Below, piece by piece: positions 1 to 64,000 of a DNA stretch of 64,000 nt. The translations under genes and the position numbers were made by a program. Within the stretch, counting starts at the first letter, position 1, and the number at the start of each line of letters is the position of its first letter. The stretch is from the NCBI RefSeq assembly GCF_000379625.1, contig NZ_KB903222.1, forward strand, positions 193 to 64,192, in the 5' to 3' direction. The notes beneath the pieces are model-generated. The model was not told the DNA's origin. It saw only the letters and a list, made by a program, of their open reading frames with translations, and made no database searches. This DNA is from Actinomycetospora chiangmaiensis DSM 45062 (GTDB taxonomy: Bacteria; Actinomycetota; Actinomycetes; Mycobacteriales; Pseudonocardiaceae).

Positions 1-232
1 ATTGTGGGCATCGGACCGATCCCGCCAGGTCCCGAGAAGGACATCGGCATTGCCACATCATTCTTAACAGATAGCGGCGGTACTCGAGGCTATGGGCTCG
101 CTGTGACGCATATGTGCCTGTCGTCCGAGACCGCGCGGGGCGCGCAGCCTTGGGACTGGCACCCTGGGCGTCCGCGAAATGCCCCGGCCCGCCTTGCGAT
201 AGGGAGCTGGGGGTCGTCGAGGGCGCGGGACT

Positions 233-1110
233 TTGGGGGGGACGTTGACCGCAGAGCTGCCGGGCTACGAAGGTGGACCGCACACCTCTGACGGTGGCTG
301 CTACTCGATCACCGTCGGCACAGCCCTGGAGGCCGGCATCGACTTCGAGCGCCCGAACGCTGCTCGCCTCTACGACTACTACCTCGGAGGCGCCCACAAC
401 TTCGCCTCCGACCGGGAGCTGGGCGAGCAAGTCACGAAAGTGATGCCCGAGGTCCGAGCGTGGGCTCGCGCCAACCGGGCGTTCCTGGCGCGCGTGGTGC
501 GCTACTACGTGGCATAAGGCGTCCGGCAGTTCCTCGACCTCGGATCAGGTATCCCCACCGTCAACCACGTACACGACGTAGCCCGCGAGCTCGCCCCGGA
601 CACCCGTGTCGCCTACGTCGACTTCGAGCCCGTGGCGGTGGCCCACAGCCAGCAGCTGCTCGCCAGCGTCGACGGTGTCAGCATCACCCGCGCCGACGCC
701 CGCGACCCCGCGGCTGTCCCGTCGGCGCCGACCGTCACCGAGCTACTCGACTTCACCGAGCCAGTAGCTGTGCTCGCCGTCGCCCTCATGCACTTCGTCT
801 CGGACGACGACGACCCTGCAGGCATGATCGCCGGCTACCGCCGCGTTCTCGTCCCGGGCAACTTCCTCGCGATCAGCCAGGCAGCGACGACTACGACGAC
901 CCCGACCTCACCACGCACGTCCGGGCGTTGGTCGAGCTCTACCGCGGCAGCGCCACACCGGCCTTCCTCCGCGACCGCCCACAAATTCGCGCGCTCTTCG
1001 GCGGTCTCGACCTGGTCGAGCCAGGCCTCGTCGACATCAACCACTGGCACAACGATGTCCCGGACCCTCCGCAGCTCAGCAACTCCGCCGGACTTGCCCG
1101 CATCCCGTGA
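233..1110 (+). pseudogene. Broken SAM-dependent methyltransferase (SAV2177/DUF574 family)
   Basis: The frame from 233 carries the family's N-terminal signature (ARLYDYYLGG, then NFASDRELGEQ) but meets a TAA stop at 515-517. The same frame resumes directly with QFLDLGSG, a SAM-binding glycine motif, and runs to about 885. Homology then passes to another frame (DDPDLTTHVRALVELYRG) that ends at 1110. One nonsense change and one frameshift therefore separate three pieces of one methyltransferase of the type abundant in Streptomyces and Pseudonocardia. It lies outside the repeat-bounded array, just left of site D1. The substrate of this family is not established. Inactivation is clear unless both lesions are sequence errors. 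Confidence 0.8.
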
Positions 1111-1143
1111 GCTCGGACGCGCCAACTTCCTACACGAACGCAG

Positions 1144-1171
1144 CATCGCGATAACCGGCCTTAACGCGGCA
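1144..1171 (+). repeat. dif-like site D1
   Basis: Left arm CATCGCGATAA, spacer CCGGCC, right arm TTAACGCGGCA. This is the leftmost recognised member of the family. The right arm has one mismatch to consensus and the left arm two. It abuts the truncated resolvase fragment. Confidence 0.75.
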
Positions 1172-1185
1172 TCCGATCGCTCCGC

Positions 1186-1329
1186 CTGGTCGCGTGCGTC
1201 CACTCGGCTCCATCCGGCGGCGTGCAGCGCGTCCCGCTGAGCGTCGAGATTTTGATCATCGGTCGAGACTCTGGCGTAGCCCACCACGGACACGTTGCTG
1301 CCGTGGGTAGGAGCACGAAGTTGTTTCAC
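1186..1329 (-). pseudogene. Serine recombinase/resolvase N-terminal fragment
   Basis: Read on the minus strand from 1329, the peptide contains VGYARVSTDDQNLDAQRDAL. This is the N-terminal block of the resolvase/invertase family, including the catalytic Ser of the ARVST motif. Similarity ends after about 48 residues, near 1186, and only 15 bp further on the dif-like site D1 (1144-1171) begins. The rest of the catalytic domain and the DNA-binding domain are absent. The fragment cannot be an active recombinase. Its abrupt loss of homology beside a site suggests a recombination join, which is an inference. Confidence 0.75.
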
Positions 1330-1534
1330 ATGCGATTACAACGTCGACGATGAGATCCTTGACTCCGGACACGGGTTCTGCGACGTGATCGACCAGCAGG
1401 ACCAAGATCATCCGCGACTGTCCCGCAGACCGTCGTTTGTTGACTCCCGTACCGCTGGTCGAGGACTACGAGCGGGTGCTGACACGAGCGTCGCCGAGGA
1501 GTGGTGGAATGTGACAGGAGGGGAATGTGGTAGC

Positions 1535-2293
1535 TCACCCTCCATAAATCGCGCCATGTAGCGCGGGGGTCATGGCTCCGGGTTCAGTGAGCTGCTGCCA
1601 CTGGTAGTGAGTAAACGACATCTGCCGATGGATCCCTTCGGATGCATTCGAGCAGGTGAAATTGTCCGATCCGTTAAATCCGGAGTTCGGATTGTACCAA
1701 TAATAGACCACGCTCTTGTCCGATCCGAGCCAGGTGAACTCGAAAAACCCTGAAGCAGGGGAAACCTGCGTTTGCGTTGGTTTGTCGCTGACACTGAGAT
1801 CGCAGGTCTGAGCCAGCTTTTCGTACGTGCAGGTCAAGGTCTCTCCGGGTTTCGCGCAACCCAACGGAGTTGTTGTCGACGAATCTATCGACGATGTCGC
1901 CGTGCCCGCCGGAAGATTGGAGATGACGACTACGACAAGGAGGACGACAACCGCCGCGAAGGCCCATGCTGTCCAGCCCCTTATCGAAACGCGACTCCAG
2001 GAGAACCGAGCAGCCCAAGCATCGGGCCCGGGCAGGCCGAGGGTGTGCCGGCCGTCCCCACCTCGTCCGTCTTGAGGCGCGTTCCACCACCCGGCCGTAC
2101 CTCCTAAGAGTGGGGGGGCTTGGGATGACTCCGGAAAGGGCGCCGCACGAGCGCCGCAAATCCCGCAGAACGCGTCCGAGCGAGACAATACGTGGCCTCG
2201 TTCGCAGCAGATGTCATAATCGGGAGACGACACGCCAAACCCCCTCCGAGCGTGGACCCCCCGCAATGTGTCCCGAAATTCTGGGGCTTGCAA
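1535..2293 (-). CDS. Zinc-ribbon, single-pass membrane protein of unknown function
   Basis: About 252 residues if started at 2293; a GTG about 20 codons in (VSSPDYDICC) is an equally good start. The N-terminus has a zinc-ribbon-like pattern, CERGH then CGICGAR, as in many actinobacterial zinc-ribbon membrane proteins. A hydrophobic segment near residues 110-130 (FAAVVVLLVVVVISNL) is followed by a Ser/Thr-rich linker and an extracytoplasmic domain with Cys pairs and several aromatic residues. The expected topology is cytosolic zinc ribbon and external C-terminal domain. Its G+C is visibly lower than the backbone. No function is recognised. Confidence 0.7.
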   Translation of the reverse strand: MQAPEFRDTLRGVHARRGFGVSSPDYDICCERGHVLSRSDAFCGICGARAAPFPESSQAPPLLGGTAGWWNAPQDGRGGDGRHTLGLPGPDAWAARFSWSRVSIRGWTAWAFAAVVVLLVVVVISNLPAGTATSSIDSSTTTPLGCAKPGETLTCTYEKLAQTCDLSVSDKPTQTQVSPASGFFEFTWLGSDKSVVYYWYNPNSGFNGSDNFTCSNASEGIHRQMSFTHYQWQQLTEPGAMTPALHGAIYGG

Positions 2294-2713
2294 CCTCGTT
2301 GCCCCGAAGGTGTGAACCTCACAACATTCCCTTTTGACAGCGGGGTCAAGCTAGCACCCACCAGTTGCTCGGCTTCTTGCGCAGTATCGCGACGTCGCCC
2401 TGACGTTAAGGATGGCTTCGGCGCACGATCTTTGAGCAGCAGGGCCGGCCCTCGTGGAACGTCAGGCCAGAAAGCCGACACGTAGCCTGGTCACCGACCA
2501 CCCAGCGTGGACGGAGGAACGCGTCTCATCGATCGCTGCCTCGTTCCGTACGTACTGCTCGTCCTCGAATGCAGCGTCCTCCTTGCCCTCCGGGCGCCCC
2601 CGGTCGGGCTGATCTTCAGTCCAACGGGTGAACATCGGACCCTGGTGCAGCGTTTGCCCAACTGGCCACGATGAAGCATGTACTTGAACTGGTGCGCCAC
2701 CTGGGGGGGACAG

Positions 2714-2863
2714 ATGGCAAGTAAGTGCGAACGATGCTTCAAGGTGCTGAACACATGCCAGGCGTGCAAAGGCAGAGGTCAGACTTCTTGGTCTACGTGT
2801 CCAAAGTGCCGCAATACTGGTCTGGTGTGTGCAACACACGAGGGCTTCTGGAAACTCTCGTAG
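2714..2863 (+). CDS. Small DnaJ-type zinc-finger protein
   Basis: A 49-residue protein starting at ATG 2714, with a G-rich Shine-Dalgarno-like run (2703-2710) just upstream. It holds CERC, CQACKGRGQ, CPKC and a further Cys before ATHEGFW, so four Cys pairs or near-pairs resembling the CxxCxGxG zinc modules of DnaJ. An in-frame ATG at 2678 would add twelve residues but lacks a ribosome site. No J-domain is present, so it is a free-standing zinc-binding peptide rather than a co-chaperone. It may be co-transcribed with the gene at 2963. Function unknown. Confidence 0.6.
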   Translation: MASKCERCFKVLNTCQACKGRGQTSWSTCPKCRNTGLVCATHEGFWKLS

Positions 2864-2962
2864 AGCGGCCGACCGCTCTGCCCGTGACGCCCTCAGAACG
2901 TCGCCCGGGTAGAAACCTAGCGAAAGATTTCAATAGGTATTGCAGGAAGCGGAGTCCCAACG

Positions 2963-3361
2963 GTGTCTACAACTTGGTCAGAGCTGCGTGTCTACCTTGA
3001 GAACAACTACGTGATCGCCGGGGTGTCCCCGTACGGTCAGCTTGTCATCAAGTTCGACTTTCCTGACGGACGCCACCAAATGGTGATGGTCTCGCAAGCG
3101 ACTCGACAGAGTACTGGCGAGGAGTGGGTTCAAATTGAATCGGTCGTAGCTCACGCCAGCGATGTCAATCTACACAAACTTCTAGACTACGTTAAGCACC
3201 AGCTGATTGGTGGACTCGCCAAGAACGAAGACTACGTGACAGTGAGGCATTCGATGCGTCTTCTTGACATGAGGCCGGCGGAAATCAACGTCCCCCTCTA
3301 CCTTCTGGTCAATACGGCCGACTACCTCGAGTCGACGAACGGGCAGCCAGACCGCTTCTAA
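2963..3361 (+). CDS. YbjN/type III chaperone-fold-like hypothetical protein
   Basis: 132 residues from a GTG start, with AGGAAGCGGAG about ten bases upstream. The pattern is a compact alpha/beta protein: an N-terminal helix, then strands (YGQLVIKFDF, HQMVMVSQAT, EEWVQIESVVA), a helix (NLHKLLDYVKHQL) and a final hydrophobic segment. This resembles YbjN or secretion-chaperone-like folds that occur as small single-domain proteins in actinobacteria. The assignment comes from fold impression only. No catalytic residues, signal peptide or membrane segment is evident. It is the last gene before site D2. Confidence 0.6.
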   Translation: MSTTWSELRVYLENNYVIAGVSPYGQLVIKFDFPDGRHQMVMVSQATRQSTGEEWVQIESVVAHASDVNLHKLLDYVKHQLIGGLAKNEDYVTVRHSMRLLDMRPAEINVPLYLLVNTADYLESTNGQPDRF

Positions 3362-3517
3362 CGACGTCAACGAAGGTCTGCAAATAGTCCGCGAGCTCTT
3401 CCCGGGCTCCTTAGCTTCGGCGGCTGCACCAGAACTCGGACGCCGAAGAGGGCGAGTCGAAGTGGTCTGCCATCAAACTGCTAGGGCCAGACCACCACCA
3501 GACTGGGCTCCTTCCCC

Positions 3518-3545
3518 TGCCGCGATAATCGGAGTTATCGCGCTG
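3518..3545 (+). repeat. dif-like site D2
   Basis: Left arm TGCCGCGATAA (perfect consensus), spacer TCGGAG, right arm TTATCGCGCTG. It lies in a 213-bp gap between the D1-D2 genes and the molybdenum hydroxylase operon. Its spacer is identical to that of D11 at the far end of the array. Confidence 0.9.
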
Positions 3546-3574
3546 TTAGCGGACTTGACGCTGTGGTCCTAGCG

Positions 3575-4057
3575 TCATCGATGTGCGCTCGGGGCGGCGT
3601 GGACGGCTGTGGCGATCTGTTGGTAGCCGGTGCATCGGCAGAGGTTGCCGTCGAGTTCGGCGGACAGGTCCGCTGGGACGGGGTCGCGCCGGAGGGCGGC
3701 GACGGTGCACAGCACGTGCCCGGCCAGGCAGAACCCGCACTGGAAGGCGCCGGCGTCGAGGAACTCCTCCTGCACGGGGTGGAGGGCCCCGTCGTCGCCC
3801 TCGAGGCCTTCGAGGGTCTCGACGACGCGTCCCCCGATCCGGCCGACGGGCACGAGGCAGGACTTGAGCGGCGTGCCGTCGACGAGGACCGTGCAGGCGC
3901 CGCAGTCGCCGTTGCGGCAGCCGAGGTGGGTGCTGTAGAGGGACAGGTCCTGGCGGAGCACGTCGACCAGTGCACGGCCACCGTCCACGGCCAAGGTCAG
4001 CTGCACTCCGTCGACGGTCGTGGTCACCGAGGTGATGGCGTCGGTCGTGGTGCTCAT
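3575..4057 (-). CDS. (2Fe-2S) subunit of a xanthine dehydrogenase-family hydroxylase
   Basis: 160 residues from ATG 4057. The N-terminal plant-type ferredoxin domain has CRNGDCGACTVLVDG plus a downstream Cys. The C-terminal all-helical domain has CGFCLAGHVL and CRCTGYQQI, giving the usual two [2Fe-2S] clusters of the small subunit. It relays electrons from the molybdopterin subunit to FAD. Its start overlaps the end of the FAD-subunit gene by 4 bp (ATGA), so the order moco-FAD-FeS forms one operon transcribed leftward. Length is normal for the family. The physiological substrate cannot be read from this subunit. Confidence 0.93.
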   Translation of the reverse strand: MSTTTDAITSVTTTVDGVQLTLAVDGGRALVDVLRQDLSLYSTHLGCRNGDCGACTVLVDGTPLKSCLVPVGRIGGRVVETLEGLEGDDGALHPVQEEFLDAGAFQCGFCLAGHVLCTVAALRRDPVPADLSAELDGNLCRCTGYQQIATAVHAAPSAHR

Positions 4058-4932
4058 GCGGGGTCTCCGTTCAGGGCTCGGGAGAGGGCGCGGGCTGCGA
4101 CGGCCCCGGCGACGCGGCGGCGGTAGGTGGCGTCGGCCTGTTCGTCGGTCCACCAGTCGGGGTCGGCGGCCTCGACGAGGTCGCGCAGTCCGGTGCGGGC
4201 CGAGGGGTCGGCGTCCGCGGCGCGGACGGCGAGGTCGGGCGGGACGTCGACCGTCACCGGAACGGCGGCGACTGCGCCCAAGGAGACGCTGACCGCGCTG
4301 ATCGAGCCGTTGCCCGTGTGGGCGAGGAACGCGGAGGCGGTGGCGACTGGCCAGCCACTGCCCCCGTGCTTGAGCTTGGCGTAACCCCAGGACCCGGAGA
4401 TGTCGGGGACCTCGACGGCGACGAGGAGTTCCCCCTTCTTGAGCGCGGTGGCGAACGGACCGCGGAAGAACTCGCGGGCGGCCAGCCGACGTTCGCGGGA
4501 GGCGTCGGCGAGCACGAGGTCCGCGTCGAGGGCGACGAGCGCGCCGGGCACGTCGGAGGAGGGGTTGGCGTAGCAGGCCGACCCGCCGACGGTGCCCTGG
4601 TTGCGGATCTGTGGGCCGCCGGTGATGCCGGCCGCGAGGATCCGCAGCAACATCGGGGTCTGCGGTGAGCGCGCGAGCGCGCCGTAGGTCACGGCGGCTC
4701 CGAGCGTCGTCACGCCGTGGCCTTCGGTGGTGATGCGGTCGATGCCCGGGAGCCGGGCGAGGTCGACCAGGCGACGCGGGGTGGGCACGTCACGGGCGAG
4801 CCGCGGGTAGACCAGGGTGCCGCCGCCGATGACGGTGGTGGGTCCGCCGTCGGCGAGGAGGTCGAGGGCGGCCCTGCGCGTGGTCGGGGCGAAGTACCCG
4901 GTCCGCTCGGTGGTGGTCGTCGGTGCGGTCAC
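4054..4932 (-). CDS. FAD-binding subunit of a xanthine dehydrogenase-family hydroxylase
   Basis: 292 residues from a GTG at 4932. It has the FAD-binding motifs of the CoxM/CutM medium subunit: TVIGGGTLVYP near residue 35 and RNQGTVGGSACYANPSSD near residue 110. A C-terminal CO-dehydrogenase flavoprotein domain follows. It transfers electrons from the iron-sulphur subunit to FAD and then to an unknown acceptor. It overlaps the large-subunit stop and the small-subunit start by 4 bp each, which indicates translational coupling. The reading frame continues open upstream to 6714, but that part is antisense-frame noise over the large subunit. Confidence 0.92.
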   Translation of the reverse strand: MTAPTTTTERTGYFAPTTRRAALDLLADGGPTTVIGGGTLVYPRLARDVPTPRRLVDLARLPGIDRITTEGHGVTTLGAAVTYGALARSPQTPMLLRILAAGITGGPQIRNQGTVGGSACYANPSSDVPGALVALDADLVLADASRERRLAAREFFRGPFATALKKGELLVAVEVPDISGSWGYAKLKHGGSGWPVATASAFLAHTGNGSISAVSVSLGAVAAVPVTVDVPPDLAVRAADADPSARTGLRDLVEAADPDWWTDEQADATYRRRVAGAVAARALSRALNGDPA

Positions 4933-7310
4933 GGTGCCACCTCGAGGAGGGCGGAGAGGTCGGTGACGCCGTCGAGGACGGCGAGCACGCGGGCCGGGGT
5001 CAGCGGGGTCCTGGTCGGGTGGCCCGCGGCGCCGAGGGCATCGCGGACAGCGCCGGCGATCGCGGCGGCCGACCCACCGACACCACCCTCGCCCGCGCCC
5101 TTGGTGCCGAGCTCGGTGAACGGGGAGGGCGAGACCAGGTGGGCGCTCGCGATTCGCGGGATGTCCGGGTGGCGAGGGAGGAGGTAGCGCTTGAAGTCCG
5201 AGCTGGTGGGGGTGCCGTCGGGATCGAAGCCCTCCTCCTCGTAGAGGGCGATCCCGACGCCCATCGCGACGGCACCGTGCAGCTGGGCGTCGACGAGTTT
5301 CTGGTTGATGACGGTGCCGCAGTCGTGGACGGCAGCGAGGCGCTCGATGCGGACGCTGCCGGTCTCGACGTCGACGAGCACCGCTGCGACGTGCACCGAG
5401 TAGGAGTACGTCGGGTACTGCTGCAGGCGACCGTCCTGGTCGGGGATGGACTGGAGATTCTGCGGTCCGTAGGTGCGGGTGCTCTCGAGCTGCAGGCCTT
5501 CGACACCGGGCAGCGCGTCCCCGAGGGTGCGCACACCGGCGATCAGCGGGCCGACGGGGATGGCGCGTCCGGAGTCGTCGTCGACCCGGAAGAGGCCGTC
5601 GGCAGCGCGGATCGTCTGCACGTCCGCACCGAGCAGGGCGGCGGCGCTGCGATCGAGACCGGCGCGGAGGTCTCGCGCGGCGAGCCAGGCGGCGGTGCCG
5701 CCGGTCATGACGGCGCGGCTGGAGAAGCTCCCGGAGCCGAAGGGCGTGCGGTCCGTGTCGCCCTGCACCACCCGCACCGACGAGACGGGGAGACCCAGAG
5801 CGCCGGCGACGAGCTGGGCGATCGCGGTCTCGCTCCCGGTGCCGGGGCTGGTGACCCCGGTGAGGACGGTGGCGTGACCGGAGGTGTCGAGTCGGACGGT
5901 GGCGGTCTCGAAGCCGCGGGAAAGGCTGCCGGCGTAGTCGATGCCTTCCGGGGTGAGTTCGAAGCCGACGCCGATCCCGAGGCGTTCCGTTCCCGCGGTG
6001 GAGCTGCTCTGCCGAGCGCGCAGGTCGTCGTAGTGGGCGAGGTCGAGGACCATGTCGAGGGCCCGGTGGTAGTCCCCGGAGTCGATCGTCATGGTCGAGG
6101 TGCGGCGCGGGAGCTGCTCGCCACGCAGGAGATTGCGTCGGCGGACCTCCACCGGGTCCAGGCCCGTCGCGGCCGCGACGTGGTCCATCACGGATTCGGT
6201 GACCAGGCAGGTGGCTTCCTTGCCGAAGCCGCGAGCTCCGTTCCACGGGCCTTTGTTGGTCATCACCGCACGCCAGCGGACCTCGAGGTCGGTGACGTCG
6301 TAGCCGCTGGGGAAGGTCGCCGCGGCGACGGCGGGCATGACGGGACCGGGGGTCGCGCAGAGGGCACCGATGTCGGCGTCGAGGTCGACCGACAGGGCGA
6401 GCACGCGTCCCGTCGGGTCGTACCCGGCCCGGTAGCGGGCCCGGTAGTCGCGGGCGCCGATCAGCAGGGCCTCGGCGCGGGTCTCGACCCACCGCACCGG
6501 GCGGTGCAGCCGCAGGGCCATCAGGCAGGTGAGGGGCTCCTCGGGCAGGCCCGGGAACTTGAACCCGAAGCCTCCGCCGAGGGGCGGGGCCACGACCCGG
6601 ATGTCGGACTCGGGCAGACCGAGCTGACGGGCGAGGTCCGCGCGCAGGCCGTGCGGCTGCTGGGTCGCCGCCCGGACGACGAGCCGTCCCTCGTCGTCGA
6701 CGCGGGCGATGCACCCCCGGGGCTCCAGCGGGACCGCGCTCCCCCGGCCCAGCGCGACCTCACCCTCCACGACGTTCGGGGCCGCTGCCAACACCGTCGC
6801 CTCGTCACCCTCGGAGACGACACCGGACATCACGACGTTGCCGGGCAGGGCCGGGTGCTGGGCTGGGGCGCCGGGCGCGGTGGCCGCCTCCACGTCGAGC
6901 AGCGGTGGCAGCGGCTCCGCGTCCACCACGACGAGCGCCGCGCCGCGGCGCGCCGCCTCCTCGGTGTCGGCGACCACGAGCGCTACCGGCTCCCCCGCGT
7001 ACCGAATCCGTTGGACCGGGAGGCACGGCAGCGTCAGGGGGCCGGCCGCGCCGGTCAGGTCCTCGGGGAGCAGGCACACCAGGTCCCCGACGAGCCCGGA
7101 CGCTGTGACGCCGGAGAGCACCGCCCGCACCCCGGGCTCGGCCAGCGCCGCGTCGGCCCGGACCTCGCGGATCGAGGCGTGGGCATGGACGCTGCGCACG
7201 AACACCAGGTGTAGGCAGCCCTCGGGCTGCTCGTCGTCGAGGTAGCGGACCCGCCCCCGTACGTATCGGTCCCCGTCGAGGCGCCGCACCGCACCACCGC
7301 CAGCATCCAT
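4929..7310 (-). CDS. Molybdopterin-binding subunit of a xanthine dehydrogenase-family hydroxylase
   Basis: 793 residues from ATG 7310. It has an N-terminal hammerhead domain (RYLDDEQPEG, HAHASIREV) and then the molybdopterin domain with PLGGGFGFK, NGARGFGKE, SPGTGSETA and the C-terminal GTKGAGEGG motif, whose Glu is the catalytic base in this family. The AYRCSFR loop of true CO dehydrogenase is not seen, so a heterocycle or aldehyde hydroxylase is more likely. It is the promoter-proximal gene, divergent from the TetR gene with a strong palindrome between. The neighbours (metallo-hydrolase, fumarylacetoacetase-like enzyme) suggest ring hydroxylation followed by ring opening. Substrate unknown. 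Confidence 0.92.
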   Translation of the reverse strand: MDAGGGAVRRLDGDRYVRGRVRYLDDEQPEGCLHLVFVRSVHAHASIREVRADAALAEPGVRAVLSGVTASGLVGDLVCLLPEDLTGAAGPLTLPCLPVQRIRYAGEPVALVVADTEEAARRGAALVVVDAEPLPPLLDVEAATAPGAPAQHPALPGNVVMSGVVSEGDEATVLAAAPNVVEGEVALGRGSAVPLEPRGCIARVDDEGRLVVRAATQQPHGLRADLARQLGLPESDIRVVAPPLGGGFGFKFPGLPEEPLTCLMALRLHRPVRWVETRAEALLIGARDYRARYRAGYDPTGRVLALSVDLDADIGALCATPGPVMPAVAAATFPSGYDVTDLEVRWRAVMTNKGPWNGARGFGKEATCLVTESVMDHVAAATGLDPVEVRRRNLLRGEQLPRRTSTMTIDSGDYHRALDMVLDLAHYDDLRARQSSSTAGTERLGIGVGFELTPEGIDYAGSLSRGFETATVRLDTSGHATVLTGVTSPGTGSETAIAQLVAGALGLPVSSVRVVQGDTDRTPFGSGSFSSRAVMTGGTAAWLAARDLRAGLDRSAAALLGADVQTIRAADGLFRVDDDSGRAIPVGPLIAGVRTLGDALPGVEGLQLESTRTYGPQNLQSIPDQDGRLQQYPTYSYSVHVAAVLVDVETGSVRIERLAAVHDCGTVINQKLVDAQLHGAVAMGVGIALYEEEGFDPDGTPTSSDFKRYLLPRHPDIPRIASAHLVSPSPFTELGTKGAGEGGVGGSAAAIAGAVRDALGAAGHPTRTPLTPARVLAVLDGVTDLSALLEVAP

Positions 7311-7327
7311 CGCTGCTCCCTGTCCGA

Positions 7328-7351
7328 ATCGAAGTGAGCACTCACTTCGAT
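7328..7351. promoter_or_regulatory. Palindromic operator between hydroxylase operon and TetR gene
   Basis: ATCGAAGTGAG and CTCACTTCGAT are perfect 11-bp inverted arms around a 2-bp centre (CA). The palindrome lies 18 bp from the large-subunit start and 50 bp from the TetR start. Its position and GTGAG..CTCAC core are typical of a TetR-family operator that controls both directions. Binding by the adjacent regulator is inferred. Confidence 0.75.
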
Positions 7352-7400
7352 GACGGGTATGGTGGGCGTCACCCTGGCCGGTGTCAACGAAGGGCGGCCG

Positions 7401-8003
7401 ATGACCATCCGCACCCGCATCCTGGCCGCGACCTCCGAGCTGATCCGCAGCGAAGGGTTCAGCGCGGTCACGACGAAAAAGATCGCCGCAGAGGCCGGCT
7501 GCGCCGAGGGCAGCATCTTCCGCATCTTCGGCGACAAGGGCGGGTTGCTCGCGGCCGTGCTCTCCTTCGGCCTAGCCGAGACCGGCACGCTCTACGAGGT
7601 CGTCGACAGGGCGAAGGAGACGTCCGATCCGGGGGATGCCCTGCGGGCCGTCACCGCGGCGCTGCGCGACTTCTACCGGGCCAGCTACCCGCTCATCGGG
7701 TCGGCTCTGGCCGACCGGGCGCTGTTCGACCGGTACTCGACCGCCCATCGCGAGGCGGGCACGGGACCGCAGCAGGCCTGGCAGCTCGTCCACGACGTGC
7801 TGGTATCGCACCGCGACGCGGGACGCATCGACGAGGGCGCAGACCTCGCGACGTGCGCGCTGCTCGTCGCGGGGGCCTGCCAGAACGCAGCCTGGGTCGA
7901 ACTCGTGTCCGGCCCCACTGCACTGCCCCACGGCGGCGCCACGGTGACCGACGACCTCGTCGGGACGCTGCTGCCCGTCCTGGTCCCGAGGAGGAACCCG
8001 TGA
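7401..8003 (+). CDS. TetR/AcrR-family transcriptional regulator
   Basis: 200 residues from ATG 7401, chosen because the HTH begins about ten residues later and GAAGGGCGG precedes it. An ATG at 7350 would add 17 residues. The N-terminal TetR domain reads RILAATSELIRSEGFSAVTTKKIAAEAGCAEGSIFRIFGDKGGLL, matching the helix-turn-helix of the family (quoted only to locate it; key stretch TTKKIAAEAGCAEGSIFRIF). The C-terminal ligand domain is unassigned. It diverges from the hydroxylase operon across the 7328-7351 palindrome and overlaps the next gene by 4 bp. It is probably a repressor responding to the pathway substrate. Confidence 0.9.
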   Translation: MTIRTRILAATSELIRSEGFSAVTTKKIAAEAGCAEGSIFRIFGDKGGLLAAVLSFGLAETGTLYEVVDRAKETSDPGDALRAVTAALRDFYRASYPLIGSALADRALFDRYSTAHREAGTGPQQAWQLVHDVLVSHRDAGRIDEGADLATCALLVAGACQNAAWVELVSGPTALPHGGATVTDDLVGTLLPVLVPRRNP

Positions 8004-8944
8004 GCACCTCGCAGGTCGACACCGACCCCGCGAACGCGACCGTCACCGAGGTCGCCGACGGCGTCTTCGCCTACGTCCAGCCCAACGGCAGCTGGATGAT
8101 CAACAACACCGGGTTCCTCGTCGCTCGCGACGGCGTGTCCGCGATCGACGCCTGCTCCACCGAGCGCCGCACCCGCGCCTTCCACGACACCATCGCCGGG
8201 GTCAGCAGCGCACCGGTGCGCACCCTGGTCAACACCCACCACCACCCCGACCACACGGCCGGGAACGGGCTCTTCCCCGGCGCGGCGATCGTCGCCCACG
8301 AGAACGCCCGCGCCGAGATGCGGACGCTGGGCCTGCCCCACAACTCCGGGGTGTGGACCGACGTCGACTACGGCGACCTGGACCTGACGCTCCCGTTCCT
8401 GACCTTCGCCGAGCGGATGACGCTGTGGGCCGACGACCTGCGCGCCGAGCTCCTCTACTGCGGCGGCCCCGCCCACACCACCAACGACGTCGTCGTCTGG
8501 CTGCCCGAGCAGTCAGTGCTCTTCGCCGGCGACCTGCTCTTCCACGGCGGCACACCGTTCCTGCTCTCCGGCTCCGTGCTCGGCGCCATCGAGGTCCTCG
8601 AAGGCTTCGTCAAGCCGCTCGGAGCCCGGACGATCCTTCCCGGCCACGGGCCGGTCGGCGGACCGGAGATGATCGACGAGGTGCTGGGCTACCTACGCTT
8701 CGTCCGCGACATCGCAAGCGACGGTCACGCCGCCGGAGTCCCCCCGCTGGAACTCGCCCGCGGTACCGACCTGGGGCCGTACGCGGCCTGGACGGACCCG
8801 GAGCGCATCGTCGGGAACCTGCATCGCGCCTACGCCGACCTGAGCGTGCCCGTGGCCGGTCGCGGCGGTCCGATCGACTTCCCGAGCGCCCTGGCGGACA
8901 TGGTCGCCTACAACGGCGGCCGACCATTGACCTGCCTGGCCTGA
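8000..8944 (+). CDS. Metallo-beta-lactamase-fold hydrolase
   Basis: 314 residues from a GTG that overlaps the TetR stop (GTGA), with GAGGAAC just upstream. The metal-binding motif THHHPDHTAGN lies near residue 77, followed by a second-site His (GGPAHTTND), Asp (FAGDLLFHGG) and His (LPGHGPVGG), so all usual metal ligands are present. This is the type found as a hydrolase in aromatic and heterocycle catabolic clusters. It is co-transcribed with the TetR gene and the following fumarylacetoacetase-like gene. Lactonase, amidohydrolase or thioesterase roles are possible; the sequence does not decide. Confidence 0.88.
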   Translation: MSTSQVDTDPANATVTEVADGVFAYVQPNGSWMINNTGFLVARDGVSAIDACSTERRTRAFHDTIAGVSSAPVRTLVNTHHHPDHTAGNGLFPGAAIVAHENARAEMRTLGLPHNSGVWTDVDYGDLDLTLPFLTFAERMTLWADDLRAELLYCGGPAHTTNDVVVWLPEQSVLFAGDLLFHGGTPFLLSGSVLGAIEVLEGFVKPLGARTILPGHGPVGGPEMIDEVLGYLRFVRDIASDGHAAGVPPLELARGTDLGPYAAWTDPERIVGNLHRAYADLSVPVAGRGGPIDFPSALADMVAYNGGRPLTCLA

Positions 8945-8954
8945 GGAGAACGAC

Positions 8955-9932
8955 GTGAAGCTCGCGACCTTCGAGTACGAGGGCGCCATCCACTGCGGGG
9001 TGGTGGACGACAACGGCCTTCACGCGCTGCCGGTCGGCACCTCCGTGGCCGGCCTGCTCGCCGACGGCGAGGAGGGCCTGCGCCGCGCCGGTGGCGCCGC
9101 GAGCGCCGACAGCATCCCTCTCGACCAGGTCCGGCTCCTCCCTCCCCTGGAGCCCCCGACGGTGCGGGACTTCGTCGCGTTCGAGGAGCACGTCGAAGGC
9201 GTGCGAAGGTCGGTCTCCAAGGAGGCCGGGGTGCCCGAGGCCTGGTACGACGCGCCGACGTTCTACTTCAGCAACCCCTACGCCATGGTCGGAGCGCACG
9301 ACGACGTCCCGGTCCCACCGGGTTCTCAGGTGCTCGACTTCGAACTCGAGGTCGCCGCGGTCATCGGACGTGAGGGCCGCGACCTCTCCCCCGAGCAGGC
9401 CCGTGACCACATCGTCGGCTACACGATCTTCAACGACTGGTCCGCCCGGGACCTCCAGTCCCACGAGATGCAGGTGGGTCTCGGTCCCGCCAAGGGCAAG
9501 GACACCGCGACGACCCTCGGCCCGTGGCTCGTGACCGCCGACGAGCTCGAGCCCCGTCGCGACTCCGACGGCTTCCTCTCCCTCGCTCTCACCGCCGCGG
9601 TCAACGGGCGGGTGGTCGGCGAAGACCTGCTGTCCAACATGGGCTGGCACTTCGAGGACCTCGTCGCCTACGCCTCCCGCGGCACCGTCGTCCGCCCCGG
9701 AGACGTCCTCGGCTCCGGGACCTGCGGCAACGGCGGCTGCCTCGGCGAACTGTGGGGGCGAGGCACGACGCGGCAAGACCTGCCCCCACTGGTCCCCGGC
9801 GACGTCGTCACCCTCACCGTAGAAGGCCTCGGCCAGGTGTCCAACAGAATCGTGGCCGGGGCCGACCCCGTCGAGATCCCCCGAGCCCAGCCACGCCCAC
9901 GAACGCGGCCAACGCCCGCCCCCGACCTCTGA
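8955..9932 (+). CDS. Fumarylacetoacetate hydrolase-family protein
   Basis: 325 residues from ATG 8955 with GAGGAG upstream, 10 bp after the preceding stop. The metal ligands of the FAH fold are visible as DFELEVAAVIG (Glu-x-Glu) and NDWSARDLQ (Asp), and the pocket motif GPAKGKD follows. Members hydrolyse C-C bonds of acylpyruvates or isomerise and decarboxylate ring-cleavage products. With the molybdenum hydroxylase and metallo-hydrolase this suggests a complete ring-hydroxylation and cleavage route carried on one block. The Pro/Arg-rich tail after residue 310 is unusual and may be unstructured. The gene ends 36 bp before site D3. Confidence 0.9.
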   Translation: MKLATFEYEGAIHCGVVDDNGLHALPVGTSVAGLLADGEEGLRRAGGAASADSIPLDQVRLLPPLEPPTVRDFVAFEEHVEGVRRSVSKEAGVPEAWYDAPTFYFSNPYAMVGAHDDVPVPPGSQVLDFELEVAAVIGREGRDLSPEQARDHIVGYTIFNDWSARDLQSHEMQVGLGPAKGKDTATTLGPWLVTADELEPRRDSDGFLSLALTAAVNGRVVGEDLLSNMGWHFEDLVAYASRGTVVRPGDVLGSGTCGNGGCLGELWGRGTTRQDLPPLVPGDVVTLTVEGLGQVSNRIVAGADPVEIPRAQPRPRTRPTPAPDL

Positions 9933-9968
9933 GACCGGCGACCTCATCGGAATGATGAGATTACCAAA

Positions 9969-9996
9969 TGCCGCGATAAACGGCGTTATCGCGGCA
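9969..9996 (+). repeat. dif-like site D3 (best match)
   Basis: Left arm TGCCGCGATAA, spacer ACGGCG, right arm TTATCGCGGCA. The arms are perfect 11-bp inverted repeats and define the consensus. It closes the 6.4-kb catabolic block opened by D2. Confidence 0.92.
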
Positions 9997-10519
9997 CCGG
10001 GTCCGCTCGAAGTTCGCCAGCGCTCCAGCCCGGTCGAGTACGGCGACAGCGCGGCCCCTCGTTCTCAAAGCCAGCCGAAGCCGTTCCAGCCGGTCCGAGC
10101 CGCCGCCCTCGCCTGGGCGTGTGGCTCGCTCTCGTCGGTCCGAACGACCTCACGGATACTGCCGTTGTTGTACAACTGTTGTCAGGCAACTCCGTATTAG
10201 CTCCAGCCGCGAGCGACCGCCCGCACGCTGAGGCCGCGACCCTGCTAGCGAAATACCCGCCAGGTCCTGATCGTCCGCATACCCGCGAAGGCTGCCCGTC
10301 GCGGCCACCGATGTCCACCGCAGGCGTGTGCGACAAGGTCGTCGCGCAGTACCTGACCGCCGCCACCAGGCACGCGTTCCGACCTGCGGTGATGCTGCTG
10401 CTGCGGCGCTTGACCGGCTCCGCATTCCGTGGTGGTTCCGCATCCCGCGCTGGGCAGCTTGCACCGAGCCGCTGCTGGCACCAACGAGCACGGGCAGCCG
10501 GAACGTCGTCGGCGGTGAG
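9997..10519. other. Gene-free stretch right of D3
   Basis: No coding frame here resembles a protein family, and no RNA or repeat was recognised. It may hold decayed sequence from earlier rearrangement at D3. Confidence 0.5.
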
Positions 10520-10753
10520 CTACTCCGCTGCGTCGGCGCGGTCATGAGGCTTCCGCTGCTCGCCGTACCACCTGTAAGCGCCGAGCGAGAACAGAACCGC
10601 GAGGAAGGTGCAGCTAATCGCTGCGGCCCACTGCAGCCAAGCATCCGTCCTGATACCAGTTCCGGCGACCAGCTGGTACCACCGGACAACAGCCAGCACG
10701 ACGAATACCGCGCCGAGCGCGGCCCTCATTCGCCAGCCGTCGAGACCACCCAC
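10520..10753 (-). CDS. Small two-pass membrane protein, unknown
   Basis: 77 residues from 10753. Two hydrophobic segments (about residues 11-29, AALGAVFVVLAVVRWYQLV, and 40-63, LQWAAAISCTFLAVLFSLGAYRWY) are separated by a short loop and followed by a charged tail (GEQRKPHDRADAAE). The topology is typical of small accessory membrane proteins; no family is recognised. It lies 10 bp downstream of the next predicted minus-strand gene and could be co-transcribed with it. It sits in the D3-D4 block, where every candidate gene is on the minus strand. Confidence 0.5.
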   Translation of the reverse strand: MGGLDGWRMRAALGAVFVVLAVVRWYQLVAGTGIRTDAWLQWAAAISCTFLAVLFSLGAYRWYGEQRKPHDRADAAE

Positions 10754-10763
10754 GAGCTAGAAG

Positions 10764-10997
10764 TTACGGCGGGACGGCCGGCTCGCACCGTCGTCCGAGG
10801 GCTAGGAACTCACCCGCCTCTTGTACTGAACACGAAAGACCGAGCCGAAAAGGCCAGTCAATACAAGGTTCAGAGCCCCGGAAGCCCACCCGATCGTGCC
10901 AGTTACCGGCGAGAGCGGACAAGACGCTAGTAGCACTCGCGATCAACGCGCAGATGGCAACGAACAGCCAGACTTGCCACGCCGCGAACCTCTCCAC
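10764..10997 (-). CDS. Possible small membrane protein, unknown
   Basis: 77 residues if started at the GTG at 10997 (MERFAAWQVWLF). One hydrophobic segment (WLFVAICALIASATSVLSAL) is followed by a Cys- and Trp-containing external part. The frame stays open to 11201, but the upstream part is Arg-rich and looks non-coding. No clear ribosome site is seen, so this is weak. Its close spacing to the membrane-protein gene at 10520-10753 is the main support for a real two-gene unit. Confidence 0.35.
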   Translation of the reverse strand: MERFAAWQVWLFVAICALIASATSVLSALAGNWHDRVGFRGSEPCIDWPFRLGLSCSVQEAGEFLALGRRCEPAVPP

Positions 10998-11173
10998 GCT
11001 GCCCAACGTACGGCGGCCGCATGCGGACGGCACTCCACCGCAGAGGCCGGCCTCGGGGTCTCTCGCTCGGCGGCGCGGGCTCTGCCCTGCCGGGCCAGTC
11101 GCATAGATGCAAGCGCCCTTCTTCGTGCGAGCGTGCCTGCGATCGGTTCCGGCGGGTACGAGGGTCAATCTGA

Positions 11174-11323
11174 CGGATGTCGCGTCGCAGGGGCCGGCCA
11201 TCTGCGGGCGATCCGCGATGTGGCCTGCGAGCTGCGCGAACGACTCGGCGCTGCTCGACGGTCCTACCGCTCGGTCCGGCCCCCTTCCCGCGCTTCCGTG
11301 GGGGAGAAGTGGGGAGACGATCT
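11174..11323. repeat. 150-bp duplicated block, copy A
   Basis: It aligns without gaps to 12992-13141. Shared landmarks are CGGATGTCGCGTC at the start, TCCGCGATGTGGCCT in the middle, CGGTCCTACCG, and GAAGTGGGG/AAAGTGGGG with GACGATCT at the end. Both copies lie just upstream of minus-strand small genes, which suggests a duplicated 5' region or a decayed coding segment. Confidence 0.7.
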
Positions 11324-11391
11324 ATCATGCAATCCCACTCGACCTCGTCTGTCGGCGTGATAAGTACTCCCGTCGAGCGGACTGACCTTGG

Positions 11392-12285
11392 CTACCGGAA
11401 CGGGGCGCCGATTGCGTCTGCCTCGAAGTTAGCGTCCAGCAAAAGCCTCACCGCGCTAAGGCCTTGATATTCCCTCACTGCTCCAGATCCAGGCTTGTAG
11501 TACTCGAGCGAGAACACGCACTTTACGACATACACAAATAGATCTCGCTTACCGACTTCGATTGACACGCGGTGACATAGTGTCCAATCGTGTTCGAACC
11601 CGCCGTAGTCGAGCGTCAGGTGAAAGAACTCATTCTCGACACTCATGCGCCCCATCGAGCCAGAGATTAGAGGGCCTGCGATCCTGCCGTATGCGTGATG
11701 CGTCCTAATATTGTGCTCACTCAAGGAAAACACAACTGTCCAGGCGTGGAAATCGGACGGGCTGGCGATATATGATACAATTTTCGAGGAACTCGCTAGT
11801 CGACGCCATTCCCCATCTGCAACTATCGCATCGCCTTTAGCTTGCGCTGCACTAGAGGGCCCTGGCTTATGACGCAGCCGTTCGAGCAAGCTGAAGAGTT
11901 CGTGTTCGCTCCGAGAGTCAGAAACCTGCTGGTAAAGATCACGAACTAGAGCCAGCGTTGAAACAGCCAGTGCCAGCAATCCGATCCACTCCGCCTGTCC
12001 AGCTGGTCTCAATTGACCTAGCCACGCGCCAGGTAGCCCACGAGCCGCGAGCTTTCTGCCGGTGGCAACTTGATCGTCGCCTGCAGCACGCGACTCTGTA
12101 AGTGCGACGACGAGTCTCGACAGGTCGTCGGGCGTGAGATCGCCAATCATGGACCGCACTCCGGCCTGGATCAGGTTTGCATCTTGCGCATTGGCCGTTT
12201 CGACCTGGCACTTCAGGCAGAGTTCGATATCGGCGGAAGGAGCCTGGAAGAGACCCATGCATACGGAGCATGCCTCTAATGCCAC
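11392..12285 (-). CDS. Zinc-finger membrane-associated hypothetical protein
   Basis: 297 residues from ATG 12285. The N-terminus has two Cys pairs (CSVCMG, CLKC), suggesting a zinc-binding head. A hydrophobic segment near residues 98-115 (AEWIGLLALAVSTLALV) follows, and then a long beta-rich C-terminal domain with no recognised motif. The bases are much more AT-rich than the backbone, which points to a different source. No signal peptide is present, so the zinc head is probably cytosolic. The layout (zinc head, membrane anchor, unknown sensor-like domain) recalls the D1-D2 protein at 1535-2293, though the sequences do not align by eye. Confidence 0.65.
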   Translation of the reverse strand: MALEACSVCMGLFQAPSADIELCLKCQVETANAQDANLIQAGVRSMIGDLTPDDLSRLVVALTESRAAGDDQVATGRKLAARGLPGAWLGQLRPAGQAEWIGLLALAVSTLALVRDLYQQVSDSRSEHELFSLLERLRHKPGPSSAAQAKGDAIVADGEWRRLASSSKIVSYIASPSDFHAWTVVFSLSEHNIRTHHAYGRIAGPLISGSMGRMSVENEFFHLTLDYGGFEHDWTLCHRVSIEVGKRDLFVYVVKCVFSLEYYKPGSGAVREYQGLSAVRLLLDANFEADAIGAPFR

Positions 12286-12731
12286 TCGACCCTCCTCAAC
12301 GTTCGACGAATTTGCCGAGCAGCCGCAAGTGCTCTTTAGAGCAAGGTTTTAAAGCCACTTGCGCCAGAAACATCAATCGCGACGACCACTTTGTCGAGCG
12401 TGGCTCACCGTCAGACTTAGTGATTGCCGGAACAAGTGACGAATCGTTGCAGCCGAACGATTAGGGAGTTCATGTGCGCATCCAGATTCTGCACACGCAC
12501 CCGAATGGCTCGTCGAAGCGAGCTATCGTCCGACCGTCCGCGACGGTGGTCGACTGCCTAGCTCCAGCCACGCACGACCGCCCAGAGACTTATAGAACGG
12601 CCCTCACGACGGAGCGTAAGCCAGGTCCGAAGAGTTCTCACGGACGAACAGAATTCCTTGCCTCCGCGAGCCTGTCCATCGAACTCCTGTGCGATTTGCG
12701 ACCTGCCGAACGTGCGGGTACGACGACTGGG
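12286..12731. other. Gene-free stretch
   Basis: Nothing is recognised between the zinc-finger protein gene and the small HTH-like gene. A long open frame on the plus strand crosses it but has no protein-like composition. Confidence 0.5.
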
Positions 12732-12971
12732 CTAGATCTCTGCCAAGTACGTCCGTGTGCAGCGACCGTCTACTTCCCCCAGGCGGTCGAGTACGGCGAC
12801 GTACTCCGCGCGGGCCTGGTCGATGGTGGTGCCGGTGGCGGAAGCGACCTGCGCCCAGCTCGCCCCATCGCGGCGCGCGGCTTCAACGGCCTGCCACTGC
12901 CATCGAGTGAGCAGTTCGACGAGCTCGTGGGAGTCTCGCAGCGCGTCGAGGGCGCTCGAGACCGGGACCAC
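12732..12971 (-). CDS. Small helix-turn-helix-like protein (paralogue of 14607-14930)
   Basis: 79 residues from a GTG at 12971. The body reads SALDALRDSHELVELL, then WQWQAVEAARRDGASWAQVA, then TGTTIDQARAEYVAVLDRL. This matches the protein at 14607-14930 almost position by position. GASWAQVASATGTT looks like the turn of a sigma-region-4 or HTH unit (Trp-x-x-Ile/Val-Ala then a turn). It is about 30 residues shorter at the N-terminus than its paralogue, so it may be truncated. A DNA-binding role is inferred. Duplicated block copy B lies directly upstream. Confidence 0.6.
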   Translation of the reverse strand: MVPVSSALDALRDSHELVELLTRWQWQAVEAARRDGASWAQVASATGTTIDQARAEYVAVLDRLGEVDGRCTRTYLAEI

Positions 12972-12991
12972 GACCCGACCTGCTCGGCGTG

Positions 12992-13141
12992 CGGATGTCG
13001 CGTCTTATCGACTGGCTGTCTGCCGGTGGTCCGCGATGTGGCCTCTGAGCTGCTTGAACGTCTCGCCGTCGCTCGGCGGTCCTACCGGTCGGCGAGGCCC
13101 ATTTTCTGCTCTTCCGCGGGGGAAAAGTGGGGCGACGATCT
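12992..13141. repeat. 150-bp duplicated block, copy B
   Basis: Ungapped counterpart of 11174-11323. It sits 21 bp upstream of the small HTH-like gene at 12732-12971. Confidence 0.7.
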
Positions 13142-13178
13142 TGCGCTGGTCTCAGCCTGGGATGACTGGAGTAGCATC

Positions 13179-13445
13179 TCAACGTCGGAGACGGTGCAGC
13201 AGGGCGATCACGAGTGCCCCCGCGACGAGCGCCAGCCCTCCCGAGTATGCGAGGAGCGCCCAACCCCTCGATTGGTGCGCTGCGACGAGCTGTACCAGCG
13301 CGACGACTGCAAGCAGGCTGGCGAGCACAAGGACCAGGCCGCACTGCAAGATCGCGCCGTTGAGGGCTCGCCTTCGCCTGTAGTGCTCGCGCCATGCACG
13401 CCGCTCGCTTCGAGCTTCGCGGCGGTCCTCATGCACGGCCAGCAC
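13179..13445 (-). CDS. Small two-pass membrane protein, unknown
   Basis: 88 residues from 13445. A strongly basic N-terminal 25 residues (EDRREARSERRAW, REHYRRRRA) is followed by two hydrophobic segments, LQCGLVLVLASLLAVVALVQ-type and WALLAYSGGLALVAGALVIAL-type, and a basic end (HRLRR). Cytosolic termini are likely. No family is recognised. It lies in a row of minus-strand membrane genes in the D3-D4 block; 72 bp separates it from the next one. Confidence 0.55.
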   Translation of the reverse strand: MLAVHEDRREARSERRAWREHYRRRRALNGAILQCGLVLVLASLLAVVALVQLVAAHQSRGWALLAYSGGLALVAGALVIALLHRLRR

Positions 13446-13517
13446 GTTACGGCGTTGCCTTCAGTGCTTGAGCGCGTCTGCGTAGGGACCTCCGCCGGCT
13501 CTTACAACGATCTGGGC

Positions 13518-13838
13518 TCAATCCTCCGATGTCTTCCGTCGCAGGTTGCGCCAGGCCGTCACGCCGAGGATCGCACCCGAGAGCACGAGGACGGCGACAC
13601 CAACGACGTTGGCGGTGAGAGGGCCGCTTGTCGCAACCACGGCGGTCACGACCGCAGCCGGGAGACAGGCCAGAACCACGGGCGCTGCGCCCGGCAGCGT
13701 CGCAGGCACGGTGAGCAGCCAGTGTCGTTGGCCGGAGCTGCGTTGGCGGCGTGCGAGGAACGGGACAAGGGCCATCAATGCACAGCCCAGTGTCGTGAGG
13801 CCGAGGCCAACCGCGAGCCACTGTTGCTTTTGCACCAC
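13518..13838 (-). CDS. Small three-pass membrane protein, unknown
   Basis: 106 residues from 13838. Hydrophobic segments lie near residues 8-28 (AVGLGLTTLGCALMALVPF), 43-70 (LTVPATLPGAAPVVLACLPA) and 74-95 (VVGVAVLVLSGAILGVTAW). A basic tail (RNLRRKTSED) follows. Codon use looks actinobacterial. No catalytic motif or family is recognised. Its neighbours on the same strand are also small membrane proteins, so a shared envelope function is possible but unproven. Confidence 0.55.
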   Translation of the reverse strand: MVQKQQWLAVGLGLTTLGCALMALVPFLARRQRSSGQRHWLLTVPATLPGAAPVVLACLPAAVVTAVVATSGPLTANVVGVAVLVLSGAILGVTAWRNLRRKTSED

Positions 13839-14027
13839 GGGCCCTCTTTCATTTGGCTTGGTTCCGCCTGGGCCTTCTTCGGTGTGAACGGGCCTGCGGT
13901 CGGTTCCGGGGTCTCCCCCGCTGCTGTCGCATGGGCACTGACCTGCTGTTTTGTGTTCTTACGTCCAGCGCTCCGGAACCTGCTGCCGGGCCTCCTGCTG
14001 CCTCAATGCTGCATTGATCTTGGCGTG

Positions 14028-14573
14028 CTACTCGACGGTGGCGCGTCGCCGTCCGACGACCGACAGGTGGTCCCGCCTCCATCGAGACCCGCGAATCACA
14101 ACCACGGCACCGAGCACGAGGGCAAAGGCGACAATGAGCAGGGTCCAGGGAAACCAGGAGCTGGACGTCGAGAGCAGCGCGAACCCGGCCAACGTCCATG
14201 GCAGCCGCTCGCTGTTGCGTACCCGCGCTCGCGCGTAGGTCTCTCCTGCGACCAGCAGACCGGGCGGCATGTGCTGCTGTTCCCGCACTGCCCTCTTGAC
14301 GGCCCTCCGATCCGCGCGCGCGAGCGGTTTGAACGCGTCACACAGCTCCCAAAGCTCGGCTCCTCGGGTGTCCTGGGCGGGCAGGACGATCAGCAGCAGC
14401 CCGAAGACGAGACTCGCCGCGAGGATGGCGGTTTCGGGACACACGGAGCCGGCGAGAACCACCCGCAGGACAGCGAACGCGAGGGCAGCCCCGAGTCCCG
14501 TCCACTGCCAGCGCCGCGACGCGATGATCTTCCGGACCACCGCAGTGACACTAGCGGGACTCACAAGTCGCAC
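14028..14573 (-). CDS. Four-pass membrane protein, unknown
   Basis: 181 residues from 14573. Two N-terminal hydrophobic segments (about residues 25-41 and 48-65) are followed by a cytosolic, charged middle (DTRGAELWELCDAF, RADRRAVKRAVREQQ), then two more hydrophobic segments near 125-160 and a basic end. The organisation is typical of actinobacterial small membrane proteins without known function. Its start is 33 bp from the stop of the HTH-like gene at 14607, so the two are probably one operon. Confidence 0.6.
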   Translation of the reverse strand: MRLVSPASVTAVVRKIIASRRWQWTGLGAALAFAVLRVVLAGSVCPETAILAASLVFGLLLIVLPAQDTRGAELWELCDAFKPLARADRRAVKRAVREQQHMPPGLLVAGETYARARVRNSERLPWTLAGFALLSTSSSWFPWTLLIVAFALVLGAVVVIRGSRWRRDHLSVVGRRRATVE

Positions 14574-14606
14574 AGTGCTGCGGCGGAACTGGGTCTGGGC
14601 GAGCGG

Positions 14607-14930
14607 CTACAGCACCTCGTAGTACCCGCTGACGTTGCGGCCGAGGACCTGCTCCTGGCAGCCGAGCACGGCCGCGTACTCCGCCCGCGCCTGCTCGACG
14701 GTGGTCCGGGTGGTCGCGGCGATCTGCTCCCAGCTCGCCCCCTCCCGGCGGACCGCGTGGACGGCCTGCAACTGCCACCCGGACAGCAGCTCGACGAGCT
14801 CGGCGGTGTCCCGCAGGGCGTCCAGGGCACTGACGGCGGGCCCCTCTGCCTCGTGCCCGGAGACATGGGTCGTGACCTGGTGGGCGTTCCACTGCTGCCA
14901 GGTGGCAAGGAGGGCGGCGAGGTTGGTCAT
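14607..14930 (-). CDS. Small helix-turn-helix-like protein
   Basis: 107 residues from ATG 14930, with GGAGGCCCC about 5 bp upstream. The C-terminal 70 residues match the 12732-12971 protein (SALDALRDTAELVELLSGW, then RREGASWEQIAATTRTTVEQ, then ARAEYAAVLG). The SWEQIAATTRTT turn resembles an HTH or sigma-region-4-like motif. The N-terminus is helical and Trp/Gln-rich (LATWQQWNAHQ). It precedes the membrane protein gene at 14028-14573 with 33 bp between. A regulator of the adjacent membrane gene is a reasonable guess. Confidence 0.65.
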   Translation of the reverse strand: MTNLAALLATWQQWNAHQVTTHVSGHEAEGPAVSALDALRDTAELVELLSGWQLQAVHAVRREGASWEQIAATTRTTVEQARAEYAAVLGCQEQVLGRNVSGYYEVL

Positions 14931-15310
14931 GGGGGCCTCCAGTGGTGTGCCGTGTCGGCGGCGGGCGCTATGGGTGGGGCTGTCCCCGACTCCACCGCGC
15001 CTGCGGCCCGCTCGGCCGTCAGAGGCTCGCCAGCAAGGGAGGAAGCGAACGATCTTGAGCGGCCTCGACGTCGCTGAGCTGGTCCGCCCCGGTTGCCGGT
15101 CAAGATGGTTCGCGGCCCTTGCTGGGGAGGGACGGCCGGGCAAACCCGGCCGCCGCCAACACGGCAGCCCGGCGCAGCCGGTTCCTCGGGGTTCTGGGCC
15201 GCGTGGCCTTGAGCCGCCCCACGCCGCGTCACGGCCTCGTGGGAGCTGTCCCCGATGCTCGAGCTGGGCTCGTGGTCTTGGTGCTCGCCGTCGTGGCGCT
15301 GGCGGCTGCT

Positions 15311-15480
15311 GTTCACGACCCGGCTGGAGCGGCCGCGGGAGATGACCAGACCCTCGACTGTGAGCTGCTGCATCGCCCGGGTCGCCGTGGCGACGGTGGT
15401 CTACCACTCCGCGGCGAGAGGCCCGGGTGCTTGGGAGCTGCTGCTCGTGGCGGTAGGTGCCGGACTCAATCTCGGTCGCA
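15311..15480 (-). pseudogene. GntR-type winged-helix fragment cut off at D4
   Basis: Reading leftward from 15480, one frame gives EIESGTYRHEQQLPSTRA, the start of a GntR DNA-binding domain. A one-base shift then gives LAAEW, a stop, and TTVATATRAMQQLTVEGLV followed by ISRGRSSRVV, which is the recognition helix and wing. The domain is thus frameshifted and interrupted. Its missing N-terminus would fall on D4 (15483-15510), only a few bases away. The effector domain is absent. It is a second example, with the resolvase at D1, of a gene ending abruptly at a site. Confidence 0.7.
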
Positions 15481-15482
15481 GA

Positions 15483-15510
15483 TGCCGCGATAAATGGAGT
15501 TATCGCGGTA
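15483..15510 (+). repeat. dif-like site D4
   Basis: Left arm TGCCGCGATAA, spacer ATGGAG, right arm TTATCGCGGTA. The inverted match extends outward by GA and TC on the two sides. It lies 69 bp beyond the stop of the ATPase gene. Confidence 0.92.
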
Positions 15511-15578
15511 TCGCCTGTTTGAGTGTCGCGCTACCCGCATCTGTTCCCGCGCGAAGAATCGCCTAATGGCGATTAGGG

Positions 15579-17663
15579 TCAGTCCTTCACCACTGCCTCC
15601 AGAACTTCAGCCATGCCAGCCGGTCGATAGGATGCCTCTGCCATCTTGTCCAACACTAAATTGCGGAACACTACATAAGATATCCCTTCAAGGTGTTGAT
15701 CGACTAAGCTGTTGAGTAGCCTTCGGCCAGGAAATTCCTTCTTCCAAGTGCCCGTATCCAGCGCCGCAATCAGGCTTTCGCGAAACTCAGCTTCCCTTTC
15801 CTCAAGCCCGCCGGTCGTGACTAGATCGTGGGCAGCGGCTGCAACCCTCTCAGCCGAACCCTTGATCGATGGAATCAGGTCAGATGCAGGCGTCCTAGTC
15901 GTCGGATTTGCACCGACCCTAATACTTGACACCAACCGATCATTGACCTCGCCCTGTAGAAATTCGAGAACCAAGCGTTCAACAAGGTCTTTTGCGCTCG
16001 ACAAAAGCCATCCCTCGATATCCTGCTCTGACGGAGTTTTCGTAGTGCCCCGGACAGCGAGGATCGCCTTTCGAAGATAGGACGGATCCAATAGGTAGTT
16101 TTCGATATGGTAACTATCCCATTTCATCACGTTGTCCCCGGCAGCTGACTCAAGCGAAGAATGGTCGCGATCGGTAATAGCGTAGAAGCGGTCGGCTAGT
16201 CCCGCGTCCTCCGCTGCCTGCGACAGCACGGCATAGAGGTCGCGTACACGACTCTTGTTTCCTCCAGAGACAAGGTTTACCCGCTTCTCGAATTCAGGGA
16301 AGAGGCGGCCAATGATCTCTACATCGACAGCTGAGTCCGGGTCACCTTCGACAATAACTACCTTGCCGCGAGGGCGGTAAGCAGCAAGATCTCCAACGAT
16401 ATCGACAACGGCCCTCTCCATTTCGTCGTTTGCCGAAATCGCGATTGCCTGAGAGTCTGGAGCGTCTGGTCCAGCGGCGGAGGCCATGTGAAAGACGGAA
16501 TAGGTCTGCCTACCAACTGCCTGTCGCAACAGGGCGTCTGAATGAGTGACCAGCCATAGCTGGTTCCCCAGTTCACTGCCTAGGTATTTATGGTAAAAAT
16601 CAGGCATGCCTTGGAGCAATCTCGGGTTTAAGTGAAGCTCCGGTTCGTCGATCAGCAGCACCGAGCTGTGAGGCGCGGAGTTGCGTAGGCGTAGGTAGCC
16701 GTAAACCAATTCTTTCTCGCCAGAACTAAGCTCGTCGATATCATGAGCGGGTTTCCCGTCGATCCATACCGGGAAATCAACTAAACCTGCTGGACTTGCG
16801 CGAGGACCGTGATACGACTTATCTGGAAAAAATTGCTCGAAGAGAGCCGTCAGGGTCTCGTTTAGGTCGGGAAAACGACCGGCTACGCCCGATTTCTGCG
16901 CTATCGTTTCTCTAACATAATGCGCGGCTAACTCAGACTTCACGTTCTTGTACTTCTCACGCCAGTTGTACAGCGACTGCGTACGGCGCTGTTCAGTCAC
17001 CGCGTCGAGATTGAGGTTCACGCCTCCCACTGCTTCTCGTTCGTAGATGCGAGAAGCGCTGTGGTACTCCAACACGCCTAGAGCGCCTGGCTCGTAATTC
17101 TCAAACACCATCTGAATTGGTAAGCACTCATGGATGAGCGGATGCCCAAGCGGGTTGACCTCAATTCTCAACTTGAAGCTGGGCGCACTCAGCTCCGCTT
17201 TCAACTGCTCGGCCCGCTCTGCCGCTCTGTTGGCGACAGCGTCGCCATGGATTTGTAACAAGGGAATAGTTGAGAGGTGGAATCCGACCCCGCGTACATC
17301 AACGTTCGCGATCTCACGCCACACCAGGGGTACAACAACCTGTGTCGCTCGATCGTGCAAGAAGCGCACTTCGCGCTCTGACAGCTCCATTGCTGCCTCG
17401 ATAACCATAGAGCGGTTGGAATCCCGCAACAGGCCCGATAACTCGCCCGGCGTGTTCGGGTTAATGCCGAATTCGCCGAGCCACATCTGATACTCGTTAG
17501 CCTGATATCCGCCGTAAAGAGATTTGAGTAGTCGCATTGCGTCGAGAATGCACGACTTTCCACACCCATTGGGCCCCGCTACAAGAACAAGGTCCTGTAA
17601 GTCGTCGAGGTTTAGGCTTCTGATGCCTCTAAAGTTCTCCACGCGAAAACTCGTAAAACGCAA
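15579..17663 (-). CDS. OLD-like AAA ATPase with TOPRIM/DUF4435-type C-terminus (predicted defence protein)
   Basis: 694 residues. I place the start at TTG 17661-17663 because AAGGTGGGG lies 6 bp upstream and the ATPase begins at once (RFTSFRVENFRGI). The split ATPase has Walker A GPNGCGKS (30-37), signature LSSGEKE (312-318), Walker B LLIDEPELH (336-344) and H-loop His374. The C-terminal part has VEGDPD (438-443), ITDRD (496-500) and HIENYLL (519-525), as in TOPRIM/DUF4435 nuclease-like domains. Such ATP-gated nucleases act in phage or plasmid defence. It stands alone between D4 and D5 and is visibly AT-rich against the backbone. Defence is inferred from the family. Confidence 0.82.
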   Translation of the reverse strand: MRFTSFRVENFRGIRSLNLDDLQDLVLVAGPNGCGKSCILDAMRLLKSLYGGYQANEYQMWLGEFGINPNTPGELSGLLRDSNRSMVIEAAMELSEREVRFLHDRATQVVVPLVWREIANVDVRGVGFHLSTIPLLQIHGDAVANRAAERAEQLKAELSAPSFKLRIEVNPLGHPLIHECLPIQMVFENYEPGALGVLEYHSASRIYEREAVGGVNLNLDAVTEQRRTQSLYNWREKYKNVKSELAAHYVRETIAQKSGVAGRFPDLNETLTALFEQFFPDKSYHGPRASPAGLVDFPVWIDGKPAHDIDELSSGEKELVYGYLRLRNSAPHSSVLLIDEPELHLNPRLLQGMPDFYHKYLGSELGNQLWLVTHSDALLRQAVGRQTYSVFHMASAAGPDAPDSQAIAISANDEMERAVVDIVGDLAAYRPRGKVVIVEGDPDSAVDVEIIGRLFPEFEKRVNLVSGGNKSRVRDLYAVLSQAAEDAGLADRFYAITDRDHSSLESAAGDNVMKWDSYHIENYLLDPSYLRKAILAVRGTTKTPSEQDIEGWLLSSAKDLVERLVLEFLQGEVNDRLVSSIRVGANPTTRTPASDLIPSIKGSAERVAAAAHDLVTTGGLEEREAEFRESLIAALDTGTWKKEFPGRRLLNSLVDQHLEGISYVVFRNLVLDKMAEASYRPAGMAEVLEAVVKD

Positions 17664-17819
17664 GTGTGACCCCACCTTGAACGAAACTTGTTCAGTCGGA
17701 TGCAGCGTACAAGCACCGCAGGCGCCTGCCTGCGCACGAGTCTCTGGGGCAAACCCCTGAGACGGTCGGGGGGCGAGCTCACGTCCGTTCGTCCCGCGAC
17801 GTGCGTCCGACAAGGACAT

Positions 17820-17847
17820 GCCATCGATATGCGGCGTTATCGCGGCA
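17820..17847 (+). repeat. dif-like site D5
   Basis: Left arm GCCATCGATAT (degenerate), spacer GCGGCG, right arm TTATCGCGGCA (perfect). It lies 157 bp upstream of the ATPase start and 166 bp upstream of the antitoxin start. Confidence 0.75.
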
Positions 17848-18013
17848 TTCGGACACCGCTCACTCCTCAGCGAGCCTCCCTGGCGAGGCCGTGGGACGAC
17901 GATCAAGCTGCCTGGCCGGGCGGGCCCCGGCGAAGCCGCACACCCCCGCGGGTGGGTCACCCTGCTCAGCGGCTCGCGTTCCGTCCTCCGAGCCCGTCCG
18001 ATAACCTTGGACC

Positions 18014-18382
18014 ATGAGCGAGGCGTTCGAGATCTCCGCGGACGACGCCGAGGGCGTCGCCGAGGGGATCCGGCGTGCCGCGACGGGCTCGGTCGTTCAT
18101 CTCGTCCGCGACGGGCGCCCCATCGCAGACATCGTCCCCGCCAACTCCGCTGCGGCCCCGGTCCCATCGGAGGGCGCCGAGCTCGACAGCGCCGAGATGG
18201 CGGCGCGCGAGCAGCGGGCGGCCGAACGACCCGCCGCATGCGTGGCCGCCAGCGAGTACCACGCCGCACGCTTCGGAGCTCCCACCCTCGAGCACTACCG
18301 CGCGGTGTACGCCCAGGCCGGCGCCTCCTGGCCAGGCGAAGCCTTCGTCCGGCGCCACTACCCCGTAGCGGACGCCTCCTGA
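18014..18382 (+). CDS. Phd/YefM-type antitoxin
   Basis: 122 residues from ATG 18014. The N-terminal 50 residues fit the prevent-host-death fold: an acidic start (FEISADDAEGVAEGI), a helix with AATG, then strands VVHLVRDGRPIADIVPA, which in this family form the DNA-binding dimer. The remaining 70 residues (AAREQRAAERPAAC, HYRAVYAQAGASWPGEAFV) would form the toxin-neutralising tail. Its stop overlaps or abuts the PIN-domain frame, as in a bicistronic toxin-antitoxin operon. Phd proteins usually repress their own promoter; site D5 lies upstream of it. Confidence 0.8.
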   Translation: MSEAFEISADDAEGVAEGIRRAATGSVVHLVRDGRPIADIVPANSAAAPVPSEGAELDSAEMAAREQRAAERPAACVAASEYHAARFGAPTLEHYRAVYAQAGASWPGEAFVRRHYPVADAS

Positions 18383-18804
18383 GCGCACTGCCACCCACCG
18401 ACGAGCCGCCCCCGCTGCTCGCCGGCGGCAAGGTTCTCGACGCGAGCGCGCTCGCATCGTGGGCGCGCGGCGGACTGGCCATGGCCAGCTGGTCGACCAT
18501 CGCCTCCGAGCTCGGGGTGACCCTGCTCGTCCCCTCCGCCGTGGTCTCCGAGGCACTTCTCGCCCTGCCCGACCACGGCACCGACATCGACGTCTTGCTA
18601 GCCCAGCCCACGGTCCTCGTGCTCGATGAGCCCTCTGCAGCCGTTCACGCAGCTATCGACGCCGCTCGGGAACGTCACGGCCTCTTCGACCCGGTCGCTT
18701 CCTGGGTCTCGGCGATCTGCCACGAACGCGGGTGGCCCGCGATATCCAGCGACCCAGACCGGCTACGTCGCGTGCACCCCGACCTAGAAGTCGATCTCCT
18801 CTAA
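18379..18804 (+). CDS. PIN-domain (VapC-like) toxin with non-canonical start
   Basis: About 141 residues. Acidic residues of a PIN ribonuclease are seen in KVLDASALASW, then VVSEALLALP, and near the end PAISSDPDRLRRV. The first Asp lies upstream of every ATG/GTG/TTG in this frame after the antitoxin; the first ATG, 18481, would remove it. A CTG at 18379 overlapping the antitoxin TGA (CTGA) fits translational coupling and is proposed as start. Otherwise an upstream frameshift must be assumed. The role would be RNA cleavage, held in check by the Phd-type partner. Confidence 0.7.
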   Translation: MSALPPTDEPPPLLAGGKVLDASALASWARGGLAMASWSTIASELGVTLLVPSAVVSEALLALPDHGTDIDVLLAQPTVLVLDEPSAAVHAAIDAARERHGLFDPVASWVSAICHERGWPAISSDPDRLRRVHPDLEVDLL

Positions 18805-18896
18805 CCCGCCGACCGCAGCCGCTGCGCCGTGTCGGTCCCGAGGTCGGCATCCTGCCGATGTACCGGCGTTCGCTCGGCTTCGTAGCCTTAACTCAA

Positions 18897-18924
18897 GGGC
18901 GCGTTGGCCGCAATTATCGCGGCA
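18897..18924 (+). repeat. dif-like site D6
   Basis: Left arm GGGCGCGTTGG (degenerate, CGCG core kept), spacer CCGCAA, right arm TTATCGCGGCA (perfect). It lies 92 bp after the PIN gene and 62 bp before the recombinase start. Confidence 0.65.
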
Positions 18925-18986
18925 TCGACGCAGGTCAGAGGGCCCGGTCGCTGCGTTGACAGATCTCGGTCCTAGCGTCGAGCCTC

Positions 18987-20093
18987 GTGAGCACCACAGG
19001 CCACAGCAGCCACGAGCACGCCGCCGATGACGGCCGGCGGTTACTGGCTCGGGTCCCGAACCAGCGCGCGGCGCCGCCGTCGGAGCTGCTCGGAGGTCTC
19101 GCCGAGGAGTACCTGCCCGCCGCGCTGTGGACCGACGCGACGGTCCGGCTGCTCGTGAGCGGCTGGCTGTCCAAATTCCGATCACCGAGAACACGCCGCG
19201 CCTACGCCGGCGACCTGCTGATCTGGCAGCGATGGTGCGCCGCACGGGGAGTCGATCCCCTGCGCGCGCGCCGGGTGCAGGTCGATCTCTACCTCGCCGA
19301 CCTCCTCGACGGCGGCGCCGCTCCCACCTCCGCAGGGCGACGGCTCTCGGCGCTGTCCTCGTTCTACCGCTTCCTGCTCGACCAAGACGACCTCGACATC
19401 ACCCGCACCAATCCCGCGGCCGCAGTCCGCCGCCCCGCCGTCGACGCCCAGCACTCCCCCACCCTCGGGCTCACCCGCGAAGAGGCCGTCGCCCTGCTCG
19501 ACACCGTCGACCGCGACCGCGGTCCCCAGCGGCGCCGGAACGCAGCGGTCCTCCGTCTGCTCCTACACAACGCACTTCGCGTCGATGAGCTCCTCGGAGC
19601 TGACCTGACTGACCTTGGACGCCATCCCGGCCGCGAGGACGTGCACGACACCCTGACCATCCGACGCAAGGGCGGCCGACGCGCCCGCATCGCCCTCGCC
19701 GAGGCCACCGTCGAGGCGCTGCTGCACTACCTCGAGCACCGAGCCGCTGCCGCCGGCTGCGGTCGACACGAACTCACCGGCCCCCTATTCGCCTCCCGCA
19801 CCGGGCGGCGGCTCACCCCGAAGGCGGCTTGGGTGCTCGTGCGGCGCACCGCTCGGGATGCCGGAATCGCGTCGTGGGCCAAGCTCTCCCCTCACTCGCT
19901 GCGCCACACCGCGATCACCCTCGCGCTCGACGCCGGCGCACCGCTGCGCGACGTGCAGGACTTCGCCGGCCACCGCGATGCCCGCACCACCCGTCGCTAC
20001 GACCGTGCGCGCGAGGACCTTGACCGCTCCCCCACCTACGCGCTGTCCGAGTGGCTCGCTAGAAGGCCATCATACGTTCCGGAGTCGTCATGA
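18987..20093 (+). CDS. Tyrosine recombinase (Xer/phage-integrase family)
   Basis: 368 residues from GTG 18987. The N-terminal SAM-like core-binding domain spans about 50-140 (LLVSGWLSKFRSPRTRRAY onward). The catalytic domain carries Arg198 (ALRVDEL), Lys228 (RRKGG), His303 and Arg306 (HSLRHT), His329 (AGHRDARTTRRY) and nucleophile Tyr338. All six active-site residues are present, so it should be active. It is the only gene between D6 and D7. The 28-bp dif-like sites are the natural substrate candidates, though host XerC/XerD could act instead. High GC like the backbone. No excisionase gene is seen nearby. Confidence 0.93.
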   Translation: MSTTGHSSHEHAADDGRRLLARVPNQRAAPPSELLGGLAEEYLPAALWTDATVRLLVSGWLSKFRSPRTRRAYAGDLLIWQRWCAARGVDPLRARRVQVDLYLADLLDGGAAPTSAGRRLSALSSFYRFLLDQDDLDITRTNPAAAVRRPAVDAQHSPTLGLTREEAVALLDTVDRDRGPQRRRNAAVLRLLLHNALRVDELLGADLTDLGRHPGREDVHDTLTIRRKGGRRARIALAEATVEALLHYLEHRAAAAGCGRHELTGPLFASRTGRRLTPKAAWVLVRRTARDAGIASWAKLSPHSLRHTAITLALDAGAPLRDVQDFAGHRDARTTRRYDRAREDLDRSPTYALSEWLARRPSYVPESS

Positions 20094-20162
20094 AGCGGGT
20101 CCACAACCAGTCGACGCTGGCGAGGTAGACGGGAGCCACGCGGCGGCGCGCTCGCCACTGGA

Positions 20163-20190
20163 TGCCGCGATATTTGGAGTTATCGCGTCA
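20163..20190 (+). repeat. dif-like site D7
   Basis: Left arm TGCCGCGATAT, spacer TTGGAG, right arm TTATCGCGTCA, with the outer GA and TC extension also seen at D4. It lies 69 bp after the recombinase stop. Confidence 0.88.
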
Positions 20191-20511
20191 TCGTGATTGC
20201 GTCGCGCGCCGACCGGCCCCTGATCGTCCTCGATGCCCCTTGGACCTACTGCCGCAGCACGGTCGACTGCAGGGCTGCGGCCCGAGCCGGAGCCCTGTTA
20301 CCTTTTCGATCAAGCCCGGTGAGGCTTGCAGACCGCCGCCCACGGCATGGCTGAGCGCCCCTGTCGACGATGCTGGGGGGGTGTTGTCACCGTGGCCGGA
20401 GGGCGCCAACAACCGCTGATAGAGACCTGACCCGCTCGCGAAGTCTGTCCGTAACATGGCTGCCGGCGGGGGTGTCCAGGTCAGCCTGCCGCGACGAGCA
20501 AGGAGCCGCGG

Positions 20512-20727
20512 TTGAGCAACCCCGCCCCGCCTCGGTACCGCTCGCGGTGTTCTGCGGGCTGGACGTCGGCAAGTCCGAGCACCATGCCTGCGCCCTCGAC
20601 GCGACCGGCCAGCGGCTCTACGACAAGGCGCCGCCAAACGACGAAGCTGCACTCCGCGCGGTGTTCGGCCGTCTCGCCGAGCACGGCCGGGAGCTGGTCG
20701 TGGTCGACCAACCCACGGTCGCGATCG
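20512..20727 (+). pseudogene. IS110-family transposase N-terminal fragment
   Basis: The frame contains PLAVFCGLDVGKSEHHACAL, then ALRAVFGRLAEHGRELVVVD. This is the N-terminal part of the IS110 DEDD transposase, including the first catalytic Asp of GLDVGKSEH. AAGGAGCCGCGG followed by TTG 20512 looks like the original start but is in the neighbouring frame, so a frameshift lies within the first dozen codons. Homology stops after VVVDQP, where the small membrane-protein gene on the other strand ends. About three-quarters of the transposase is missing. It is inactive. Confidence 0.75.
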
Positions 20728-20952
20728 CTACCAGCGGCGTCGTCCTCTGGCGCTATCGTCCGCGAACAGATCACCGAGCGCGAGGAGCATCGCCACTCCG
20801 CACCAGCCAACGACACCCAAGGCGATTAAGGCGCCGATACTGACGAGCCAACCCGATCCTTCAGAAATGGGGTGATGTAAAGCGTAGTCCGCGTAGCAAA
20901 TATATATCAGGGCTGCCGCGACGCTCGCGCCCCGGACGAGAACCTGCAGCAC
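20728..20952 (-). CDS. Small two-pass membrane protein, unknown
   Basis: 74 residues from ATG 20952. Two hydrophobic segments occur (GASVAAALIYICYADYAL, and LVSIGALIALGVVGWCGVAM extending to LLALGD), with a short acidic and basic tail. No family is recognised. It ends at the edge of the IS110 fragment, so its C-terminus may be altered. Small membrane proteins of this shape recur in the D3-D4 and D7-D8 blocks. Confidence 0.5.
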   Translation of the reverse strand: MLQVLVRGASVAAALIYICYADYALHHPISEGSGWLVSIGALIALGVVGWCGVAMLLALGDLFADDSARGRRRW

Positions 20953-21490
20953 GCACCGCTTGCGCGAGGGCAGGGGAAGTGTGCCGCCTGGGTGCGATAG
21001 TCCTCGGTCATGAGACCGCGCCGGCCACGCACCGTGACACGTCCCGACCCATACCGGCGAGCTTCATGAACATGCAGCGTAGAGCACGAGTAGACACACG
21101 CAAGGAGGTCCGGCGGCGTGACGCCTGCCCCGGGCTTGGGCTGTTGAGCGTGGCCGTCGGCGCGGCTTTGTCCACCGAAGTCCGACCCGTACTGGGTGCC
21201 AGACGAGTCGCGTGCCTGGGCTCTGCGTCGGGAGTCTCGTAGTGACCTGGATCTGTGGTCGCCTTTATGGCGCGCCCATTCACGACCTCACGTCCGGCAT
21301 CGAGCCCCACCTTCCGGCCTGCCCGCCAACGCAGGAATCTGACCCTCCACGTCGTCAGCATCCTCGATAGACTCGCCGCACTATCCGATGGACCCTGCCG
21401 CAAATTGCAGTTGTGGTTTGCCCTATGTTGTCGTAGACGGACGCCTCCCGCCAGTGGGGTATCCGATCCGGCAAATCGAGACCGGTCCCT
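20953..21490. other. Gene-free stretch in the D7-D8 block
   Basis: No recognisable protein or RNA gene. Several overlapping frames on both strands have no family-like composition. Confidence 0.5.
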
Positions 21491-21753
21491 CTACGGAACC
21501 GCGAGGAGCCGGATGAAAAGACCGAGAAAAACAAGGCAGACTAGTGACGCGAATGTGCCTATAGTTCCGAACACGATGTGATCACGTCTCGCCTGTCCGC
21601 CAACCTCTTTTCCGGTCTCGATCGCTTGGAGCCGGGCCTCGTCATCGGTCTCGTACACCACACCATCCAGGCGAGGCCGGCAACCGCCGCGCTTATCGGT
21701 CCGCCGAGCCACACGAACAACACAAACAGCATCCCGGCCGCCTCATGGCCCAT
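21491..21753 (-). pseudogene. Frameshifted two-pass small membrane protein
   Basis: From ATG 21753 one frame gives MGHEAAGMLFVLFVWLGGP and continues as a hydrophobic segment to AWMV near 21665. The adjacent frame then continues as VYETDDEARLQAIETGKEV and a second hydrophobic segment, FGTIGTFASLVCLVFLGLF, ending at 21491. Joined across a one- or two-base shift they make an ordinary small two-pass membrane protein of about 85 residues. Neither half alone is convincing. A sequence error would restore the gene. Confidence 0.45.
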
Positions 21754-21887
21754 CGTGCGGACGATAGCGAACAGGGACTGCCGTCGCAGCCACGGTTGAA
21801 TAACATTTCCTTTATCCCAGCACCGGCTTGCCACGCGGGGTCGAGCCGGTCGAAGGAGCGCGCGCCCGGGTCGAAGACAGGAGGGGT

Positions 21888-21917
21888 GTGTGCCCGGCCC
21901 ACGGGGGCCGGGCACAC
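21888..21917. terminator. Strong hairpin, terminator-like
   Basis: GTGTGCCCGGCCC and GGGCCGGGCACAC form a perfect 13-bp stem with a 4-base loop (ACGG). There is no T-run, as is common for actinobacterial terminators. It lies about 130 bp upstream of the frameshifted small membrane gene. Confidence 0.5.
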
Positions 21918-22063
21918 CCGGCGCACCAGCGCCGGCCCCTATGAGTGCGGGTGGTCCCCGATGACCCGGCCCACCACCCGCGGCTCGGTGTGGTCCTGCC
22001 CGGTCGAGTCGACGAGACACAAGCGAGAAGTGAGCGGAAGTAGCGCCTTGAGGTGCTCCAACA

Positions 22064-22091
22064 TGCCGAGACAGTGATCCTTACCGCGGCA
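22064..22091 (+). repeat. dif-like site D8 (degenerate)
   Basis: Left arm TGCCGAGACAG (8 of 11 consensus), spacer TGATCC, right arm TTACCGCGGCA (10 of 11). It lies 76 bp beyond the stop of the protease gene. Confidence 0.65.
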
Positions 22092-22167
22092 TCTGCACCT
22101 TAATCGGCGTTCGACCGCTGATCCACTGAGAGTTTCGCGAGGCAGAAGACCGGAACACCTGGAATCG

Positions 22168-22854
22168 CTAGAAGTCCCGGACCTCACGCAATCTTCTCAG
22201 CCCGGAGCTGATCTCTGTTACATGGGTGATGCCCGCAGGCGTTCGGGCCAGCCCTTCGATGTCACCCTCAGGAGGATCTTGAACGTATTGACCCTTGATG
22301 ACGCCCAAGAACTTCCAGCGATTAGACCCGGTAACCTGGAAAACGGCAGGACCCCCGGAGAATCCTGGGTTTGCTATGCAATCGACGAATACACTCTTTA
22401 CGTCGTGCTCGAATTTCTGTCCCGCCAGAATTCCTTTCTTCACCAGCGGTAGTTCGAACCGGTCGGCCTCAGACCCGAGTTGCAGAGACAGTCCGTATGG
22501 GTGACCTAATAGAAAGACATCTTGAGAGAAGCCAGCGTCATCCATCCCTAATGGAAGGGAATCGTTCAGGAGTGCCCCGTGGTCCTCCGGAAAGTCGAAG
22601 ACGGCGATATCGACCCCTGGAAGCGGCTGACTTAGCCGCACCAGCGGCTTGTAGCTCCATCCGCTTCCTGTGATGAATGGCGCGCGGAAGTTGAAGTACT
22701 CCTCTGGCTCTCCAGTCGTAAGATGGTCCGCCGTGATCAAGACTTGTCGGCCGTCCAGCCTCAGCAAGGTGCCAGTCCCGTTTCCCTTCGTGAACGCATC
22801 CTCGCCCTGGACCTGGAGGACGCATTGCCACACTTCCGCCGTGATCACGCACAC
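22168..22854 (-). CDS. Trypsin-like serine protease, cytosolic type
   Basis: 228 residues from a GTG at 22854. The chymotrypsin-fold triad is visible as His44 (LITADHL), Asp82 (GVDIAVFD) and Ser166 (NPGFSGGPA), and GHPYG fits a strand before the second barrel. No signal peptide or membrane anchor precedes the protease domain, so it should act in the cytosol. Stand-alone intracellular trypsin-like proteases occur as effectors or partners in several prokaryotic conflict systems, but no sensor gene lies in the same block. Moderate GC. It is the only gene between D8 and D9. Confidence 0.8.
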   Translation of the reverse strand: MCVITAEVWQCVLQVQGEDAFTKGNGTGTLLRLDGRQVLITADHLTTGEPEEYFNFRAPFITGSGWSYKPLVRLSQPLPGVDIAVFDFPEDHGALLNDSLPLGMDDAGFSQDVFLLGHPYGLSLQLGSEADRFELPLVKKGILAGQKFEHDVKSVFVDCIANPGFSGGPAVFQVTGSNRWKFLGVIKGQYVQDPPEGDIEGLARTPAGITHVTEISSGLRRLREVRDF

Positions 22855-23103
22855 ATTCTACATACGCTGCACCGAGGGCTCTCTGCGCTCAACCCGGGAC
22901 CTTCTTCGAGCCTCCGACGGCCCCTGGTCAAGGAATCTCCGGGGGCCCACGTCGCTCCTACCTACTAACGCACCGCCGAGGCGACCCAAGAGAGCAATCG
23001 GGTGTCTGGGCTCCGCTTACCGGTGTGCTGCAGTAGGTTCCGTCGCCTACGCCTCGCTCTGGCCCAGCCGTCAGCAATAGTGACGAGTCTCAGTGGCGGT
23101 TCA

Positions 23104-23130
23104 TGCATGGATAACGGGGCTATCGCGACA
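23104..23130 (+). repeat. dif-like site D9 (degenerate, 27 bp)
   Basis: Left arm TGCATGGATAA, spacer CGGGG (one base short), right arm CTATCGCGACA. The outer TC extension of the right arm is kept. Confidence 0.6.
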
Positions 23131-23261
23131 TCGACGCCAGCTAGGGAACTAGCGGTCATCATGCGCGAGCTCGGGTGTGTCCCTGTCCTGCAATAGTTCC
23201 CAAGCCCGCCGATCTTCGGGTCGACGAGACCCTTAGCTCGTGTGGCCGCCGGCTCGCTGGC

Positions 23262-23465
23262 CTACGTCGCGGGAAATCCCGCCTGCTGGAGCGCTCGCAC
23301 TACGTCGTCACGAGACGGCGTGCACTCCTCGCAGGTTAGGAGGAGGGGGTCCGAGTCGTTCACCAAAATCTGCCCGTCCATCAGGATGTCTTCCTCGAGG
23401 ACGACACTAAAGAAGGCGTCCTCGTTTTCGATCAGATCCGCGCAGCGATAACATTTGCGATCCAC
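23262..23465 (-). CDS. Small CxxC zinc-binding protein, unknown
   Basis: 67 residues from GTG 23465, chosen because GGAGGGG lies 5 bp upstream; the frame is open to 23666 but that part is Pro/Arg-rich and non-protein-like. It has CYRCADLIENEDAFFSVV, an acidic middle (EEDILMDGQILVNDSDP) and CEECTP, so two Cys pairs likely bind zinc. A C-terminal helix (DDVVRALQQAGF) follows. No family is recognised. It is the only gene in the D9-D10 block. Confidence 0.55.
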   Translation of the reverse strand: MDRKCYRCADLIENEDAFFSVVLEEDILMDGQILVNDSDPLLLTCEECTPSRDDVVRALQQAGFPAT

Positions 23466-23796
23466 TTCGCCCCTCCGTTGCTCTGGCAGGTCTGCAGCTC
23501 CCGTAAACTCTTGTGGACGCGCACCGTCTCCGGGTGGGAGGTCCGGCAATACACGCCACGCGCGTGGTTCCGGTCGCCGCGCTGGGGCTTTCGGCTCCCG
23601 CTCCTCCACGGTTGGCTCGAAGACGTCGTGACCGAGGCCGGAGCCAGCCGAAGGAGCCCGACACATACTGAGCTTAGTCGTCCGCTCGTGCTTCCGTCAG
23701 CCGTCTCGATCCCGTCGGCCCACGGGCTCTCGGCCAACTCGCCGTCACCGCCTCCGGTTGGGATGCTGCGGGCCCGGTTCGGGAGTCCTAAGCAAA
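23466..23796. other. Gene-free stretch before D10
   Basis: Nothing recognisable apart from the upstream region of the small CxxC protein gene. Confidence 0.45.
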
Positions 23797-23824
23797 CATC
23801 GTGATAACAGGCGATATCGCGGCC
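23797..23824 (+). repeat. dif-like site D10
   Basis: Left arm CATCGTGATAA, spacer CAGGCG, right arm ATATCGCGGCC. Only 77 bp separates it from D11. Confidence 0.7.
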
Positions 23825-23901
23825 CGGGGCCTCGCCTCGCGCATCGCAAAGCAGGAATCGCGGGATGTGTTCGATTCAGACTGGATCTCAGCCAATACCA
23901 C

Positions 23902-23929
23902 TAGCGCGATAATCGGAGTTATCGCGGCT
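23902..23929 (+). repeat. dif-like site D11
   Basis: Left arm TAGCGCGATAA, spacer TCGGAG, right arm TTATCGCGGCT. Rightmost site found; the spacer is identical to D2. No further match was seen from here to 64000. Confidence 0.88.
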
Positions 23930-24488
23930 TTGGGGCCTCCAGCACGGGGGACGTCATCGACCGGTAACCGCGGGCTGGCGGGCACCACCCGCTGAGCGTT
24001 GACTGTCGGTTTCTTCCGTGGCCGCAGGCGCCAAAGGGTCCGCCGCGTTCTCGAGGGGCGGGTGCGGCGCGCTGGTGGGCCAGAGTGGCGGCGTGGGCGA
24101 GGCGCGACGCGGGTACCGCGGGGCGCGCAGGCGCGAACAGCACGGCGCTGGTCCTGTCGAGGACGCGGAGAGCGGAGAGCTCATCGGTGCGCTGCGGGGG
24201 CATCACTGCCACTTCGAGCCGTGCCGCGCCTCCGACGCATTCGGTCGGCGCCACTGCGCGACGGGGACTATGCCTCACTGCTGGTCACCACGACATGTCC
24301 GACGCGTCAACCGGTGGCGGCGCGCGGTCGCGGCCCGCCCTGCCCCTGCGCCTCAGATCGGCACCCCTTTCGTTCTGCGCGGCACGCGGAGTCGGTGGCC
24401 GTGCCGCACCAGGCCGCCGTTGCTCGCTCGACAACCGCCCCGCCCGCCGCCGGGTACGTGCGTTGTCCTGGTCCGGAAGGACGGTCCG
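23930..24488. other. Gene-free stretch right of the array
   Basis: GC-rich and open in several frames, but none resembles a protein. It separates the array from the diguanylate cyclase gene's 3' end. Confidence 0.5.
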
Positions 24489-26582
24489 CTAGGCGACGAC
24501 GTAGGAGTTCTTGCCGTGCCGCTTGGCGCTATACATCGCAGCGTCCGCCGCAGCGAGGAGCGCAGCCGCGGAGCGGGTCTGGTCGGCGGCCAGGGCCACA
24601 CCCATGCTCGCCGTGACCGACACCGGCGCCGAAGGTCTCTCAAGCTCGTAGGGCGCGACCAGCGCCGCGAGCACCCGATCGGCGATGGCCGCGGCGTCCT
24701 GCGCTTGCGGCAGGGACGGAAGCAGCAACGCGAATTCGTCGCCGCCGAAGCGCGCCACGAGGTCGACCGGTCGCAGCGCCGCCGCCAGCCGTGACGCGGC
24801 CAGCCGCAGCAGCTCGTCGCCGGCAGGGTGGCCGAGACGATCGTTTACCTGCTTGAAGCCGTCGAGGTCGAGGAACACGACGCCGAGCAGGGCCCCGGGT
24901 TCGGCGCGTGCGACGGCGTCGTCGAGCTCGGCGAGGAAGCGGGCCCGGTTGGCGGCGCCGGTCAGCGGGTCGCGCAGGGCCAGGTCGCGCAGCTGCTCCG
25001 TTCGGGCGCGTCGGTCGGTGATGTCCTCGATGTGGCTGATCACGTGCAGCGGTGCGCCCTGCTCGTCGCGGGCCAGCGCCACCGAGAGGTGGATCCATAC
25101 CGCGTGGCCTGCGGCGTGAAGGTAGCGCTTCTCCAGCACGTAGCTCTCGGCCTCACCTTTCAGCAGCCCACGGAACAGGGTGAGATCGGCCTCGAGATCG
25201 TCGGGGTGGGTGATGTCCTGGAACGTCCGCGCCAGCAAGTCGTCCTCGCCGTACCCCACGATCCGGCAGAACGCGGCGTTCACCTGCACCAGCCTGCCCG
25301 TCAAATCGACGAGCGCGATCCCGGTAGGCGCATTATCGAACGTCAGCCGGAACCGCTGCTCAGCCCGAACAAGGTCGCGCTGCGTGGCTCGGGTTCCGGT
25401 GACGTCGCGGTGCACCTCCACGGTGCCGATCGGGGTGCCGTCCTCGTCGCGCAGGACGGCGACGGTGCACTCGCTGGTCCCCGTCGTCCCGTCGGGACGG
25501 TGCAGGAGAAGATCGCCAGCCCAGGGCCCCCTGATGGCCGAGACCCCCTCTGGGGCCGGACCGGTCGCCAGTGTGCGGGCGCCGCGGCCGAGGAGCTCGC
25601 CGACGGGACGGCCGAATACCGTCGCCGCGGCCGGGTTGGCATCCACGACGACGCCGCGTTCGTCGGTCACGAGCACCGCGTCGCGGACCGCGGCGAACAT
25701 CTGCGAGTGTCGGCGGCGGGCTGCCTCCGCTGCCCGTCGACGCGATATGTCGAGGATGAAGGCGTGGTAGGTGATGCGGGACCGGCCGCCGTCGGCGTTA
25801 GCTTCGTCGCCGTCGTCGATCGACCAGACGGTCAGCTCGATCGGCACCGACGACCCGTCCCGGCGCTGCGCCACGAGCTCCAGCGTGCGGTTGAGCCGCG
25901 GCCCGGTGCCGGTGTCGCGGTGGCGCCGTACCCCCGCCTGGTGCGCCTCCCGATGCACCTCGGGGACGATCAGTTCACCCAAGTCCCGCCCACGCACCTC
26001 GGCAACAGTCCACCCGAATATGCGTTCGGCCGCGGCGTTCCACTCCACCACCCGACCCTCGACGTCGATCTCGACATACCCGTTGATCGAGGACTCGATG
26101 ATGCGCTGGCGACGGCGCTCCCCGGCTCGCGCACGCCGCCGGGCCCCGTCGAGCTCGCTGACGTCGAGGACCTGCGTGAACAGGTAGGTCGGCACCCCAT
26201 CGGCGTCGCGCATGATCCGGGTGGCCACCCGGACCGGAATCTCCCACCCGTCAGCGTGCAGATAGCGCTTGTCGACCAGCACGGTCTGGGCGCCCCGCTC
26301 GACGGCGGCGTCGGTGCGGGCGTCGGCCTCCGGCGTGTCGTCCGGGTGGGTCAGGTCCTGGCGCGACATCGAGAGCAGTTGCTGTTCGTCTCGACCGACG
26401 AGCGCGCAGAACGCCGGGTTCACCCGCAGGTAGCGGCCGTCGAGGGCGGTCACCGCCATCCCGATGGCGGCATCGTCGAAGCCGGTGCGCAGGTGCTGGG
26501 CGGCGCCGCGCAGCACTGTCGTGTCGGTCCCCGCGTCCCCCAAGCACCCTCCCACTCCCGTGGTCCACCGCCCGCTGGTCAT
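24489..26582 (-). CDS. Diguanylate cyclase with four PAS domains
   Basis: About 697 residues from ATG 26582; the frame is open to 26699 and a GTG near 26561 (VGGCLGDAGTD) is also possible. Four PAS domains follow one another (DDAAIGMAVTALDGRYLRVN; ESSINGYVEIDVEGRVVEWN; VRDAVLVTDERGVVVDAN; FDNAPTGIALVDLTGRLVQV). A GGDEF domain follows with an intact RFGGDEF active site and a product-inhibition RPVD five residues before it. No EAL domain and no membrane segment. It makes c-di-GMP in response to an unknown cue and diverges from an envelope-glycan operon, which suggests local c-di-GMP control. Confidence 0.88.
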   Translation of the reverse strand: MTSGRWTTGVGGCLGDAGTDTTVLRGAAQHLRTGFDDAAIGMAVTALDGRYLRVNPAFCALVGRDEQQLLSMSRQDLTHPDDTPEADARTDAAVERGAQTVLVDKRYLHADGWEIPVRVATRIMRDADGVPTYLFTQVLDVSELDGARRRARAGERRRQRIIESSINGYVEIDVEGRVVEWNAAAERIFGWTVAEVRGRDLGELIVPEVHREAHQAGVRRHRDTGTGPRLNRTLELVAQRRDGSSVPIELTVWSIDDGDEANADGGRSRITYHAFILDISRRRAAEAARRRHSQMFAAVRDAVLVTDERGVVVDANPAAATVFGRPVGELLGRGARTLATGPAPEGVSAIRGPWAGDLLLHRPDGTTGTSECTVAVLRDEDGTPIGTVEVHRDVTGTRATQRDLVRAEQRFRLTFDNAPTGIALVDLTGRLVQVNAAFCRIVGYGEDDLLARTFQDITHPDDLEADLTLFRGLLKGEAESYVLEKRYLHAAGHAVWIHLSVALARDEQGAPLHVISHIEDITDRRARTEQLRDLALRDPLTGAANRARFLAELDDAVARAEPGALLGVVFLDLDGFKQVNDRLGHPAGDELLRLAASRLAAALRPVDLVARFGGDEFALLLPSLPQAQDAAAIADRVLAALVAPYELERPSAPVSVTASMGVALAADQTRSAAALLAAADAAMYSAKRHGKNSYVVA

Positions 26583-26960
26583 CCCGGTACATCCGTACCA
26601 GGACAACCCGCAGCCCGACCACCCGCGAGTGCGGAAGAGGGACCGCGGGGCCCGTCGACGGAGCATCGTTGAAACTGGACCGCCCCCGCATGTCCTCAAC
26701 CGGACCGCCTGGGGGGTTTGGGTATCTCATCTCCGTCCTTGCTGCCGTCTCCGCTCTAGCTGAAGCAACGAGCCAAGATCGTCTGCGCGTCGGCGGTGTT
26801 GCCCCCGGGGTGGTCGGCTGGGTCGCGAGTCGGCGGCGATACTCGGCCCACGCGCGGACGACTACAGAAAGCGAACACGGTCGAGATCAACTTACCACTC
26901 GATGGGTCTAATCAAGGGACACGCTTGCACTAAGAGTAGTCAGATTGTGTACTGCCGACC
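26583..26960. other. Divergent intergenic region, diguanylate cyclase / glycan operon
   Basis: It should hold promoters for both directions. I see no convincing -35/-10 pair or palindrome. Confidence 0.4.
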
Positions 26961-27743
26961 GTGAGATACTCAGCGCGGCACCGCCGTCGCTCCCCACGCT
27001 CGACTCTGCTCACTCGTGTGCAGGGCGCGACGGCAGACGTCGTCGTAGCAGTCGCCTTCGCGTTGAGCTCGGTCCCGGGACTCTTCGTCCTCGTCCATGA
27101 GCTCGCGGGAACTCCGCTCGTCGGTCTCGCCCTACTGGTGCCGGGCGCCGCGGCCGTCGCTGGGGAGCGCCTGTCGCGGAGCACCGGGGGACCGGACATC
27201 CACGATCGACAGCTCGACCGGATCGTCGCCGCCTTCGCTGCCACGTCCGCGGTCGCGCTGATCGCCGTGGGAGCATCCGAGGCCCAGGTACTGGGCTCAG
27301 CGCTGGTTCTCGTGATTCCCCTTCTCGCGATCGGGTTCATCGCGCTGCTGTTCGGTACACGTCGGCTCTGGCAGCAGCGGGCGGTGCCGGCGCTGCTCCT
27401 CGCGGTCTGGCCGGTGCCTTGGATGGCGGCGCAGCGCCGGGTAGAGGTCTGGGTGGATCCCGCTTCGCTGACCGCGGTGCTGACCATCGCCATCGCCGTG
27501 TTCCTGGTCGTGCTGGGGGCCGCTCCTCGGTGTGTCGCGGCGTGGCGCGCATCGAGGCGTGTACCGCGCGTCACGCTCCCGCCGTCCGTGTCGTGCGTCC
27601 CTCTGACGCGTCGAGTGGCGCCCCTTCCCGGCCGGGTGACCGCGCCGGACGCCGAGACGGTGCCGATGGGGGCGGTGCCGCCCGGCAGGGACGCGCCCGC
27701 CGCGATCGTCGACTTCTCGCTGGCCGACGAGGACGCAGCGTGA
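26961..27743 (+). CDS. Multi-pass membrane protein, exosortase-like in its first half
   Basis: 260 residues from GTG 26961, with about six hydrophobic segments between residues 25 and 185 and a Pro/Arg-rich cytosolic tail. The segment LLFGTRRLWQQRAVPALLLA followed by VWPVPWMAAQ resembles the central part of the EpsH/exosortase family, but the catalytic Cys and Arg/His of that family are not found. It may be a degenerate relative acting in polysaccharide export or assembly. Its stop overlaps the GT2 start (GTGA), so it heads the operon. Identity uncertain. Confidence 0.6.
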   Translation: MRYSARHRRRSPRSTLLTRVQGATADVVVAVAFALSSVPGLFVLVHELAGTPLVGLALLVPGAAAVAGERLSRSTGGPDIHDRQLDRIVAAFAATSAVALIAVGASEAQVLGSALVLVIPLLAIGFIALLFGTRRLWQQRAVPALLLAVWPVPWMAAQRRVEVWVDPASLTAVLTIAIAVFLVVLGAAPRCVAAWRASRRVPRVTLPPSVSCVPLTRRVAPLPGRVTAPDAETVPMGAVPPGRDAPAAIVDFSLADEDAA

Positions 27744-29254
27744 ACTCGACGATCGGGCAACGTCTGACCGACGCAGGAGGTCAGGGCCCGGACGAACAGC
27801 TGGCGCTCGCCGCCCATGGCTTCGCCGAGACCCACCCGGAGTTGTCAGCCCGTCCGCGCGGCCCACGTCGCTCCCGGCAGGTGGTCGTCGCCGCCGTCCT
27901 GCTCGTCGCGATCGGGTTGACCGTCTTGCGGCCCGGTCTCGTGCTCGCTGGGAGCCTCGGGATCTTCGTGCTGCTGCATTGTGCGACGACGTTGCACCGT
28001 CTCGAGCTGATCCGCCGAGCAGTCCATGACGACCCCACCTTGGCGGTCACCGACGTCGAAGCACGGGCGGTACCCGACGCCGAGCTGCCTCGCTACACGG
28101 TGCTCGTGCCGGCGTACAGGGAACCCGCCGTGATCGCCTCGGTGGTGGCGGGGATGTCCGCCCTCGACTATCCCCATGACCGGCTCGAGGTCCTCCTGCT
28201 GCTGGAGGCCGACGACGAGGAGACCATCGCTGCCGCGCGATCGGCCCTCGGCGGTGACCGAAGCGGCCCGACGCGGATCGTCGAGGTTCCGCCTGGCGAG
28301 CCGCGCACCAAACCGAAGGCGTGCAACTTGGGCCTGATCCGCTCCAGCGGCGAATTCGTGACAATCTTCGACGCCGAGGACCGGCCCGAGCCGCTGCAGC
28401 TGCGCCGGGCCGTCGTGGCGTTCCGGCGTGTCGGCGTGCGGGTGGCCTGCTTGCAGGCCCGATTGAGCTACCACAACGCCGAGCAGAACATCCTGACGCG
28501 CTGGTTCACCGTCGAGTACGACACCTGGTTCCGCTGGCTGCTTCCCGGCCTCATGGCCACCGGCGCGCCGATCCCGTTGGGCGGCACCTCCAACCACATT
28601 CGCCGCGACGCTCTGGTTGCCGTCGGTGCGTGGGATCCGTGGAACGTGACCGAGGACGCCGACCTCGGACTGCGGTTGGCGCGCTGCGGCTACCGGGTCG
28701 CGATGCTGGGCAGCACCACCGAGGAGGAGGCCAACTCCGACGCCATCAACTGGGTCAAGCAACGGTCGCGCTGGTACAAGGGCTACCTGCAGAGCTTCCT
28801 CGTGCATGCGCGCCACCCCGTGGCGCTAACCCGCCAGGTCGGCGTACGGGGCGTCGTCGGGATGGTGCTGTTCGTGGCGGCCACCCCGGTGCTGGCCGCG
28901 GTCAACCCGCTGTTCTGGGCGCTGACCGGGCTGTGGATCGTCGCGCATCCCTCGGCCGTCGCCGCGCTCTTCCCGCCCCTGGTCTACTACCCGGGACTCG
29001 CGGTGTGGATGCTCGGTGGGTTCGCCGCCGTCATCGCCGGAGTCGCCAACGTCCGGGCCGCCGGCAAGCCGCACCTGGCCGGCGCCGCGCTGATCTCGCC
29101 GCTCTACTGGGTTCTGATGTCGCTGGCGGCGATCAAGGCCGTGGTCCAGCTCGTCACCCAGCCGTCGTACTGGGAGAAGACCACGCACGGCCTGGACACG
29201 ACCGACCGCGAGCTCGACGCCGACACCCCCGAACGGCCGGGGGCGATGGCATGA
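27740..29254 (+). CDS. Processive glycosyltransferase family 2, membrane-bound
   Basis: 504 residues from GTG 27740, coupled to the gene before. Two N-terminal membrane segments precede the GT2 domain, with LVPAYREPAVI, the DxD-type FDAEDRPEP, TEDADLGLRL and QRSRWYKGY. The last is the QxxRW motif of cellulose/hyaluronan synthase-like enzymes. Three or four C-terminal membrane segments follow (about 360-480). It probably polymerises or exports a beta-linked envelope polysaccharide from NDP-sugars. The next gene overlaps by 4 bp (ATGA). A diguanylate cyclase stands divergent to the operon, but no PilZ domain is seen here. Confidence 0.87.
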   Translation: MNSTIGQRLTDAGGQGPDEQLALAAHGFAETHPELSARPRGPRRSRQVVVAAVLLVAIGLTVLRPGLVLAGSLGIFVLLHCATTLHRLELIRRAVHDDPTLAVTDVEARAVPDAELPRYTVLVPAYREPAVIASVVAGMSALDYPHDRLEVLLLLEADDEETIAAARSALGGDRSGPTRIVEVPPGEPRTKPKACNLGLIRSSGEFVTIFDAEDRPEPLQLRRAVVAFRRVGVRVACLQARLSYHNAEQNILTRWFTVEYDTWFRWLLPGLMATGAPIPLGGTSNHIRRDALVAVGAWDPWNVTEDADLGLRLARCGYRVAMLGSTTEEEANSDAINWVKQRSRWYKGYLQSFLVHARHPVALTRQVGVRGVVGMVLFVAATPVLAAVNPLFWALTGLWIVAHPSAVAALFPPLVYYPGLAVWMLGGFAAVIAGVANVRAAGKPHLAGAALISPLYWVLMSLAAIKAVVQLVTQPSYWEKTTHGLDTTDRELDADTPERPGAMA

Positions 29255-30957
29255 CGATTCTTGCTGCCGGGACTCTCCCAGTGGCCCTGCCCCGCGGGCG
29301 ACGCATCCGGGGCCTCCGCCCGCGACTGTCGAGCACGAGCGGCTGGTTCCTCGGCGCCCTCGCGATCTACGTGGCAATCGGCGCCGCACTCGTCCTCGTC
29401 CACGACGGCGTCATGGAGGACGCGCTCGCTCGGGTGTCCGCGGCGTCGTCGGTGTGGTCGTCGAGCGACCCTAAGTTGGCCGCGATCGGCTACGTCTGGA
29501 CTCCGCTGCCCGTGCTGGTCATGGTGCCGTTCACACCGCTGCGGGCCGTGTGGCCGGAGCTGGTGTCGCGGGGCTACCTGGCGGCGCTGCTCTCCGCCGT
29601 CGCCATGGCCGCAGCCGTCGCGAGCACGTGGGGACTGCTCGGCGACCTGCGGGTCCGGCCCCTGCCACGCTCGGTGGTCACGGTCCTGTTCGCGCTCTCG
29701 CCGATGGTGGTGTTCTACGCGAGCAACGGGATGACCGAGGCGCTGCTGGTTGCGCTCCTGCTCGCGGCGGCGCGGGGGCTGCTGGACTGGGTCCGGTCCG
29801 GGAACCCGATCGCTCTGGTGGCCGCGGGCCTGTTCCTCGGGCTGGGGTACCTCGCCCGCTACGAGGCACTGGTGGCCGCCGCCGCCCTCGCGGTCCTGGT
29901 CGCCGTCATCAGTGCCATGCGGCCCGGGACCCTGCGGGGCCCGGCCCGCCGCCGCGACGCCGTCGTCGTCGACGTGCTGCTCGCGGCCGGGCCCACCGCG
30001 GTGGCCTTCATCCTCTGGGCGCTGATCAGCTGGCTGGTGGTGGGCTCCCCGTTCGAGCAGTTCACCTCGGCCTACGGCAACGCGGCGCTGCTCGCCGACG
30101 CCGGCACGCCTTCGGTGTCGATCGCGACGCCGGCCCGTCAGCTGAGCTGGCTCGCACCGGTACTCGCGCCGTTGCTCGTCCTCGCGGTCGTGGTCGCGCT
30201 GGTGCGCCGCGACCGGTGGCGCTCACTCGCGCTGGTCGCCGTGCCGGTCACGATGTTCGGATCGGTGCTCGCGTTCGAGTGGGCCACCTACCTCACCGGG
30301 AACCTGTTCGGATTCCTGCGCTATCAGATCACCGCGATCCCGCTGGTGGTCGTCCTGCTGGCACTCGTCTTGGCGCGCCGCGACCTCAAAAGAGGCAGAT
30401 CCCGTCGGGTTGCCGATTTCCCGCGGGCCGTCGGAGGGGGCCTGCTGGCCGTGGCCGTCCTCGGCGCCGGCGCCGTGACCTCAGGGAGCGCGATGCTCGA
30501 CGAGCCGGTGGATGCGACCCAGGAATACCACCGGGTGGCGCCGCTGGTCGCGAGTGCACTCGGGCACCCGGCGCCCTCGCCGTCCGCGCTGGGGATGTGG
30601 GCCTCTGACCGGGCAGTCGCCGCGCGCATCGACGCCATGCACCTCCCACGGGGCAGTGTCCTCGTCGACTCCGGGGCCGGCTTCGCCGTCGTCGCCGCGA
30701 GCCACCACCCCGACAGCTTCCTGATCACCTCCGACGACGGCTTCGACACCGCACTCGCCGACCCACCGGCACACGGCATCCGGGTCGTCCTGCGCAGCGA
30801 GAGCGGGGGCGTCGACGCCGTACGCACCCGGTGGAGCTCATTCGGCACACCGGCTGGCCCCGGGTGGGCCCACCCTGCCGGGGGCGTCGCCCCAGCCACA
30901 CCCTTCTCCTCGGCGTGGTCCCTCTGGATCGTTGCCGCCACCCCATCACCCAGGTAG
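29251..30957 (+). CDS. GT39-like multi-pass glycosyltransferase, C-terminus altered
   Basis: 568 residues from ATG 29251. About eleven hydrophobic segments run to residue 410. The luminal loop after the first one contains YVWTPLPVLVMVPF, and SPMVVFYASNGMTEALLVAL plus YLARYEALVAAAAL fit the GT-C fold of PMT/ArnT-like enzymes that use polyprenyl-phosphate sugars. A soluble C-terminal domain follows. The last 38 residues (from about FGTPAGPGW) look foreign, and an IS3 remnant begins 30 bp after the stop, so the natural end has probably been replaced. It works with the GT2 in envelope glycan synthesis. Confidence 0.75.
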   Translation: MTILAAGTLPVALPRGRRIRGLRPRLSSTSGWFLGALAIYVAIGAALVLVHDGVMEDALARVSAASSVWSSSDPKLAAIGYVWTPLPVLVMVPFTPLRAVWPELVSRGYLAALLSAVAMAAAVASTWGLLGDLRVRPLPRSVVTVLFALSPMVVFYASNGMTEALLVALLLAAARGLLDWVRSGNPIALVAAGLFLGLGYLARYEALVAAAALAVLVAVISAMRPGTLRGPARRRDAVVVDVLLAAGPTAVAFILWALISWLVVGSPFEQFTSAYGNAALLADAGTPSVSIATPARQLSWLAPVLAPLLVLAVVVALVRRDRWRSLALVAVPVTMFGSVLAFEWATYLTGNLFGFLRYQITAIPLVVVLLALVLARRDLKRGRSRRVADFPRAVGGGLLAVAVLGAGAVTSGSAMLDEPVDATQEYHRVAPLVASALGHPAPSPSALGMWASDRAVAARIDAMHLPRGSVLVDSGAGFAVVAASHHPDSFLITSDDGFDTALADPPAHGIRVVLRSESGGVDAVRTRWSSFGTPAGPGWAHPAGGVAPATPFSSAWSLWIVAATPSPR

Positions 30958-30988
30958 AGCGACGGCGGCTCACCATCACGGGTGAGCT

Positions 30989-31480
30989 TGACCCCGTAGA
31001 CCGGACACCTGGGGTGTGGGGTCAGTGATCTTGGTCGGGGTTGGTGTGGCGGGCTTCGAAGTCGACCGGTGAGAGCATTCCGATGCTGGAATGGCGCCTG
31101 ATCGGGTTGTACCAGCACTCTATCCACTCGAAGATCCCGGTGGCGCATGTTGTCATCGATCGACCAGCCCACGATTCGCCGTGAATACACGTCGAGCACC
31201 GCGGCGCAGTAGACCTTTCCTTCCCTGGTGTGGTGTTCGGTGATGTCGGTGACCCACAGCCGGTCCGGGCCGGCGGCGGTGAAGTCCCGGTCGACGAGGT
31301 CCGGGTAGGGGTCGGCGGCCGGGTCGCGTCGGGTGCAGCCGCGGGCGCGGCGCCGGTAGAGGCCCTGCAGCCCGGCCTCGCGCATCAGCCGGGCCACCCG
31401 CTTGCGGTTGACCCGCTCGCCGAGCCCGAGGACCAGCTCGGCGTGCACCCGCGGCGCGCCGTAGGTGCCGCGGGGCCCGC
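30989..31480 (-). mobile_element. IS3-family remnant (orfB C-terminal half and one end)
   Basis: Minus-strand pieces of OrfB are seen: GTYGAPRVHAEL, RVARLMREAGLQGL, DRLWVTDITEH with the DDE-type Asp, and CAAVLDVYSRRIVGWSIDDN. The rest (EWIECWYNPIRRHSSIGML, then DFEARHTNPDQDH) is in another frame, so a frameshift lies near 31145. TGACCCCGTAGACCGGACAC at 30989-31008 matches the usual IS3 terminal repeat. OrfA, the OrfB N-terminus and the other end are missing. It is directly joined to the truncated LAL gene near 31480. Confidence 0.8.
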
Positions 31481-32436
31481 TCCTTCTCCTCGAGGGCGGC
31501 CTCCACGGCGTTGCGGACCAGCGGGTGGTGGACACGCAGCCGGTCGCCGTCGCCGAGCGACGGGGCGTCGACCAGACCCGCGGCGGCGAGCTCCCGGGCG
31601 GCGTCCTCGAGGGCGACGTCGGCGAGCTCGTCGAGGCGGGCGAGCACCGTCCGGCGCGCGGGTCGGTCGAGGACCGCGAGGCACGCCAGCAGGCGGCGGG
31701 CGCCGTCGGACAGGTGCGACGCCGCGGCCGTGACCTCCTGGGCCAGCTCGCGGGGCGGGGGCAGCGGGGCGCCGCCGAGGAGGACCTCGTCGGGCAGCTC
31801 GCGCAGCAGCCGGGTGAGGTGGAGCGGGCCACGAGATCACGCACGCCGGCCTCGTCGAGCCCCTCGAGCGGCAGGGTCCCGGCGTCGGGACCGTCGGCGA
31901 AGAACCGCGACCAGCGGGGGCCGAGGCCCTCGGGTCGGGCGGTCGCGAGGAGCAGCACGCGGTCGTGGACGAGACGGCGGAAGGCCTGCTCGATCGCCCG
32001 GCTCGACGACTGGTCGGCGTCGTGGACGTCGTGCACCACGACGACGACGGGCCCGCGGTCCTGCTGCTCGCCGAGGGCCGCGAGCAGCACCGAGGCCGCC
32101 TCGTCCGTGCCGAGTACGCGGGTGACCGGGACGCCGAGCGCGGCGAGGAGGTCCCCGAGCAGCGCTCCGGGCGGGGCGCCGGGGACGGCCTCGGCCCGGA
32201 CGACGACGGCGTCCGCGGCGAGGTCGACCGCGGCGTCCACCAGGGCGGTCTTGCCGATGCCGCCCGGCCCGAGGACGAGCGCCCGGCCGGCCCTGCCCGC
32301 CAGGGTGCGCCGTCGGCGCTCGGCGATCCAGCCCAGCTCCGCCGTGCGTCCCAGGACCGGCGTGCCCCGCCCCGCCGGCGCCGCGGCCACGTCGGCCGCC
32401 GCCCGCACCACGGCGGCGAGGCGCGTCGCGGGTCAT
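31481..32436 (-). pseudogene. Truncated LuxR-type (LAL) ATPase gene
   Basis: The N-terminal AAA domain is clear: PVLGRTAELGWIAERRR, Walker A LGPGGIGKTALVD, and VVVVHDVHDADQ. The frame breaks near 31828 (VARSTSPG is followed in another frame by LTRLLRELPDEVLLGG). A third segment (LARLDELADVALEDAA, then LRVHHPLVRNAVEAAL) runs into IS3 sequence near 31480. An ATG overlapping the preceding gene's stop (ATGA, near 32436) is also out of frame with the ATPase, suggesting an additional early lesion. The C-terminal LuxR HTH is missing. It cannot act as a regulator. Confidence 0.75.
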
Positions 32437-33461
32437 GCCCCGACCGCCAGCGGCCCGCCGTCGGGACGGGTCAGCACCTTGATGACGTCGGGTCCGCGGC
32501 CGTCGAGCACCGCGTGCAGGTAGTCGGCGACGGCGTCGAGGCTGCCGACGTCGGTGGCGAGCGCACCCAGGTCGCGCCACGAGCGCTCGAGCGTCCGGAC
32601 GGCCGCGGCGACGTCGTCCGCCGTGTAGACGATGGCGCCCGTGAGCGTCTTCTCGTCCTGCTGCAGGGCGAGGACGTCGACCTCGACCGGCCCGGCGAAC
32701 AGTCCGACCTGCACGACCGTGCCGCGCGGCGTGACCAGCGCGACCGCCTGGTCGACCAGCCCCGGCGCGGCGGCCGCGACGAAGACGACGTCGAGGGTCC
32801 CGGCGAAGCGATCGGCGTCGTCCGGCTCGACGGCCTCGGCCGCGCCGAGCGCGAGCGCGGCCTCCCGGCAGTGCGCCCGCGGGTCGGTGACGACGGCGAC
32901 CTCCCCGCCGGCCTCGATCGCGGTGACGACCTGGAGCGCCCCGATCGGTCCGCCCCCGAGCACGCCGACCCGCGTGCCCGCGAGGTGCGGCGCGCGTCCC
33001 TGCGCGTGGTGGGCGACGGCCAGCGGCTCCGCGAGCGCGAGGAGCCCGTCGGGCACCTCGTCGGCGACCGGGTGGAGGCACGCGAGCGGCGCCGTGACGT
33101 ACTCGGCGAGCGTGCCGGTCCAGCCGGGCATACCGAGCATCAGCCGGTTCCGGCACAGGTGGACGAGCCCCTCGCCGCACGGTCCGCACGCCCCGCAGGC
33201 CCGCTGGGGCTCGAGGGCGACCTGGCGCCCGACCCAGCCCGGCTCGACGTCGGGACCCACCTCGACGACCCGGCCGCCGCCCTCGTGCCCGGTGATCAGC
33301 GGCGGCCGCCGGAACGGGTGCGTGCCCCTGAGCGCGGAGACGTCCGAGCCGCACACCCCGGCCGACGTGATCGCGACGAGCACCTCTCCCGGTCCCGGGG
33401 CGGGCGCGGGTGCGTCCACCACCCGGGCCTCGAGCTCGGCGGTGAACTCCAGTGCGCGCAT
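32433..33461 (-). CDS. Zinc-dependent alcohol dehydrogenase-like protein (MDR family)
   Basis: 342 residues from ATG 33461. The catalytic zinc region has VCGSDVSALRG and ITGHEGGGRVVEVG. The structural-zinc lobe has four Cys (CGACGPCGEGLVHLC). The Rossmann motif is GVLGGGPIGALQV, followed by an acidic residue pattern typical of NAD(H) use. It is close to threonine/sorbitol dehydrogenase-type members. The substrate is not predictable. Its stop overlaps the ATG of the decayed LAL gene, implying a former two-gene operon. The 5' side faces the serine-hydrolase gene across 249 bp. Confidence 0.88.
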   Translation of the reverse strand: MRALEFTAELEARVVDAPAPAPGPGEVLVAITSAGVCGSDVSALRGTHPFRRPPLITGHEGGGRVVEVGPDVEPGWVGRQVALEPQRACGACGPCGEGLVHLCRNRLMLGMPGWTGTLAEYVTAPLACLHPVADEVPDGLLALAEPLAVAHHAQGRAPHLAGTRVGVLGGGPIGALQVVTAIEAGGEVAVVTDPRAHCREAALALGAAEAVEPDDADRFAGTLDVVFVAAAAPGLVDQAVALVTPRGTVVQVGLFAGPVEVDVLALQQDEKTLTGAIVYTADDVAAAVRTLERSWRDLGALATDVGSLDAVADYLHAVLDGRGPDVIKVLTRPDGGPLAVGA

Positions 33462-33710
33462 GCCGACTCCTCGACGATGCCGGTGGGACCGTCACGAACG
33501 GTATGGCCGCGACCGGGACGGTGCCGTGCGAGCGCTGATGGTGCTGCTCGTGCCCTGAGCCCGACGGGACCCAGGTCCCTTGTGGACCCCGGAGCGCGCG
33601 AACGATCATCGACGCGCTGCCGATCATCCGGACCATCCGTCCCCGTCGGCATCCGGACGGCGCGGGGGCCGCCGTGACCTGCCCGGCCCCGGCCGGCGGA
33701 AAGGACACCC

Positions 33711-34895
33711 GTGTTCCGGGCTCTCCCGGGCGCCGCGCTGACGGTCGCCTGCCTGACGGCACTCGCCCTCGGGCTCACCTCCTGCACGTCGTCCCCGTCC
33801 CCGACGACCGGCACCACGACGTCCGCGACGACCCCCGCCGCCCCGGCGCTCCCCACGGACGTGGTCGCACAGATCGACCGCGACGCCCAGGCCTCACTGA
33901 CCGGCGGCATCACCGGCACCGTCGTGAGCATCGTCGATCCCGCCCGCGGCTCGTTCCTCAAGGCCTACGGCACCGCCGACACGGCGGGCACCCCGATGAC
34001 CAGCGACATGCACTACCGCATCGCGAGCGTCAGCAAGACCTTCACCGCGGACGCCGTGCTGCAGCTCGTGGGCCAGGGCCGGCTCTCCCTCGACGCCCCG
34101 CTCGCGCAGTTCGTGCCCGACATCCCGAACGGCAACGCGATCACCGTCCGCGACCTGCTCGGGATGCGCGGCGGCGTCTACGACTTCACCGCCGACGCCG
34201 ACTTCGACCGGCGCTACGAGGCCGACCCGACGCTGCCGGGCTGGACCCCGCAGGACGTGCTGGCGATCGTCCGCGCCAACCCCGGCAAGGCGAAGCCGCC
34301 GAACACGACCACCGTGTACTCGAACTCCGAGTACGTCCTGCTCGGCCAGATCCTCGAGAAGGTCACCGGGCGGACCGCCGCCGAGACCCTCGACGGGGTC
34401 GCGGGCTCACTCGGGCTGGCGCAGACGTCCTGGCCGACCGGCGACGCGCTCCCGACCCCGTTCACCCGCGGATACCTCTCCACCGTCGACGGGACGACCC
34501 CGCCGCCCTACCGCGACGGCACGCTCTCGAACCCGCTGGTCCCCGACACCGCGGGCGCGCTGGTGTCCACGGTGCCCGACATGACCCGCTACGCGGCCCA
34601 GCTCGCGACCGGCGCCGGCCTGCCGCCCGCGATCGCCGCGCAGCGCCAGGCGTGGACGCCGCTGACCACCACGGGGGTCCGCGTGCAGTACGGGCTGGGC
34701 ATCACGCAGCTCGGCGACTGGGTCGGGCACGACGGCTCGATCATCGGCTACAGCGACATGGTCTTCTACCTGCCGAGCGCGCAGGCGACGGTCGTGGTGA
34801 TGGTCAACGCCGCCGACGGCAACGCGGTGCCCTCCCAGGCGCTCTGGGGACAGATCGTGAAGCTCCTCTACCCGACGTCGCTGCCCTCCTGGTGA
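33711..34895 (+). CDS. Serine hydrolase lipoprotein (beta-lactamase/D-Ala carboxypeptidase family)
   Basis: 394 residues from GTG 33711. The N-terminal signal ends in LGLTSC, a lipobox, followed by a Thr/Ser/Pro linker. The class C-type motifs are present: SVSK near residue 110 (nucleophile Ser and Lys), YSN near 205 and a late HDGS in place of KTG. All fit the penicillin-binding-protein-like esterase/peptidase family. It would be anchored on the outer face of the membrane. The natural substrate may be a peptide or ester; beta-lactam resistance should not be assumed. Confidence 0.88.
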   Translation: MFRALPGAALTVACLTALALGLTSCTSSPSPTTGTTTSATTPAAPALPTDVVAQIDRDAQASLTGGITGTVVSIVDPARGSFLKAYGTADTAGTPMTSDMHYRIASVSKTFTADAVLQLVGQGRLSLDAPLAQFVPDIPNGNAITVRDLLGMRGGVYDFTADADFDRRYEADPTLPGWTPQDVLAIVRANPGKAKPPNTTTVYSNSEYVLLGQILEKVTGRTAAETLDGVAGSLGLAQTSWPTGDALPTPFTRGYLSTVDGTTPPPYRDGTLSNPLVPDTAGALVSTVPDMTRYAAQLATGAGLPPAIAAQRQAWTPLTTTGVRVQYGLGITQLGDWVGHDGSIIGYSDMVFYLPSAQATVVVMVNAADGNAVPSQALWGQIVKLLYPTSLPSW

Positions 34896-34914
34896 CGCCG
34901 CGGGTTCACCCGCG

Positions 34915-35286
34915 GTGCGTACGGTGCCGGGCGTGGACCTGGCACCGTGCCTCGAGCTCGACGCCGCCGCCGTGGACCCCGACGACGTCGGCCCGACGCT
35001 GGCCCGGCTGACCACGGGCTGGCGGCTGCGGATCGTCGGCCCGGAGCGGGAGGTCCTGCTCCTGCGCGCCGCGGCCCTCGCCCACGGCGCACTCGACGAG
35101 GAGATCACCACCGAGATCACCACCGAGGTCCTCGGCACGGGTGTCCGCACCGTCTACTGCGCGGCCTGCCACCACCCCTTCCCGACGACCGGCACGGCGG
35201 CCCGCTGCCCGGGCTGCGGGACCGACCTCGACGTGGCCGACCACGTCTCCCGCCGCCACGGGGCGTTCCTCGGCGTGCCGCGGTGA
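34915..35286 (+). CDS. DmmA-like subunit of a dimethylamine monooxygenase-type N-demethylase
   Basis: 123 residues from GTG 34915; a GTG 18 bp later (VDLAPCLEL) is possible. The C-terminal 45 residues carry a zinc ribbon (CAACHHPFP and CPGCGTDL) ending in VADHVSRRHGAFLGV, the signature of the small DmmA-family subunit. It precedes an FMN/2Fe-2S reductase and the heme subunit with overlapping ends, as in known dmm operons. It probably assists electron transfer or assembly of the heme N-demethylase that converts secondary amines to primary amine and formaldehyde. Confidence 0.78.
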   Translation: MRTVPGVDLAPCLELDAAAVDPDDVGPTLARLTTGWRLRIVGPEREVLLLRAAALAHGALDEEITTEITTEVLGTGVRTVYCAACHHPFPTTGTAARCPGCGTDLDVADHVSRRHGAFLGVPR

Positions 35287-36166
35287 TGCTGGACCTGCAG
35301 GTCGGCGCGGTGGCCGACCCCGCGCCGGGCGTCCGGTCGCTGACGCTCGTCGGGGACGACCTGCCGTCGTACCCGCCCGGCGCGCACCTCCCCGTCGAGT
35401 GGACCCCGGGTCGGCTCAACCCCTACTCGCTCACCGGCCTCGGCGTCGCCCCGTCGACCTACGGGATCAGCGTGGCCGGCGGTCGGAGGGCTCCGTCCGG
35501 ATGCACGACCTGCGCCCCGGCGACCGGGTCCGGGCGAGGTCGCCGCGCTCGTCGTTCACCCCCGTCGAGACCGCCGCCCACCACATCCTGGTCGCGGGCG
35601 GCGTCGGCGTGACCCCGCTCCTCTCCCACGCCCGGTGGCACGCGTTCTGGGGACACTCGTTCGAGGTGCTGGCCGTCGGCGCGCCCCACCTGGACGTGCT
35701 CCGCGCGCTCGGCCCGGTGACCGTCGCGCGGGACCGGCGGAAGATGGCCGACCTCCTCGGACCCGTCGTCGGGACGGCGCCGTGGAAAAGCCACGTGTAC
35801 ACCTGCGGGCCGCCGGGGCTCATCGCCGCCGTCGCGGCCGCGGCGCGGGCGGCGCACTGGGTCGGTGCACGCGTCCACGCGGAGCCGTTCGTCGCCGAGC
35901 CCGCGGGCGGGCCGTTCGAGGTGGTGCTGCGGCGTTCCCGACGACGGGTCCGCGTCGCGGCCGGGGAGACGCTGCTGGACGCGGTGGACCGGGTGGGCGT
36001 CGCGGCGCCGCGGCTGTGCCGGCAGGGCGTGTGCGGGGAGTGCCTGACGGGGCTCGTCGGGGGGACCGCCGACCACCGCGACCACGTCGACGCCGCCGAG
36101 GAGGGCCGGATCGCGCTGTGCGTGTCGCGGGCGGCTCCCGGCGAGACGCTGGAGATCGACCTGTGA
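35286..36166 (+). pseudogene. Frameshifted PDR/VanB-type reductase of the N-demethylase cluster
   Basis: From ATG 35286 (overlapping the preceding stop) one frame encodes the flavin domain start, with VGDDLPSYPPGAHLPVEW and RLNPYSLTG. Near 35480 homology shifts frame to SVRMHDLRPGDRVRA. It continues through the NAD(P)H motif VAGGVGVTPLLSHARW, TCGPPGLI and a C-terminal plant-type [2Fe-2S] domain (CRQGVCGECL and a late IALCVS Cys) to 36166. Both halves are well conserved, and a one- or two-base change would restore a roughly 295-residue reductase. Either a recent inactivation or a sequence error. Intact, it would pass NAD(P)H electrons to the heme subunit. Confidence 0.8.
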
Positions 36167-37089
36167 GCGGAGCGACGGGGAAGGACAGCAGCTATCCCTT
36201 CCCGCTCGCGCACGACACCTACCGGATCAGCGCGAACGTGGAACCGGCCGCGGCGCCGATCCTGCACGTCGGGGCGGACCACGCCGACGTGCTGGCGCTG
36301 CGATCGCGGATCCTCGACGGCGAGCCCCGGCGCTTCGTCGCCGCCCCGCACGCGGCGGCCGCGTCGTGGGACGCGCTGGTCTGGCTCCTCGACCGGATGG
36401 CGCGGGAGCAGGCCGGGGTCTCCCTGGAGCGCGACGGGCACCGCTACCGGTGGACGAACGCCCGGCTCGGGGTGGAGCAGGAGTTCGTGTTCGGGGACGC
36501 GTCGACCCTCCCCGAACACCCGCTGACGTTCGCGGGGCGGCAGGTCGAGGAGGACGTCGTCGTGCTGGGCGCCCGCGGCGACCGGCTGTGGCTCGACGCG
36601 GGCATGGTCGTGTTCGCGTCGGTCTGGTCGCTCGCCTTCGACCACGGCATGAGCTTCGCGGAGCTGCACGGCCCGGTGCCGTCGCCGGAGGTGTTCGTGC
36701 GGGCGGAGCGGTTCCTGCTGCGGATGCCGCCCGGCGACGCGTGGCGCCGCCTGAACTGGGGCCTGCAGCTCGACGACCGGCCCGACCTGTCGCTCGACGC
36801 CTCCCCCGCCTGGGGACCGCGCCGGCGCCGGCTGGAGGTTCACGACGTCGGATCCGAGGTGCACCTGCGCACGGAGGTCCAGCACCTGGTCCGCCTGCCG
36901 ATGACCGGCGCGGTGCTGTTCCTCATCGGCGTCCGACTGCTGCCGTTGGCGGCGGTCGCGGCCGTGCCGGCGTGGTCGGCGCGGCTGGTGTCGGTGCTCG
37001 ACACGCTCCCGGCGGAGGTTCGCTCGTACAAGGATCTCGGGGTGCTCGGGCCGATGGCGGCGGACTGGCTGCGAAGATCGCACGAATGA
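36163..37089 (+). CDS. Heme-dependent oxidative N-demethylase, catalytic subunit (DUF3445)
   Basis: 308 residues from GTG 36163, overlapping the reductase stop (GTGA). The start FPLAHDTYRISANVEP, the middle WTNARLGVEQEFVFGD and the late region NWGLQLDDRPDL through LRTEVQHLVRLPMTGAVLF match the HODM alpha-subunit family, a PAS-fold heme enzyme that demethylates dimethylamine-like substrates. It needs electrons from the reductase at 35286-36166, which is frameshifted here. The organism may use it to draw nitrogen and one-carbon units from methylated amines. The exact substrate is not fixed by the sequence. Confidence 0.85.
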   Translation: MSGATGKDSSYPFPLAHDTYRISANVEPAAAPILHVGADHADVLALRSRILDGEPRRFVAAPHAAAASWDALVWLLDRMAREQAGVSLERDGHRYRWTNARLGVEQEFVFGDASTLPEHPLTFAGRQVEEDVVVLGARGDRLWLDAGMVVFASVWSLAFDHGMSFAELHGPVPSPEVFVRAERFLLRMPPGDAWRRLNWGLQLDDRPDLSLDASPAWGPRRRRLEVHDVGSEVHLRTEVQHLVRLPMTGAVLFLIGVRLLPLAAVAAVPAWSARLVSVLDTLPAEVRSYKDLGVLGPMAADWLRRSHE

Positions 37090-37904
37090 CCTCCCACTCC
37101 ACGGCGTTCTTCCGGGCCGACGGCGACGAGCTGGTGCCGCTCCGGCGGGCCACCAGCGGCTGGGGCGGCGCCGACGGTCCCGGGCAGGTGCGCGGCACGG
37201 CCGTCAGCGGGGTGCTGGCCCGTGGGGCCGAGCGGGCCGCCGCGGAGCTGGAGGGCGCCGAGCGTTTCCGGCCCGTCCGGTGGACGGTGGACCTGTTCCG
37301 ACCGGGCGGGATGGTGCCGAGCACGGTCGAGGCCACCGTCGTCCGGGGCGGACGGCGGCTGCGGCTGGTCGACGTGTCCCTGGTGCAGGCGACGGGGACG
37401 GTCGCCCGCGGGTCGCTGCTGCTGCTGGCGACGGGCGGGCCGACCAGCGGGACGACGTGGACGGCACCCCTGCCGGCGGTCCCCACGGCACCGCCGGCGG
37501 ACCTCGTCCCCGACCCGACCGAACCGACCCTCTACCGCGCCGACGGCGATTGGACCACCGACCGCCGGCAGGAGAACGCGGCCCGCAAGGCGACCTGGTT
37601 CCCGGCCGCGCCGATCGTCGAGGGCGAGGAGCCGAGCGGCTTCGCGCACCTGGCGGCCATCGGCGACGCCGCGAACCTGACGTCGAGCTGGGGCACCCTC
37701 GGCGTGGAGTACATCAACGCCGACCTCACGCTCGCGATCGCCCGCGTCCCGGCCGCCGGGGACGGCGTCGGGGTGTTCGCCGAGTCGCGGGTCGAGGCCG
37801 GCGGCATCGCCCTCGGGACCGTGACGATGTTCGACCGACACGGCGCGCTCGGCAGCGTCACGATCGCGACCCTGGCGAACGGGGCGCAGGTGGTCCAGCC
37901 CTGA
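37086..37904 (+). CDS. Acyl-CoA thioesterase-like double-hotdog protein
   Basis: 272 residues from ATG 37086, overlapping the heme-subunit stop (ATGA). It has the pattern of TesB-like 4HBT_3 proteins: a GQVRGTAVSGVLARGAE helix, strands VRWTVDLFRPGGMVPSTVEA, and a second half with NAARKATWFPAAP, LTSSWGTLGVEYINAD and a final strand set with GTVTMFDRHG. Two hotdog folds side by side are expected. The coupling to the N-demethylase cluster suggests a role in downstream acyl chemistry, or only shared transcription. Substrate unknown. Confidence 0.75.
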   Translation: MTSHSTAFFRADGDELVPLRRATSGWGGADGPGQVRGTAVSGVLARGAERAAAELEGAERFRPVRWTVDLFRPGGMVPSTVEATVVRGGRRLRLVDVSLVQATGTVARGSLLLLATGGPTSGTTWTAPLPAVPTAPPADLVPDPTEPTLYRADGDWTTDRRQENAARKATWFPAAPIVEGEEPSGFAHLAAIGDAANLTSSWGTLGVEYINADLTLAIARVPAAGDGVGVFAESRVEAGGIALGTVTMFDRHGALGSVTIATLANGAQVVQP

Positions 37905-37998
37905 CACCGGACGGTCGACTCACCCCGGCGGGATGAGGTCGTCCCGCGCGCGGGGACCGCACGCTCGGGCCTCCACGTCCCCGACCGCGAGGCTCACG

Positions 37999-38469
37999 AT
38001 GACCGAGTCACGGTTCCCCCGTCCCGTCGTCGCCGGGGCCGCTCCCCCGGACACCGTCCGGGCGCACGACCGCGCCCGTCCGTCCACCCGGTGGGAGGGC
38101 TGGGTGGGCCTCGGGGCCGTCCTCATCGTCGTGGTCGGGGCCTTCTCCGTGATCCAGGGGCTCCTCGCGCTGCTCGCGCCGAGCTTCTTCGTCGAGCGCG
38201 GCGGACGCGTGCTGGCGCTCGACCTCGCGGCCTGGGGGTGGCTGCACCTCGTCCTCGGGGCGCTGGTGCTCCTCGCCGGGTCGAGCCTGCTCTCCGGTGC
38301 GGGGAGCTGGGCCGGCAGCGCCGCCGTGGTGCTCGTCGCCGTGAACATGCTCGTCCAGCTCGTCTGGCTCCCCGCCTTCCCGCTGTGGTCGATCGTCATC
38401 GTGGCGTTCGACCTGCTCGTGCTCTACGCCGTCGCCACCACGTGGATCGACCTGCGGACCGTGGGCTGA
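37999..38469 (+). CDS. DUF7144-type four-pass membrane protein
   Basis: 156 residues from ATG 37999; the upstream open frame is Arg/Pro-rich. Four hydrophobic segments follow a 35-residue polar N-terminus. The conserved core has VGLGAVLIVVVGAFSVIQGL, AWGWLHLVLGALVLLAG and VNMLVQLVWLPAFPLWSIVI. A paralogue lies at 42217-42693 with the same WGWLH and WLPA-PxWSI features. This small family is widespread in actinobacteria near stress and ion-transport genes, with no known activity. Confidence 0.8.
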   Translation: MTESRFPRPVVAGAAPPDTVRAHDRARPSTRWEGWVGLGAVLIVVVGAFSVIQGLLALLAPSFFVERGGRVLALDLAAWGWLHLVLGALVLLAGSSLLSGAGSWAGSAAVVLVAVNMLVQLVWLPAFPLWSIVIVAFDLLVLYAVATTWIDLRTVG

Positions 38470-38590
38470 CGGGGCGTGGTGGCGGTCCGCGACGGGTTCA
38501 CCTGCCGCGGATGACGCGGGCCGGTGCGCCGGGACGCAGCCTCTCGGGGAGGAGGCACCACCGACGCCGGGGTCGGTGTCTCCCGACGAT

Positions 38591-38603
38591 CCGACGACGG
38601 GGG
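38591..38603. promoter_or_regulatory. Partial CCCGTCGTCGGG-type motif
   Basis: CCGACGACGGGGG, an imperfect copy of the recurring palindrome, lies 5 bp before the ATG of the 68-residue protein, overlapping its ribosome-site region. Confidence 0.3.
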
Positions 38604-38607
38604 TTCC

Positions 38608-38814
38608 ATGCCGTCCACGCGCTACGAGCTCCGCATCAAGGGACGGTTGTCCGCGGACGTCCGCCACGACTTCGACGAGTTCGACCTGACCGAGGCGCCC
38701 GTCGAGACGATCATGCTCGGTGACGTCTCCGACGACGCCCACCTGCACGGGGTGCTCGCCCGTCTGCAGGCCTACGGCCTCCAGGTCCTCTCGCTGCGCA
38801 GCCTGCCCGAGTGA
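38608..38814 (+). CDS. Small conserved hypothetical protein (68 residues)
   Basis: From ATG 38608 with GGGGG upstream. The sequence RYELRIKGRLSADVRHDFDE followed by DLTEAPVETIMLGDVSDDAHL and VLARLQAYGLQVLSLRSL forms a beta-alpha-beta pattern like small ferredoxin-like or ACT-like single-domain proteins common in Pseudonocardia and relatives. No catalytic residues are identifiable. It lies between membrane and stress-type genes on the same strand, 121 bp before the AI-2E exporter gene. Confidence 0.7.
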   Translation: MPSTRYELRIKGRLSADVRHDFDEFDLTEAPVETIMLGDVSDDAHLHGVLARLQAYGLQVLSLRSLPE

Positions 38815-38935
38815 CGCCCCGGGGCCGCCAGGTCACCCGGGCGGGGTGAGCCCCCCGACGACGTCGTCCGCGACCGTTCCCCGACATCCGTCCCGTCGGG
38901 AACGGGAGCACGACACGACGCGAGGAGCAGCGGCC

Positions 38936-40123
38936 ATGACCGAGGGGGACGGCCCGACGCCGGTGTCCGCCGCGACCGCCGACCCGCCCCCGAGCGCCGC
39001 CCTGCCCCGGGGTGTCGTGATCCTGCTGGGAGCGGCCGCGGCGGTGGTGGTCGTCGTCGGGATGTCCGCGACCTCCTGGCTGCTCGGGCCCCTGCTCCTG
39101 GCGCTGATCATCGTGATCGCGGTGAGCCCCATCCAGACCTGGCTGCGCCGTCGGGGCTGGCCTTCCTGGGCGGCCACGGCCTCACTGGTGGTGGTGATCT
39201 ACGGGACGCTGGTGGTGCTCGCGGGTTTCCTCGTCGCCTCGGTCAGCCAGCTGTCCGCGCTGCTGGCCCAGAGCGCGGGCCGGGCCCAGCAACTCGTCGC
39301 GTCGCTCGGCGCCGCGCTCGCCAGGGTGGGCGTCGACCCCGCCCAGGCACGGGACACGGCGGGCTCGGCGGATCTGAGCAAGGTGGCGGGGACGCTCGGC
39401 AGCCTGCTCTCGGGTCTGGGCTCGATCCTCAGCAGCCTGGTCTTCCTCCTCGCCCTGCTCCTGTTCCTCACCGCGGAGTCGAGCGGGACGGCACGGCGGA
39501 TGGCCATGATCGCGACCCAACGACCCCACATGGTGAGCGCCCTCGAGGGGTTCGTCTCGGGGACCCGGAACTACCTCGTCGTGACCGCGGTCTTCGGCTT
39601 CATCGTGGCCGTCCTCGACGGGGCCGCCCTCGCCCTCATGGGCATACCGTTGGTGGTCCTGTGGGCCGTGCTGTCGTTCATCACGAACTTCATCCCGAAC
39701 ATCGGCTTCATCATCGGACTGGTCCCACCCGCACTCCTCGCGCTGATCACCGGCGGCTGGCAGCTCGCTCTGGCCGTCGTCGTCGTCTACTGCGTCCTGA
39801 ACATGGTGATCCAGTCGCTGATCCAGCCCCGCTTCATCGGGGACTCGGTCGGGCTCTCCACCACGGTGACGTTCCTGGCGCTGCTCTTCTGGGCCTGGGT
39901 GCTCGGCCCGCTCGGGGCGCTCCTCGCGATCCCGGTGACGCTGCTCGTGAAGGCGATCCTGGTCGACTCCGACCCCCGCGCGCTGTGGGTCGAGGCCCTC
40001 CTGGGCTCCACTCCCGCGCCGGAGAAGGCGAAGAAGCCGAAGAAGCCGAGGAAGTCCCGCAGACACGTCGGCAACGGACACGTCCCGGTCACCGAGGACG
40101 GACTCACGCCGCCGCGGGTGTGA
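38936..40123 (+). CDS. AI-2E family transporter
   Basis: 395 residues from ATG 38936 with GAGGAG upstream. Seven to eight hydrophobic segments are predicted. Family marks are SPIQTWLRRRGWPSWAATA, FLVASVSQLSALL and the long amphipathic region after it, LWAVLSFITNFIPNIGFIIG, and NMVIQSLIQPRFIGDSVGL near residue 300. The C-terminal tail is Lys/Arg-rich and cytosolic. Members export AI-2 or other small molecules or act as Na+/H+ antiporters; substrate cannot be inferred. The next gene starts 77 bp later. Confidence 0.88.
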   Translation: MTEGDGPTPVSAATADPPPSAALPRGVVILLGAAAAVVVVVGMSATSWLLGPLLLALIIVIAVSPIQTWLRRRGWPSWAATASLVVVIYGTLVVLAGFLVASVSQLSALLAQSAGRAQQLVASLGAALARVGVDPAQARDTAGSADLSKVAGTLGSLLSGLGSILSSLVFLLALLLFLTAESSGTARRMAMIATQRPHMVSALEGFVSGTRNYLVVTAVFGFIVAVLDGAALALMGIPLVVLWAVLSFITNFIPNIGFIIGLVPPALLALITGGWQLALAVVVVYCVLNMVIQSLIQPRFIGDSVGLSTTVTFLALLFWAWVLGPLGALLAIPVTLLVKAILVDSDPRALWVEALLGSTPAPEKAKKPKKPRKSRRHVGNGHVPVTEDGLTPPRV

Positions 40124-40200
40124 CCCCGGTGGGAGGAGGGGCCGACGCGGGGACCGGGCCGGGATCGCCGGACGGCCCCCGCCGTGGTGAGCTGACCACC

Positions 40201-41063
40201 GTGCCGTCCGACGAACGACCCGCGCCGGGACGGGCCGGCCAGGAGCGCGGGTCGGGACGCACCGCGCGGGCGATCGCGCGCTACGAGCGGACCCGCCGCC
40301 GGTTCGAGGGCTCCACCGCGGGTCACATGACCCGCCGGGCCGCCGAGGTCGACGTCCTGCACCACGCGCTCGTCTTCGCCGCCCTCGGGTTCCTCCTCGT
40401 CGTGCCGATCCTGATCAGCCTCTCGGCGCTCGTCCCCCTCGGCAGCAGCGGTGGCGTGGCGGCCGCCTTCGCCGCCCGGGTCGGTCTGACACCCGAGGCG
40501 ACCCGCGACCTGCAAAGCTGTTCTCCGCCCAGGCGACGGCGCGGGGAGACGCCACCTGGGGCAGCGTGCTGCTGTCCGTGGTGTGCGGGATCTCCTGGCC
40601 GCTGGCGCTGCAGCGGGGCTACGAGGTGGCCTGGACACTCCCCCGGGCCGGGACGCGGGAGCTGTGGCGGCCCGTCACCTGGCTCGTCGGCGTGGTCGCC
40701 GTCCTGGTGGTCCTGACGCTCCTCGGCGACGTGGCCGGGGGGCTGTCGGGCCCGGCACGGGTGGTGATCCGGGTGCTCGGCGTGCCCGCCGTCGTCGCCT
40801 GGGCGTGGTGGACCCAGCACTTCCTGCTCGGCGGCCGCGTCGCCTGGCGGCCACTCGCACCCGGCGCCGTCGCGATCGGCCTCGGGCTCGTCGGCCTGAA
40901 GGTCCTCGCCGACCGACTGCTCTCCACGTCGATCGTCAACCACGAGGCCGAGTACGGGCCGATCGGCGTCGTGTTCACGATGCTCTCGTGGCTGATCGCG
41001 CTGAGCACGGTGCTCCTCGGTGGAGCGCTGCTCGGCGCGGTCGTCGTCGCCCGCCGGGAATGA
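40201..41063 (+). pseudogene. Frameshifted YihY/BrkB-family membrane protein
   Basis: GTG 40201 opens a frame with an Arg-rich N-terminus and the first membrane segments (VLHHALVFAALGFLLVVPIL), up to TRDLQ near 40515. The continuation is in another frame: LFSAQATARGDATWGSVLL, then ISWPLALQRGYEVAW and the family's C-terminal YGPIGVVFTMLSWLIALSTV with GGALLGAVVV. A single-base event near 40513-40520 separates them. Joined, they make a six-pass protein of about 287 residues of the YihY type, once misnamed RNase BN. True inactivation or sequence error cannot be told apart here. Confidence 0.75.
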
Positions 41064-41115
41064 GGCGGGCGCGCGGTCGCGGCCGTGCCACGGCACGGCC
41101 GCGCCCCGCCCGGCC

Positions 41116-41598
41116 CTACGCGAAGACCTCGCGCAGCTCCTGCTCCTTGTCGCTCGGCAGGTTGGTCTGGATCAGCTCGGCGTGCCGGCCCGCGAACGCC
41201 TCCTCGACCTTGTCGAGCACCGCGTCCTCCGTCATCGCGAACAGCGCCGACGTCCCCGGGGTGATCTCCTCCCGGGCCCGCTTGATGAAGTCGTCGTCGA
41301 TCCCGACGTCGGCCGCGGCGCCCGCCGCGGCACCTGCGGCGGCCCCGATGGCCATCCCGACCAGCGGCACGAAGAACAGGAGGCCGAACAACATCCCCCA
41401 GAACATGCCGCTCATCGCGCCGGCACCGGTCAGGTTGTGCAGCTGACGCGTCCGGGGCTTCTTCGCCTCCGGGGCCCAGGACACGGTGGCCCCGTCGATC
41501 AGCGTGATCAGTTGCTGCTTCTGCAGGGACTGCAGCGCCAGGACGGCGCGGTCCGCGCCCTCGGGGTCCGGGAACTTCCACACGGTCAAGGTGGCCAT
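41116..41598 (-). CDS. DUF1269 membrane-associated protein
   Basis: 160 residues from ATG 41598; twelve upstream codons (from 41634) lack support. The N-terminal domain (TLTVWKFPDPEGADRAVLAL, then LIDGATVSWAPEAKKPRTRQ) matches DUF1269/GsrA-like proteins. A glycine/alanine-rich hydrophobic hairpin follows (MSGMFWGMLFGLLFFVPLVG, then GAAAGAAAGAAADVGI) and a C-terminal acidic/helical domain with PGTSALFAMTEDAVLDKV. Such proteins are stress-induced membrane-associated modulators in actinobacteria. A copy of the CCCGTCGTCGGG motif lies about 50 bp upstream of this start. Confidence 0.88.
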   Translation of the reverse strand: MATLTVWKFPDPEGADRAVLALQSLQKQQLITLIDGATVSWAPEAKKPRTRQLHNLTGAGAMSGMFWGMLFGLLFFVPLVGMAIGAAAGAAAGAAADVGIDDDFIKRAREEITPGTSALFAMTEDAVLDKVEEAFAGRHAELIQTNLPSDKEQELREVFA

Positions 41599-41648
41599 CG
41601 GTGTGCTTCCTTCGCGTACTCGGACAGGGAGCACGAGCGTCGCCGGGG

Positions 41649-41664
41649 ACCCGTCGTCGGGAAC
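41649..41664. promoter_or_regulatory. CCCGTCGTCGGG motif upstream of the DUF1269 gene
   Basis: ACCCGTCGTCGGGAAC. CCCG and CGGG arms surround TCGT. It lies 51 bp upstream of the leftward DUF1269 gene and 136 bp upstream of the rightward gene at 41800. Confidence 0.45.
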
Positions 41665-41799
41665 TCATCCCCGGCAGGTGACCGAGCGGCCCCCCGGGGG
41701 ATCGGCGTGACGGCGTCGCCCGCGTGCCGGCCACCCCGCGCGGCGGGGTCACCCGCCGAGCACGATGCCGGCGCGCGGCCCGGGCGGACGATCGGTCCC

Positions 41800-42081
41800 G
41801 TGGAGACCACTGACACCGAGCCACCACCCGACGGTGCGCCCCCGCAGGGCGCGGACGGGCCGACGCCCTGGGAATGGCACGTCGACATCCCCTACGTCGG
41901 GCCCGTGGGCTGGCCCCTCACCGGCAGCCTCAGCTACATCATCACGGTCGGGACGCTCGCGGCCTTCGAGGTGATCTCCTGGCCGGTCGCGGGCCTGCTC
42001 GGGCTCGGCCACCTGATGGCCCGGAACCGGGACAGCCGGGTCGCGAGCGAGATCGGAGCCGGCCTCGGCGTCGCACGCTGA
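41800..42081 (+). CDS. Small single-pass membrane protein, unknown
   Basis: 93 residues from GTG 41800. A Pro/Asp-rich N-terminus is followed by PWEWHVDIPYVGPVGWPLTG, a membrane segment (LSYIITVGTLAAFEVISWPV through GLLGLGHLMA) and a short basic tail. Small proteins of this type accompany DUF1269/DUF7144 genes in actinobacteria. No activity is known. It is co-oriented with the DUF7144 paralogue at 42217. Confidence 0.65.
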   Translation: METTDTEPPPDGAPPQGADGPTPWEWHVDIPYVGPVGWPLTGSLSYIITVGTLAAFEVISWPVAGLLGLGHLMARNRDSRVASEIGAGLGVAR

Positions 42082-42216
42082 CCGGCCCGGGCCGCTCCGC
42101 GGGCGACCGCGCCGACCTCACCCGCTCCGGACGACGCCGCGGGAGGCGGCACCTCGCCACGGTGGTGGTGCGACGCCGCCCGGCGTCCCCCTGTCCGCGC
42201 GTCGGAGGAGACGACG

Positions 42217-42693
42217 ATGACCGAGCAACGAACCCAGCCCCCGTCGGGAGGGCCCGCCCCCTCCTCGCGCGCCGTCGACGACGCCACCGGGTACGGCCGA
42301 CCTCCGGGAGCCTCGGGCGGTTGGGTCCGCTTCGGTGGCGTCCTCATGGTGGTCGTCGGTGCCTTCGCCGTGGTCGAGGGTCTCTTCGCGCTCTTCATGC
42401 CCACGGCCTACGTCACGACGAGCCAGACGGTGGTCACCCTGACCTTCACCGGATGGGGCTGGCTGCACGTCATCTCCGGCGCGCTGGTGGTGCTCGTCGG
42501 TGCCGCGCTCCTGCGCGACGACGTGCCGGGCTGGGCCCGGATCACCGCGATCGTGCTCGTCATGATCAACCTGATCGCCCAGTTCACGTGGCTGCCCGCG
42601 GCCCCGGTCTGGTCGATCCTCATGATCGTGCTCGACGTCGTCATCATCGGCGCCCTCGTCGCGTTGCCGGACCGCCCGACCCGCTCCGCGTAG
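42217..42693 (+). CDS. DUF7144-type four-pass membrane protein (second copy)
   Basis: 158 residues from ATG 42217 with GGAGGAG upstream. The conserved features are FGGVLMVVVGAFAVVEGLFA, GWGWLHVISGALVVLVGAAL, NLIAQFTWLPAAPVWSILMI and a short tail. It is clearly paralogous to 37999-38469, with the same spacing of the four segments. Two copies within 5 kb suggest local duplication followed by divergence, or two partners. Function unknown. Confidence 0.82.
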   Translation: MTEQRTQPPSGGPAPSSRAVDDATGYGRPPGASGGWVRFGGVLMVVVGAFAVVEGLFALFMPTAYVTTSQTVVTLTFTGWGWLHVISGALVVLVGAALLRDDVPGWARITAIVLVMINLIAQFTWLPAAPVWSILMIVLDVVIIGALVALPDRPTRSA

Positions 42694-42705
42694 CCCCGGA
42701 CCGAC

Positions 42706-43707
42706 ATGACCCGCGGGTGGACGTCCGACGTCGACGGGCACACGCCCCCACCGGCACGGCGCGCCCACGCGGTCCGGGCGCGGATCGACGAGCTGCACCG
42801 GCGGCACGCCGCCGCGCCCGTCGACGTCGTGTCCTACTACCCGCCGGAGGCGGCGGGGCGCCCGGAGGTCTTCGGACTCGCCGGCGTCCACGTCTCCGGG
42901 GTGCGCGTGTCGGTCGGTGACAGCGCGGAACGGTTCCCGCTGCAGTCCATCTCCAAGGTCTTCACCTACGCGCTCGCCCTCGAGGACAACGGTCGCGACG
43001 CGACCCTCGCCCGTGTCGGGGTGGAGCCCTCCGGCGATCCCTACAACTCGATCACCTTCGACGACGCCCACCACCGACCCTTCAACCCGATGATCAACTC
43101 CGGGGCACTCGTGGCGGCGGCCCTCGTCCACGGCCGGACCCGCGCGGAGCGCGTGGAACGCCTGGTCGCCCGCCTGCGCGCCTTCGCGGGCGACCCCGGG
43201 ATCGACGTGGACCGGACGATCCTCGCCGAGCAGCTGCGGTCGACCGACCGCAACCTCGGCCTGGCCTACGTCATGCGCTCGCTGGGGATGCTCGACGGCG
43301 ACATCGAGGACACCGTCGCCGTCTACCTCTCAGCCTGCTCGGTCACGACCACCACCGACGAGCTGGCGGTCATGGGGGCGACGCTGGCCAACGGCGGCGT
43401 CAATCCGGTCACCGGGGAGCGCGCCATGCCCGCCGCCCTGGTCCGCGACGTCCTCAGCGTCATGCTCACCTGCGGCATGTACGACGCCGCGGGCCAGTGG
43501 TTCCACGACGTCGGCATCCCCGCCAAGAGCGGGGTCAGCGGGGGGATCGTCGCCGCCCTGCCCGGGCGCATCGGGATCGCCGTCTACTCCCCCGGCCTCG
43601 ACGGTCACGGCAACTCGGTCCGCGGGGTCAACCTCTGCCGCGACCTCTCGGAGCACTTCGGCCTGCACGTCTTCACCGCGGCCCGGCCGGACGCCGCGTT
43701 CACCTGA
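42706..43707 (+). CDS. glsA: Glutaminase A
   Basis: 333 residues from ATG 42706, 13 bp after the preceding stop. Catalytic Ser81-x-x-Lys84 lies in LQSISKVFTYAL. Other family marks are FNPMINSGALV, YLSACSVTTTTDELA, TCGMYDAAGQW and GIPAKSGVSGGIVAALPG. The length matches stand-alone bacterial glutaminases; there is no STAS or cyclic-nucleotide domain. It converts L-glutamine to glutamate and ammonia in the cytosol, which can support acid tolerance as well as nitrogen supply. Spacing suggests co-transcription with the DUF7144 gene. Confidence 0.95.
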   Translation: MTRGWTSDVDGHTPPPARRAHAVRARIDELHRRHAAAPVDVVSYYPPEAAGRPEVFGLAGVHVSGVRVSVGDSAERFPLQSISKVFTYALALEDNGRDATLARVGVEPSGDPYNSITFDDAHHRPFNPMINSGALVAAALVHGRTRAERVERLVARLRAFAGDPGIDVDRTILAEQLRSTDRNLGLAYVMRSLGMLDGDIEDTVAVYLSACSVTTTTDELAVMGATLANGGVNPVTGERAMPAALVRDVLSVMLTCGMYDAAGQWFHDVGIPAKSGVSGGIVAALPGRIGIAVYSPGLDGHGNSVRGVNLCRDLSEHFGLHVFTAARPDAAFT

Positions 43708-43731
43708 CCGGACGGTCCCCCGTGCGCGGAG

Positions 43732-43998
43732 TCAGCCGCGTCGTTGGCGACCCACGATCACGCCGACCACCAGCCCGACGCCGAGACAGAGGGCCAGCGC
43801 CGCCCACAGCGGCATGAGCACGACCGGGATCAGCAGCCGGATCTCGGTCAGGTCGCGGTTCTCCACGATGAACACGACGACGAGCACCGACAGCACGAGG
43901 GCCACGACCCGCCGGGGGGTGAGGGCGCGACGACGGGCTCCGGGCGCTCGGGCCGCCGTCGTGCCGCCTCCGGCCGGTGCCGCTCCGTGGTCGACCAT
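43732..43998 (-). CDS. LapA-domain small membrane protein
   Basis: 88 residues from ATG 43998. After a basic N-terminus (ARRRALTPRR) there are two membrane segments: VVALVLSVLVVVFIVENRDL, whose FIxxN ending is typical of LapA/YciS proteins, and a second (LMPLWAALALCLGVGLVVGV) ending in a basic cytosolic tail (GRQRRG). In Gram-negatives LapA relatives work in lipopolysaccharide control; in actinobacteria the role is unknown. It converges on the glutaminase gene with 24 bp between stops. Confidence 0.8.
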   Translation of the reverse strand: MVDHGAAPAGGGTTAARAPGARRRALTPRRVVALVLSVLVVVFIVENRDLTEIRLLIPVVLMPLWAALALCLGVGLVVGVIVGRQRRG

Positions 43999-44257
43999 GG
44001 CCCTCGTCCTCTCCTCGCCCCCGATCACCCATGCACCGGCTCGACAAGGGTCCCGCTCCGGGGGACCGTCGGGCGTCACCCGCGCGAGGTGAGCCCGCGT
44101 TCCCCCGGTTCCCGGCGTGCCGCGGTGGGGTGCTGTCGGTCCGGGCGGACGGCGGAGCGCCCTCACCTGCTTTGGGCGACGACCTCGGTGCAGCCGGACG
44201 AGCACCCTGCCGCGGGTGCCGCGCCGTCGCGGCGCCGGGGCGGCCGGAGGAGCGGGT

Positions 44258-44524
44258 GTGGACGAGCGGGAGCGACGACAGCTGGAGCTGATCGAGGACC
44301 ACGTCCTCGCCTCGGACCTTCGGCTCGCGGCGCGGCTGAGCCGGCCCGGGGGGCGGTGGCGGCCGACGGCCCTGGCCGTGGCGCTCGCCGGGATCACGGT
44401 GGTCCTCGTCGCGATCACCGTCGGCCTGATCCTGCTCGGGCTGGTCCTCCAGGCGTGCCTCGTCACCGTGATCGCGGCGTGGCCCGCGGCGCTCCTGCGT
44501 CCCCGACGGTCCCGGCGGCGCTGA
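44258..44524 (+). CDS. DUF3040 small membrane protein
   Basis: 88 residues from GTG 44258 with GGAGGAG upstream. The DUF3040 head LELIEDHVLASDLRLAARLS is followed by a basic loop and two close membrane segments (LAVALAGITVVLVAITVGLI and LLGLVLQACLVTVIAAW), then a basic tail. This actinobacteria-specific family has no assigned activity. It lies 41 bp before a pair of CCCGTCGTCGGG-type motifs. Confidence 0.82.
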   Translation: MDERERRQLELIEDHVLASDLRLAARLSRPGGRWRPTALAVALAGITVVLVAITVGLILLGLVLQACLVTVIAAWPAALLRPRRSRRR

Positions 44525-44564
44525 CCGACCCCGAGTGGGCGCCGCCGGACCGCCCAGCGCGTGG

Positions 44565-44601
44565 GTCCCGTCGTCGGGACCTCCGGACCCGACGACGGGA
44601 C
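44565..44601. promoter_or_regulatory. Tandem CCCGTCGTCGGG-type palindromes
   Basis: GTCCCGTCGTCGGGAC (44565-44580) and, on the other strand orientation, CCCGACGACGGGAC (44588-44601), centres about 22 bp apart, two helical turns. They lie about 130-160 bp upstream of the large LAL regulator gene. Confidence 0.5.
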
Positions 44602-44726
44602 CGGGCGGACGGTGCCGGTGGCGAGGCGCGCGTTCCATCGTCGGCCCGGACCCGTACGGGGAGGACCGATGATCGAGCACTGGACACCACCGGTGACGGC
44701 ACGACGACGACCCGCCCGGTGATCGC

Positions 44727-47348
44727 GTGCGGCCCTCCAAACGACACGTCCCGGCGCGCCCTCCCCAGTTCGTGGACCGCGACGAGGTCCGGGCGCTCCT
44801 CGACGAGAGCGCGTCGACGGGTGTCTCGCGGAGCGTGGGGCGGGTGGTGCTGGTGAGCGCCCCGACCGGGTACGGCAAGACGGTCGCCGTGGCCGACTGG
44901 GTCCTGGCCTCGCCCGAGGCCGCGACCTGGGTGACCCTCGACGAGTCCGACCGCGACGAGACCGCCTGGTGGGACTCGGTGCTGAGCGCGCTGTCCTCCC
45001 ATCCGGGGATGCCGGCGGACAGTCCCCTCCGCCGGCTGCGACGCCCGCCGGCCGGTGGGGGGCCATGGGCGCGGGAGACCCTCGTGGCCGAGGTGCTCGA
45101 CGCCCTCGACGCGGTGCCGGTCCCACTGCGGCTGGTCCTCGACGACGTCCACGAGATCGTGGGGCATCCCGCCCAGCACGCGCTGCGGACGCTCGTCCGA
45201 CGACCGGCCCGGGGCCTGACCCTCGTGCTGTGCAGCCGCTCCGACCCGCCGGTCGGGGTCGACCGGCTGCGGCTGGAGGGCCGCCTCGGTGAGGTCCGCG
45301 CCGCCGACCTGGCCTTCTCCGCCGAAGCCGTCGCCCGGTTGTTCATGCTGGCGTCGGTCCCGCTGACCCCGGAGCAGGCGACCACCCTGGTCGAGCGCAC
45401 CGAGGGCTGGGTGGCCGCCCTGCGTCTGCTCGCCCTCTCGCTGGCGCGGACGTCGGACCGCGCGACGGTGGTGTCGGACTTCGCCGGCGACGACCGCGCG
45501 GTGGCCGAGTACCTCATGGACGAGGTGCTGTCGACGCTGGACCTCCGGGAACGCCGGGTCGTCGAGGTCACCTGTGCCTGCTCGCCGCTCCCGGTCGAGC
45601 TCGCCCGGGAGCTCTGCGACGACGACGCCGTGACCGAGGTGCTGGAGCGCCTCGAGGCGACCACGGCGATGGTCCGGGCCGGCGACCGCCGGGGCGAGGA
45701 GTACCAGGCCCACGAACTGCTGCGCACCCACGTGCTGGCCAGGCTCCGGAGGCGGGACCCGGACCGGCTCCGTGCCCTCTACCGGAGGGCGTCGGTGTGG
45801 TTCGAGGCCCGCGACGACGCACCGGCGGCCGTGCGCTTCGCCGCGCTCGCCGGTGACGTCGCCGGGACCGAGGGACTGCTCCGGACGCGGGCGGTCGAGC
45901 TGCTCGGCGTCGGGGACTTCTCCTCGCTGCGCGGCCCCGAGGACCTGCTGTGGGCCCGGGGCGCCGACACGCGCGCCCGCATCGTCCTCGGCCTGGCGGC
46001 GCTCGAGAAGGGCAAGGTCGACCACGCCGCCACGCTGCTCGAGACCTCGGCGTCGGCCCAGCTGGACGAGGAGGCGGGGACCGCGCTCCTCCGCGAGATC
46101 GCGGCCACCCGCCTGGCGCTGGCCCGGGGCCACCACCGGGCCGCCACCGTGGCGGCGGCGGGCCTGGCCCCCGAGACGGTCGACGAACCACCCCTGCGCA
46201 CGCTCGCGGTGGTGACCCGGGGCTACGCGGTGGCCACCGCCGACCCCGGTCGTGCCCGCGCCGACGCCGAGGAGGCCCTGTCCGTCGCGCGGGCGCGCGA
46301 CTGGCCCTACCTGATCGCCCAGGCCAGGACCGCCCTCGCCTTCTCGCTCGTCTACGGCGACCAGCTCGACACCGCGGTCGAGCACGCCCACGCGGTCCTC
46401 GACCTCACCGCGCGGCACGCGTGGAAGGACACCCCCTGGACACCCGGGGCGCTGGTGGTCCTGGCGGCGGCCGACCTCCTCGGTGGCCGCCACGAGCAGG
46501 CCCTCGCGGCCGTGATCCGGGCCGAGGGCGTCACGGCGGTGCACCACGCCGAGTACCGCAACGCGTCGGCGGTCCTGCGTGGCGCCGCGGAGTACGACGG
46601 TGGTCAGTACGTCGAGGGATGGCAACTGCTGCGCGCCGCCCGGGTCCAGGCCCTCGCCGAGGGGCTCGACGACCGCCACGTCGCGTTCGCCGCCCTGCTC
46701 GAGATGGACGCCGCGCTCGGGCTGGGCCGGGGGCGCGAGGCGGCCGAACTCGCGCGGGCGGTCGGCGACCGGCTGGCCGGCACGGGCGACGGTGCCGTGA
46801 TCGAGGCCCGGCAGCGCTGGACGTCGTCCCGGGCCCCTGCCGCACGCCGACTCCTCGCGCCCGCCCTGGACGGCGATCATCCCTTCGTCACGGCGCTCGC
46901 CGGGACCGAGGCGCGCGTCCTCGACGCCGAGATGGCCCTGGCCTCGGGGCAGCAGCCCCTCGTCCGGCACCGGGTGCGCGAGGCGCTCCGGGACGCCAAC
47001 GATCACGGGAGGCTGCGGCCGCTCCTGCGGGCCTCGACGGACCTGCACGACTACCTCGAGAAGCGGCGCGGCAGCTTCGGGCCCCACGACCGCACGGTCG
47101 CCCACGTCCTCGCCCGGTCCGGGGGAACGACGACGACCCTGCCGTCGGCCCTGACGGAGCGGGAACACGAGGTCCTGGAGCTCCTGCCGACCCTGCAGTC
47201 GATCGAGGAGATCGCCGACGACCTCACCGTCTCGGTGAACACGGTGAAGACCCACGTACGGTCGATCTACCAGAAGCTGGGAGCGGGCAGCCGCCGGGAC
47301 GCGGTCGCCCGGGCCCACCGGGCCGGGGTGCTCACCCGCATCGAGTGA
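44727..47348 (+). CDS. LuxR-family ATPase regulator (LAL/MalT type)
   Basis: 873 residues from GTG 44727. The N-terminal NTPase has Walker A SAPTGYGKT with Lys51, ATWVTLDESDRDE and LRLVLDDVHEI near residue 135. A winged-helix and a long helical TPR-like region fill the middle (Ala/Leu-rich, about 370-790). The C-terminal LuxR HTH runs from about 805 (LTEREHEVLELLPTL, SVNTVKTHVRSIYQKLGAGS). These proteins bind ATP and a ligand, oligomerise and activate promoters. Two palindromes upstream may be targets or its own control sites. It is intact, unlike the relative at 31481. Confidence 0.92.
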   Translation: MRPSKRHVPARPPQFVDRDEVRALLDESASTGVSRSVGRVVLVSAPTGYGKTVAVADWVLASPEAATWVTLDESDRDETAWWDSVLSALSSHPGMPADSPLRRLRRPPAGGGPWARETLVAEVLDALDAVPVPLRLVLDDVHEIVGHPAQHALRTLVRRPARGLTLVLCSRSDPPVGVDRLRLEGRLGEVRAADLAFSAEAVARLFMLASVPLTPEQATTLVERTEGWVAALRLLALSLARTSDRATVVSDFAGDDRAVAEYLMDEVLSTLDLRERRVVEVTCACSPLPVELARELCDDDAVTEVLERLEATTAMVRAGDRRGEEYQAHELLRTHVLARLRRRDPDRLRALYRRASVWFEARDDAPAAVRFAALAGDVAGTEGLLRTRAVELLGVGDFSSLRGPEDLLWARGADTRARIVLGLAALEKGKVDHAATLLETSASAQLDEEAGTALLREIAATRLALARGHHRAATVAAAGLAPETVDEPPLRTLAVVTRGYAVATADPGRARADAEEALSVARARDWPYLIAQARTALAFSLVYGDQLDTAVEHAHAVLDLTARHAWKDTPWTPGALVVLAAADLLGGRHEQALAAVIRAEGVTAVHHAEYRNASAVLRGAAEYDGGQYVEGWQLLRAARVQALAEGLDDRHVAFAALLEMDAALGLGRGREAAELARAVGDRLAGTGDGAVIEARQRWTSSRAPAARRLLAPALDGDHPFVTALAGTEARVLDAEMALASGQQPLVRHRVREALRDANDHGRLRPLLRASTDLHDYLEKRRGSFGPHDRTVAHVLARSGGTTTTLPSALTEREHEVLELLPTLQSIEEIADDLTVSVNTVKTHVRSIYQKLGAGSRRDAVARAHRAGVLTRIE

Positions 47349-47547
47349 TCACGTCGACCGGAGGCCCGCTCGGCGCAGGCCGCCGCGACGAGTGGATCCA
47401 CCCTGAGGGCGGGGCCGGGCATCCGGTCGTGGGCACTGCGCCCTTCGGCAGCAACGCCCGTCATCGGACGCGTCCGGGACGCCCGTCGGCGCACCCGGCG
47501 GCCGGGGCCTCTCAGGATCACCCGGTCGTCCGGGAACGGCTCCCTAA

Positions 47548-48207
<660 letters not shown>

Positions 48208-48213
48208 CTCGCC

Positions 48214-50145
48214 TCAGCGCCTCGCCCGCGCCGCGAACGCGGTCAGGGCGGACGGGTCGTCGACCGCCCCGGGGCTCGCGACCTCCTCGACCGGCCGGCC
48301 CCGGAGGATCTGCTTCACGGGCTTCTCCAGCTTCTTGCCGGTCATGGTGCGGGGCACCGCCGGGACCGCCTCGATCACGTCGGGGAGGTGGCGCGGCGAG
48401 AGCTCCGACGTCAACGCGCCGCGGATCCGGGCGTGCAACCCGTCGTCGAGAACCCCTCCCCCGGCGACCACGACGAAGAGCAGCAGCTCCCCGGGCCCGC
48501 CGTCGGCGGCCTCGAGGTGCACGACGAGGGAGTCGGCGACCTCCGGGAGCTCCTCGACCACGGCGTAGAACTCGGCGGTGCCGAGCCGGACCCCGCCGCG
48601 GTTGAGCGTCGCGTCGGAGCGGCCGGTGATGACGAAGCTGCCGCGGGAGGTGCGGATCGCCCAATCCCCGTGCCGCCAGACGCCGGGGAACTCGCCAAAG
48701 TAGGACTCGCGGTAGCGCGCGTCGTCCGGGTCGTTCCAGAACCGCACCGGCATCGACGGCATCGGACGGCGGATGACGAGCTCGCCGACCTCGTCGACGA
48801 TCTCCCGACCGGACTCGTCGAACACGGTCACGTCGACGCCGAGGCACGGCCCGGCGAGCTCGCCGCGGTACACCGGCAGCCACGGGTTGCCGGCGACGAA
48901 GCCCGAGCAGACGTCGGTGCCGCCGCTCATCGAGTTGACGAGCACGCCGTCGCCGAGCTGCTCGGCCGCCCAGTCGAACCCGTCGTCGGGAAGGGGGGAG
49001 CCGGTGATCCCGAGGAGCCGCAGCGACGACAGGTCCCCCACCGAGCGCGGCTCGATCCCCGCCTTGCGGCAGGCCATGAGGTAGGCGGGGCTGGTGCCGA
49101 GGTGGGTCAGGCGCGAGTCGGCGGCGATGCGCCACTGCGCGGTGAGGTCGGGGTACAGGAAGTTGCCGTCGACCAGCACGATCGTCGCCCGGCGGAGCAG
49201 ACCGGAGACGAGGATCGGCCACATCGTCCACGCGGTGGTGGTGAACCAGCAGAAGCGGTCGCCGGGGCGCAGGTCCAGCGCGAGCGCGTGGTTCTTGTAG
49301 TGCTCGAGCAGGATGCCGCCGTGCCCGTGGACGATCGCCTTGGGCAGCCCGGTGGTGCCCGAGGAGAAGAGCACCGTCAGCGGGTGGTCGAACGGGACGG
49401 GCTCGAACGCCAGGTCGGCGGCCTCGCCCAGCAGCTCGTCCCAGCTCAGCGCGTCCGGCACCCCCCGGGAGCCGTAGGGCACGGCCACGACGTGGCGGAG
49501 GGTCGGGAGGCCGGCCCGGATCGTCGCGACGTCGGCGGACCTGTCGATCGGCTTGTCGCCGTAGACGTAGCCGCCGATGGTCAGGAGCACGGTGGGCTCG
49601 ACCTGCGCGAAGCGGTCGATCACGCTGCGCGCGCCGAACTCGGGCGCGCACGCCGCCCACACCGCGCCGAGCGACGCGCACGCGAGGTAGGCGACGACGG
49701 CCTCGGGGATGTTGGGCAGGAACCCGACCACGCGGTCGTCGCGCCCGACGCCGAGCCGCGTTAGCCCCGCCCGGCAGCGCGCGACCTGGTCGGCGAGCTC
49801 GCCGAACGTCAGCTCCCGCGTCTCCCGGGTCTGCGACCACGCGAGGACCGCGGGCTGCTGCGGATCGCCCCGGAGCAGATGCTCGGCGTAGTTGATCGCG
49901 CTCCCCGGGAACCAGGTGGCGCCGGGCATGGAGTCGTTCGTCAGCACCTCGTCGGAGAGCCCGTCGACGCCGAAGTGGTCGCGGATCGCGCGCCAGAAGC
50001 CCTCGAGGTCCTCGACCGACCAGCGGTGGAGCTCGGCGTAGTCGGCGAACTCCCGGTCCAGGCCGGCGAGGAACTCCGCCAGCGCGGTCCCGTCGAGGGG
50101 GCCGGCGTCCCGGATGACGATGGGGGCATCTGCCGCGGTGGACAC
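48214..50145 (-). CDS. Acetoacetate-CoA ligase
   Basis: 643 residues from GTG 50145. The N-terminal region WRAIRDHFGVDG and MPGATWFPGSAINYAEHLL are diagnostic of acetoacetyl-CoA synthetase. The AMP-forming core has VLFSSGTTGLPKAIVHGHGG, SMSGGTDVCSGF and GDWAIRTSRGSFVITGRSD. The C-terminal Lys of the acyl-adenylate step lies in RTMTGKKLEKPVKQIL. It activates acetoacetate with ATP and CoA in the cytosol, feeding ketone-body or PHB carbon into metabolism. Its stop is 7 bp from the convergent rpf stop. Confidence 0.94.
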   Translation of the reverse strand: MSTAADAPIVIRDAGPLDGTALAEFLAGLDREFADYAELHRWSVEDLEGFWRAIRDHFGVDGLSDEVLTNDSMPGATWFPGSAINYAEHLLRGDPQQPAVLAWSQTRETRELTFGELADQVARCRAGLTRLGVGRDDRVVGFLPNIPEAVVAYLACASLGAVWAACAPEFGARSVIDRFAQVEPTVLLTIGGYVYGDKPIDRSADVATIRAGLPTLRHVVAVPYGSRGVPDALSWDELLGEAADLAFEPVPFDHPLTVLFSSGTTGLPKAIVHGHGGILLEHYKNHALALDLRPGDRFCWFTTTAWTMWPILVSGLLRRATIVLVDGNFLYPDLTAQWRIAADSRLTHLGTSPAYLMACRKAGIEPRSVGDLSSLRLLGITGSPLPDDGFDWAAEQLGDGVLVNSMSGGTDVCSGFVAGNPWLPVYRGELAGPCLGVDVTVFDESGREIVDEVGELVIRRPMPSMPVRFWNDPDDARYRESYFGEFPGVWRHGDWAIRTSRGSFVITGRSDATLNRGGVRLGTAEFYAVVEELPEVADSLVVHLEAADGGPGELLLFVVVAGGGVLDDGLHARIRGALTSELSPRHLPDVIEAVPAVPRTMTGKKLEKPVKQILRGRPVEEVASPGAVDDPSALTAFAARARR

Positions 50146-50182
50146 CGCCCCATCGTCGTCGCCGCGCGGGCCGCACGGAAGG

Positions 50183-51076
50183 TCAGCGGGTGCGGCGCCA
50201 GAAGCTGTTGTACGGGGTGAGCTTGTCGACGAAGGTCCACCCCGTGGCCTGGAGGTAGCCGATCACGGCGACGTCGACGAAGTCCTCGACGAGCAGCAGG
50301 GCCTCGGCCGCGCCGGTGGTCGTCGCGAGGGCGCCGTCGAGGGCCGGGACCTCGTAGCCCTCCACGTCGATCTTGAGCACGACGACGTCGTCGCGGCGCA
50401 CCTCGGGCAGCCCGTCGAGCGTCGCGTCGACCGTCGTCACCGCCACCTGCTCGTGCTTCGCCCCGGCGACGAGGTCGGCGCGCACCCCGCTGCTGCCGGG
50501 TTCCTCGTCGTCGAAGGTGAGCATGATGCGGTCCACGGTGCCGTCGCCGCACGCGGCGCGGACCCGGTGGACGCGGTCGGCGACACCGTTGAGCTCGACG
50601 TTGTGGGCGAGGAGGCCGTGCGAGTCGTAGGCGGGCTCGAACGCGACCACGGTGACCTCGGGGTCGTGCCGCGCGACCGTGACCGTGTAGGTCCCGAGGT
50701 CGGCGCCGATGTCGAGGAACGTGACGGTGCGTCCCGCGGCGCGGTAGCGGTCGAGCTCGGCGAGCAGGCGGTCGACGTCCGGGCGCTCGAACGCGGGCGA
50801 GGCGCAGGCCGCGTCGATGGTGCCGGGACGGACCGCGAACCGGCCGAAGCGGGAGTCGACCTCGTCGATGTGCAGGCCCCGCAGGGGCGCCGGCCGCCGC
50901 CCGGCGAAGCGCGCCACCGAGTAGGACCACTCGTAGGCGGCGAGGCGCAGCCGGTGCGAGCGGACGTCGGTGACCATGCCGACGGTCTTGTCGCGCACGT
51001 AGGAGGCGACGAAGCGGGCCCGGTCACGACGCCGGAAGCCGAAGGGACGCGACGGGGCCGACGGTGGGACGGTCAT
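50183..51076 (-). CDS. FkbM-family methyltransferase
   Basis: 297 residues from ATG 51076; 24 upstream codons are not supported. The SAM site is TFLDIGADLGTYTVTVAR, followed by VVAFEPAYDSHGLLAHNVEL, and the FkbM block VVLKIDVEGYEVPALDGA near residue 220. Family members O-methylate sugars, polyketides or glycopeptides. No polyketide or sugar cluster adjoins it, so substrate is open. It is 37 bp upstream of the acetoacetate-CoA ligase start on the same strand and may share its transcript. A CCCGTCGTCGGG motif lies about 80 bp upstream. Confidence 0.88.
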   Translation of the reverse strand: MTVPPSAPSRPFGFRRRDRARFVASYVRDKTVGMVTDVRSHRLRLAAYEWSYSVARFAGRRPAPLRGLHIDEVDSRFGRFAVRPGTIDAACASPAFERPDVDRLLAELDRYRAAGRTVTFLDIGADLGTYTVTVARHDPEVTVVAFEPAYDSHGLLAHNVELNGVADRVHRVRAACGDGTVDRIMLTFDDEEPGSSGVRADLVAGAKHEQVAVTTVDATLDGLPEVRRDDVVVLKIDVEGYEVPALDGALATTTGAAEALLLVEDFVDVAVIGYLQATGWTFVDKLTPYNSFWRRTR

Positions 51077-51152
51077 GCCCCAGAATGTCGCAGGCCGGAG
51101 CGGACGTCGTGAGGCCGTTCGCGTGAGCAGCACCCGGACGGGTGGCACCCGG

Positions 51153-51167
51153 ACCCGTCGTCGGGAC
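51153..51167. promoter_or_regulatory. CCCGTCGTCGGG motif upstream of the FkbM gene
   Basis: ACCCGTCGTCGGGAC, 77 bp upstream of the leftward FkbM methyltransferase start. Confidence 0.45.
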
Positions 51168-51236
51168 GGGCGGACGGAACTCGCTTCGCGGGCGGGACAC
51201 CACCCACGCCCGATGTGCCTCCCGCGGGAGGCCGGG

Positions 51237-52619
51237 TCACGCCTGGGCGGCCGGTGCCGGCTCCCCCGTGAGCGAGCGCTCGATCTCCTCGAGGCTGCGG
51301 CCCTTGGTCTCGGGCAGCAGGCGCTGGACGAAGACGAAGGCCAGGAACGTCATGACGGCGAAGAACAGGAAGTTCCAGCCGGCCCCGAAGGCGTCGAGCA
51401 GCGACGGGAACGCGAGGGCCACGGCCATGTTGAACAGCCAGTTGAACGTCACGCAGATGCTCACCCCGGCGGCGCGCACCCGGAGCGGGAAGAGCTCGGG
51501 CAGCGCCACCCACTGCACCGGGCCCCACGAGATCGAGAAGGACGCGATGTAGACGACGATCCCGACCAGGGTGAGGGTCAGCAGCAGCGGGCCCTGGGCG
51601 AGGCCGACGAGGTTGGTGACCGTCAGCAGGATCATCGCCGCGCACATACCGAGCGCCCCGAAGAGCAGCAGCGGACGACGACCGGCCCGGTCGATGAGGT
51701 ACATGCCCGGCAGCGTCATCAGCATGTTCACGGCGCCGATGGCGACGTTGGCGAGGATGGCGCCCCCGGCGGCGAAGCCGACGTTGGTCAGCAGGGTGGG
51801 CGCGTAGTAGATGATCGTGTTGATCCCGACGAAGTTCTGGAAGAACACGAGCAGCATCCCGACGACGAAGATGGGGCGCAGCCGCGTCCCGAGCAGCGCC
51901 CGGGGGCCCAGGTCCTCCCCGTCGGACTCGTCCCCGACGGAGCTGTGGATCTCGGCCAGCTCGGCGTCGGCCGCGGCCTCGCTCCCGCGCAGCCGGGTCA
52001 GGACCACCCGCGCGTCGTCCTCGCCGCCCGGCTTGTTCGCCACCAGCCAGCGGGGGCTCTCCGGCTGCGTGTAGATCCCGATCGCGAGCAGGACCGCGGG
52101 GACGACCCCGATGCCGATCATCCAGCGCCAGCCGTGGCTCGCGGAGAAGGCGTAGTCGGTGACGTAGGCGAGGAAGATGCCGATGGTCACGAGCAGCTGC
52201 ATCAGCGACGTCAGGCGGCCGCGGATCTCCTTCGGCGCGAGTTCGGAGAGGTACATCGGGACGACCACCGAGATGATCCCGACCCCGATCCCCATGACGA
52301 ACCGGAACCCGATGAGCATCGCCGCGTTGACGCCGAGGGCCGCGCCGAGCGTGCCGATCACGAACACCACGCCGCCGGCGAAGATCAGCCGCCGTCGACC
52401 GAGGCTGTCGGCGAGCCGCCCGGAGAGGCCCGCCCCGAGCATCGCGCCGACGAGCAGGCCGGACACCACCAGGCCCTGCAGCAGCGGGGAGAGCGGGATG
52501 TCGTCGGGGATGTAGAGCAGCGCCCCGGAGATCACGCCGGTGTCGAAACCCCAGAGGATCCCGCCGAGGGCCCCGAAGAACCAGATCGCGGCGGTCCGTC
52601 CGCGCTGCTGCGTCGCCAT
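51237..52619 (-). CDS. Sugar porter, major facilitator superfamily
   Basis: 460 residues from ATG 52619, chosen because GAGGCGGGG lies 6 bp upstream; an ATG at 52655 lacks one. Twelve membrane segments are expected. Sugar-porter motifs: GFDTGVISGALLYI, GRLADSLGRRR, VPMYLSELAPKEIRG, PESPRWLV, QNFVGINTIIYYAPTL and PETKGRSLEEIE. It imports a monosaccharide or polyol, probably by proton symport. No kinase or regulator adjoins to indicate the sugar. The final PAPAAQA tail is short and disordered. Confidence 0.93.
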   Translation of the reverse strand: MATQQRGRTAAIWFFGALGGILWGFDTGVISGALLYIPDDIPLSPLLQGLVVSGLLVGAMLGAGLSGRLADSLGRRRLIFAGGVVFVIGTLGAALGVNAAMLIGFRFVMGIGVGIISVVVPMYLSELAPKEIRGRLTSLMQLLVTIGIFLAYVTDYAFSASHGWRWMIGIGVVPAVLLAIGIYTQPESPRWLVANKPGGEDDARVVLTRLRGSEAAADAELAEIHSSVGDESDGEDLGPRALLGTRLRPIFVVGMLLVFFQNFVGINTIIYYAPTLLTNVGFAAGGAILANVAIGAVNMLMTLPGMYLIDRAGRRPLLLFGALGMCAAMILLTVTNLVGLAQGPLLLTLTLVGIVVYIASFSISWGPVQWVALPELFPLRVRAAGVSICVTFNWLFNMAVALAFPSLLDAFGAGWNFLFFAVMTFLAFVFVQRLLPETKGRSLEEIERSLTGEPAPAAQA

Positions 52620-52697
52620 GCGAGACCCCGCCTCGGTTGTGTAGCCCAACTTCATCGGTGATGGTGCAGGCGCTTGCGTGGCGCGGCAACGTGAGAC

Positions 52698-52712
52698 ACC
52701 CGTCGTCGGGAA
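52698..52712. promoter_or_regulatory. CCCGTCGTCGGG motif upstream of the SRPBCC gene
   Basis: ACCCGTCGTCGGGAA ends 11 bp before the ATG at 52724. Its last bases GGGAAGGA may double as the ribosome-site region. Confidence 0.45.
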
Positions 52713-52723
52713 GGATCGACCGC

Positions 52724-53182
52724 ATGGCCCGCACCGACCGCGCCACCCGGACGATCGCAGCGCCGCCGGGGGCGGTGCGCCGGGCGCTGCTCGACCCGGA
52801 CGCGCTGGCCTCGTGGCTGCCGCCGGACGGGATGCGCGGGCGGGTCGAGCGCGTCGACGCCCGGGCGGGCGGCGGGTTCCGGATGGAGCTGACCTACCTC
52901 GACCCGACGGGTGCGCCGGGCAAGTCGACCGACGCGAGCGACGTCGTGGAGGTCGGGTTCGGCGAGCTCTCCGACCAGCGGGTGGTCTGGCGCACGGAGT
53001 TCGTCGCGGACGACCCGGCGTTCGCGGGGGTCATGACGATGACGTGGTCGCTTCTGCCGGCCGGGGCGGGCACCGAGGTGGAGGTCACCGCGGCCGACGT
53101 GCCGCCCGGCATCGAGCCGGGCGTGCACGAGGCGGCGATGGCGTCGTCACTGGCGCACCTCGCCGCCTTCGTCGAGGGCTGA
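52724..53182 (+). CDS. SRPBCC (AHSA1-like) protein
   Basis: 152 residues from ATG 52724. AHSA1/START-like features are TIAAPPGAVRRALLDPDALA, WLPPDGMRGRVERVDARAGG, GFRMELTYLDPTG, and the C-terminal helix EPGVHEAAMASSLAHLAAFV. The fold makes a hydrophobic pocket for a lipid-like or aromatic ligand; some members are polyketide cyclases or stress proteins. It overlaps the convergent psuG gene by 36 bp at the 3' ends. Confidence 0.85.
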   Translation: MARTDRATRTIAAPPGAVRRALLDPDALASWLPPDGMRGRVERVDARAGGGFRMELTYLDPTGAPGKSTDASDVVEVGFGELSDQRVVWRTEFVADDPAFAGVMTMTWSLLPAGAGTEVEVTAADVPPGIEPGVHEAAMASSLAHLAAFVEG

Positions 53183-54097
53183 CAGCTCCCGGGCCACCGC
53201 TCCCCCGAGCGCCACGTTGGCCCGGTAGAGGGCGAGGTTGACCTCGAGGCTGCGGCCCTCGCTCGCCCGGTGCAGGTGGTCGAGCAGGTGCGGCGTCGTG
53301 TCCTTGCCCCGCACCCCGTGGGCCTCGGCGTCGGCGAGCGCGCCCTCGATCACCGCGCGGTGCAGGACGTCGTCGAGCTCGTCGGCCACGGCGACCGGGT
53401 TGGCCAGCAGCACCGCCGAGCGCAGCCCGAGGGCGTCCCGGGCCCGGACCACGGCGGCCACCTCGGCCGGCGTCTCGACCCGGTCCGCGACGCCGAACCC
53501 GGAGTCGCGGACGTAGAAGCCGGGGAACATTGTCGTGCGGTAGCCGAGCACCGTGACCTGCAGCGTCTCGAGACGTTCCAGGGTCGCGCCGACGTCGAGG
53601 ATCGACTTCACCCCGGCCGACACCACGAGGATCGGCAGGCCCGCGAGTGCGATCAGGTCGGCCGACTCGTCGAACGTGTCCGCCGCGCCCCGGTGCACGC
53701 CGCCCAGCCCGCCGGTGGCGAACACGCCGACGCCGGCGCGGTGCGCGAGCAGGGCGGTCGCAGAGACCGTCGTCCCGCCCGACCAGCCCTGTGCCATGGC
53801 GACCGGCAGGTCCCGCGTCCCGATCTTGTGCACGTCGTCGGCCGCGCCGAGGCGGTCGATCTCCTCGGCGGAGAGCCCGATGGTCGGCCGCCCGCCGACC
53901 ACCCCGACCGTCGCCGGGACCACTCCCGCGTCGCGCAGCAGGGCCTCCGCGTCGCGGGCGGCGGTCACGTTCCGGGGCCGCGGCAGCCCGTGGGTGATGA
54001 TCGTCGTCTCCAGCGCGACGACGGGGCGCCGCGCGGCCACCGCCACGCGGACCTCCTCGGACACGGACACCGCCGGCGGGATCGGCATGATCCCCAC
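53147..54097 (-). CDS. psuG: Pseudouridine-5'-phosphate glycosidase
   Basis: 316 residues from 54097, or 313 from ATG 54088. Family marks are VALETTIITHGLPRPRN, VVGGRPTIGLSAEEID, GWSGGTTVSATALLAHRAGV, FATGGLGGVHRGAADTFDES and the active-site Lys in VVSAGVKSILDVGATLE. It splits pseudouridine 5'-phosphate into uracil and ribose 5-phosphate. The usual partner, pseudouridine kinase PsuK, is not next to it, so the pathway may be completed elsewhere. The last codons overlap the SRPBCC gene on the other strand. Confidence 0.94.
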   Translation of the reverse strand: MGIMPIPPAVSVSEEVRVAVAARRPVVALETTIITHGLPRPRNVTAARDAEALLRDAGVVPATVGVVGGRPTIGLSAEEIDRLGAADDVHKIGTRDLPVAMAQGWSGGTTVSATALLAHRAGVGVFATGGLGGVHRGAADTFDESADLIALAGLPILVVSAGVKSILDVGATLERLETLQVTVLGYRTTMFPGFYVRDSGFGVADRVETPAEVAAVVRARDALGLRSAVLLANPVAVADELDDVLHRAVIEGALADAEAHGVRGKDTTPHLLDHLHRASEGRSLEVNLALYRANVALGGAVARELSALDEGGEVRQ

Positions 54098-54153
54098 CCT
54101 GCCCTCCTCACACGGCCTTGGAACCCGTCCCGACGGGGGGTTATGGTCGCTCC

Positions 54154-54231
54154 ATGATCGCGGCGGTGCTGCTGACGACGCGGGGTCACATCGACCTCGC
54201 CCGCGTCGCCTCCGCGCTGTGTCGCGGCTGA
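54154..54231 (+). CDS. Cysteine-type leader peptide (25 residues)
   Basis: ATG 54154 to TGA 54229-54231 encodes a 25-residue peptide ending HIDLARVASALCRG. This matches the actinobacterial putative leader peptides (pattern LTxRxHxDLxRVxSxLCR) found before sulphur-assimilation and cysteine genes. The single Cys sits third from the end, as expected for attenuation or ribosome stalling when Cys-tRNA is low. The gene 104 bp downstream is an SfnB/DszC-like flavin enzyme, which fits sulphur control. It was recognised from the pattern alone; the downstream regulatory RNA structure was not modelled. Confidence 0.75.
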   Translation: MIAAVLLTTRGHIDLARVASALCRG

Positions 54232-54334
54232 CGTCTCGTCGCCGCCCCTCCCCTCCTCCCGGCCCCGCCGGCGGTCCGTCGTGCCGCCACGTCGTGGGTC
54301 CGCCCCGTCACGTCCCCATCGCGAGAGGACCCCC

Positions 54335-55537
54335 ATGACCGCGACCGTCCCGGTCCCGACCACCCCCGACGCGACGCTCGACGAGCGCTTCGCCCCCGTG
54401 TTCGCGCGGATCGCCGAGGGTGCGCTGCAGCGCGAGCACGACCGTGCCCTCGCGTTCGACGAGGTCGCCGCCCTCAAGGAGGTCAGGTTCGGCGCGCTGC
54501 GGGTGCCCGTCGAGCTCGGCGGCTACGGCGCGACGGTGCGTCAGCAGTTCCGGCAGCTCATCGGCCTCGCGGCCGCGGAGTCGAACCTCCCGCAGGCCCT
54601 GCGGGTGCACTGGTGGTTCGTCGAGGAGCAGCTGCTCGCCACGCCGGGGCCGAACCGCGAGCGGTGGCTCCGCGCGGTGGCCGACGGGACGCTCGTCGGG
54701 AACGCGATCACCGAGCCCGGCGTCGGCGCCGTCGACCGGTACCGCACCACACTGACGCCCGATGGGGACGGCCTGCGCCTCGACGGCACGAAGTACTACA
54801 GCACCGGCAGCCTGTACGCCGACCACATCATCGTCGCCGCGGACCGGGACGGTGAGCGGGTGGCGGTGCTCGTGGACGCCGACGCCGAGGGCATCACCCA
54901 GCACGACGACTGGGACGGGTTCGGCCAGCGCCTCACCGCGAGCGGCACCACCGAGTTCCACCACGTGTTCGTGCCGGGCGACCGGGTGCTCGGCCCCGGC
55001 TACGGCACCCCCGGCCGGACCTACGGGACGGCCTACCTGCAGCTCGTCCAGCTCTCGGTGCTCGCGGGCATCGCCCAGCGCGCCACCGACGACGTGTCGG
55101 CCTGGGTCCGCGACCGCACCCGCACCTTCACCCACGCCGCGGCCGACCTCCCCCGCCACGACCCGCTGGTCCAGCAGGTCATCGGCCGCCTGTCCTCGGC
55201 CGCCTACGCCGCGCGGACCATCGTGCTCGACATCGCCGACCAGCTCGACGTGATCCTCGCGGGCGACAGCGAGGACGCCGACCTGCTCGACCGCGTCGAG
55301 TTCGACGTCGCCCGCGCCCAGGCCGCGATCATCCCGTCGGTGCTCGACGCGACCACCCAGCTGTTCGAGGTGGGCGGCGCGTCGATCACGTCCGAGTCGC
55401 TGCGGTTCGACCGGCACTGGCGCAATGCGCGCACCATCTCGGTGCACAACCCGCTGATCTACAAGCTGCAGACCGTCGGCGACCACGTGCTGAACGGCTC
55501 CGAGCTGCCCTACGCCTGGAGCGCGGGCAAGCGCTGA
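54335..55537 (+). CDS. SfnB/DszC-like flavin-dependent oxidoreductase (acyl-CoA dehydrogenase fold)
   Basis: 400 residues from ATG 54335 with GAGAGGACC upstream; the open frame from 54281 is not supported. Acyl-CoA-dehydrogenase-like motifs are LPQALRVHWWFVEEQLL, NAITEPGVGAVDRY and WDGFGQRLTASGTTEFHHVF. The end LRFDRHWRNARTISVHNPLI is characteristic of the DszC/SfnB branch that binds FMN and oxidises organosulphur compounds rather than acyl-CoA. The upstream leader peptide supports sulphur-starvation control. Probable role: sulphur release from sulphones or related compounds, using reduced flavin from a separate reductase. Confidence 0.87.
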   Translation: MTATVPVPTTPDATLDERFAPVFARIAEGALQREHDRALAFDEVAALKEVRFGALRVPVELGGYGATVRQQFRQLIGLAAAESNLPQALRVHWWFVEEQLLATPGPNRERWLRAVADGTLVGNAITEPGVGAVDRYRTTLTPDGDGLRLDGTKYYSTGSLYADHIIVAADRDGERVAVLVDADAEGITQHDDWDGFGQRLTASGTTEFHHVFVPGDRVLGPGYGTPGRTYGTAYLQLVQLSVLAGIAQRATDDVSAWVRDRTRTFTHAAADLPRHDPLVQQVIGRLSSAAYAARTIVLDIADQLDVILAGDSEDADLLDRVEFDVARAQAAIIPSVLDATTQLFEVGGASITSESLRFDRHWRNARTISVHNPLIYKLQTVGDHVLNGSELPYAWSAGKR

Positions 55538-55558
55538 GCCCGCCGCCACCCCCGGTGC

Positions 55559-55605
55559 GTGAGGGGAACCCTCGGGCCACAAGAGCGCCCGAGGGTTCCC
55601 CTCAC
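55559..55605. terminator. Perfect 18-bp hairpin after the SfnB-like gene
   Basis: GTGAGGGGAACCCTCGGG (55559-55576) pairs exactly with CCCGAGGGTTCCCCTCAC (55588-55605) around an 11-base loop. It begins 22 bp after the stop and lies 69 bp before the RNase HI start. Likely terminator. Confidence 0.8.
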
Positions 55606-55673
55606 GCCGGGGACGGGGCCGTGACGCGGCGGGGGCGACCGGACCGCACCCGCCGCGACCTACCCTGGGCCGC

Positions 55674-56294
55674 GTGCCGATGACCGCCAAGTACGCGACC
55701 ACCTGTGGGGTCTGCGCCGCCCCCGTCTCACCCGGCGAGCAGATCGCGAAGGCCGGCCAGCGGTGGGCGCACGTGACCTGCGCCGACGGGGCGGACCAGC
55801 CGGCAGCACCGGCGGAGCGGACCACGGCGAAGGCGACGAAGCCGGCCCGCGCGGACATGCCGGCGGCCGAGGGCGCGCTCGAGGTCTGGACCGACGGCGC
55901 CTGCTCGGGCAATCCCGGCCCCGGTGGCTGGGCCTGGGCGACGAAGGACGGCCGGCAGGACAGCGGCGGCGAGGCCACGACCACGAACCAGCGGATGGAG
56001 ATCCGCGCGGCGCTCGAGGCGGTGCGCTCCCTGGAGGGGCCGCTGGTCGTCGTCAGCGACTCCACCTACGTCGTGAACTGCTTCCGCGACGGCTGGTGGA
56101 AGGGCTGGATCGCACGGGGCTGGGTGACGAGCGCGAAGAAGCCGGTCGTCAGCCGCGACCTCTGGGAACCGCTGATCACGCTGGTCGACGAGCGCGGTGA
56201 CGTCTCCTTCCGGTGGGTCAAGGGGCACTCCGGCGACGAGATGAACGACCTGGTGGACCGGCTCGCCGTCGAGCAGTCGAAGGCCGTGGCCTGA
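55674..56294 (+). CDS. rnhA: Ribonuclease HI with N-terminal zinc-finger-like extension
   Basis: 206 residues from GTG 55674, or 204 from the ATG at 55680. The first 40 residues (TTCGVCAAPVSPGEQIAK, then WAHVTCAD) look like a small treble-clef zinc motif, followed by an Ala/Pro linker. The RNase H domain from about 68 has Asp73 (WTDGACSGNPGPGGW), Glu109 (QRMEIRAALEA), Asp129 (VVSDSTYVVN), His185 (KGHSGDEMN) and Asp195, so all catalytic residues are present. It removes RNA from RNA-DNA hybrids. The extension is not part of the classical enzyme and may aid nucleic-acid binding. Confidence 0.93.
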   Translation: MPMTAKYATTCGVCAAPVSPGEQIAKAGQRWAHVTCADGADQPAAPAERTTAKATKPARADMPAAEGALEVWTDGACSGNPGPGGWAWATKDGRQDSGGEATTTNQRMEIRAALEAVRSLEGPLVVVSDSTYVVNCFRDGWWKGWIARGWVTSAKKPVVSRDLWEPLITLVDERGDVSFRWVKGHSGDEMNDLVDRLAVEQSKAVA

Positions 56295-56313
56295 CCTCGC
56301 GCGTGTCCCGTGC

Positions 56314-56331
56314 CGGACGGCGCCCCGTCCG
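56314..56331. terminator. Short hairpin after rnhA
   Basis: CGGACGG and CCGTCCG form a 7-bp stem with a CGCC loop, 20 bp after the rnhA stop. A candidate terminator, directly followed by a promoter-like TATAGT at 56334-56339. Confidence 0.4.
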
Positions 56332-56333
56332 CG

Positions 56334-56339
56334 TATAGT
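56334..56339 (+). promoter_or_regulatory. Candidate -10 element for the SNF2 helicase gene
   Basis: TATAGT in otherwise GC-rich DNA. No clear -35 box is present at 17 bp. If used, the transcript would have a leader of about 185 bases before the GTG at 56529, with AGGAGGAG as ribosome site. Confidence 0.4.
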
Positions 56340-56528
56340 CGGGAGTGCGGCGCCACCTGTGGTGTCGCACGGTCCGGGTGACGCACCGGTTCTTCGCAGA
56401 GCGGTCCTGTTCTGCGGCGGGGCTCCCGGGCAGCGGGTCGAGGTCGCACCCATCGGGCTTCGCACCCTCGAACCTGCGCTGTCTCGCGAGAGGCCAGCAC
56501 GACGGGGTCGTGCACGGAGGAGGAGTAC

Positions 56529-58667
56529 GTGGCTCGAGGAGGCCAGCCCACGCGGGCTCGCCGTGGCGCCGCCAACGACCGGCGGCGTGGTCGCCGGGGC
56601 AGCGACGACGTGATGTCGGTGCTCCAGCGCGCCGTGCGCGAGGTCAAGACCGCGCTCGGCAACGGGCGCGTGACGCCGTCGGTGCGCACCAAGTTCCAGG
56701 CGGTCGCGCTGATGCTGCGCGACGAGCGCACCCGCGTCCGTGCGGACGAATCCCTCGGCGAGACCAAGCGGGGCGAGCAGCTCAAGCGGCTCGACGACGT
56801 GGCCACGTCGCTCGCGATGAGCGCCGTCCGCGACTCCCGCCTGATGGAGCTGCTCTCCGAGGACGCCGTGGTGTCCGACGAGGCCCGCGCCCTCGAGCGC
56901 GACATGCTGCGCAAGGCCGGCGTCGAGGTCGAGCCCGAGCCGGAGCCGGAGCCCGAGGAGGAGCCGGTCGCGCCGGTCCGGACGGGCGTCGTCCCCCGGT
57001 CGGTCATCTCGCGCCAGCTGGCCAACCCCTTCATGGAGCCCGACTACTCGATCGCCCGCCCCACCGCCCCGCGCCCGTCGCGGCTGGCGAGCTGGGAGCT
57101 CCTCGAGCCGCTGCTGCGCTCCTTCGAGCGGGCGAGCGCGGGCGCCACCGCGTGCATGGACCTCCCCGAGCCCGAGACGCTGCACACCCGCGCCGGGCAG
57201 GACCTCATGCCGCACCAGGCCGAGGTGGTCGAGGCGGTCGCCGAGGGCCACCGCACGTTCCTGCTCGCCGACGAGCCCGGGCTGGGCAAGACCGCCCAGG
57301 CCCTGCTGGCCGCGGAGGCCGCCGAGGCCTACCCGCTGCTCGTCGTCGTGCCGAACGTCGTCAAGACCAACTGGGTGCGCGAGGCCGGCCTGTGGTGCCC
57401 GCGCCGAGGCGTCACCGCCGTGCACGGCAACGGCGACTCCGTCGACGGCTTCGCCGACATCGTGGTGGTCAACTACGACGTCCTCGACCGGCACGTCGGC
57501 TGGCTCGGCGACTTCGGGTTCCGCGGGATGGTCGTCGACGAGGCCCACTTCATCAAGAACAAGGGCTCGCAGCGCTCGCAGCACGTGCTGAGCCTGGCCG
57601 AGCGGATCCGTTCGTTCGCGGGGCGGCCGCTGCTCATGGCCCTCACCGGGACGCCGCTGATCAACGACATCGAGGACTTCCTCGCGATCTGGGAGTTCCT
57701 CGGCTGGATCGACGACAAGAAGCCCCTCGGCGAGCTCATGGACTCCCTGACCGACACCGGTCTGACGCCCGCCGACCGGGACTTCTACCCGGAGGCCCGG
57801 CAGGCCGTCGTCGACATGGGCATCGTCCGACGCCGCAAGGTCGACGTGGCGGCCGACATCCCGGAGCGGCGCATCGCCGACCTCCCCGTCGAGCTCGACG
57901 GCCCCACCGGCCGGTCGATCCGGGCCGCGGAGCGCGACCTCGCCGCGCGGATGGTCGCGCGCTACGACGAGGCGATGGCGGCACGGTCCGGCGGCGAGCG
58001 GTCGGTCGACGGCATCGACCACGACCTCGTGCGCCTCGTCGCCACCTGGGAGCAGAAGGACGCCGAGAACTCCCCCAACGGCGACAACGTCTTCAGCATG
58101 ATGCGCCGGATCGGGCAGGCGAAGGCCGCACTGGCCGCCGACTACGCCGCCCAGCTCGCGCGCAGCGCCGGCAAGGTCGTGTTCTTCGCCAAGCACGTCG
58201 ACGTCATGGACGAGGCGCAGGCGACCTTCGACAAGCAGGGCGTGCGCTGGGCCGCGATCCGCGGCGACCAGTCCCGCACGGCCCGGCAGAAGAACATCGA
58301 CGCGTTCGTCAACAACCCCGAGGTGCAGGTCATCGTCTGTTCCCTGACGGCGGCCGGGGTGGGGATCAACCTGCAGGTCGCCTCCGACATCGTGCTCGCC
58401 GAGCTCCCGTGGACCGCCGCCGAGCAGACCCAGGCGATCGACCGGTGCCACCGCATCGGCCAGTCGATGCCGGTGACCGCGTGGCGCATCCTCGCCGCGC
58501 AGACCATCGACGCGCGCATCGCCGAGCTGATCGACGACAAGGCTGGGCTCGCCGCGGTCGCGCTCGACGGGTCCGACGAGGAGATCGCGACCTCCGACGC
58601 TCAGCACGCCACCCTGGTCGCGCTGCTCACCAGTGCCCTGGAGTCGCGGACGCCCGCCCTGTCCTGA
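56529..58667 (+). CDS. SNF2-type DEAD/DEAH-box helicase
   Basis: 712 residues from GTG 56529, preceded by AGGAGGAG. The N-terminus is basic (TRARRGAANDRRRGRR), followed by a helical region and a Glu/Pro run (about 140-155). The SNF2 ATPase core starts near 230: LADEPGLGKTAQALLA (Walker A), VVDEAHFIKNKGSQRS (DEAH), LMALTGTPLINDIEDF. The second helicase lobe has VVFFAKHVDVMDEA and SLTAAGVGINLQVASDI through TQAIDRCHRIGQ. It is a DNA translocase or remodeller; a DNA-repair role is plausible. A long leader precedes it. Confidence 0.92.
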   Translation: MARGGQPTRARRGAANDRRRGRRGSDDVMSVLQRAVREVKTALGNGRVTPSVRTKFQAVALMLRDERTRVRADESLGETKRGEQLKRLDDVATSLAMSAVRDSRLMELLSEDAVVSDEARALERDMLRKAGVEVEPEPEPEPEEEPVAPVRTGVVPRSVISRQLANPFMEPDYSIARPTAPRPSRLASWELLEPLLRSFERASAGATACMDLPEPETLHTRAGQDLMPHQAEVVEAVAEGHRTFLLADEPGLGKTAQALLAAEAAEAYPLLVVVPNVVKTNWVREAGLWCPRRGVTAVHGNGDSVDGFADIVVVNYDVLDRHVGWLGDFGFRGMVVDEAHFIKNKGSQRSQHVLSLAERIRSFAGRPLLMALTGTPLINDIEDFLAIWEFLGWIDDKKPLGELMDSLTDTGLTPADRDFYPEARQAVVDMGIVRRRKVDVAADIPERRIADLPVELDGPTGRSIRAAERDLAARMVARYDEAMAARSGGERSVDGIDHDLVRLVATWEQKDAENSPNGDNVFSMMRRIGQAKAALAADYAAQLARSAGKVVFFAKHVDVMDEAQATFDKQGVRWAAIRGDQSRTARQKNIDAFVNNPEVQVIVCSLTAAGVGINLQVASDIVLAELPWTAAEQTQAIDRCHRIGQSMPVTAWRILAAQTIDARIAELIDDKAGLAAVALDGSDEEIATSDAQHATLVALLTSALESRTPALS

Positions 58668-58688
58668 CGACGGGGGCGGGCCCCCGGG

Positions 58689-58751
58689 TGATCAACGGTC
58701 CCGCAGCGGGCCCGGGACCACCTCCCGAGCCCACCCAGGGGCCGTTGATCA
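58689..58751. terminator. Bidirectional terminator-like inverted repeat
   Basis: TGATCAACGG (58689-58698) and CCGTTGATCA (58742-58751) are exact inverted repeats with a GC-rich interior. It lies between the convergent helicase and acyl-CoA ligase genes. Confidence 0.65.
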
Positions 58752-58762
58752 TGCGGGTCCGG

Positions 58763-60259
58763 TCACTCGACGGTGAGGTCGTCCGGTGGGGTGACCTCCC
58801 GGTGCAGGATCTTCCCGGTCGGACCCTTCGGCAGCGCGTCGACGACCCACACGTGCCGCGGGTACTTGTAGGCGGCGAGCTGCTCCTTCGCGAACGCCTT
58901 GACCTCCTCGACGTCGATCTCCGCGCCGGAGCGCACCGAGATCGCCGCGCCGACCTCCTCGCCGAGCCGCGGGTGCTCGAGCCCCACGACGGCGACCTCG
59001 GCGATCGACGGGTACTGGTAGAGCACCTCCTCGACCTCCCGCGGGTAGACGTTGTAGCCGCCCCGGATGATCAGCTGCTTCTTGCGGTCGACGATGAAGA
59101 GGTAGCCGTCCTCGTCGACCGTGGCGAGGTCGCCGGAGCGGAACCAGCCGTCGGGGATCGACTCGGCGGTGGCCTCCTCGCGGCCGAAGTAGCCGGCCAT
59201 GACGCCCTCGCCGCGGATCGCGATCTCGCCGACCTCGCCGACGGGGACGTCGTGGCCCTCGTCGTCGACGACCCGCAGCTCCATGCCGGGTACCGGCCGA
59301 CCGATCGAGCCGGCCTTGCGCTCCTCGTCGGGCTGGTTGAAGGAGGCGACCGGTGAGGTCTCGGAGAGGCCGTAGCCCTCGAGGATCGTCGCATCGAACT
59401 TCTTCTCGAACGCGTGCAGCAGCTCCACCGGCATCGCGGCGCCGCCCGAGATGCAGGTCCGCAGACTGCTGGTGTCGGCCTGCGCATCGGTGTCGAGCAG
59501 CGCGCCGTACATCGTCGGCACGCCCTCGAAGACCGTGACCCGCTGCTCCTCGATGATCCGCAGGACCGCGGCGGGGTCGAAGCGCGGGATGAGCGCGAGG
59601 GACGCCCCGGAGACGACGGACGCGTTGAGCCCGCAGGTCAGGCCGAACACGTGGAAGAGCGGGAGGCACCCCATGATCACGTCGTCGGGGGTGGTGCGGA
59701 TGAGGGCCTCGACCGTCGTGCGGCAGTTCGAGTCCAGGTTGTGGTGGGTCAGCATCGCGCCCTTGGGCTGCCCCGTCGTCCCCGACGTGTAGAGGATGAC
59801 GGCGAGGTCGTCGTCGCCGCGCTCGACCGGGTCACCGACCGGTTCGCCGTCGAGCTGCCCCTCGGCCGGGCCCGCGGCCGGGAGCTCGAGCACGGGGACG
59901 TCCGCCGCCCCGGCCGCGCCGCGGGCGGCCTCGGCCACCTCGTCGAGCGCGACGACCACGCTCGCGCCGGAGTCCTCGAGGTAGTAGCCGATCTCCCGCT
60001 TCGTGAGCATCGGGTTCATCGGCACGACGGCGGCCCCGGCGATCAACGCGCCGTAGAAGCCGATCGGGAAGGCGGGCACGTTCGACGAGACCAGGCCCAC
60101 CCGGTCCCCCGGGGCCACGCCGAGCTCGCGCAGCGCCCCCGCGACCGCCCGGGCCGCCGTGAGGAAGGACGCGTAGTCGATCTCCGCCCCACCGGCGCGC
60201 AGCGCGATCCCGTCCGGGGACCCGTCCGCCGTGTCGACCAGGTTCTGTGCGAGGTTCAC
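58763..60259 (-). CDS. Long-chain fatty acid-CoA ligase (AMP-forming)
   Basis: 498 residues from GTG 60259 (MNLAQNL). The AMP-binding loop is [20 protein letters not shown] near residue 155. Other core motifs are [24 protein letters not shown] and [20 protein letters not shown], and the C-terminal catalytic Lys is in [13 protein letters not shown]. The short N-terminus and cytosolic nature fit FadD-type acyl-CoA synthetases of actinobacteria. Chain-length preference cannot be read from sequence. No beta-oxidation genes adjoin it. Confidence 0.9.
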
Positions 60260-60313
60260 CGTCGTACCCCCAACGTTGCGCGAGGGGCTGATCGAACCAC
60301 GAACGGCCGCCGG

Positions 60314-60691
60314 TCAGCGCGTGACGGACCCGTCGACGTACGTCCACCGACCGTCGACCCGCGCGAACCGGCTCCGCTCGTGCTGCACGCCGTCGCGGTG
60401 ATGCGCCCGGAACTCGACGATCCCCTCCGGGTCGAACAGGCCGCCGGCCTCGTGGTCGACGATCTCGAGGCCGCGCCACCGGGTGTCCGGGTCCAGCTCG
60501 AGCGTCGCCGGCCGGGTCGACGGGTGCCAGGTCCGCAGCAGGTGCTCGACGTCGTGGTCGACGAAGGCCGTGTAGCGCGAGCGCATCAGGGCCTCCGCCG
60601 TCGGCGGCGCGGCCCCGTCCGGTCCGAGGTAGCGGCCGCAGCACGCGTCGAACGTCTCGGACGAACCGCAGGGGCAACGACGGGGGCGCAC
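60314..60691 (-). CDS. YchJ-family (UPF0225) protein with SEC-C-like Cys cluster
   Basis: 125 residues from GTG 60691. The N-terminus RRCPCGSSETFDACCGRYL carries the SEC-C-like zinc motif, and APPTAEALMRSRYTAFV is the YchJ signature. The rest forms an NTF2-like domain (TWHPSTRPATLELDPDTRW, then IVEFRAHHRDGVQHERSRF). The activity of the family is not known. It lies between two unrelated minus-strand genes and is probably transcribed alone. Confidence 0.9.
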   Translation of the reverse strand: MRPRRCPCGSSETFDACCGRYLGPDGAAPPTAEALMRSRYTAFVDHDVEHLLRTWHPSTRPATLELDPDTRWRGLEIVDHEAGGLFDPEGIVEFRAHHRDGVQHERSRFARVDGRWTYVDGSVTR

Positions 60692-60729
60692 GGCCGCCCA
60701 GGGTAGGCGGCCGACGTCGGCGGACGTGC

Positions 60730-63132
60730 TCAGGCGGTACTCGCGATGTTCAGCACGGTCACCGTCCCGTCGAGGAGGTTCGTGACGTAGGCCTGGCGTC
60801 CCTCAGGGCCGACCGCGATGCTCGTCGGACCGCGCCCCACCGGGATCGTGGCCGTGATCTGCATCGTCGCGATGTTGAGCACCTGGATGGCGTTCGAGTC
60901 GACGGGCGCGATGTAGGCGTGCTTGTTGTCGGCGCTCAGGGTGACGTCCTGCGGGTGGCTGAGCGTCGGGACCGTGGCGACGACGCGGTTCGTGTCGGTG
61001 TCGGTCGCCGACAGCGTGTCGTCGTCGTAGTTGGCGTTGAGCAGCAGCGGCCGGTTGGGCACCCGCACGATCGAGTGCGGGCTCTTCCCCACCGGCACCG
61101 TGCCGAGCACCCTGCCCGTCGCCGTGTCGATCGTGGTCAGCAGGTTCGACTCGTGGTTGGCGGCGTAGAGCCGCGTCCCGTCCGGCGAGAAGGCCACCCA
61201 GTGCGGGTTCGCGGCCACGACGATCGTGTTGACCACGGCGTCGGTGGCGGTGTCGATGACGGTGATCGAGCTGGAGTCGTGGTTCGGCACCCAGACCCGG
61301 GACCCGTCGGGCGACACGTGCAGCGCGAACGGCCGCTTCCCGGTCGGGATGCGGGCGATCACGCCGGCCGTGCGGGTGTCGACGACGGCGACCTCGTTGA
61401 CCGAGAAGTCCTGGTTCGTGACGCTGACGTAGGCCCGCGCCCCGTCCGGGGCGAAGCTGACGAACTGCGGGCCGCCCTCGGGTACCGGGATGGTGCCGGT
61501 GGCGGCGTTCCGGGTCGTGTCGAACACCGTCACCGCCCCGGCCTGCCGGTCGGCGATGTAGGCGAAGCGACCGTTCGGCGCGACCTCCATGTAGCCCGGG
61601 GTCGGGCCCACCTGGACCGTCTGCGCCACGCTCGGGACGTCGACGCTGTTCGCGGCGACCGGGCGGCTCGCACCCGGCACCGGCGGCGCCCCCTGCTGGC
61701 CGGGCGCGAAGTCGGCCTCCCCGGTGGTCCGGAGCGACGGACCGACCACGACCCCGACCACCAGGGCGACGACCACCGCCGCCACGACGCCCGCCGCGAG
61801 GAGCACGGTCCGGCGACGCCCACCCCCGGAGGCCGGCGGCGGGCCCTCCCGCCGGGGTGACGACGGCGGGGATGACGACGGCGGGGGTGGTTCGGACGGT
61901 CCGGGTGACGACGGCGGGGGTGGCTGCGTCGGGTCGGGGGGCTGCGGCGACGGTGGCGTGGCCCGGGTGGACAGGCTGACCGTCGACGCGGTGGACACGG
62001 CGGTGGTCGGCGCGTCCAGATCGGTGGCCGGACCGGGCGTCGACGGAGCATGCGTCGACGGGGAATCCGTCGACGGGGCATCCGTCGACGGGGCCGGGGC
62101 CGGGGCCGGGGCCGGGGCCGAGGTCGACGGCGCAGGAGCGGCAGCTGCGGTCGCCCGGGCCGCCGCCGGACCGGTCGCGGCGGGAGCGGTCACGGCAGGA
62201 GCGGCCGCGGCGGGAGCGGCAGGAGCCGCCGGAGCGGGCGCAGCAGGAGCCGTCGCCGTCGCGACGGCGCCCGACTCCCCCGCGCCGACCCCCACGGGCG
62301 TGCTCGCGAGCTCCGGGGCGTCCGCGAGTGCCTCCCGGGCGGCACGCGCGAGGTCGCCCGCGCTCTCGAAGCGCCGGGCCGGGTCCTTCGCCATGCCGCG
62401 GACGACGACCTCGTCGAGTGCCGCGGGTACGGACGGCACGACCTCGCTCGGCGGGCGGGGGCTGAGGTAGACGTGGGCGTACATCTGCGACGGCAGGTCG
62501 GCGCCGGGGAAGGGCTTGGCGGCGGTCAGGCACTCGAAGAGCACGCAGGCCAGGGCGTAGACGTCGGTCCGGGCGTCGATCTCCTTGTTCTCGAACCGTT
62601 CCGGGGCCATGTAGTCGAGCGTCCCGAGCGTGGCGCCGGAGACGGTCGCCCAGGACCGGGTGTGGCCCGCGGCGTGGGCGAGCCCGAAGTCGACCACGTA
62701 GGCGAAGCCGGTGGGCGTGACCAGGATGTTCGACGGCTTCACGTCGCGGTGCACGAGCCCCTCGGCGTGGGCGGCGTCGAGGGCCTCCGCGACCTGGCCG
62801 ATCAGCGCGACGGCCCGTTCGGGCTCGAGCGGACCCTCGTCGGCGATGAGGCGCGCCAGGCACTGGCCGTCGACGAGCCGCATGTCGATGTAGAGCCGGC
62901 CGTCGATCTCGCCGTAGTCGTGGATCGGGACGACGTGCGGTTCCCGCAGTCGCGCGACGGCGTCGGACTCCTGCCGGAACCGTCGCTGGTAGATCGGGTC
63001 CTTGCTCGTCGACTCGGGCAGCAGCTTGAGGGCCACGTCGCGGTTGCGCCGCGTGTCGTAGGCGCGGTGCACCTCGCCCATCCCGCCCTGGCCGATGAGC
63101 TCACCGACCTCGTACTGCCCGAAGCGCGTCAT
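60730..63132 (-). CDS. Membrane Ser/Thr protein kinase with extracytoplasmic YVTN beta-propeller
   Basis: 800 residues from ATG 63132. The N-terminal kinase has the Gly loop LIGQGGMGEV (13-22), Lys36, VHRDVKPSN with catalytic Asp130, DFG 148-150 and YMAPERF, so it is active by motif. A long Ala/Pro/Ser/Thr linker (about 285-430) and one membrane segment (TVLLAAGVVAAVVVALVVGV) follow. The C-terminal about 300 residues form YVTN-type repeats (APNGRFAYIADRQAGAVTVF and similar, six to seven copies). The propeller outside and kinase inside suggest a PknD-like sensor of envelope or extracellular ligands. Confidence 0.93.
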   Translation of the reverse strand: MTRFGQYEVGELIGQGGMGEVHRAYDTRRNRDVALKLLPESTSKDPIYQRRFRQESDAVARLREPHVVPIHDYGEIDGRLYIDMRLVDGQCLARLIADEGPLEPERAVALIGQVAEALDAAHAEGLVHRDVKPSNILVTPTGFAYVVDFGLAHAAGHTRSWATVSGATLGTLDYMAPERFENKEIDARTDVYALACVLFECLTAAKPFPGADLPSQMYAHVYLSPRPPSEVVPSVPAALDEVVVRGMAKDPARRFESAGDLARAAREALADAPELASTPVGVGAGESGAVATATAPAAPAPAAPAAPAAAAPAVTAPAATGPAAARATAAAAPAPSTSAPAPAPAPAPSTDAPSTDSPSTHAPSTPGPATDLDAPTTAVSTASTVSLSTRATPPSPQPPDPTQPPPPSSPGPSEPPPPSSSPPSSPRREGPPPASGGGRRRTVLLAAGVVAAVVVALVVGVVVGPSLRTTGEADFAPGQQGAPPVPGASRPVAANSVDVPSVAQTVQVGPTPGYMEVAPNGRFAYIADRQAGAVTVFDTTRNAATGTIPVPEGGPQFVSFAPDGARAYVSVTNQDFSVNEVAVVDTRTAGVIARIPTGKRPFALHVSPDGSRVWVPNHDSSSITVIDTATDAVVNTIVVAANPHWVAFSPDGTRLYAANHESNLLTTIDTATGRVLGTVPVGKSPHSIVRVPNRPLLLNANYDDDTLSATDTDTNRVVATVPTLSHPQDVTLSADNKHAYIAPVDSNAIQVLNIATMQITATIPVGRGPTSIAVGPEGRQAYVTNLLDGTVTVLNIASTA

Positions 63133-63162
63133 CTCTCCCCCAGGGGGCTCTCGGTGGTGCTG

Positions 63163-63606
63163 TCAGGCGAGGACGACGCGGTCGCCGTCGACGCGGACGG
63201 GGCGGGCGGCGAGGGCGGTCGCGGCCGGGCCGCGGACGACTGCGCCGTCGAGGGAGAAGCGGCTGCCGTGGCACGGGCAGACGATCGTCGCGGCGACCAC
63301 CTCGCTGACGAGGCAGCCGTCGTGGGGGCAGACCGCCGAGAAGCCGCGGTAGGTCGTGTCGGTCGGGCGGGTCACGACGACGGCGAGGCGCGGGTCGACG
63401 ACGCCGCCCCCGACCGGGACCGCGGTGGCCGGACCGACCACGGTGCCCGGTCCGCCGCCCGCCCCACCGGGGAGCGGGGCGCCGGGGGCGAAGCCGCCGT
63501 CGTCCGGGGCCGGCCGGGCGGGGGTCCCGCACCCGGCCGCCACCAGGGCGGCGCCGCCGAGCAGGACCGCCCGGCGGTCGCGGCGGACGACACCCGTGGC
63601 GGCCAT
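63163..63606 (-). CDS. Rieske [2Fe-2S] protein, twin-arginine lipoprotein-like
   Basis: 147 residues from ATG 63606. The N-terminus VVRRDRRAVLLGGAALVAAG plus Cys combines a twin-arginine-like start with a lipobox. A Pro/Gly-rich linker leads to a Rieske domain with CPHDGC and CPCHGSRFS, giving the two Cys and two His cluster ligands, and a final LAARPVRVDGDRVVL strand set. It should be exported folded and anchored outside the membrane as an electron carrier. Its start is 5 bp from the dioxygenase stop on the same strand, so the two are co-transcribed. Confidence 0.9.
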   Translation of the reverse strand: MAATGVVRRDRRAVLLGGAALVAAGCGTPARPAPDDGGFAPGAPLPGGAGGGPGTVVGPATAVPVGGGVVDPRLAVVVTRPTDTTYRGFSAVCPHDGCLVSEVVAATIVCPCHGSRFSLDGAVVRGPAATALAARPVRVDGDRVVLA

Positions 63607-63610
63607 GACG

Positions 63611-64000
63611 TCAGAGGCGGACGGGGTCGGACATCCCGACGACGACGGTTCGGTCGCCCTCGTAGGGCTCCCGGCCGTGGGCCGTGCGGATGTTGTCGAC
63701 GACCAGCAGGTCCCCCGCCTGCCACGGTTCCCGCAGCGTGTGCGCGGTGTAGGCCTCGTTGACGAGGTCCACGACGTCCTCGCCGATCGGGTCGCCGTTG
63801 CCGAACCGGGTGGTGAAGGGCAGGCCGTCCGGGCCGTAGGACTCCTGGAGGTACTCGCGGACGTCGGGGTCGAGCGCCCACTCGCTGAGGAAGGCCACCT
63901 GGTTGAACCAGCAGGGGCGGCCGTCGACCGGGTGCCGGACCACCGCCCGGCGGCGCTGCCGGGTGCGCAGCCCGCCGTCGGCATCCCAGCTGAACTCGAT
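63611..64000 (-). CDS. TauD/TfdA-family dioxygenase, C-terminal part (runs off the window)
   Basis: 130 residues are visible, entering at 64000 in frame and ending at 63611. RPCWFNQVAFLSEWALDP, FTTRFGNGDPIGEDVVDLVN and AGDLLVVDNIRTAHGREPYE with the distal metal His and following Arg match SyrP/clavaminate-synthase-like Fe(II)/2-oxoglutarate oxygenases. The N-terminal HxD half lies outside the window. It is followed 4 bp later by the Rieske lipoprotein gene. These enzymes hydroxylate small molecules; the substrate is unknown. Confidence 0.85.
   Translation of the reverse strand: MEFSWDADGGLRTRQRRRAVVRHPVDGRPCWFNQVAFLSEWALDPDVREYLQESYGPDGLPFTTRFGNGDPIGEDVVDLVNEAYTAHTLREPWQAGDLLVVDNIRTAHGREPYEGDRTVVVGMSDPVRL

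Follow-up and report, generated by a model that had tools for sequence, protein, structure and literature searches.

Blocks of accessory genes bounded by one-way 28-bp palindromic sites and probably traded by a resident Xer-like recombinase in an actinobacterial genome

The left part of a 64,000-bp stretch of DNA (the window) contains a series of similar 28-bp sites, and this raises the question of what these sites are, whether the blocks between them have been exchanged and which enzyme acts on them. The host bacteria probably belong to the genus Actinomycetospora; numbers with G, C and L denote our genomes, contigs and loci. A sequence-only reading had counted eleven sites. Using the consensus of a TGCCGCGATAA arm, an N6 spacer and a TTATCGCGGCA arm, with mismatches counted over the 22 arm letters, we found ten sites between positions 1144 and 23929 with at most six mismatches. 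The proposed layout was recovered in these sites: 28 bp, composed of 11-bp arms and a 6-bp spacer with ATAA and TTAT at its borders, which is also the layout of pdif sites. The left and the right arm are mirror images of each other, and the spacers vary from site to site. A central GG is present in 41 of 44 spacers and is missing from the degenerate sites 18897 and 22064.

Table 1. Features of the array, with positions in the window and the basis of each assignment.
Feature	Position	Strand	Arm mismatches (of 22)	Basis
Site 1, CATCGCGATAA CCGGCC TTAACGCGGCA	1144..1171	+	4	C6 and C20 identical up to site, diverge inside
Site 2, 28 bp	3518..3545	+	3	arm pattern
Genes of block between sites 2 and 3	3575..9932	.		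Pfam domains
Site 3, perfect consensus, 28 bp	9969..9996	+	0	arm pattern
GntR-family gene remnant, broken at site 4	15311..15489	-		uninterrupted in two G042 copies (L243, L244)
Site 4, 28 bp	15483..15510	+	1	arm pattern
AriAB-like gene, start approximate	15579..17660	-		PDLC02981, 617.7 bits
Site 5, 28 bp	17820..17847	+	5	right-hand DNA common to G135:C36 and G098:C5, left-hand not
Degenerate site, directly upstream of recombinase gene	18897..18924	+	5	right arm perfect, left not
Xer-like tyrosine recombinase, 368 aa	18987..20093	+		PF00589, PF02899; presumed catalytic residues invariant in alignment A1
Site 6, 28 bp	20163..20190	+	2	arm pattern
Site 7, degenerate, without central GG	22064..22091	+	4	arm pattern
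Trypsin_2 domain protein	22168..22854	-		Pfam
Site 8, weak	23797..23824	+	6	arm pattern, matrix
Site 9, 28 bp, array right end	23902..23929	+	3	left flank recurs at another junction in G098:C5

When the window was shuffled ten times with a first-order Markov model, no match with six or fewer mismatches was obtained. The same shuffles gave 5 matches at seven mismatches and 102 at eight, so the nine places in the window with eight mismatches are at noise level and the eleventh site was not confirmed. Scores of a 44-site matrix ranged from 22.3 to 51.1 for the ten window sites and reached at most 2.8 elsewhere (78,000 positions, window 25-64 kb, both strands). The sites 17820, 18897 and 23797 (22.3 to 23.9) provide a fair test of this matrix, because the other seven are among the 44. 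Neither the arm pattern nor the matrix detected a site in the 40 kb beyond the right end of the array. A search of the whole genome (5.86 Mb) with three mismatches allowed returned 12 places, and the reversed control returned none. With a shorter core and two mismatches 19 places were obtained: eight on C6, all in its first 24.2 kb, three on C20, two each on C27 and C19, and one apiece on C14, C1, C5 and C26. The sites are thus real and far above chance; they cluster, and the even spread over the genome that had been named beforehand as evidence against an array of modules was not seen.

The blocks differ in base composition, in line with the initial description: their G+C contents are 0.593, 0.725, 0.655, 0.548, 0.717 and 0.634, compared with 0.737 in window 24-64 kb. 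As far as gene ends could be judged, the sites mostly lie between genes, as had been claimed, except that site 17820 is located inside the mechanical ORF 15579-18611, though the AriAB match starts only at residue 319 of this ORF. Judged by this match, the array cargo includes a predicted AriAB-like defence gene, which we take to represent a PARIS-type anti-phage system. Site 2 and site 3 enclose a block with genes for a molybdenum hydroxylase-type dehydrogenase (Fer2, FAD_binding_5, MoCoBD), a TetR regulator, a metallo-beta-lactamase-fold protein and an FAA hydrolase. A toxin-antitoxin block had also been suggested; the Pfam analysis of 30 window ORFs revealed no such pair, and the only label of this type was the name AAA_21 on the AriAB-like ATPase. 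Blocks reach up to 6 kb, with a divergent operon within, and a small block (1.1 kb, L056 4534-5615) carries one long ORF. No RNA was detected in window 1-25000 with Rfam at gathering thresholds.

Comparison of loci from seven genomes supports an exchange of the blocks that lie between sites. Of the 165 interior ends of sequence matches (HSPs), 15 fell at a site in both partners, against a null mean of 0.002 and never more than 1 over 2000 shifts, and among 28 pairs of sites with a shared flank only one side was homologous in 27; the pairs behind both counts belong to about seven families of sites and are not independent. A single additional end coincided with a site in just one of the partners, for which the null mean was 1.8. 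The count of HSP ends covers matches of at least 100 bp (within a genome only those below 99.5%), ends lying more than 60 bp inside a locus and sites with a score above 20, and the self-overlapping pair 23797/23902 is not among the 28. Of the 27 one-sided pairs, 20 had a match that started no more than 50 bp away from the site in both partners; in the other seven it lay at a distance of 73-321 bp, again in both.

Single blocks recurred beside different partners, so that the same site-bounded block was found at different loci with differing neighbours, as the sequence-only reading had anticipated. The junction at L067 5200 is a three-way mosaic, in which the flank of L068 10839 is combined with that of L071 9644, and L073 2231 combines the flank of window 23902 with the flanks of window 9969 and L001 11682. 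C6 and C20 have 1.35 kb in common, ending within a site. One core locus carries a 4.2-kb two-site block in G075 and a 10-kb insert in G042 and is uninterrupted in five relatives; these five alleles contain no recognisable site. Block order, whose conservation would have pointed to ordinary synteny, was not conserved across the loci compared. The exchange of blocks at the sites that had been proposed is therefore borne out by homology switches, mosaics and this core locus with and without insertion, and we infer that blocks have moved. To the right of the window array, the flanking DNA has a close match in one relative only (G250), and this match ends at the gene and not at the site. Compared with window 58707|58753, G075 also carries an insertion of 7.2 kb; it stops elsewhere than at the G075 site, and we did not count it as evidence.

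All contigs but one with at least two sites of unambiguous central GG showed uniform polarity (11 of 12, after exclusion of 7 of 53 sites that could not be oriented); in the twelfth, from G042, the two sites are 2.45 Mb apart and form no array. Strong palindromes are typical of operator sites, and the palindromes could in principle be binding sites of a regulator or a dispersed repeat, with homology breaks due to ordinary gene turnover. We regard this explanation as very improbable and disfavour it, since breaks occur at sites far more often than in the shifted null, homology changes on only one flank, the polarity is uniform and the 40 kb to the right are free of sites.

A system with its own recombinase had been envisaged, and the Xer-like gene within the array fits this proposal. 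The encoded protein is a tyrosine recombinase with the signature R-K-H-R-H-Y: R198, K228, H303, R306, H329 and Y338, which we take to have catalytic roles, are invariant in an alignment (A1). By sequence, XerD is its best solved relative, and the integron integrase model TIGR02249 scored 48.3 bits at a cut-off of 265. At the site directly upstream of the gene, the right arm matches the array consensus letter for letter and the left arm is degenerate. A likewise degenerate site is situated just upstream of the recombinase gene in G135:C36 (L057 4852).

For the analysis of related recombinases the best 80 of 317 loci were kept. Up to a distance of 1.5 kb from the match, the density of 11-6-11 palindromes with an AT core was nine times that found farther away (24 near, 10 far). 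With a spacer of 5 or 7 no AT-core palindromes occurred near the match in the same 80 loci; a spacer of 8 gave 19 near, and those listed were the same places shifted one base outward. After exclusion of L096, 22 of 79 loci had a 28-bp palindrome upstream of the gene; the other 57 had none by the criterion used, with the contig ending near the gene in some. Arm sequences vary together with that of the recombinase (Mantel r 0.49, 0/5000, also without the window type), a correlation that partly reflects shared ancestry. Whole-genome searches found the upstream-type site only once in each of the nine other genomes covered (CCGTGATA-type sites were searched with gap 8). When each locus was searched for further copies of its own site (at most 5 of 22 mismatches, no more than about 21 kb per locus), 21 of 22 related loci contained no second copy and L103 contained a weak one, 72 bp away; the same test detected 9 array sites in the window, 5 in L056, 3 in L057 and 2 in L067. 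A de novo search of 108 loci for groups of at least three similar palindromes yielded GC-rich chance groups only and also missed the known arrays (window, L056, L067), so it is no measure of absence. These data suggest that the window recombinase is probably the enzyme for the array sites.

Among the seven site-bearing genomes, a full-length close relative of the recombinase is present in G000 and G135 only. G098 has a 71-residue fragment, and G042, G075, G200 and G219 gave matches at the level of Xer proteins only (one search scored up to 20 candidates per genome, another all candidates). Some sites in these four genomes are near perfect. Distant integrase domains are located near sites at G075:C6:94605 (29.7 bits, between two sites) and G075:C6:131759 (28.9 bits), and further ones at G219:C9:35168 (21.1 bits, below cut-off) and at G135 C38:10711 and C36:3610; such a distant integrase could be the enzyme instead of the window recombinase. 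By analogy with integrase-less attC clusters (CALIN), arrays in genomes without the gene may be stranded remains. Nine viral contigs contained the 22-base core and none scored above 20 with the extended matrix; therefore we claim no link to phages.

Sites without a close recombinase would also be expected if the blocks were pdif-type modules moved by host XerC/XerD, with the array recombinase as a passenger. Like the pdif sites of Acinetobacter plasmids, on which XerC/XerD act, the array sites are 28-bp sites of 11-6-11 layout with ATAA and TTAT beside the spacer that separate unrelated modules, and site-to-site spacer differences, module shuffling and the proximity of a site to a plasmid replication gene, here a RepA gene directly adjoining a site in G135:C39, are shared as well. 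By eye, the left array arm has 7 of 11 letters in common with the XerC-side arm of host dif. Host dif of this genome is, however, a separate single site, CGATCCGATAA TCGACA TTATGTCAGAT, and the array sites are not host dif: their right arm lacks TTATGTCA and has 6 of 11 letters alike (by eye), and their arms mirror each other, in place of one XerC and one XerD arm. According to one report, neighbouring pdif sites alternate in orientation, with C and D modules, as they must (PMC13141974), whereas the array sites run one way. Moreover, the array contains a recombinase of another subfamily, from a family with 28-bp sites of its own. We thus consider movement by host XerC/XerD unlikely, and the parallel to pdif drawn by the sequence-only reading does not hold in the strict sense.

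Alternatively, integrative elements, or remnants of them that can be mobilised in cis, may have accumulated at a common attachment site, each inserting beside the one before, with one integrase left. This would account for a single recombinase gene among several blocks and for direct repeats, as attL and attR would leave them. Related recombinases are encoded on at least 30 plasmid records (all below 60% identity), several relatives have fragments of block 9997-15482 at a distance of 2-13 kb from integrase genes, and the RepA gene at a site and the distant integrase domains in G075 and G219 point in the same direction. As a concept, the accretion of IMEs and CIMEs, with direct repeats around non-autonomous blocks beside one integrase, resembles the array. 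The array differs from it in having no fixed attachment gene (the sites occur at unrelated places, and uninterrupted alleles are free of sites), in the very small size of some blocks and in mosaic exchange at sites, with single blocks recurring beside different partners. An origin by accretion therefore appears improbable to us.

Taken together, we think it likely that the window contains an array of blocks bounded by one-way 28-bp palindromic sites and traded by the resident Xer-like recombinase. The enzyme would bind both alike arms of one site, pair two sites and exchange strands around the 6-bp spacer; blocks would leave as circles and enter at other sites. A broader reading, which we see as finely balanced, is that of an actinobacterial cassette platform: in Actinomycetospora, a recombinase of a partly plasmid-borne Xer-like family, whose members elsewhere go with one 28-bp site, may have multiplied its site into one-way arrays that gather and trade accessory blocks, anti-phage genes included, between chromosomes and plasmids.

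Integrons share with the array the one-way arrangement of cassettes, an integrase gene beside an incomplete site and a good deal of cargo with unknown function, and CALIN resemble the arrays of relatives that have no integrase. The recombinase, in contrast, has no match at IntI level (48 bits vs 265), the array sites are short palindromes and not of attC layout by eye, and the blocks extend to several kilobases. To our knowledge, complete integrons have not been found in Actinobacteria. With XerS/difSL, XerH and XerA the system has in common, for part of the related recombinases, that one Xer-like enzyme is tied to one dif-like motif. According to the respective reports, those enzymes serve chromosome dimer resolution (PMC2731167, PMC3325230, PMC2958812); unlike their sites, the array site is multiplied and bounds cargo. 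No such actinobacterial system was described among the matches listed in a search of open-licence PubMed Central papers.

Integrons and XerCD dif modules are the two well-described cassette systems, and the array would represent a gene-cassette system distinct from both integrons and the Acinetobacter dif modules. If this is true, a third system, in which palindromic sites are combined with one enzyme and a single direction, would mean that Xer recombinases give rise to such platforms repeatedly. It would explain part of the turnover of accessory genes in a phylum without complete integrons, and the 28-bp sites would offer a simple rule to locate blocks with unknown defence genes.

Between window positions 1144 and 23929 the pattern TGCCGCGATAA-N6-TTATCGCGGCA was found ten times, instead of the eleven counted in the sequence-only reading. 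The window starts 192 bases into contig C6 of a 5.86-Mb genome, and the 40 kb right of the array contained no site at up to seven mismatches. A matrix built from 44 sites, drawn from this and six further genomes, revealed mirror-image arms extended outward by GA...TC. With the sites turned to put GG on the top strand, 41 of the 44 carry a central GG in the spacer, compared with an estimated chance level of about a quarter at this G+C for GG or CC together. Both arms fit the consensus about equally, with mean matches for the left and right arm of 10.02 and 9.98 of 11 (42 better sites) or 9.42 and 9.89 (all 53 sites). Site direction was uniform in 11 of the 12 contigs with at least two sites of unambiguous central GG, the twelfth holding a pair 2.45 Mb apart (genome G042); for seven of the 53 sites no orientation could be assigned. 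The region is a real, one-way block array.

Of the 18 genus genomes, 16 carry a single exact copy of the host dif core GATAATCGACATTAT; G189 has one base changed and G227 (84% complete) has none. Including its flanks it reads CGATCCGATAA, TCGACA, TTATGTCA and three variable bases in all eight genomes examined (TCGATA in one), and it resembles the Frankia alni dif as given in PMC3025954. The array sites are therefore a second kind of site, distinct from dif. Their distribution was determined by a consensus search across relatives, as proposed earlier. At up to 3 of 22 mismatches, six of the 18 genus genomes contain 12, 10, 6, 5, 2 and 1 sites, and 11 of the 279 other genomes of the family have one each; the reversed pattern matched in 1 of 297 genomes. 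G098 showed no match at three mismatches, yet it has three more divergent sites.

The comparison of loci from seven genomes covered 91 matches, each 100 bp or longer, with 165 interior ends. Fifteen of these ends coincide with sites in both partners; with shifted sites (2000 trials) the mean was 0.002 and the maximum 1. Flanks of the 53 sites were compared for homology within 400 bp, with one self-overlapping pair dropped. Of 28 site pairs with a common flank, 27 were alike on one side only, these and the match-end cases coming from about seven site families; the one exception, alike on both sides, corresponds to the interior of the recombinase block. Window site 17820 and sites 3898 of L057 and 8461 of L073 (fetched loci, own coordinates) share their right-hand DNA next to three unrelated left sides, and the same pattern holds at L004 15870, L003 80 and L056 7449. 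Conversely, window site 1144, C20 1336 and L056 5616 have a common left side and three different right sides. At L067 5200 (GG turned on top) the left comes from L068 10839 and the right from L071 9644, the switch lying inside the 28 bp. Flanks recur beside different partners, which bears out the expectation of the same block bounded by sites at different loci. Because the spacer is constant in two of the three right-sharing families (GTGGGC, GCGGCG) and variable in the third, these few cases hint at a joint near the left spacer edge.

In G075 a 4.2-kb two-site block lies between two core genes, and at the same place G042 has about 10 kb, bounded on one side by a good site and on the other by a decayed one (18.8 bits). 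In G000 (the window's genome), G135, G098, G200 and G219 some 20 to 620 bp separate the two core sides, and these five alleles contain no site scoring above 13. Of the empty sites sought in relatives, the uninterrupted locus was found, but no recognisable site in it. Window site 15483 interrupts a fragment of a GntR-family gene; G042 has two uninterrupted copies, which score 60 and 61 bits for GntR (cut-off 27). Site C27:20080 follows a 34-base stretch that matches this gene.

The window cargo includes a catabolic operon and an AriAB-like gene. A large helicase in C20 matches two anti-phage proteins, ProA and Hhe, over part of its length and below the cut-off; another, in G200, resembles MkoC/MkoA. 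Left of site 15870 on C19 lies a TPR protein whose caspase match is weak and falls below the cut-off. Several cargo proteins in low-G+C blocks (56-58% G+C), candidate genes from mechanical ORFs, have no Pfam match. A plasmid RepA_C gene abuts a site in G135:C39, so exchange of blocks between plasmids and the chromosome may occur.

Features of the array and of related loci (L, fetched loci with own coordinates)
Feature	Location	Remarks
Recombinase gene	window 18987-20093	368 residues; Phage_integrase and SAM-like domains
AriAB-like gene	window	617.7 bits
Methyltransf_19 gene	window 460-1240	two frames only, likely frameshift; same DNA in C20
IS110-type transposase fragment	window 20370-20843	inside array
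74-bp element	window 11045-11118	all or most at 77-98% identity in 16/18 genus genomes, often several loci; no obviously shared open frame across copies
Uninterrupted stretch	window 58707-58753	counterpart in G075, L069 10152-17358, is a 7.2-kb insertion with an array-type site 450 bp inside
Plasmid RepA_C gene	L059 12457-14151 (G135:C39)	ends 26 bases before site at 14178
Second recombinase	L056 10851-12068	A. soli; own perfect palindromic site immediately ahead of its start
Distant tyrosine integrase domain	G075:C6:94605-94817	29.7 bits; between two array sites; genome without window recombinase
Site-like palindrome	L005 2252-2274 (G000:C14:22252)	5-bp spacer, CCGCGATAATGGAGTTATCGCGG
GC-rich inverted repeat	L003 108-140; L004 15898-15930	by eye; immediately after site opening one shared block

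The closest solved structure to the window recombinase by sequence is a XerD. The XerC/XerD models gave 134-138 bits, below the cut-offs of 279-335, and the integron integrase model 48 bits (cut-off 265). The residues that we take to be catalytic are all present. Actinomycetospora soli (G135) has relatives of 87% and 62% identity; just upstream of a further relative there (47%) lies a perfect palindrome of its own, CTACATGATAA-N6-TTATCATGTAG. Among 80 related loci (the best 80 of 317), AT-core 11-6-11 palindromes were 9 times denser less than 1.5 kb from the match than farther away (24 near, 10 far), with no near palindrome at spacer 5 or 7. An upstream palindrome was present in 22 of 79 related loci, two of them in A. 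soli. Similarity of the arms correlates with that of the proteins (r 0.49, reached in 0 of 5000 permutations), and this persists when the window type is left out. In the fetched DNA of 21 of these 22 loci there was no second copy of the own site. Genome-wide, GTGATA-type sites matched once in each of four genomes of other genera and three times in A. soli, and a site search in five Nocardioides genomes gave one match each.

G042, G075, G200 and G219 contain sites without a close recombinase relative; in G075 and G219 a small number of distant integrase domains occur close to sites. The arrays of these genomes may be remnants, or may be moved by another enzyme, possibly XerCD. Because of these four genomes, site-specific exchange by the array's own Xer-like enzyme is considered likely, with a confidence that stops short of high. 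In outline the array would work like an integron, and the parallel to pdif modules drawn earlier holds for the form of the sites; by the tests applied it is a member of neither group. From the single-copy counts in relatives, one enzyme with one site therefore appears to be the usual state, and multi-site arrays were seen, within the scope of these searches, in the genus of the window only.
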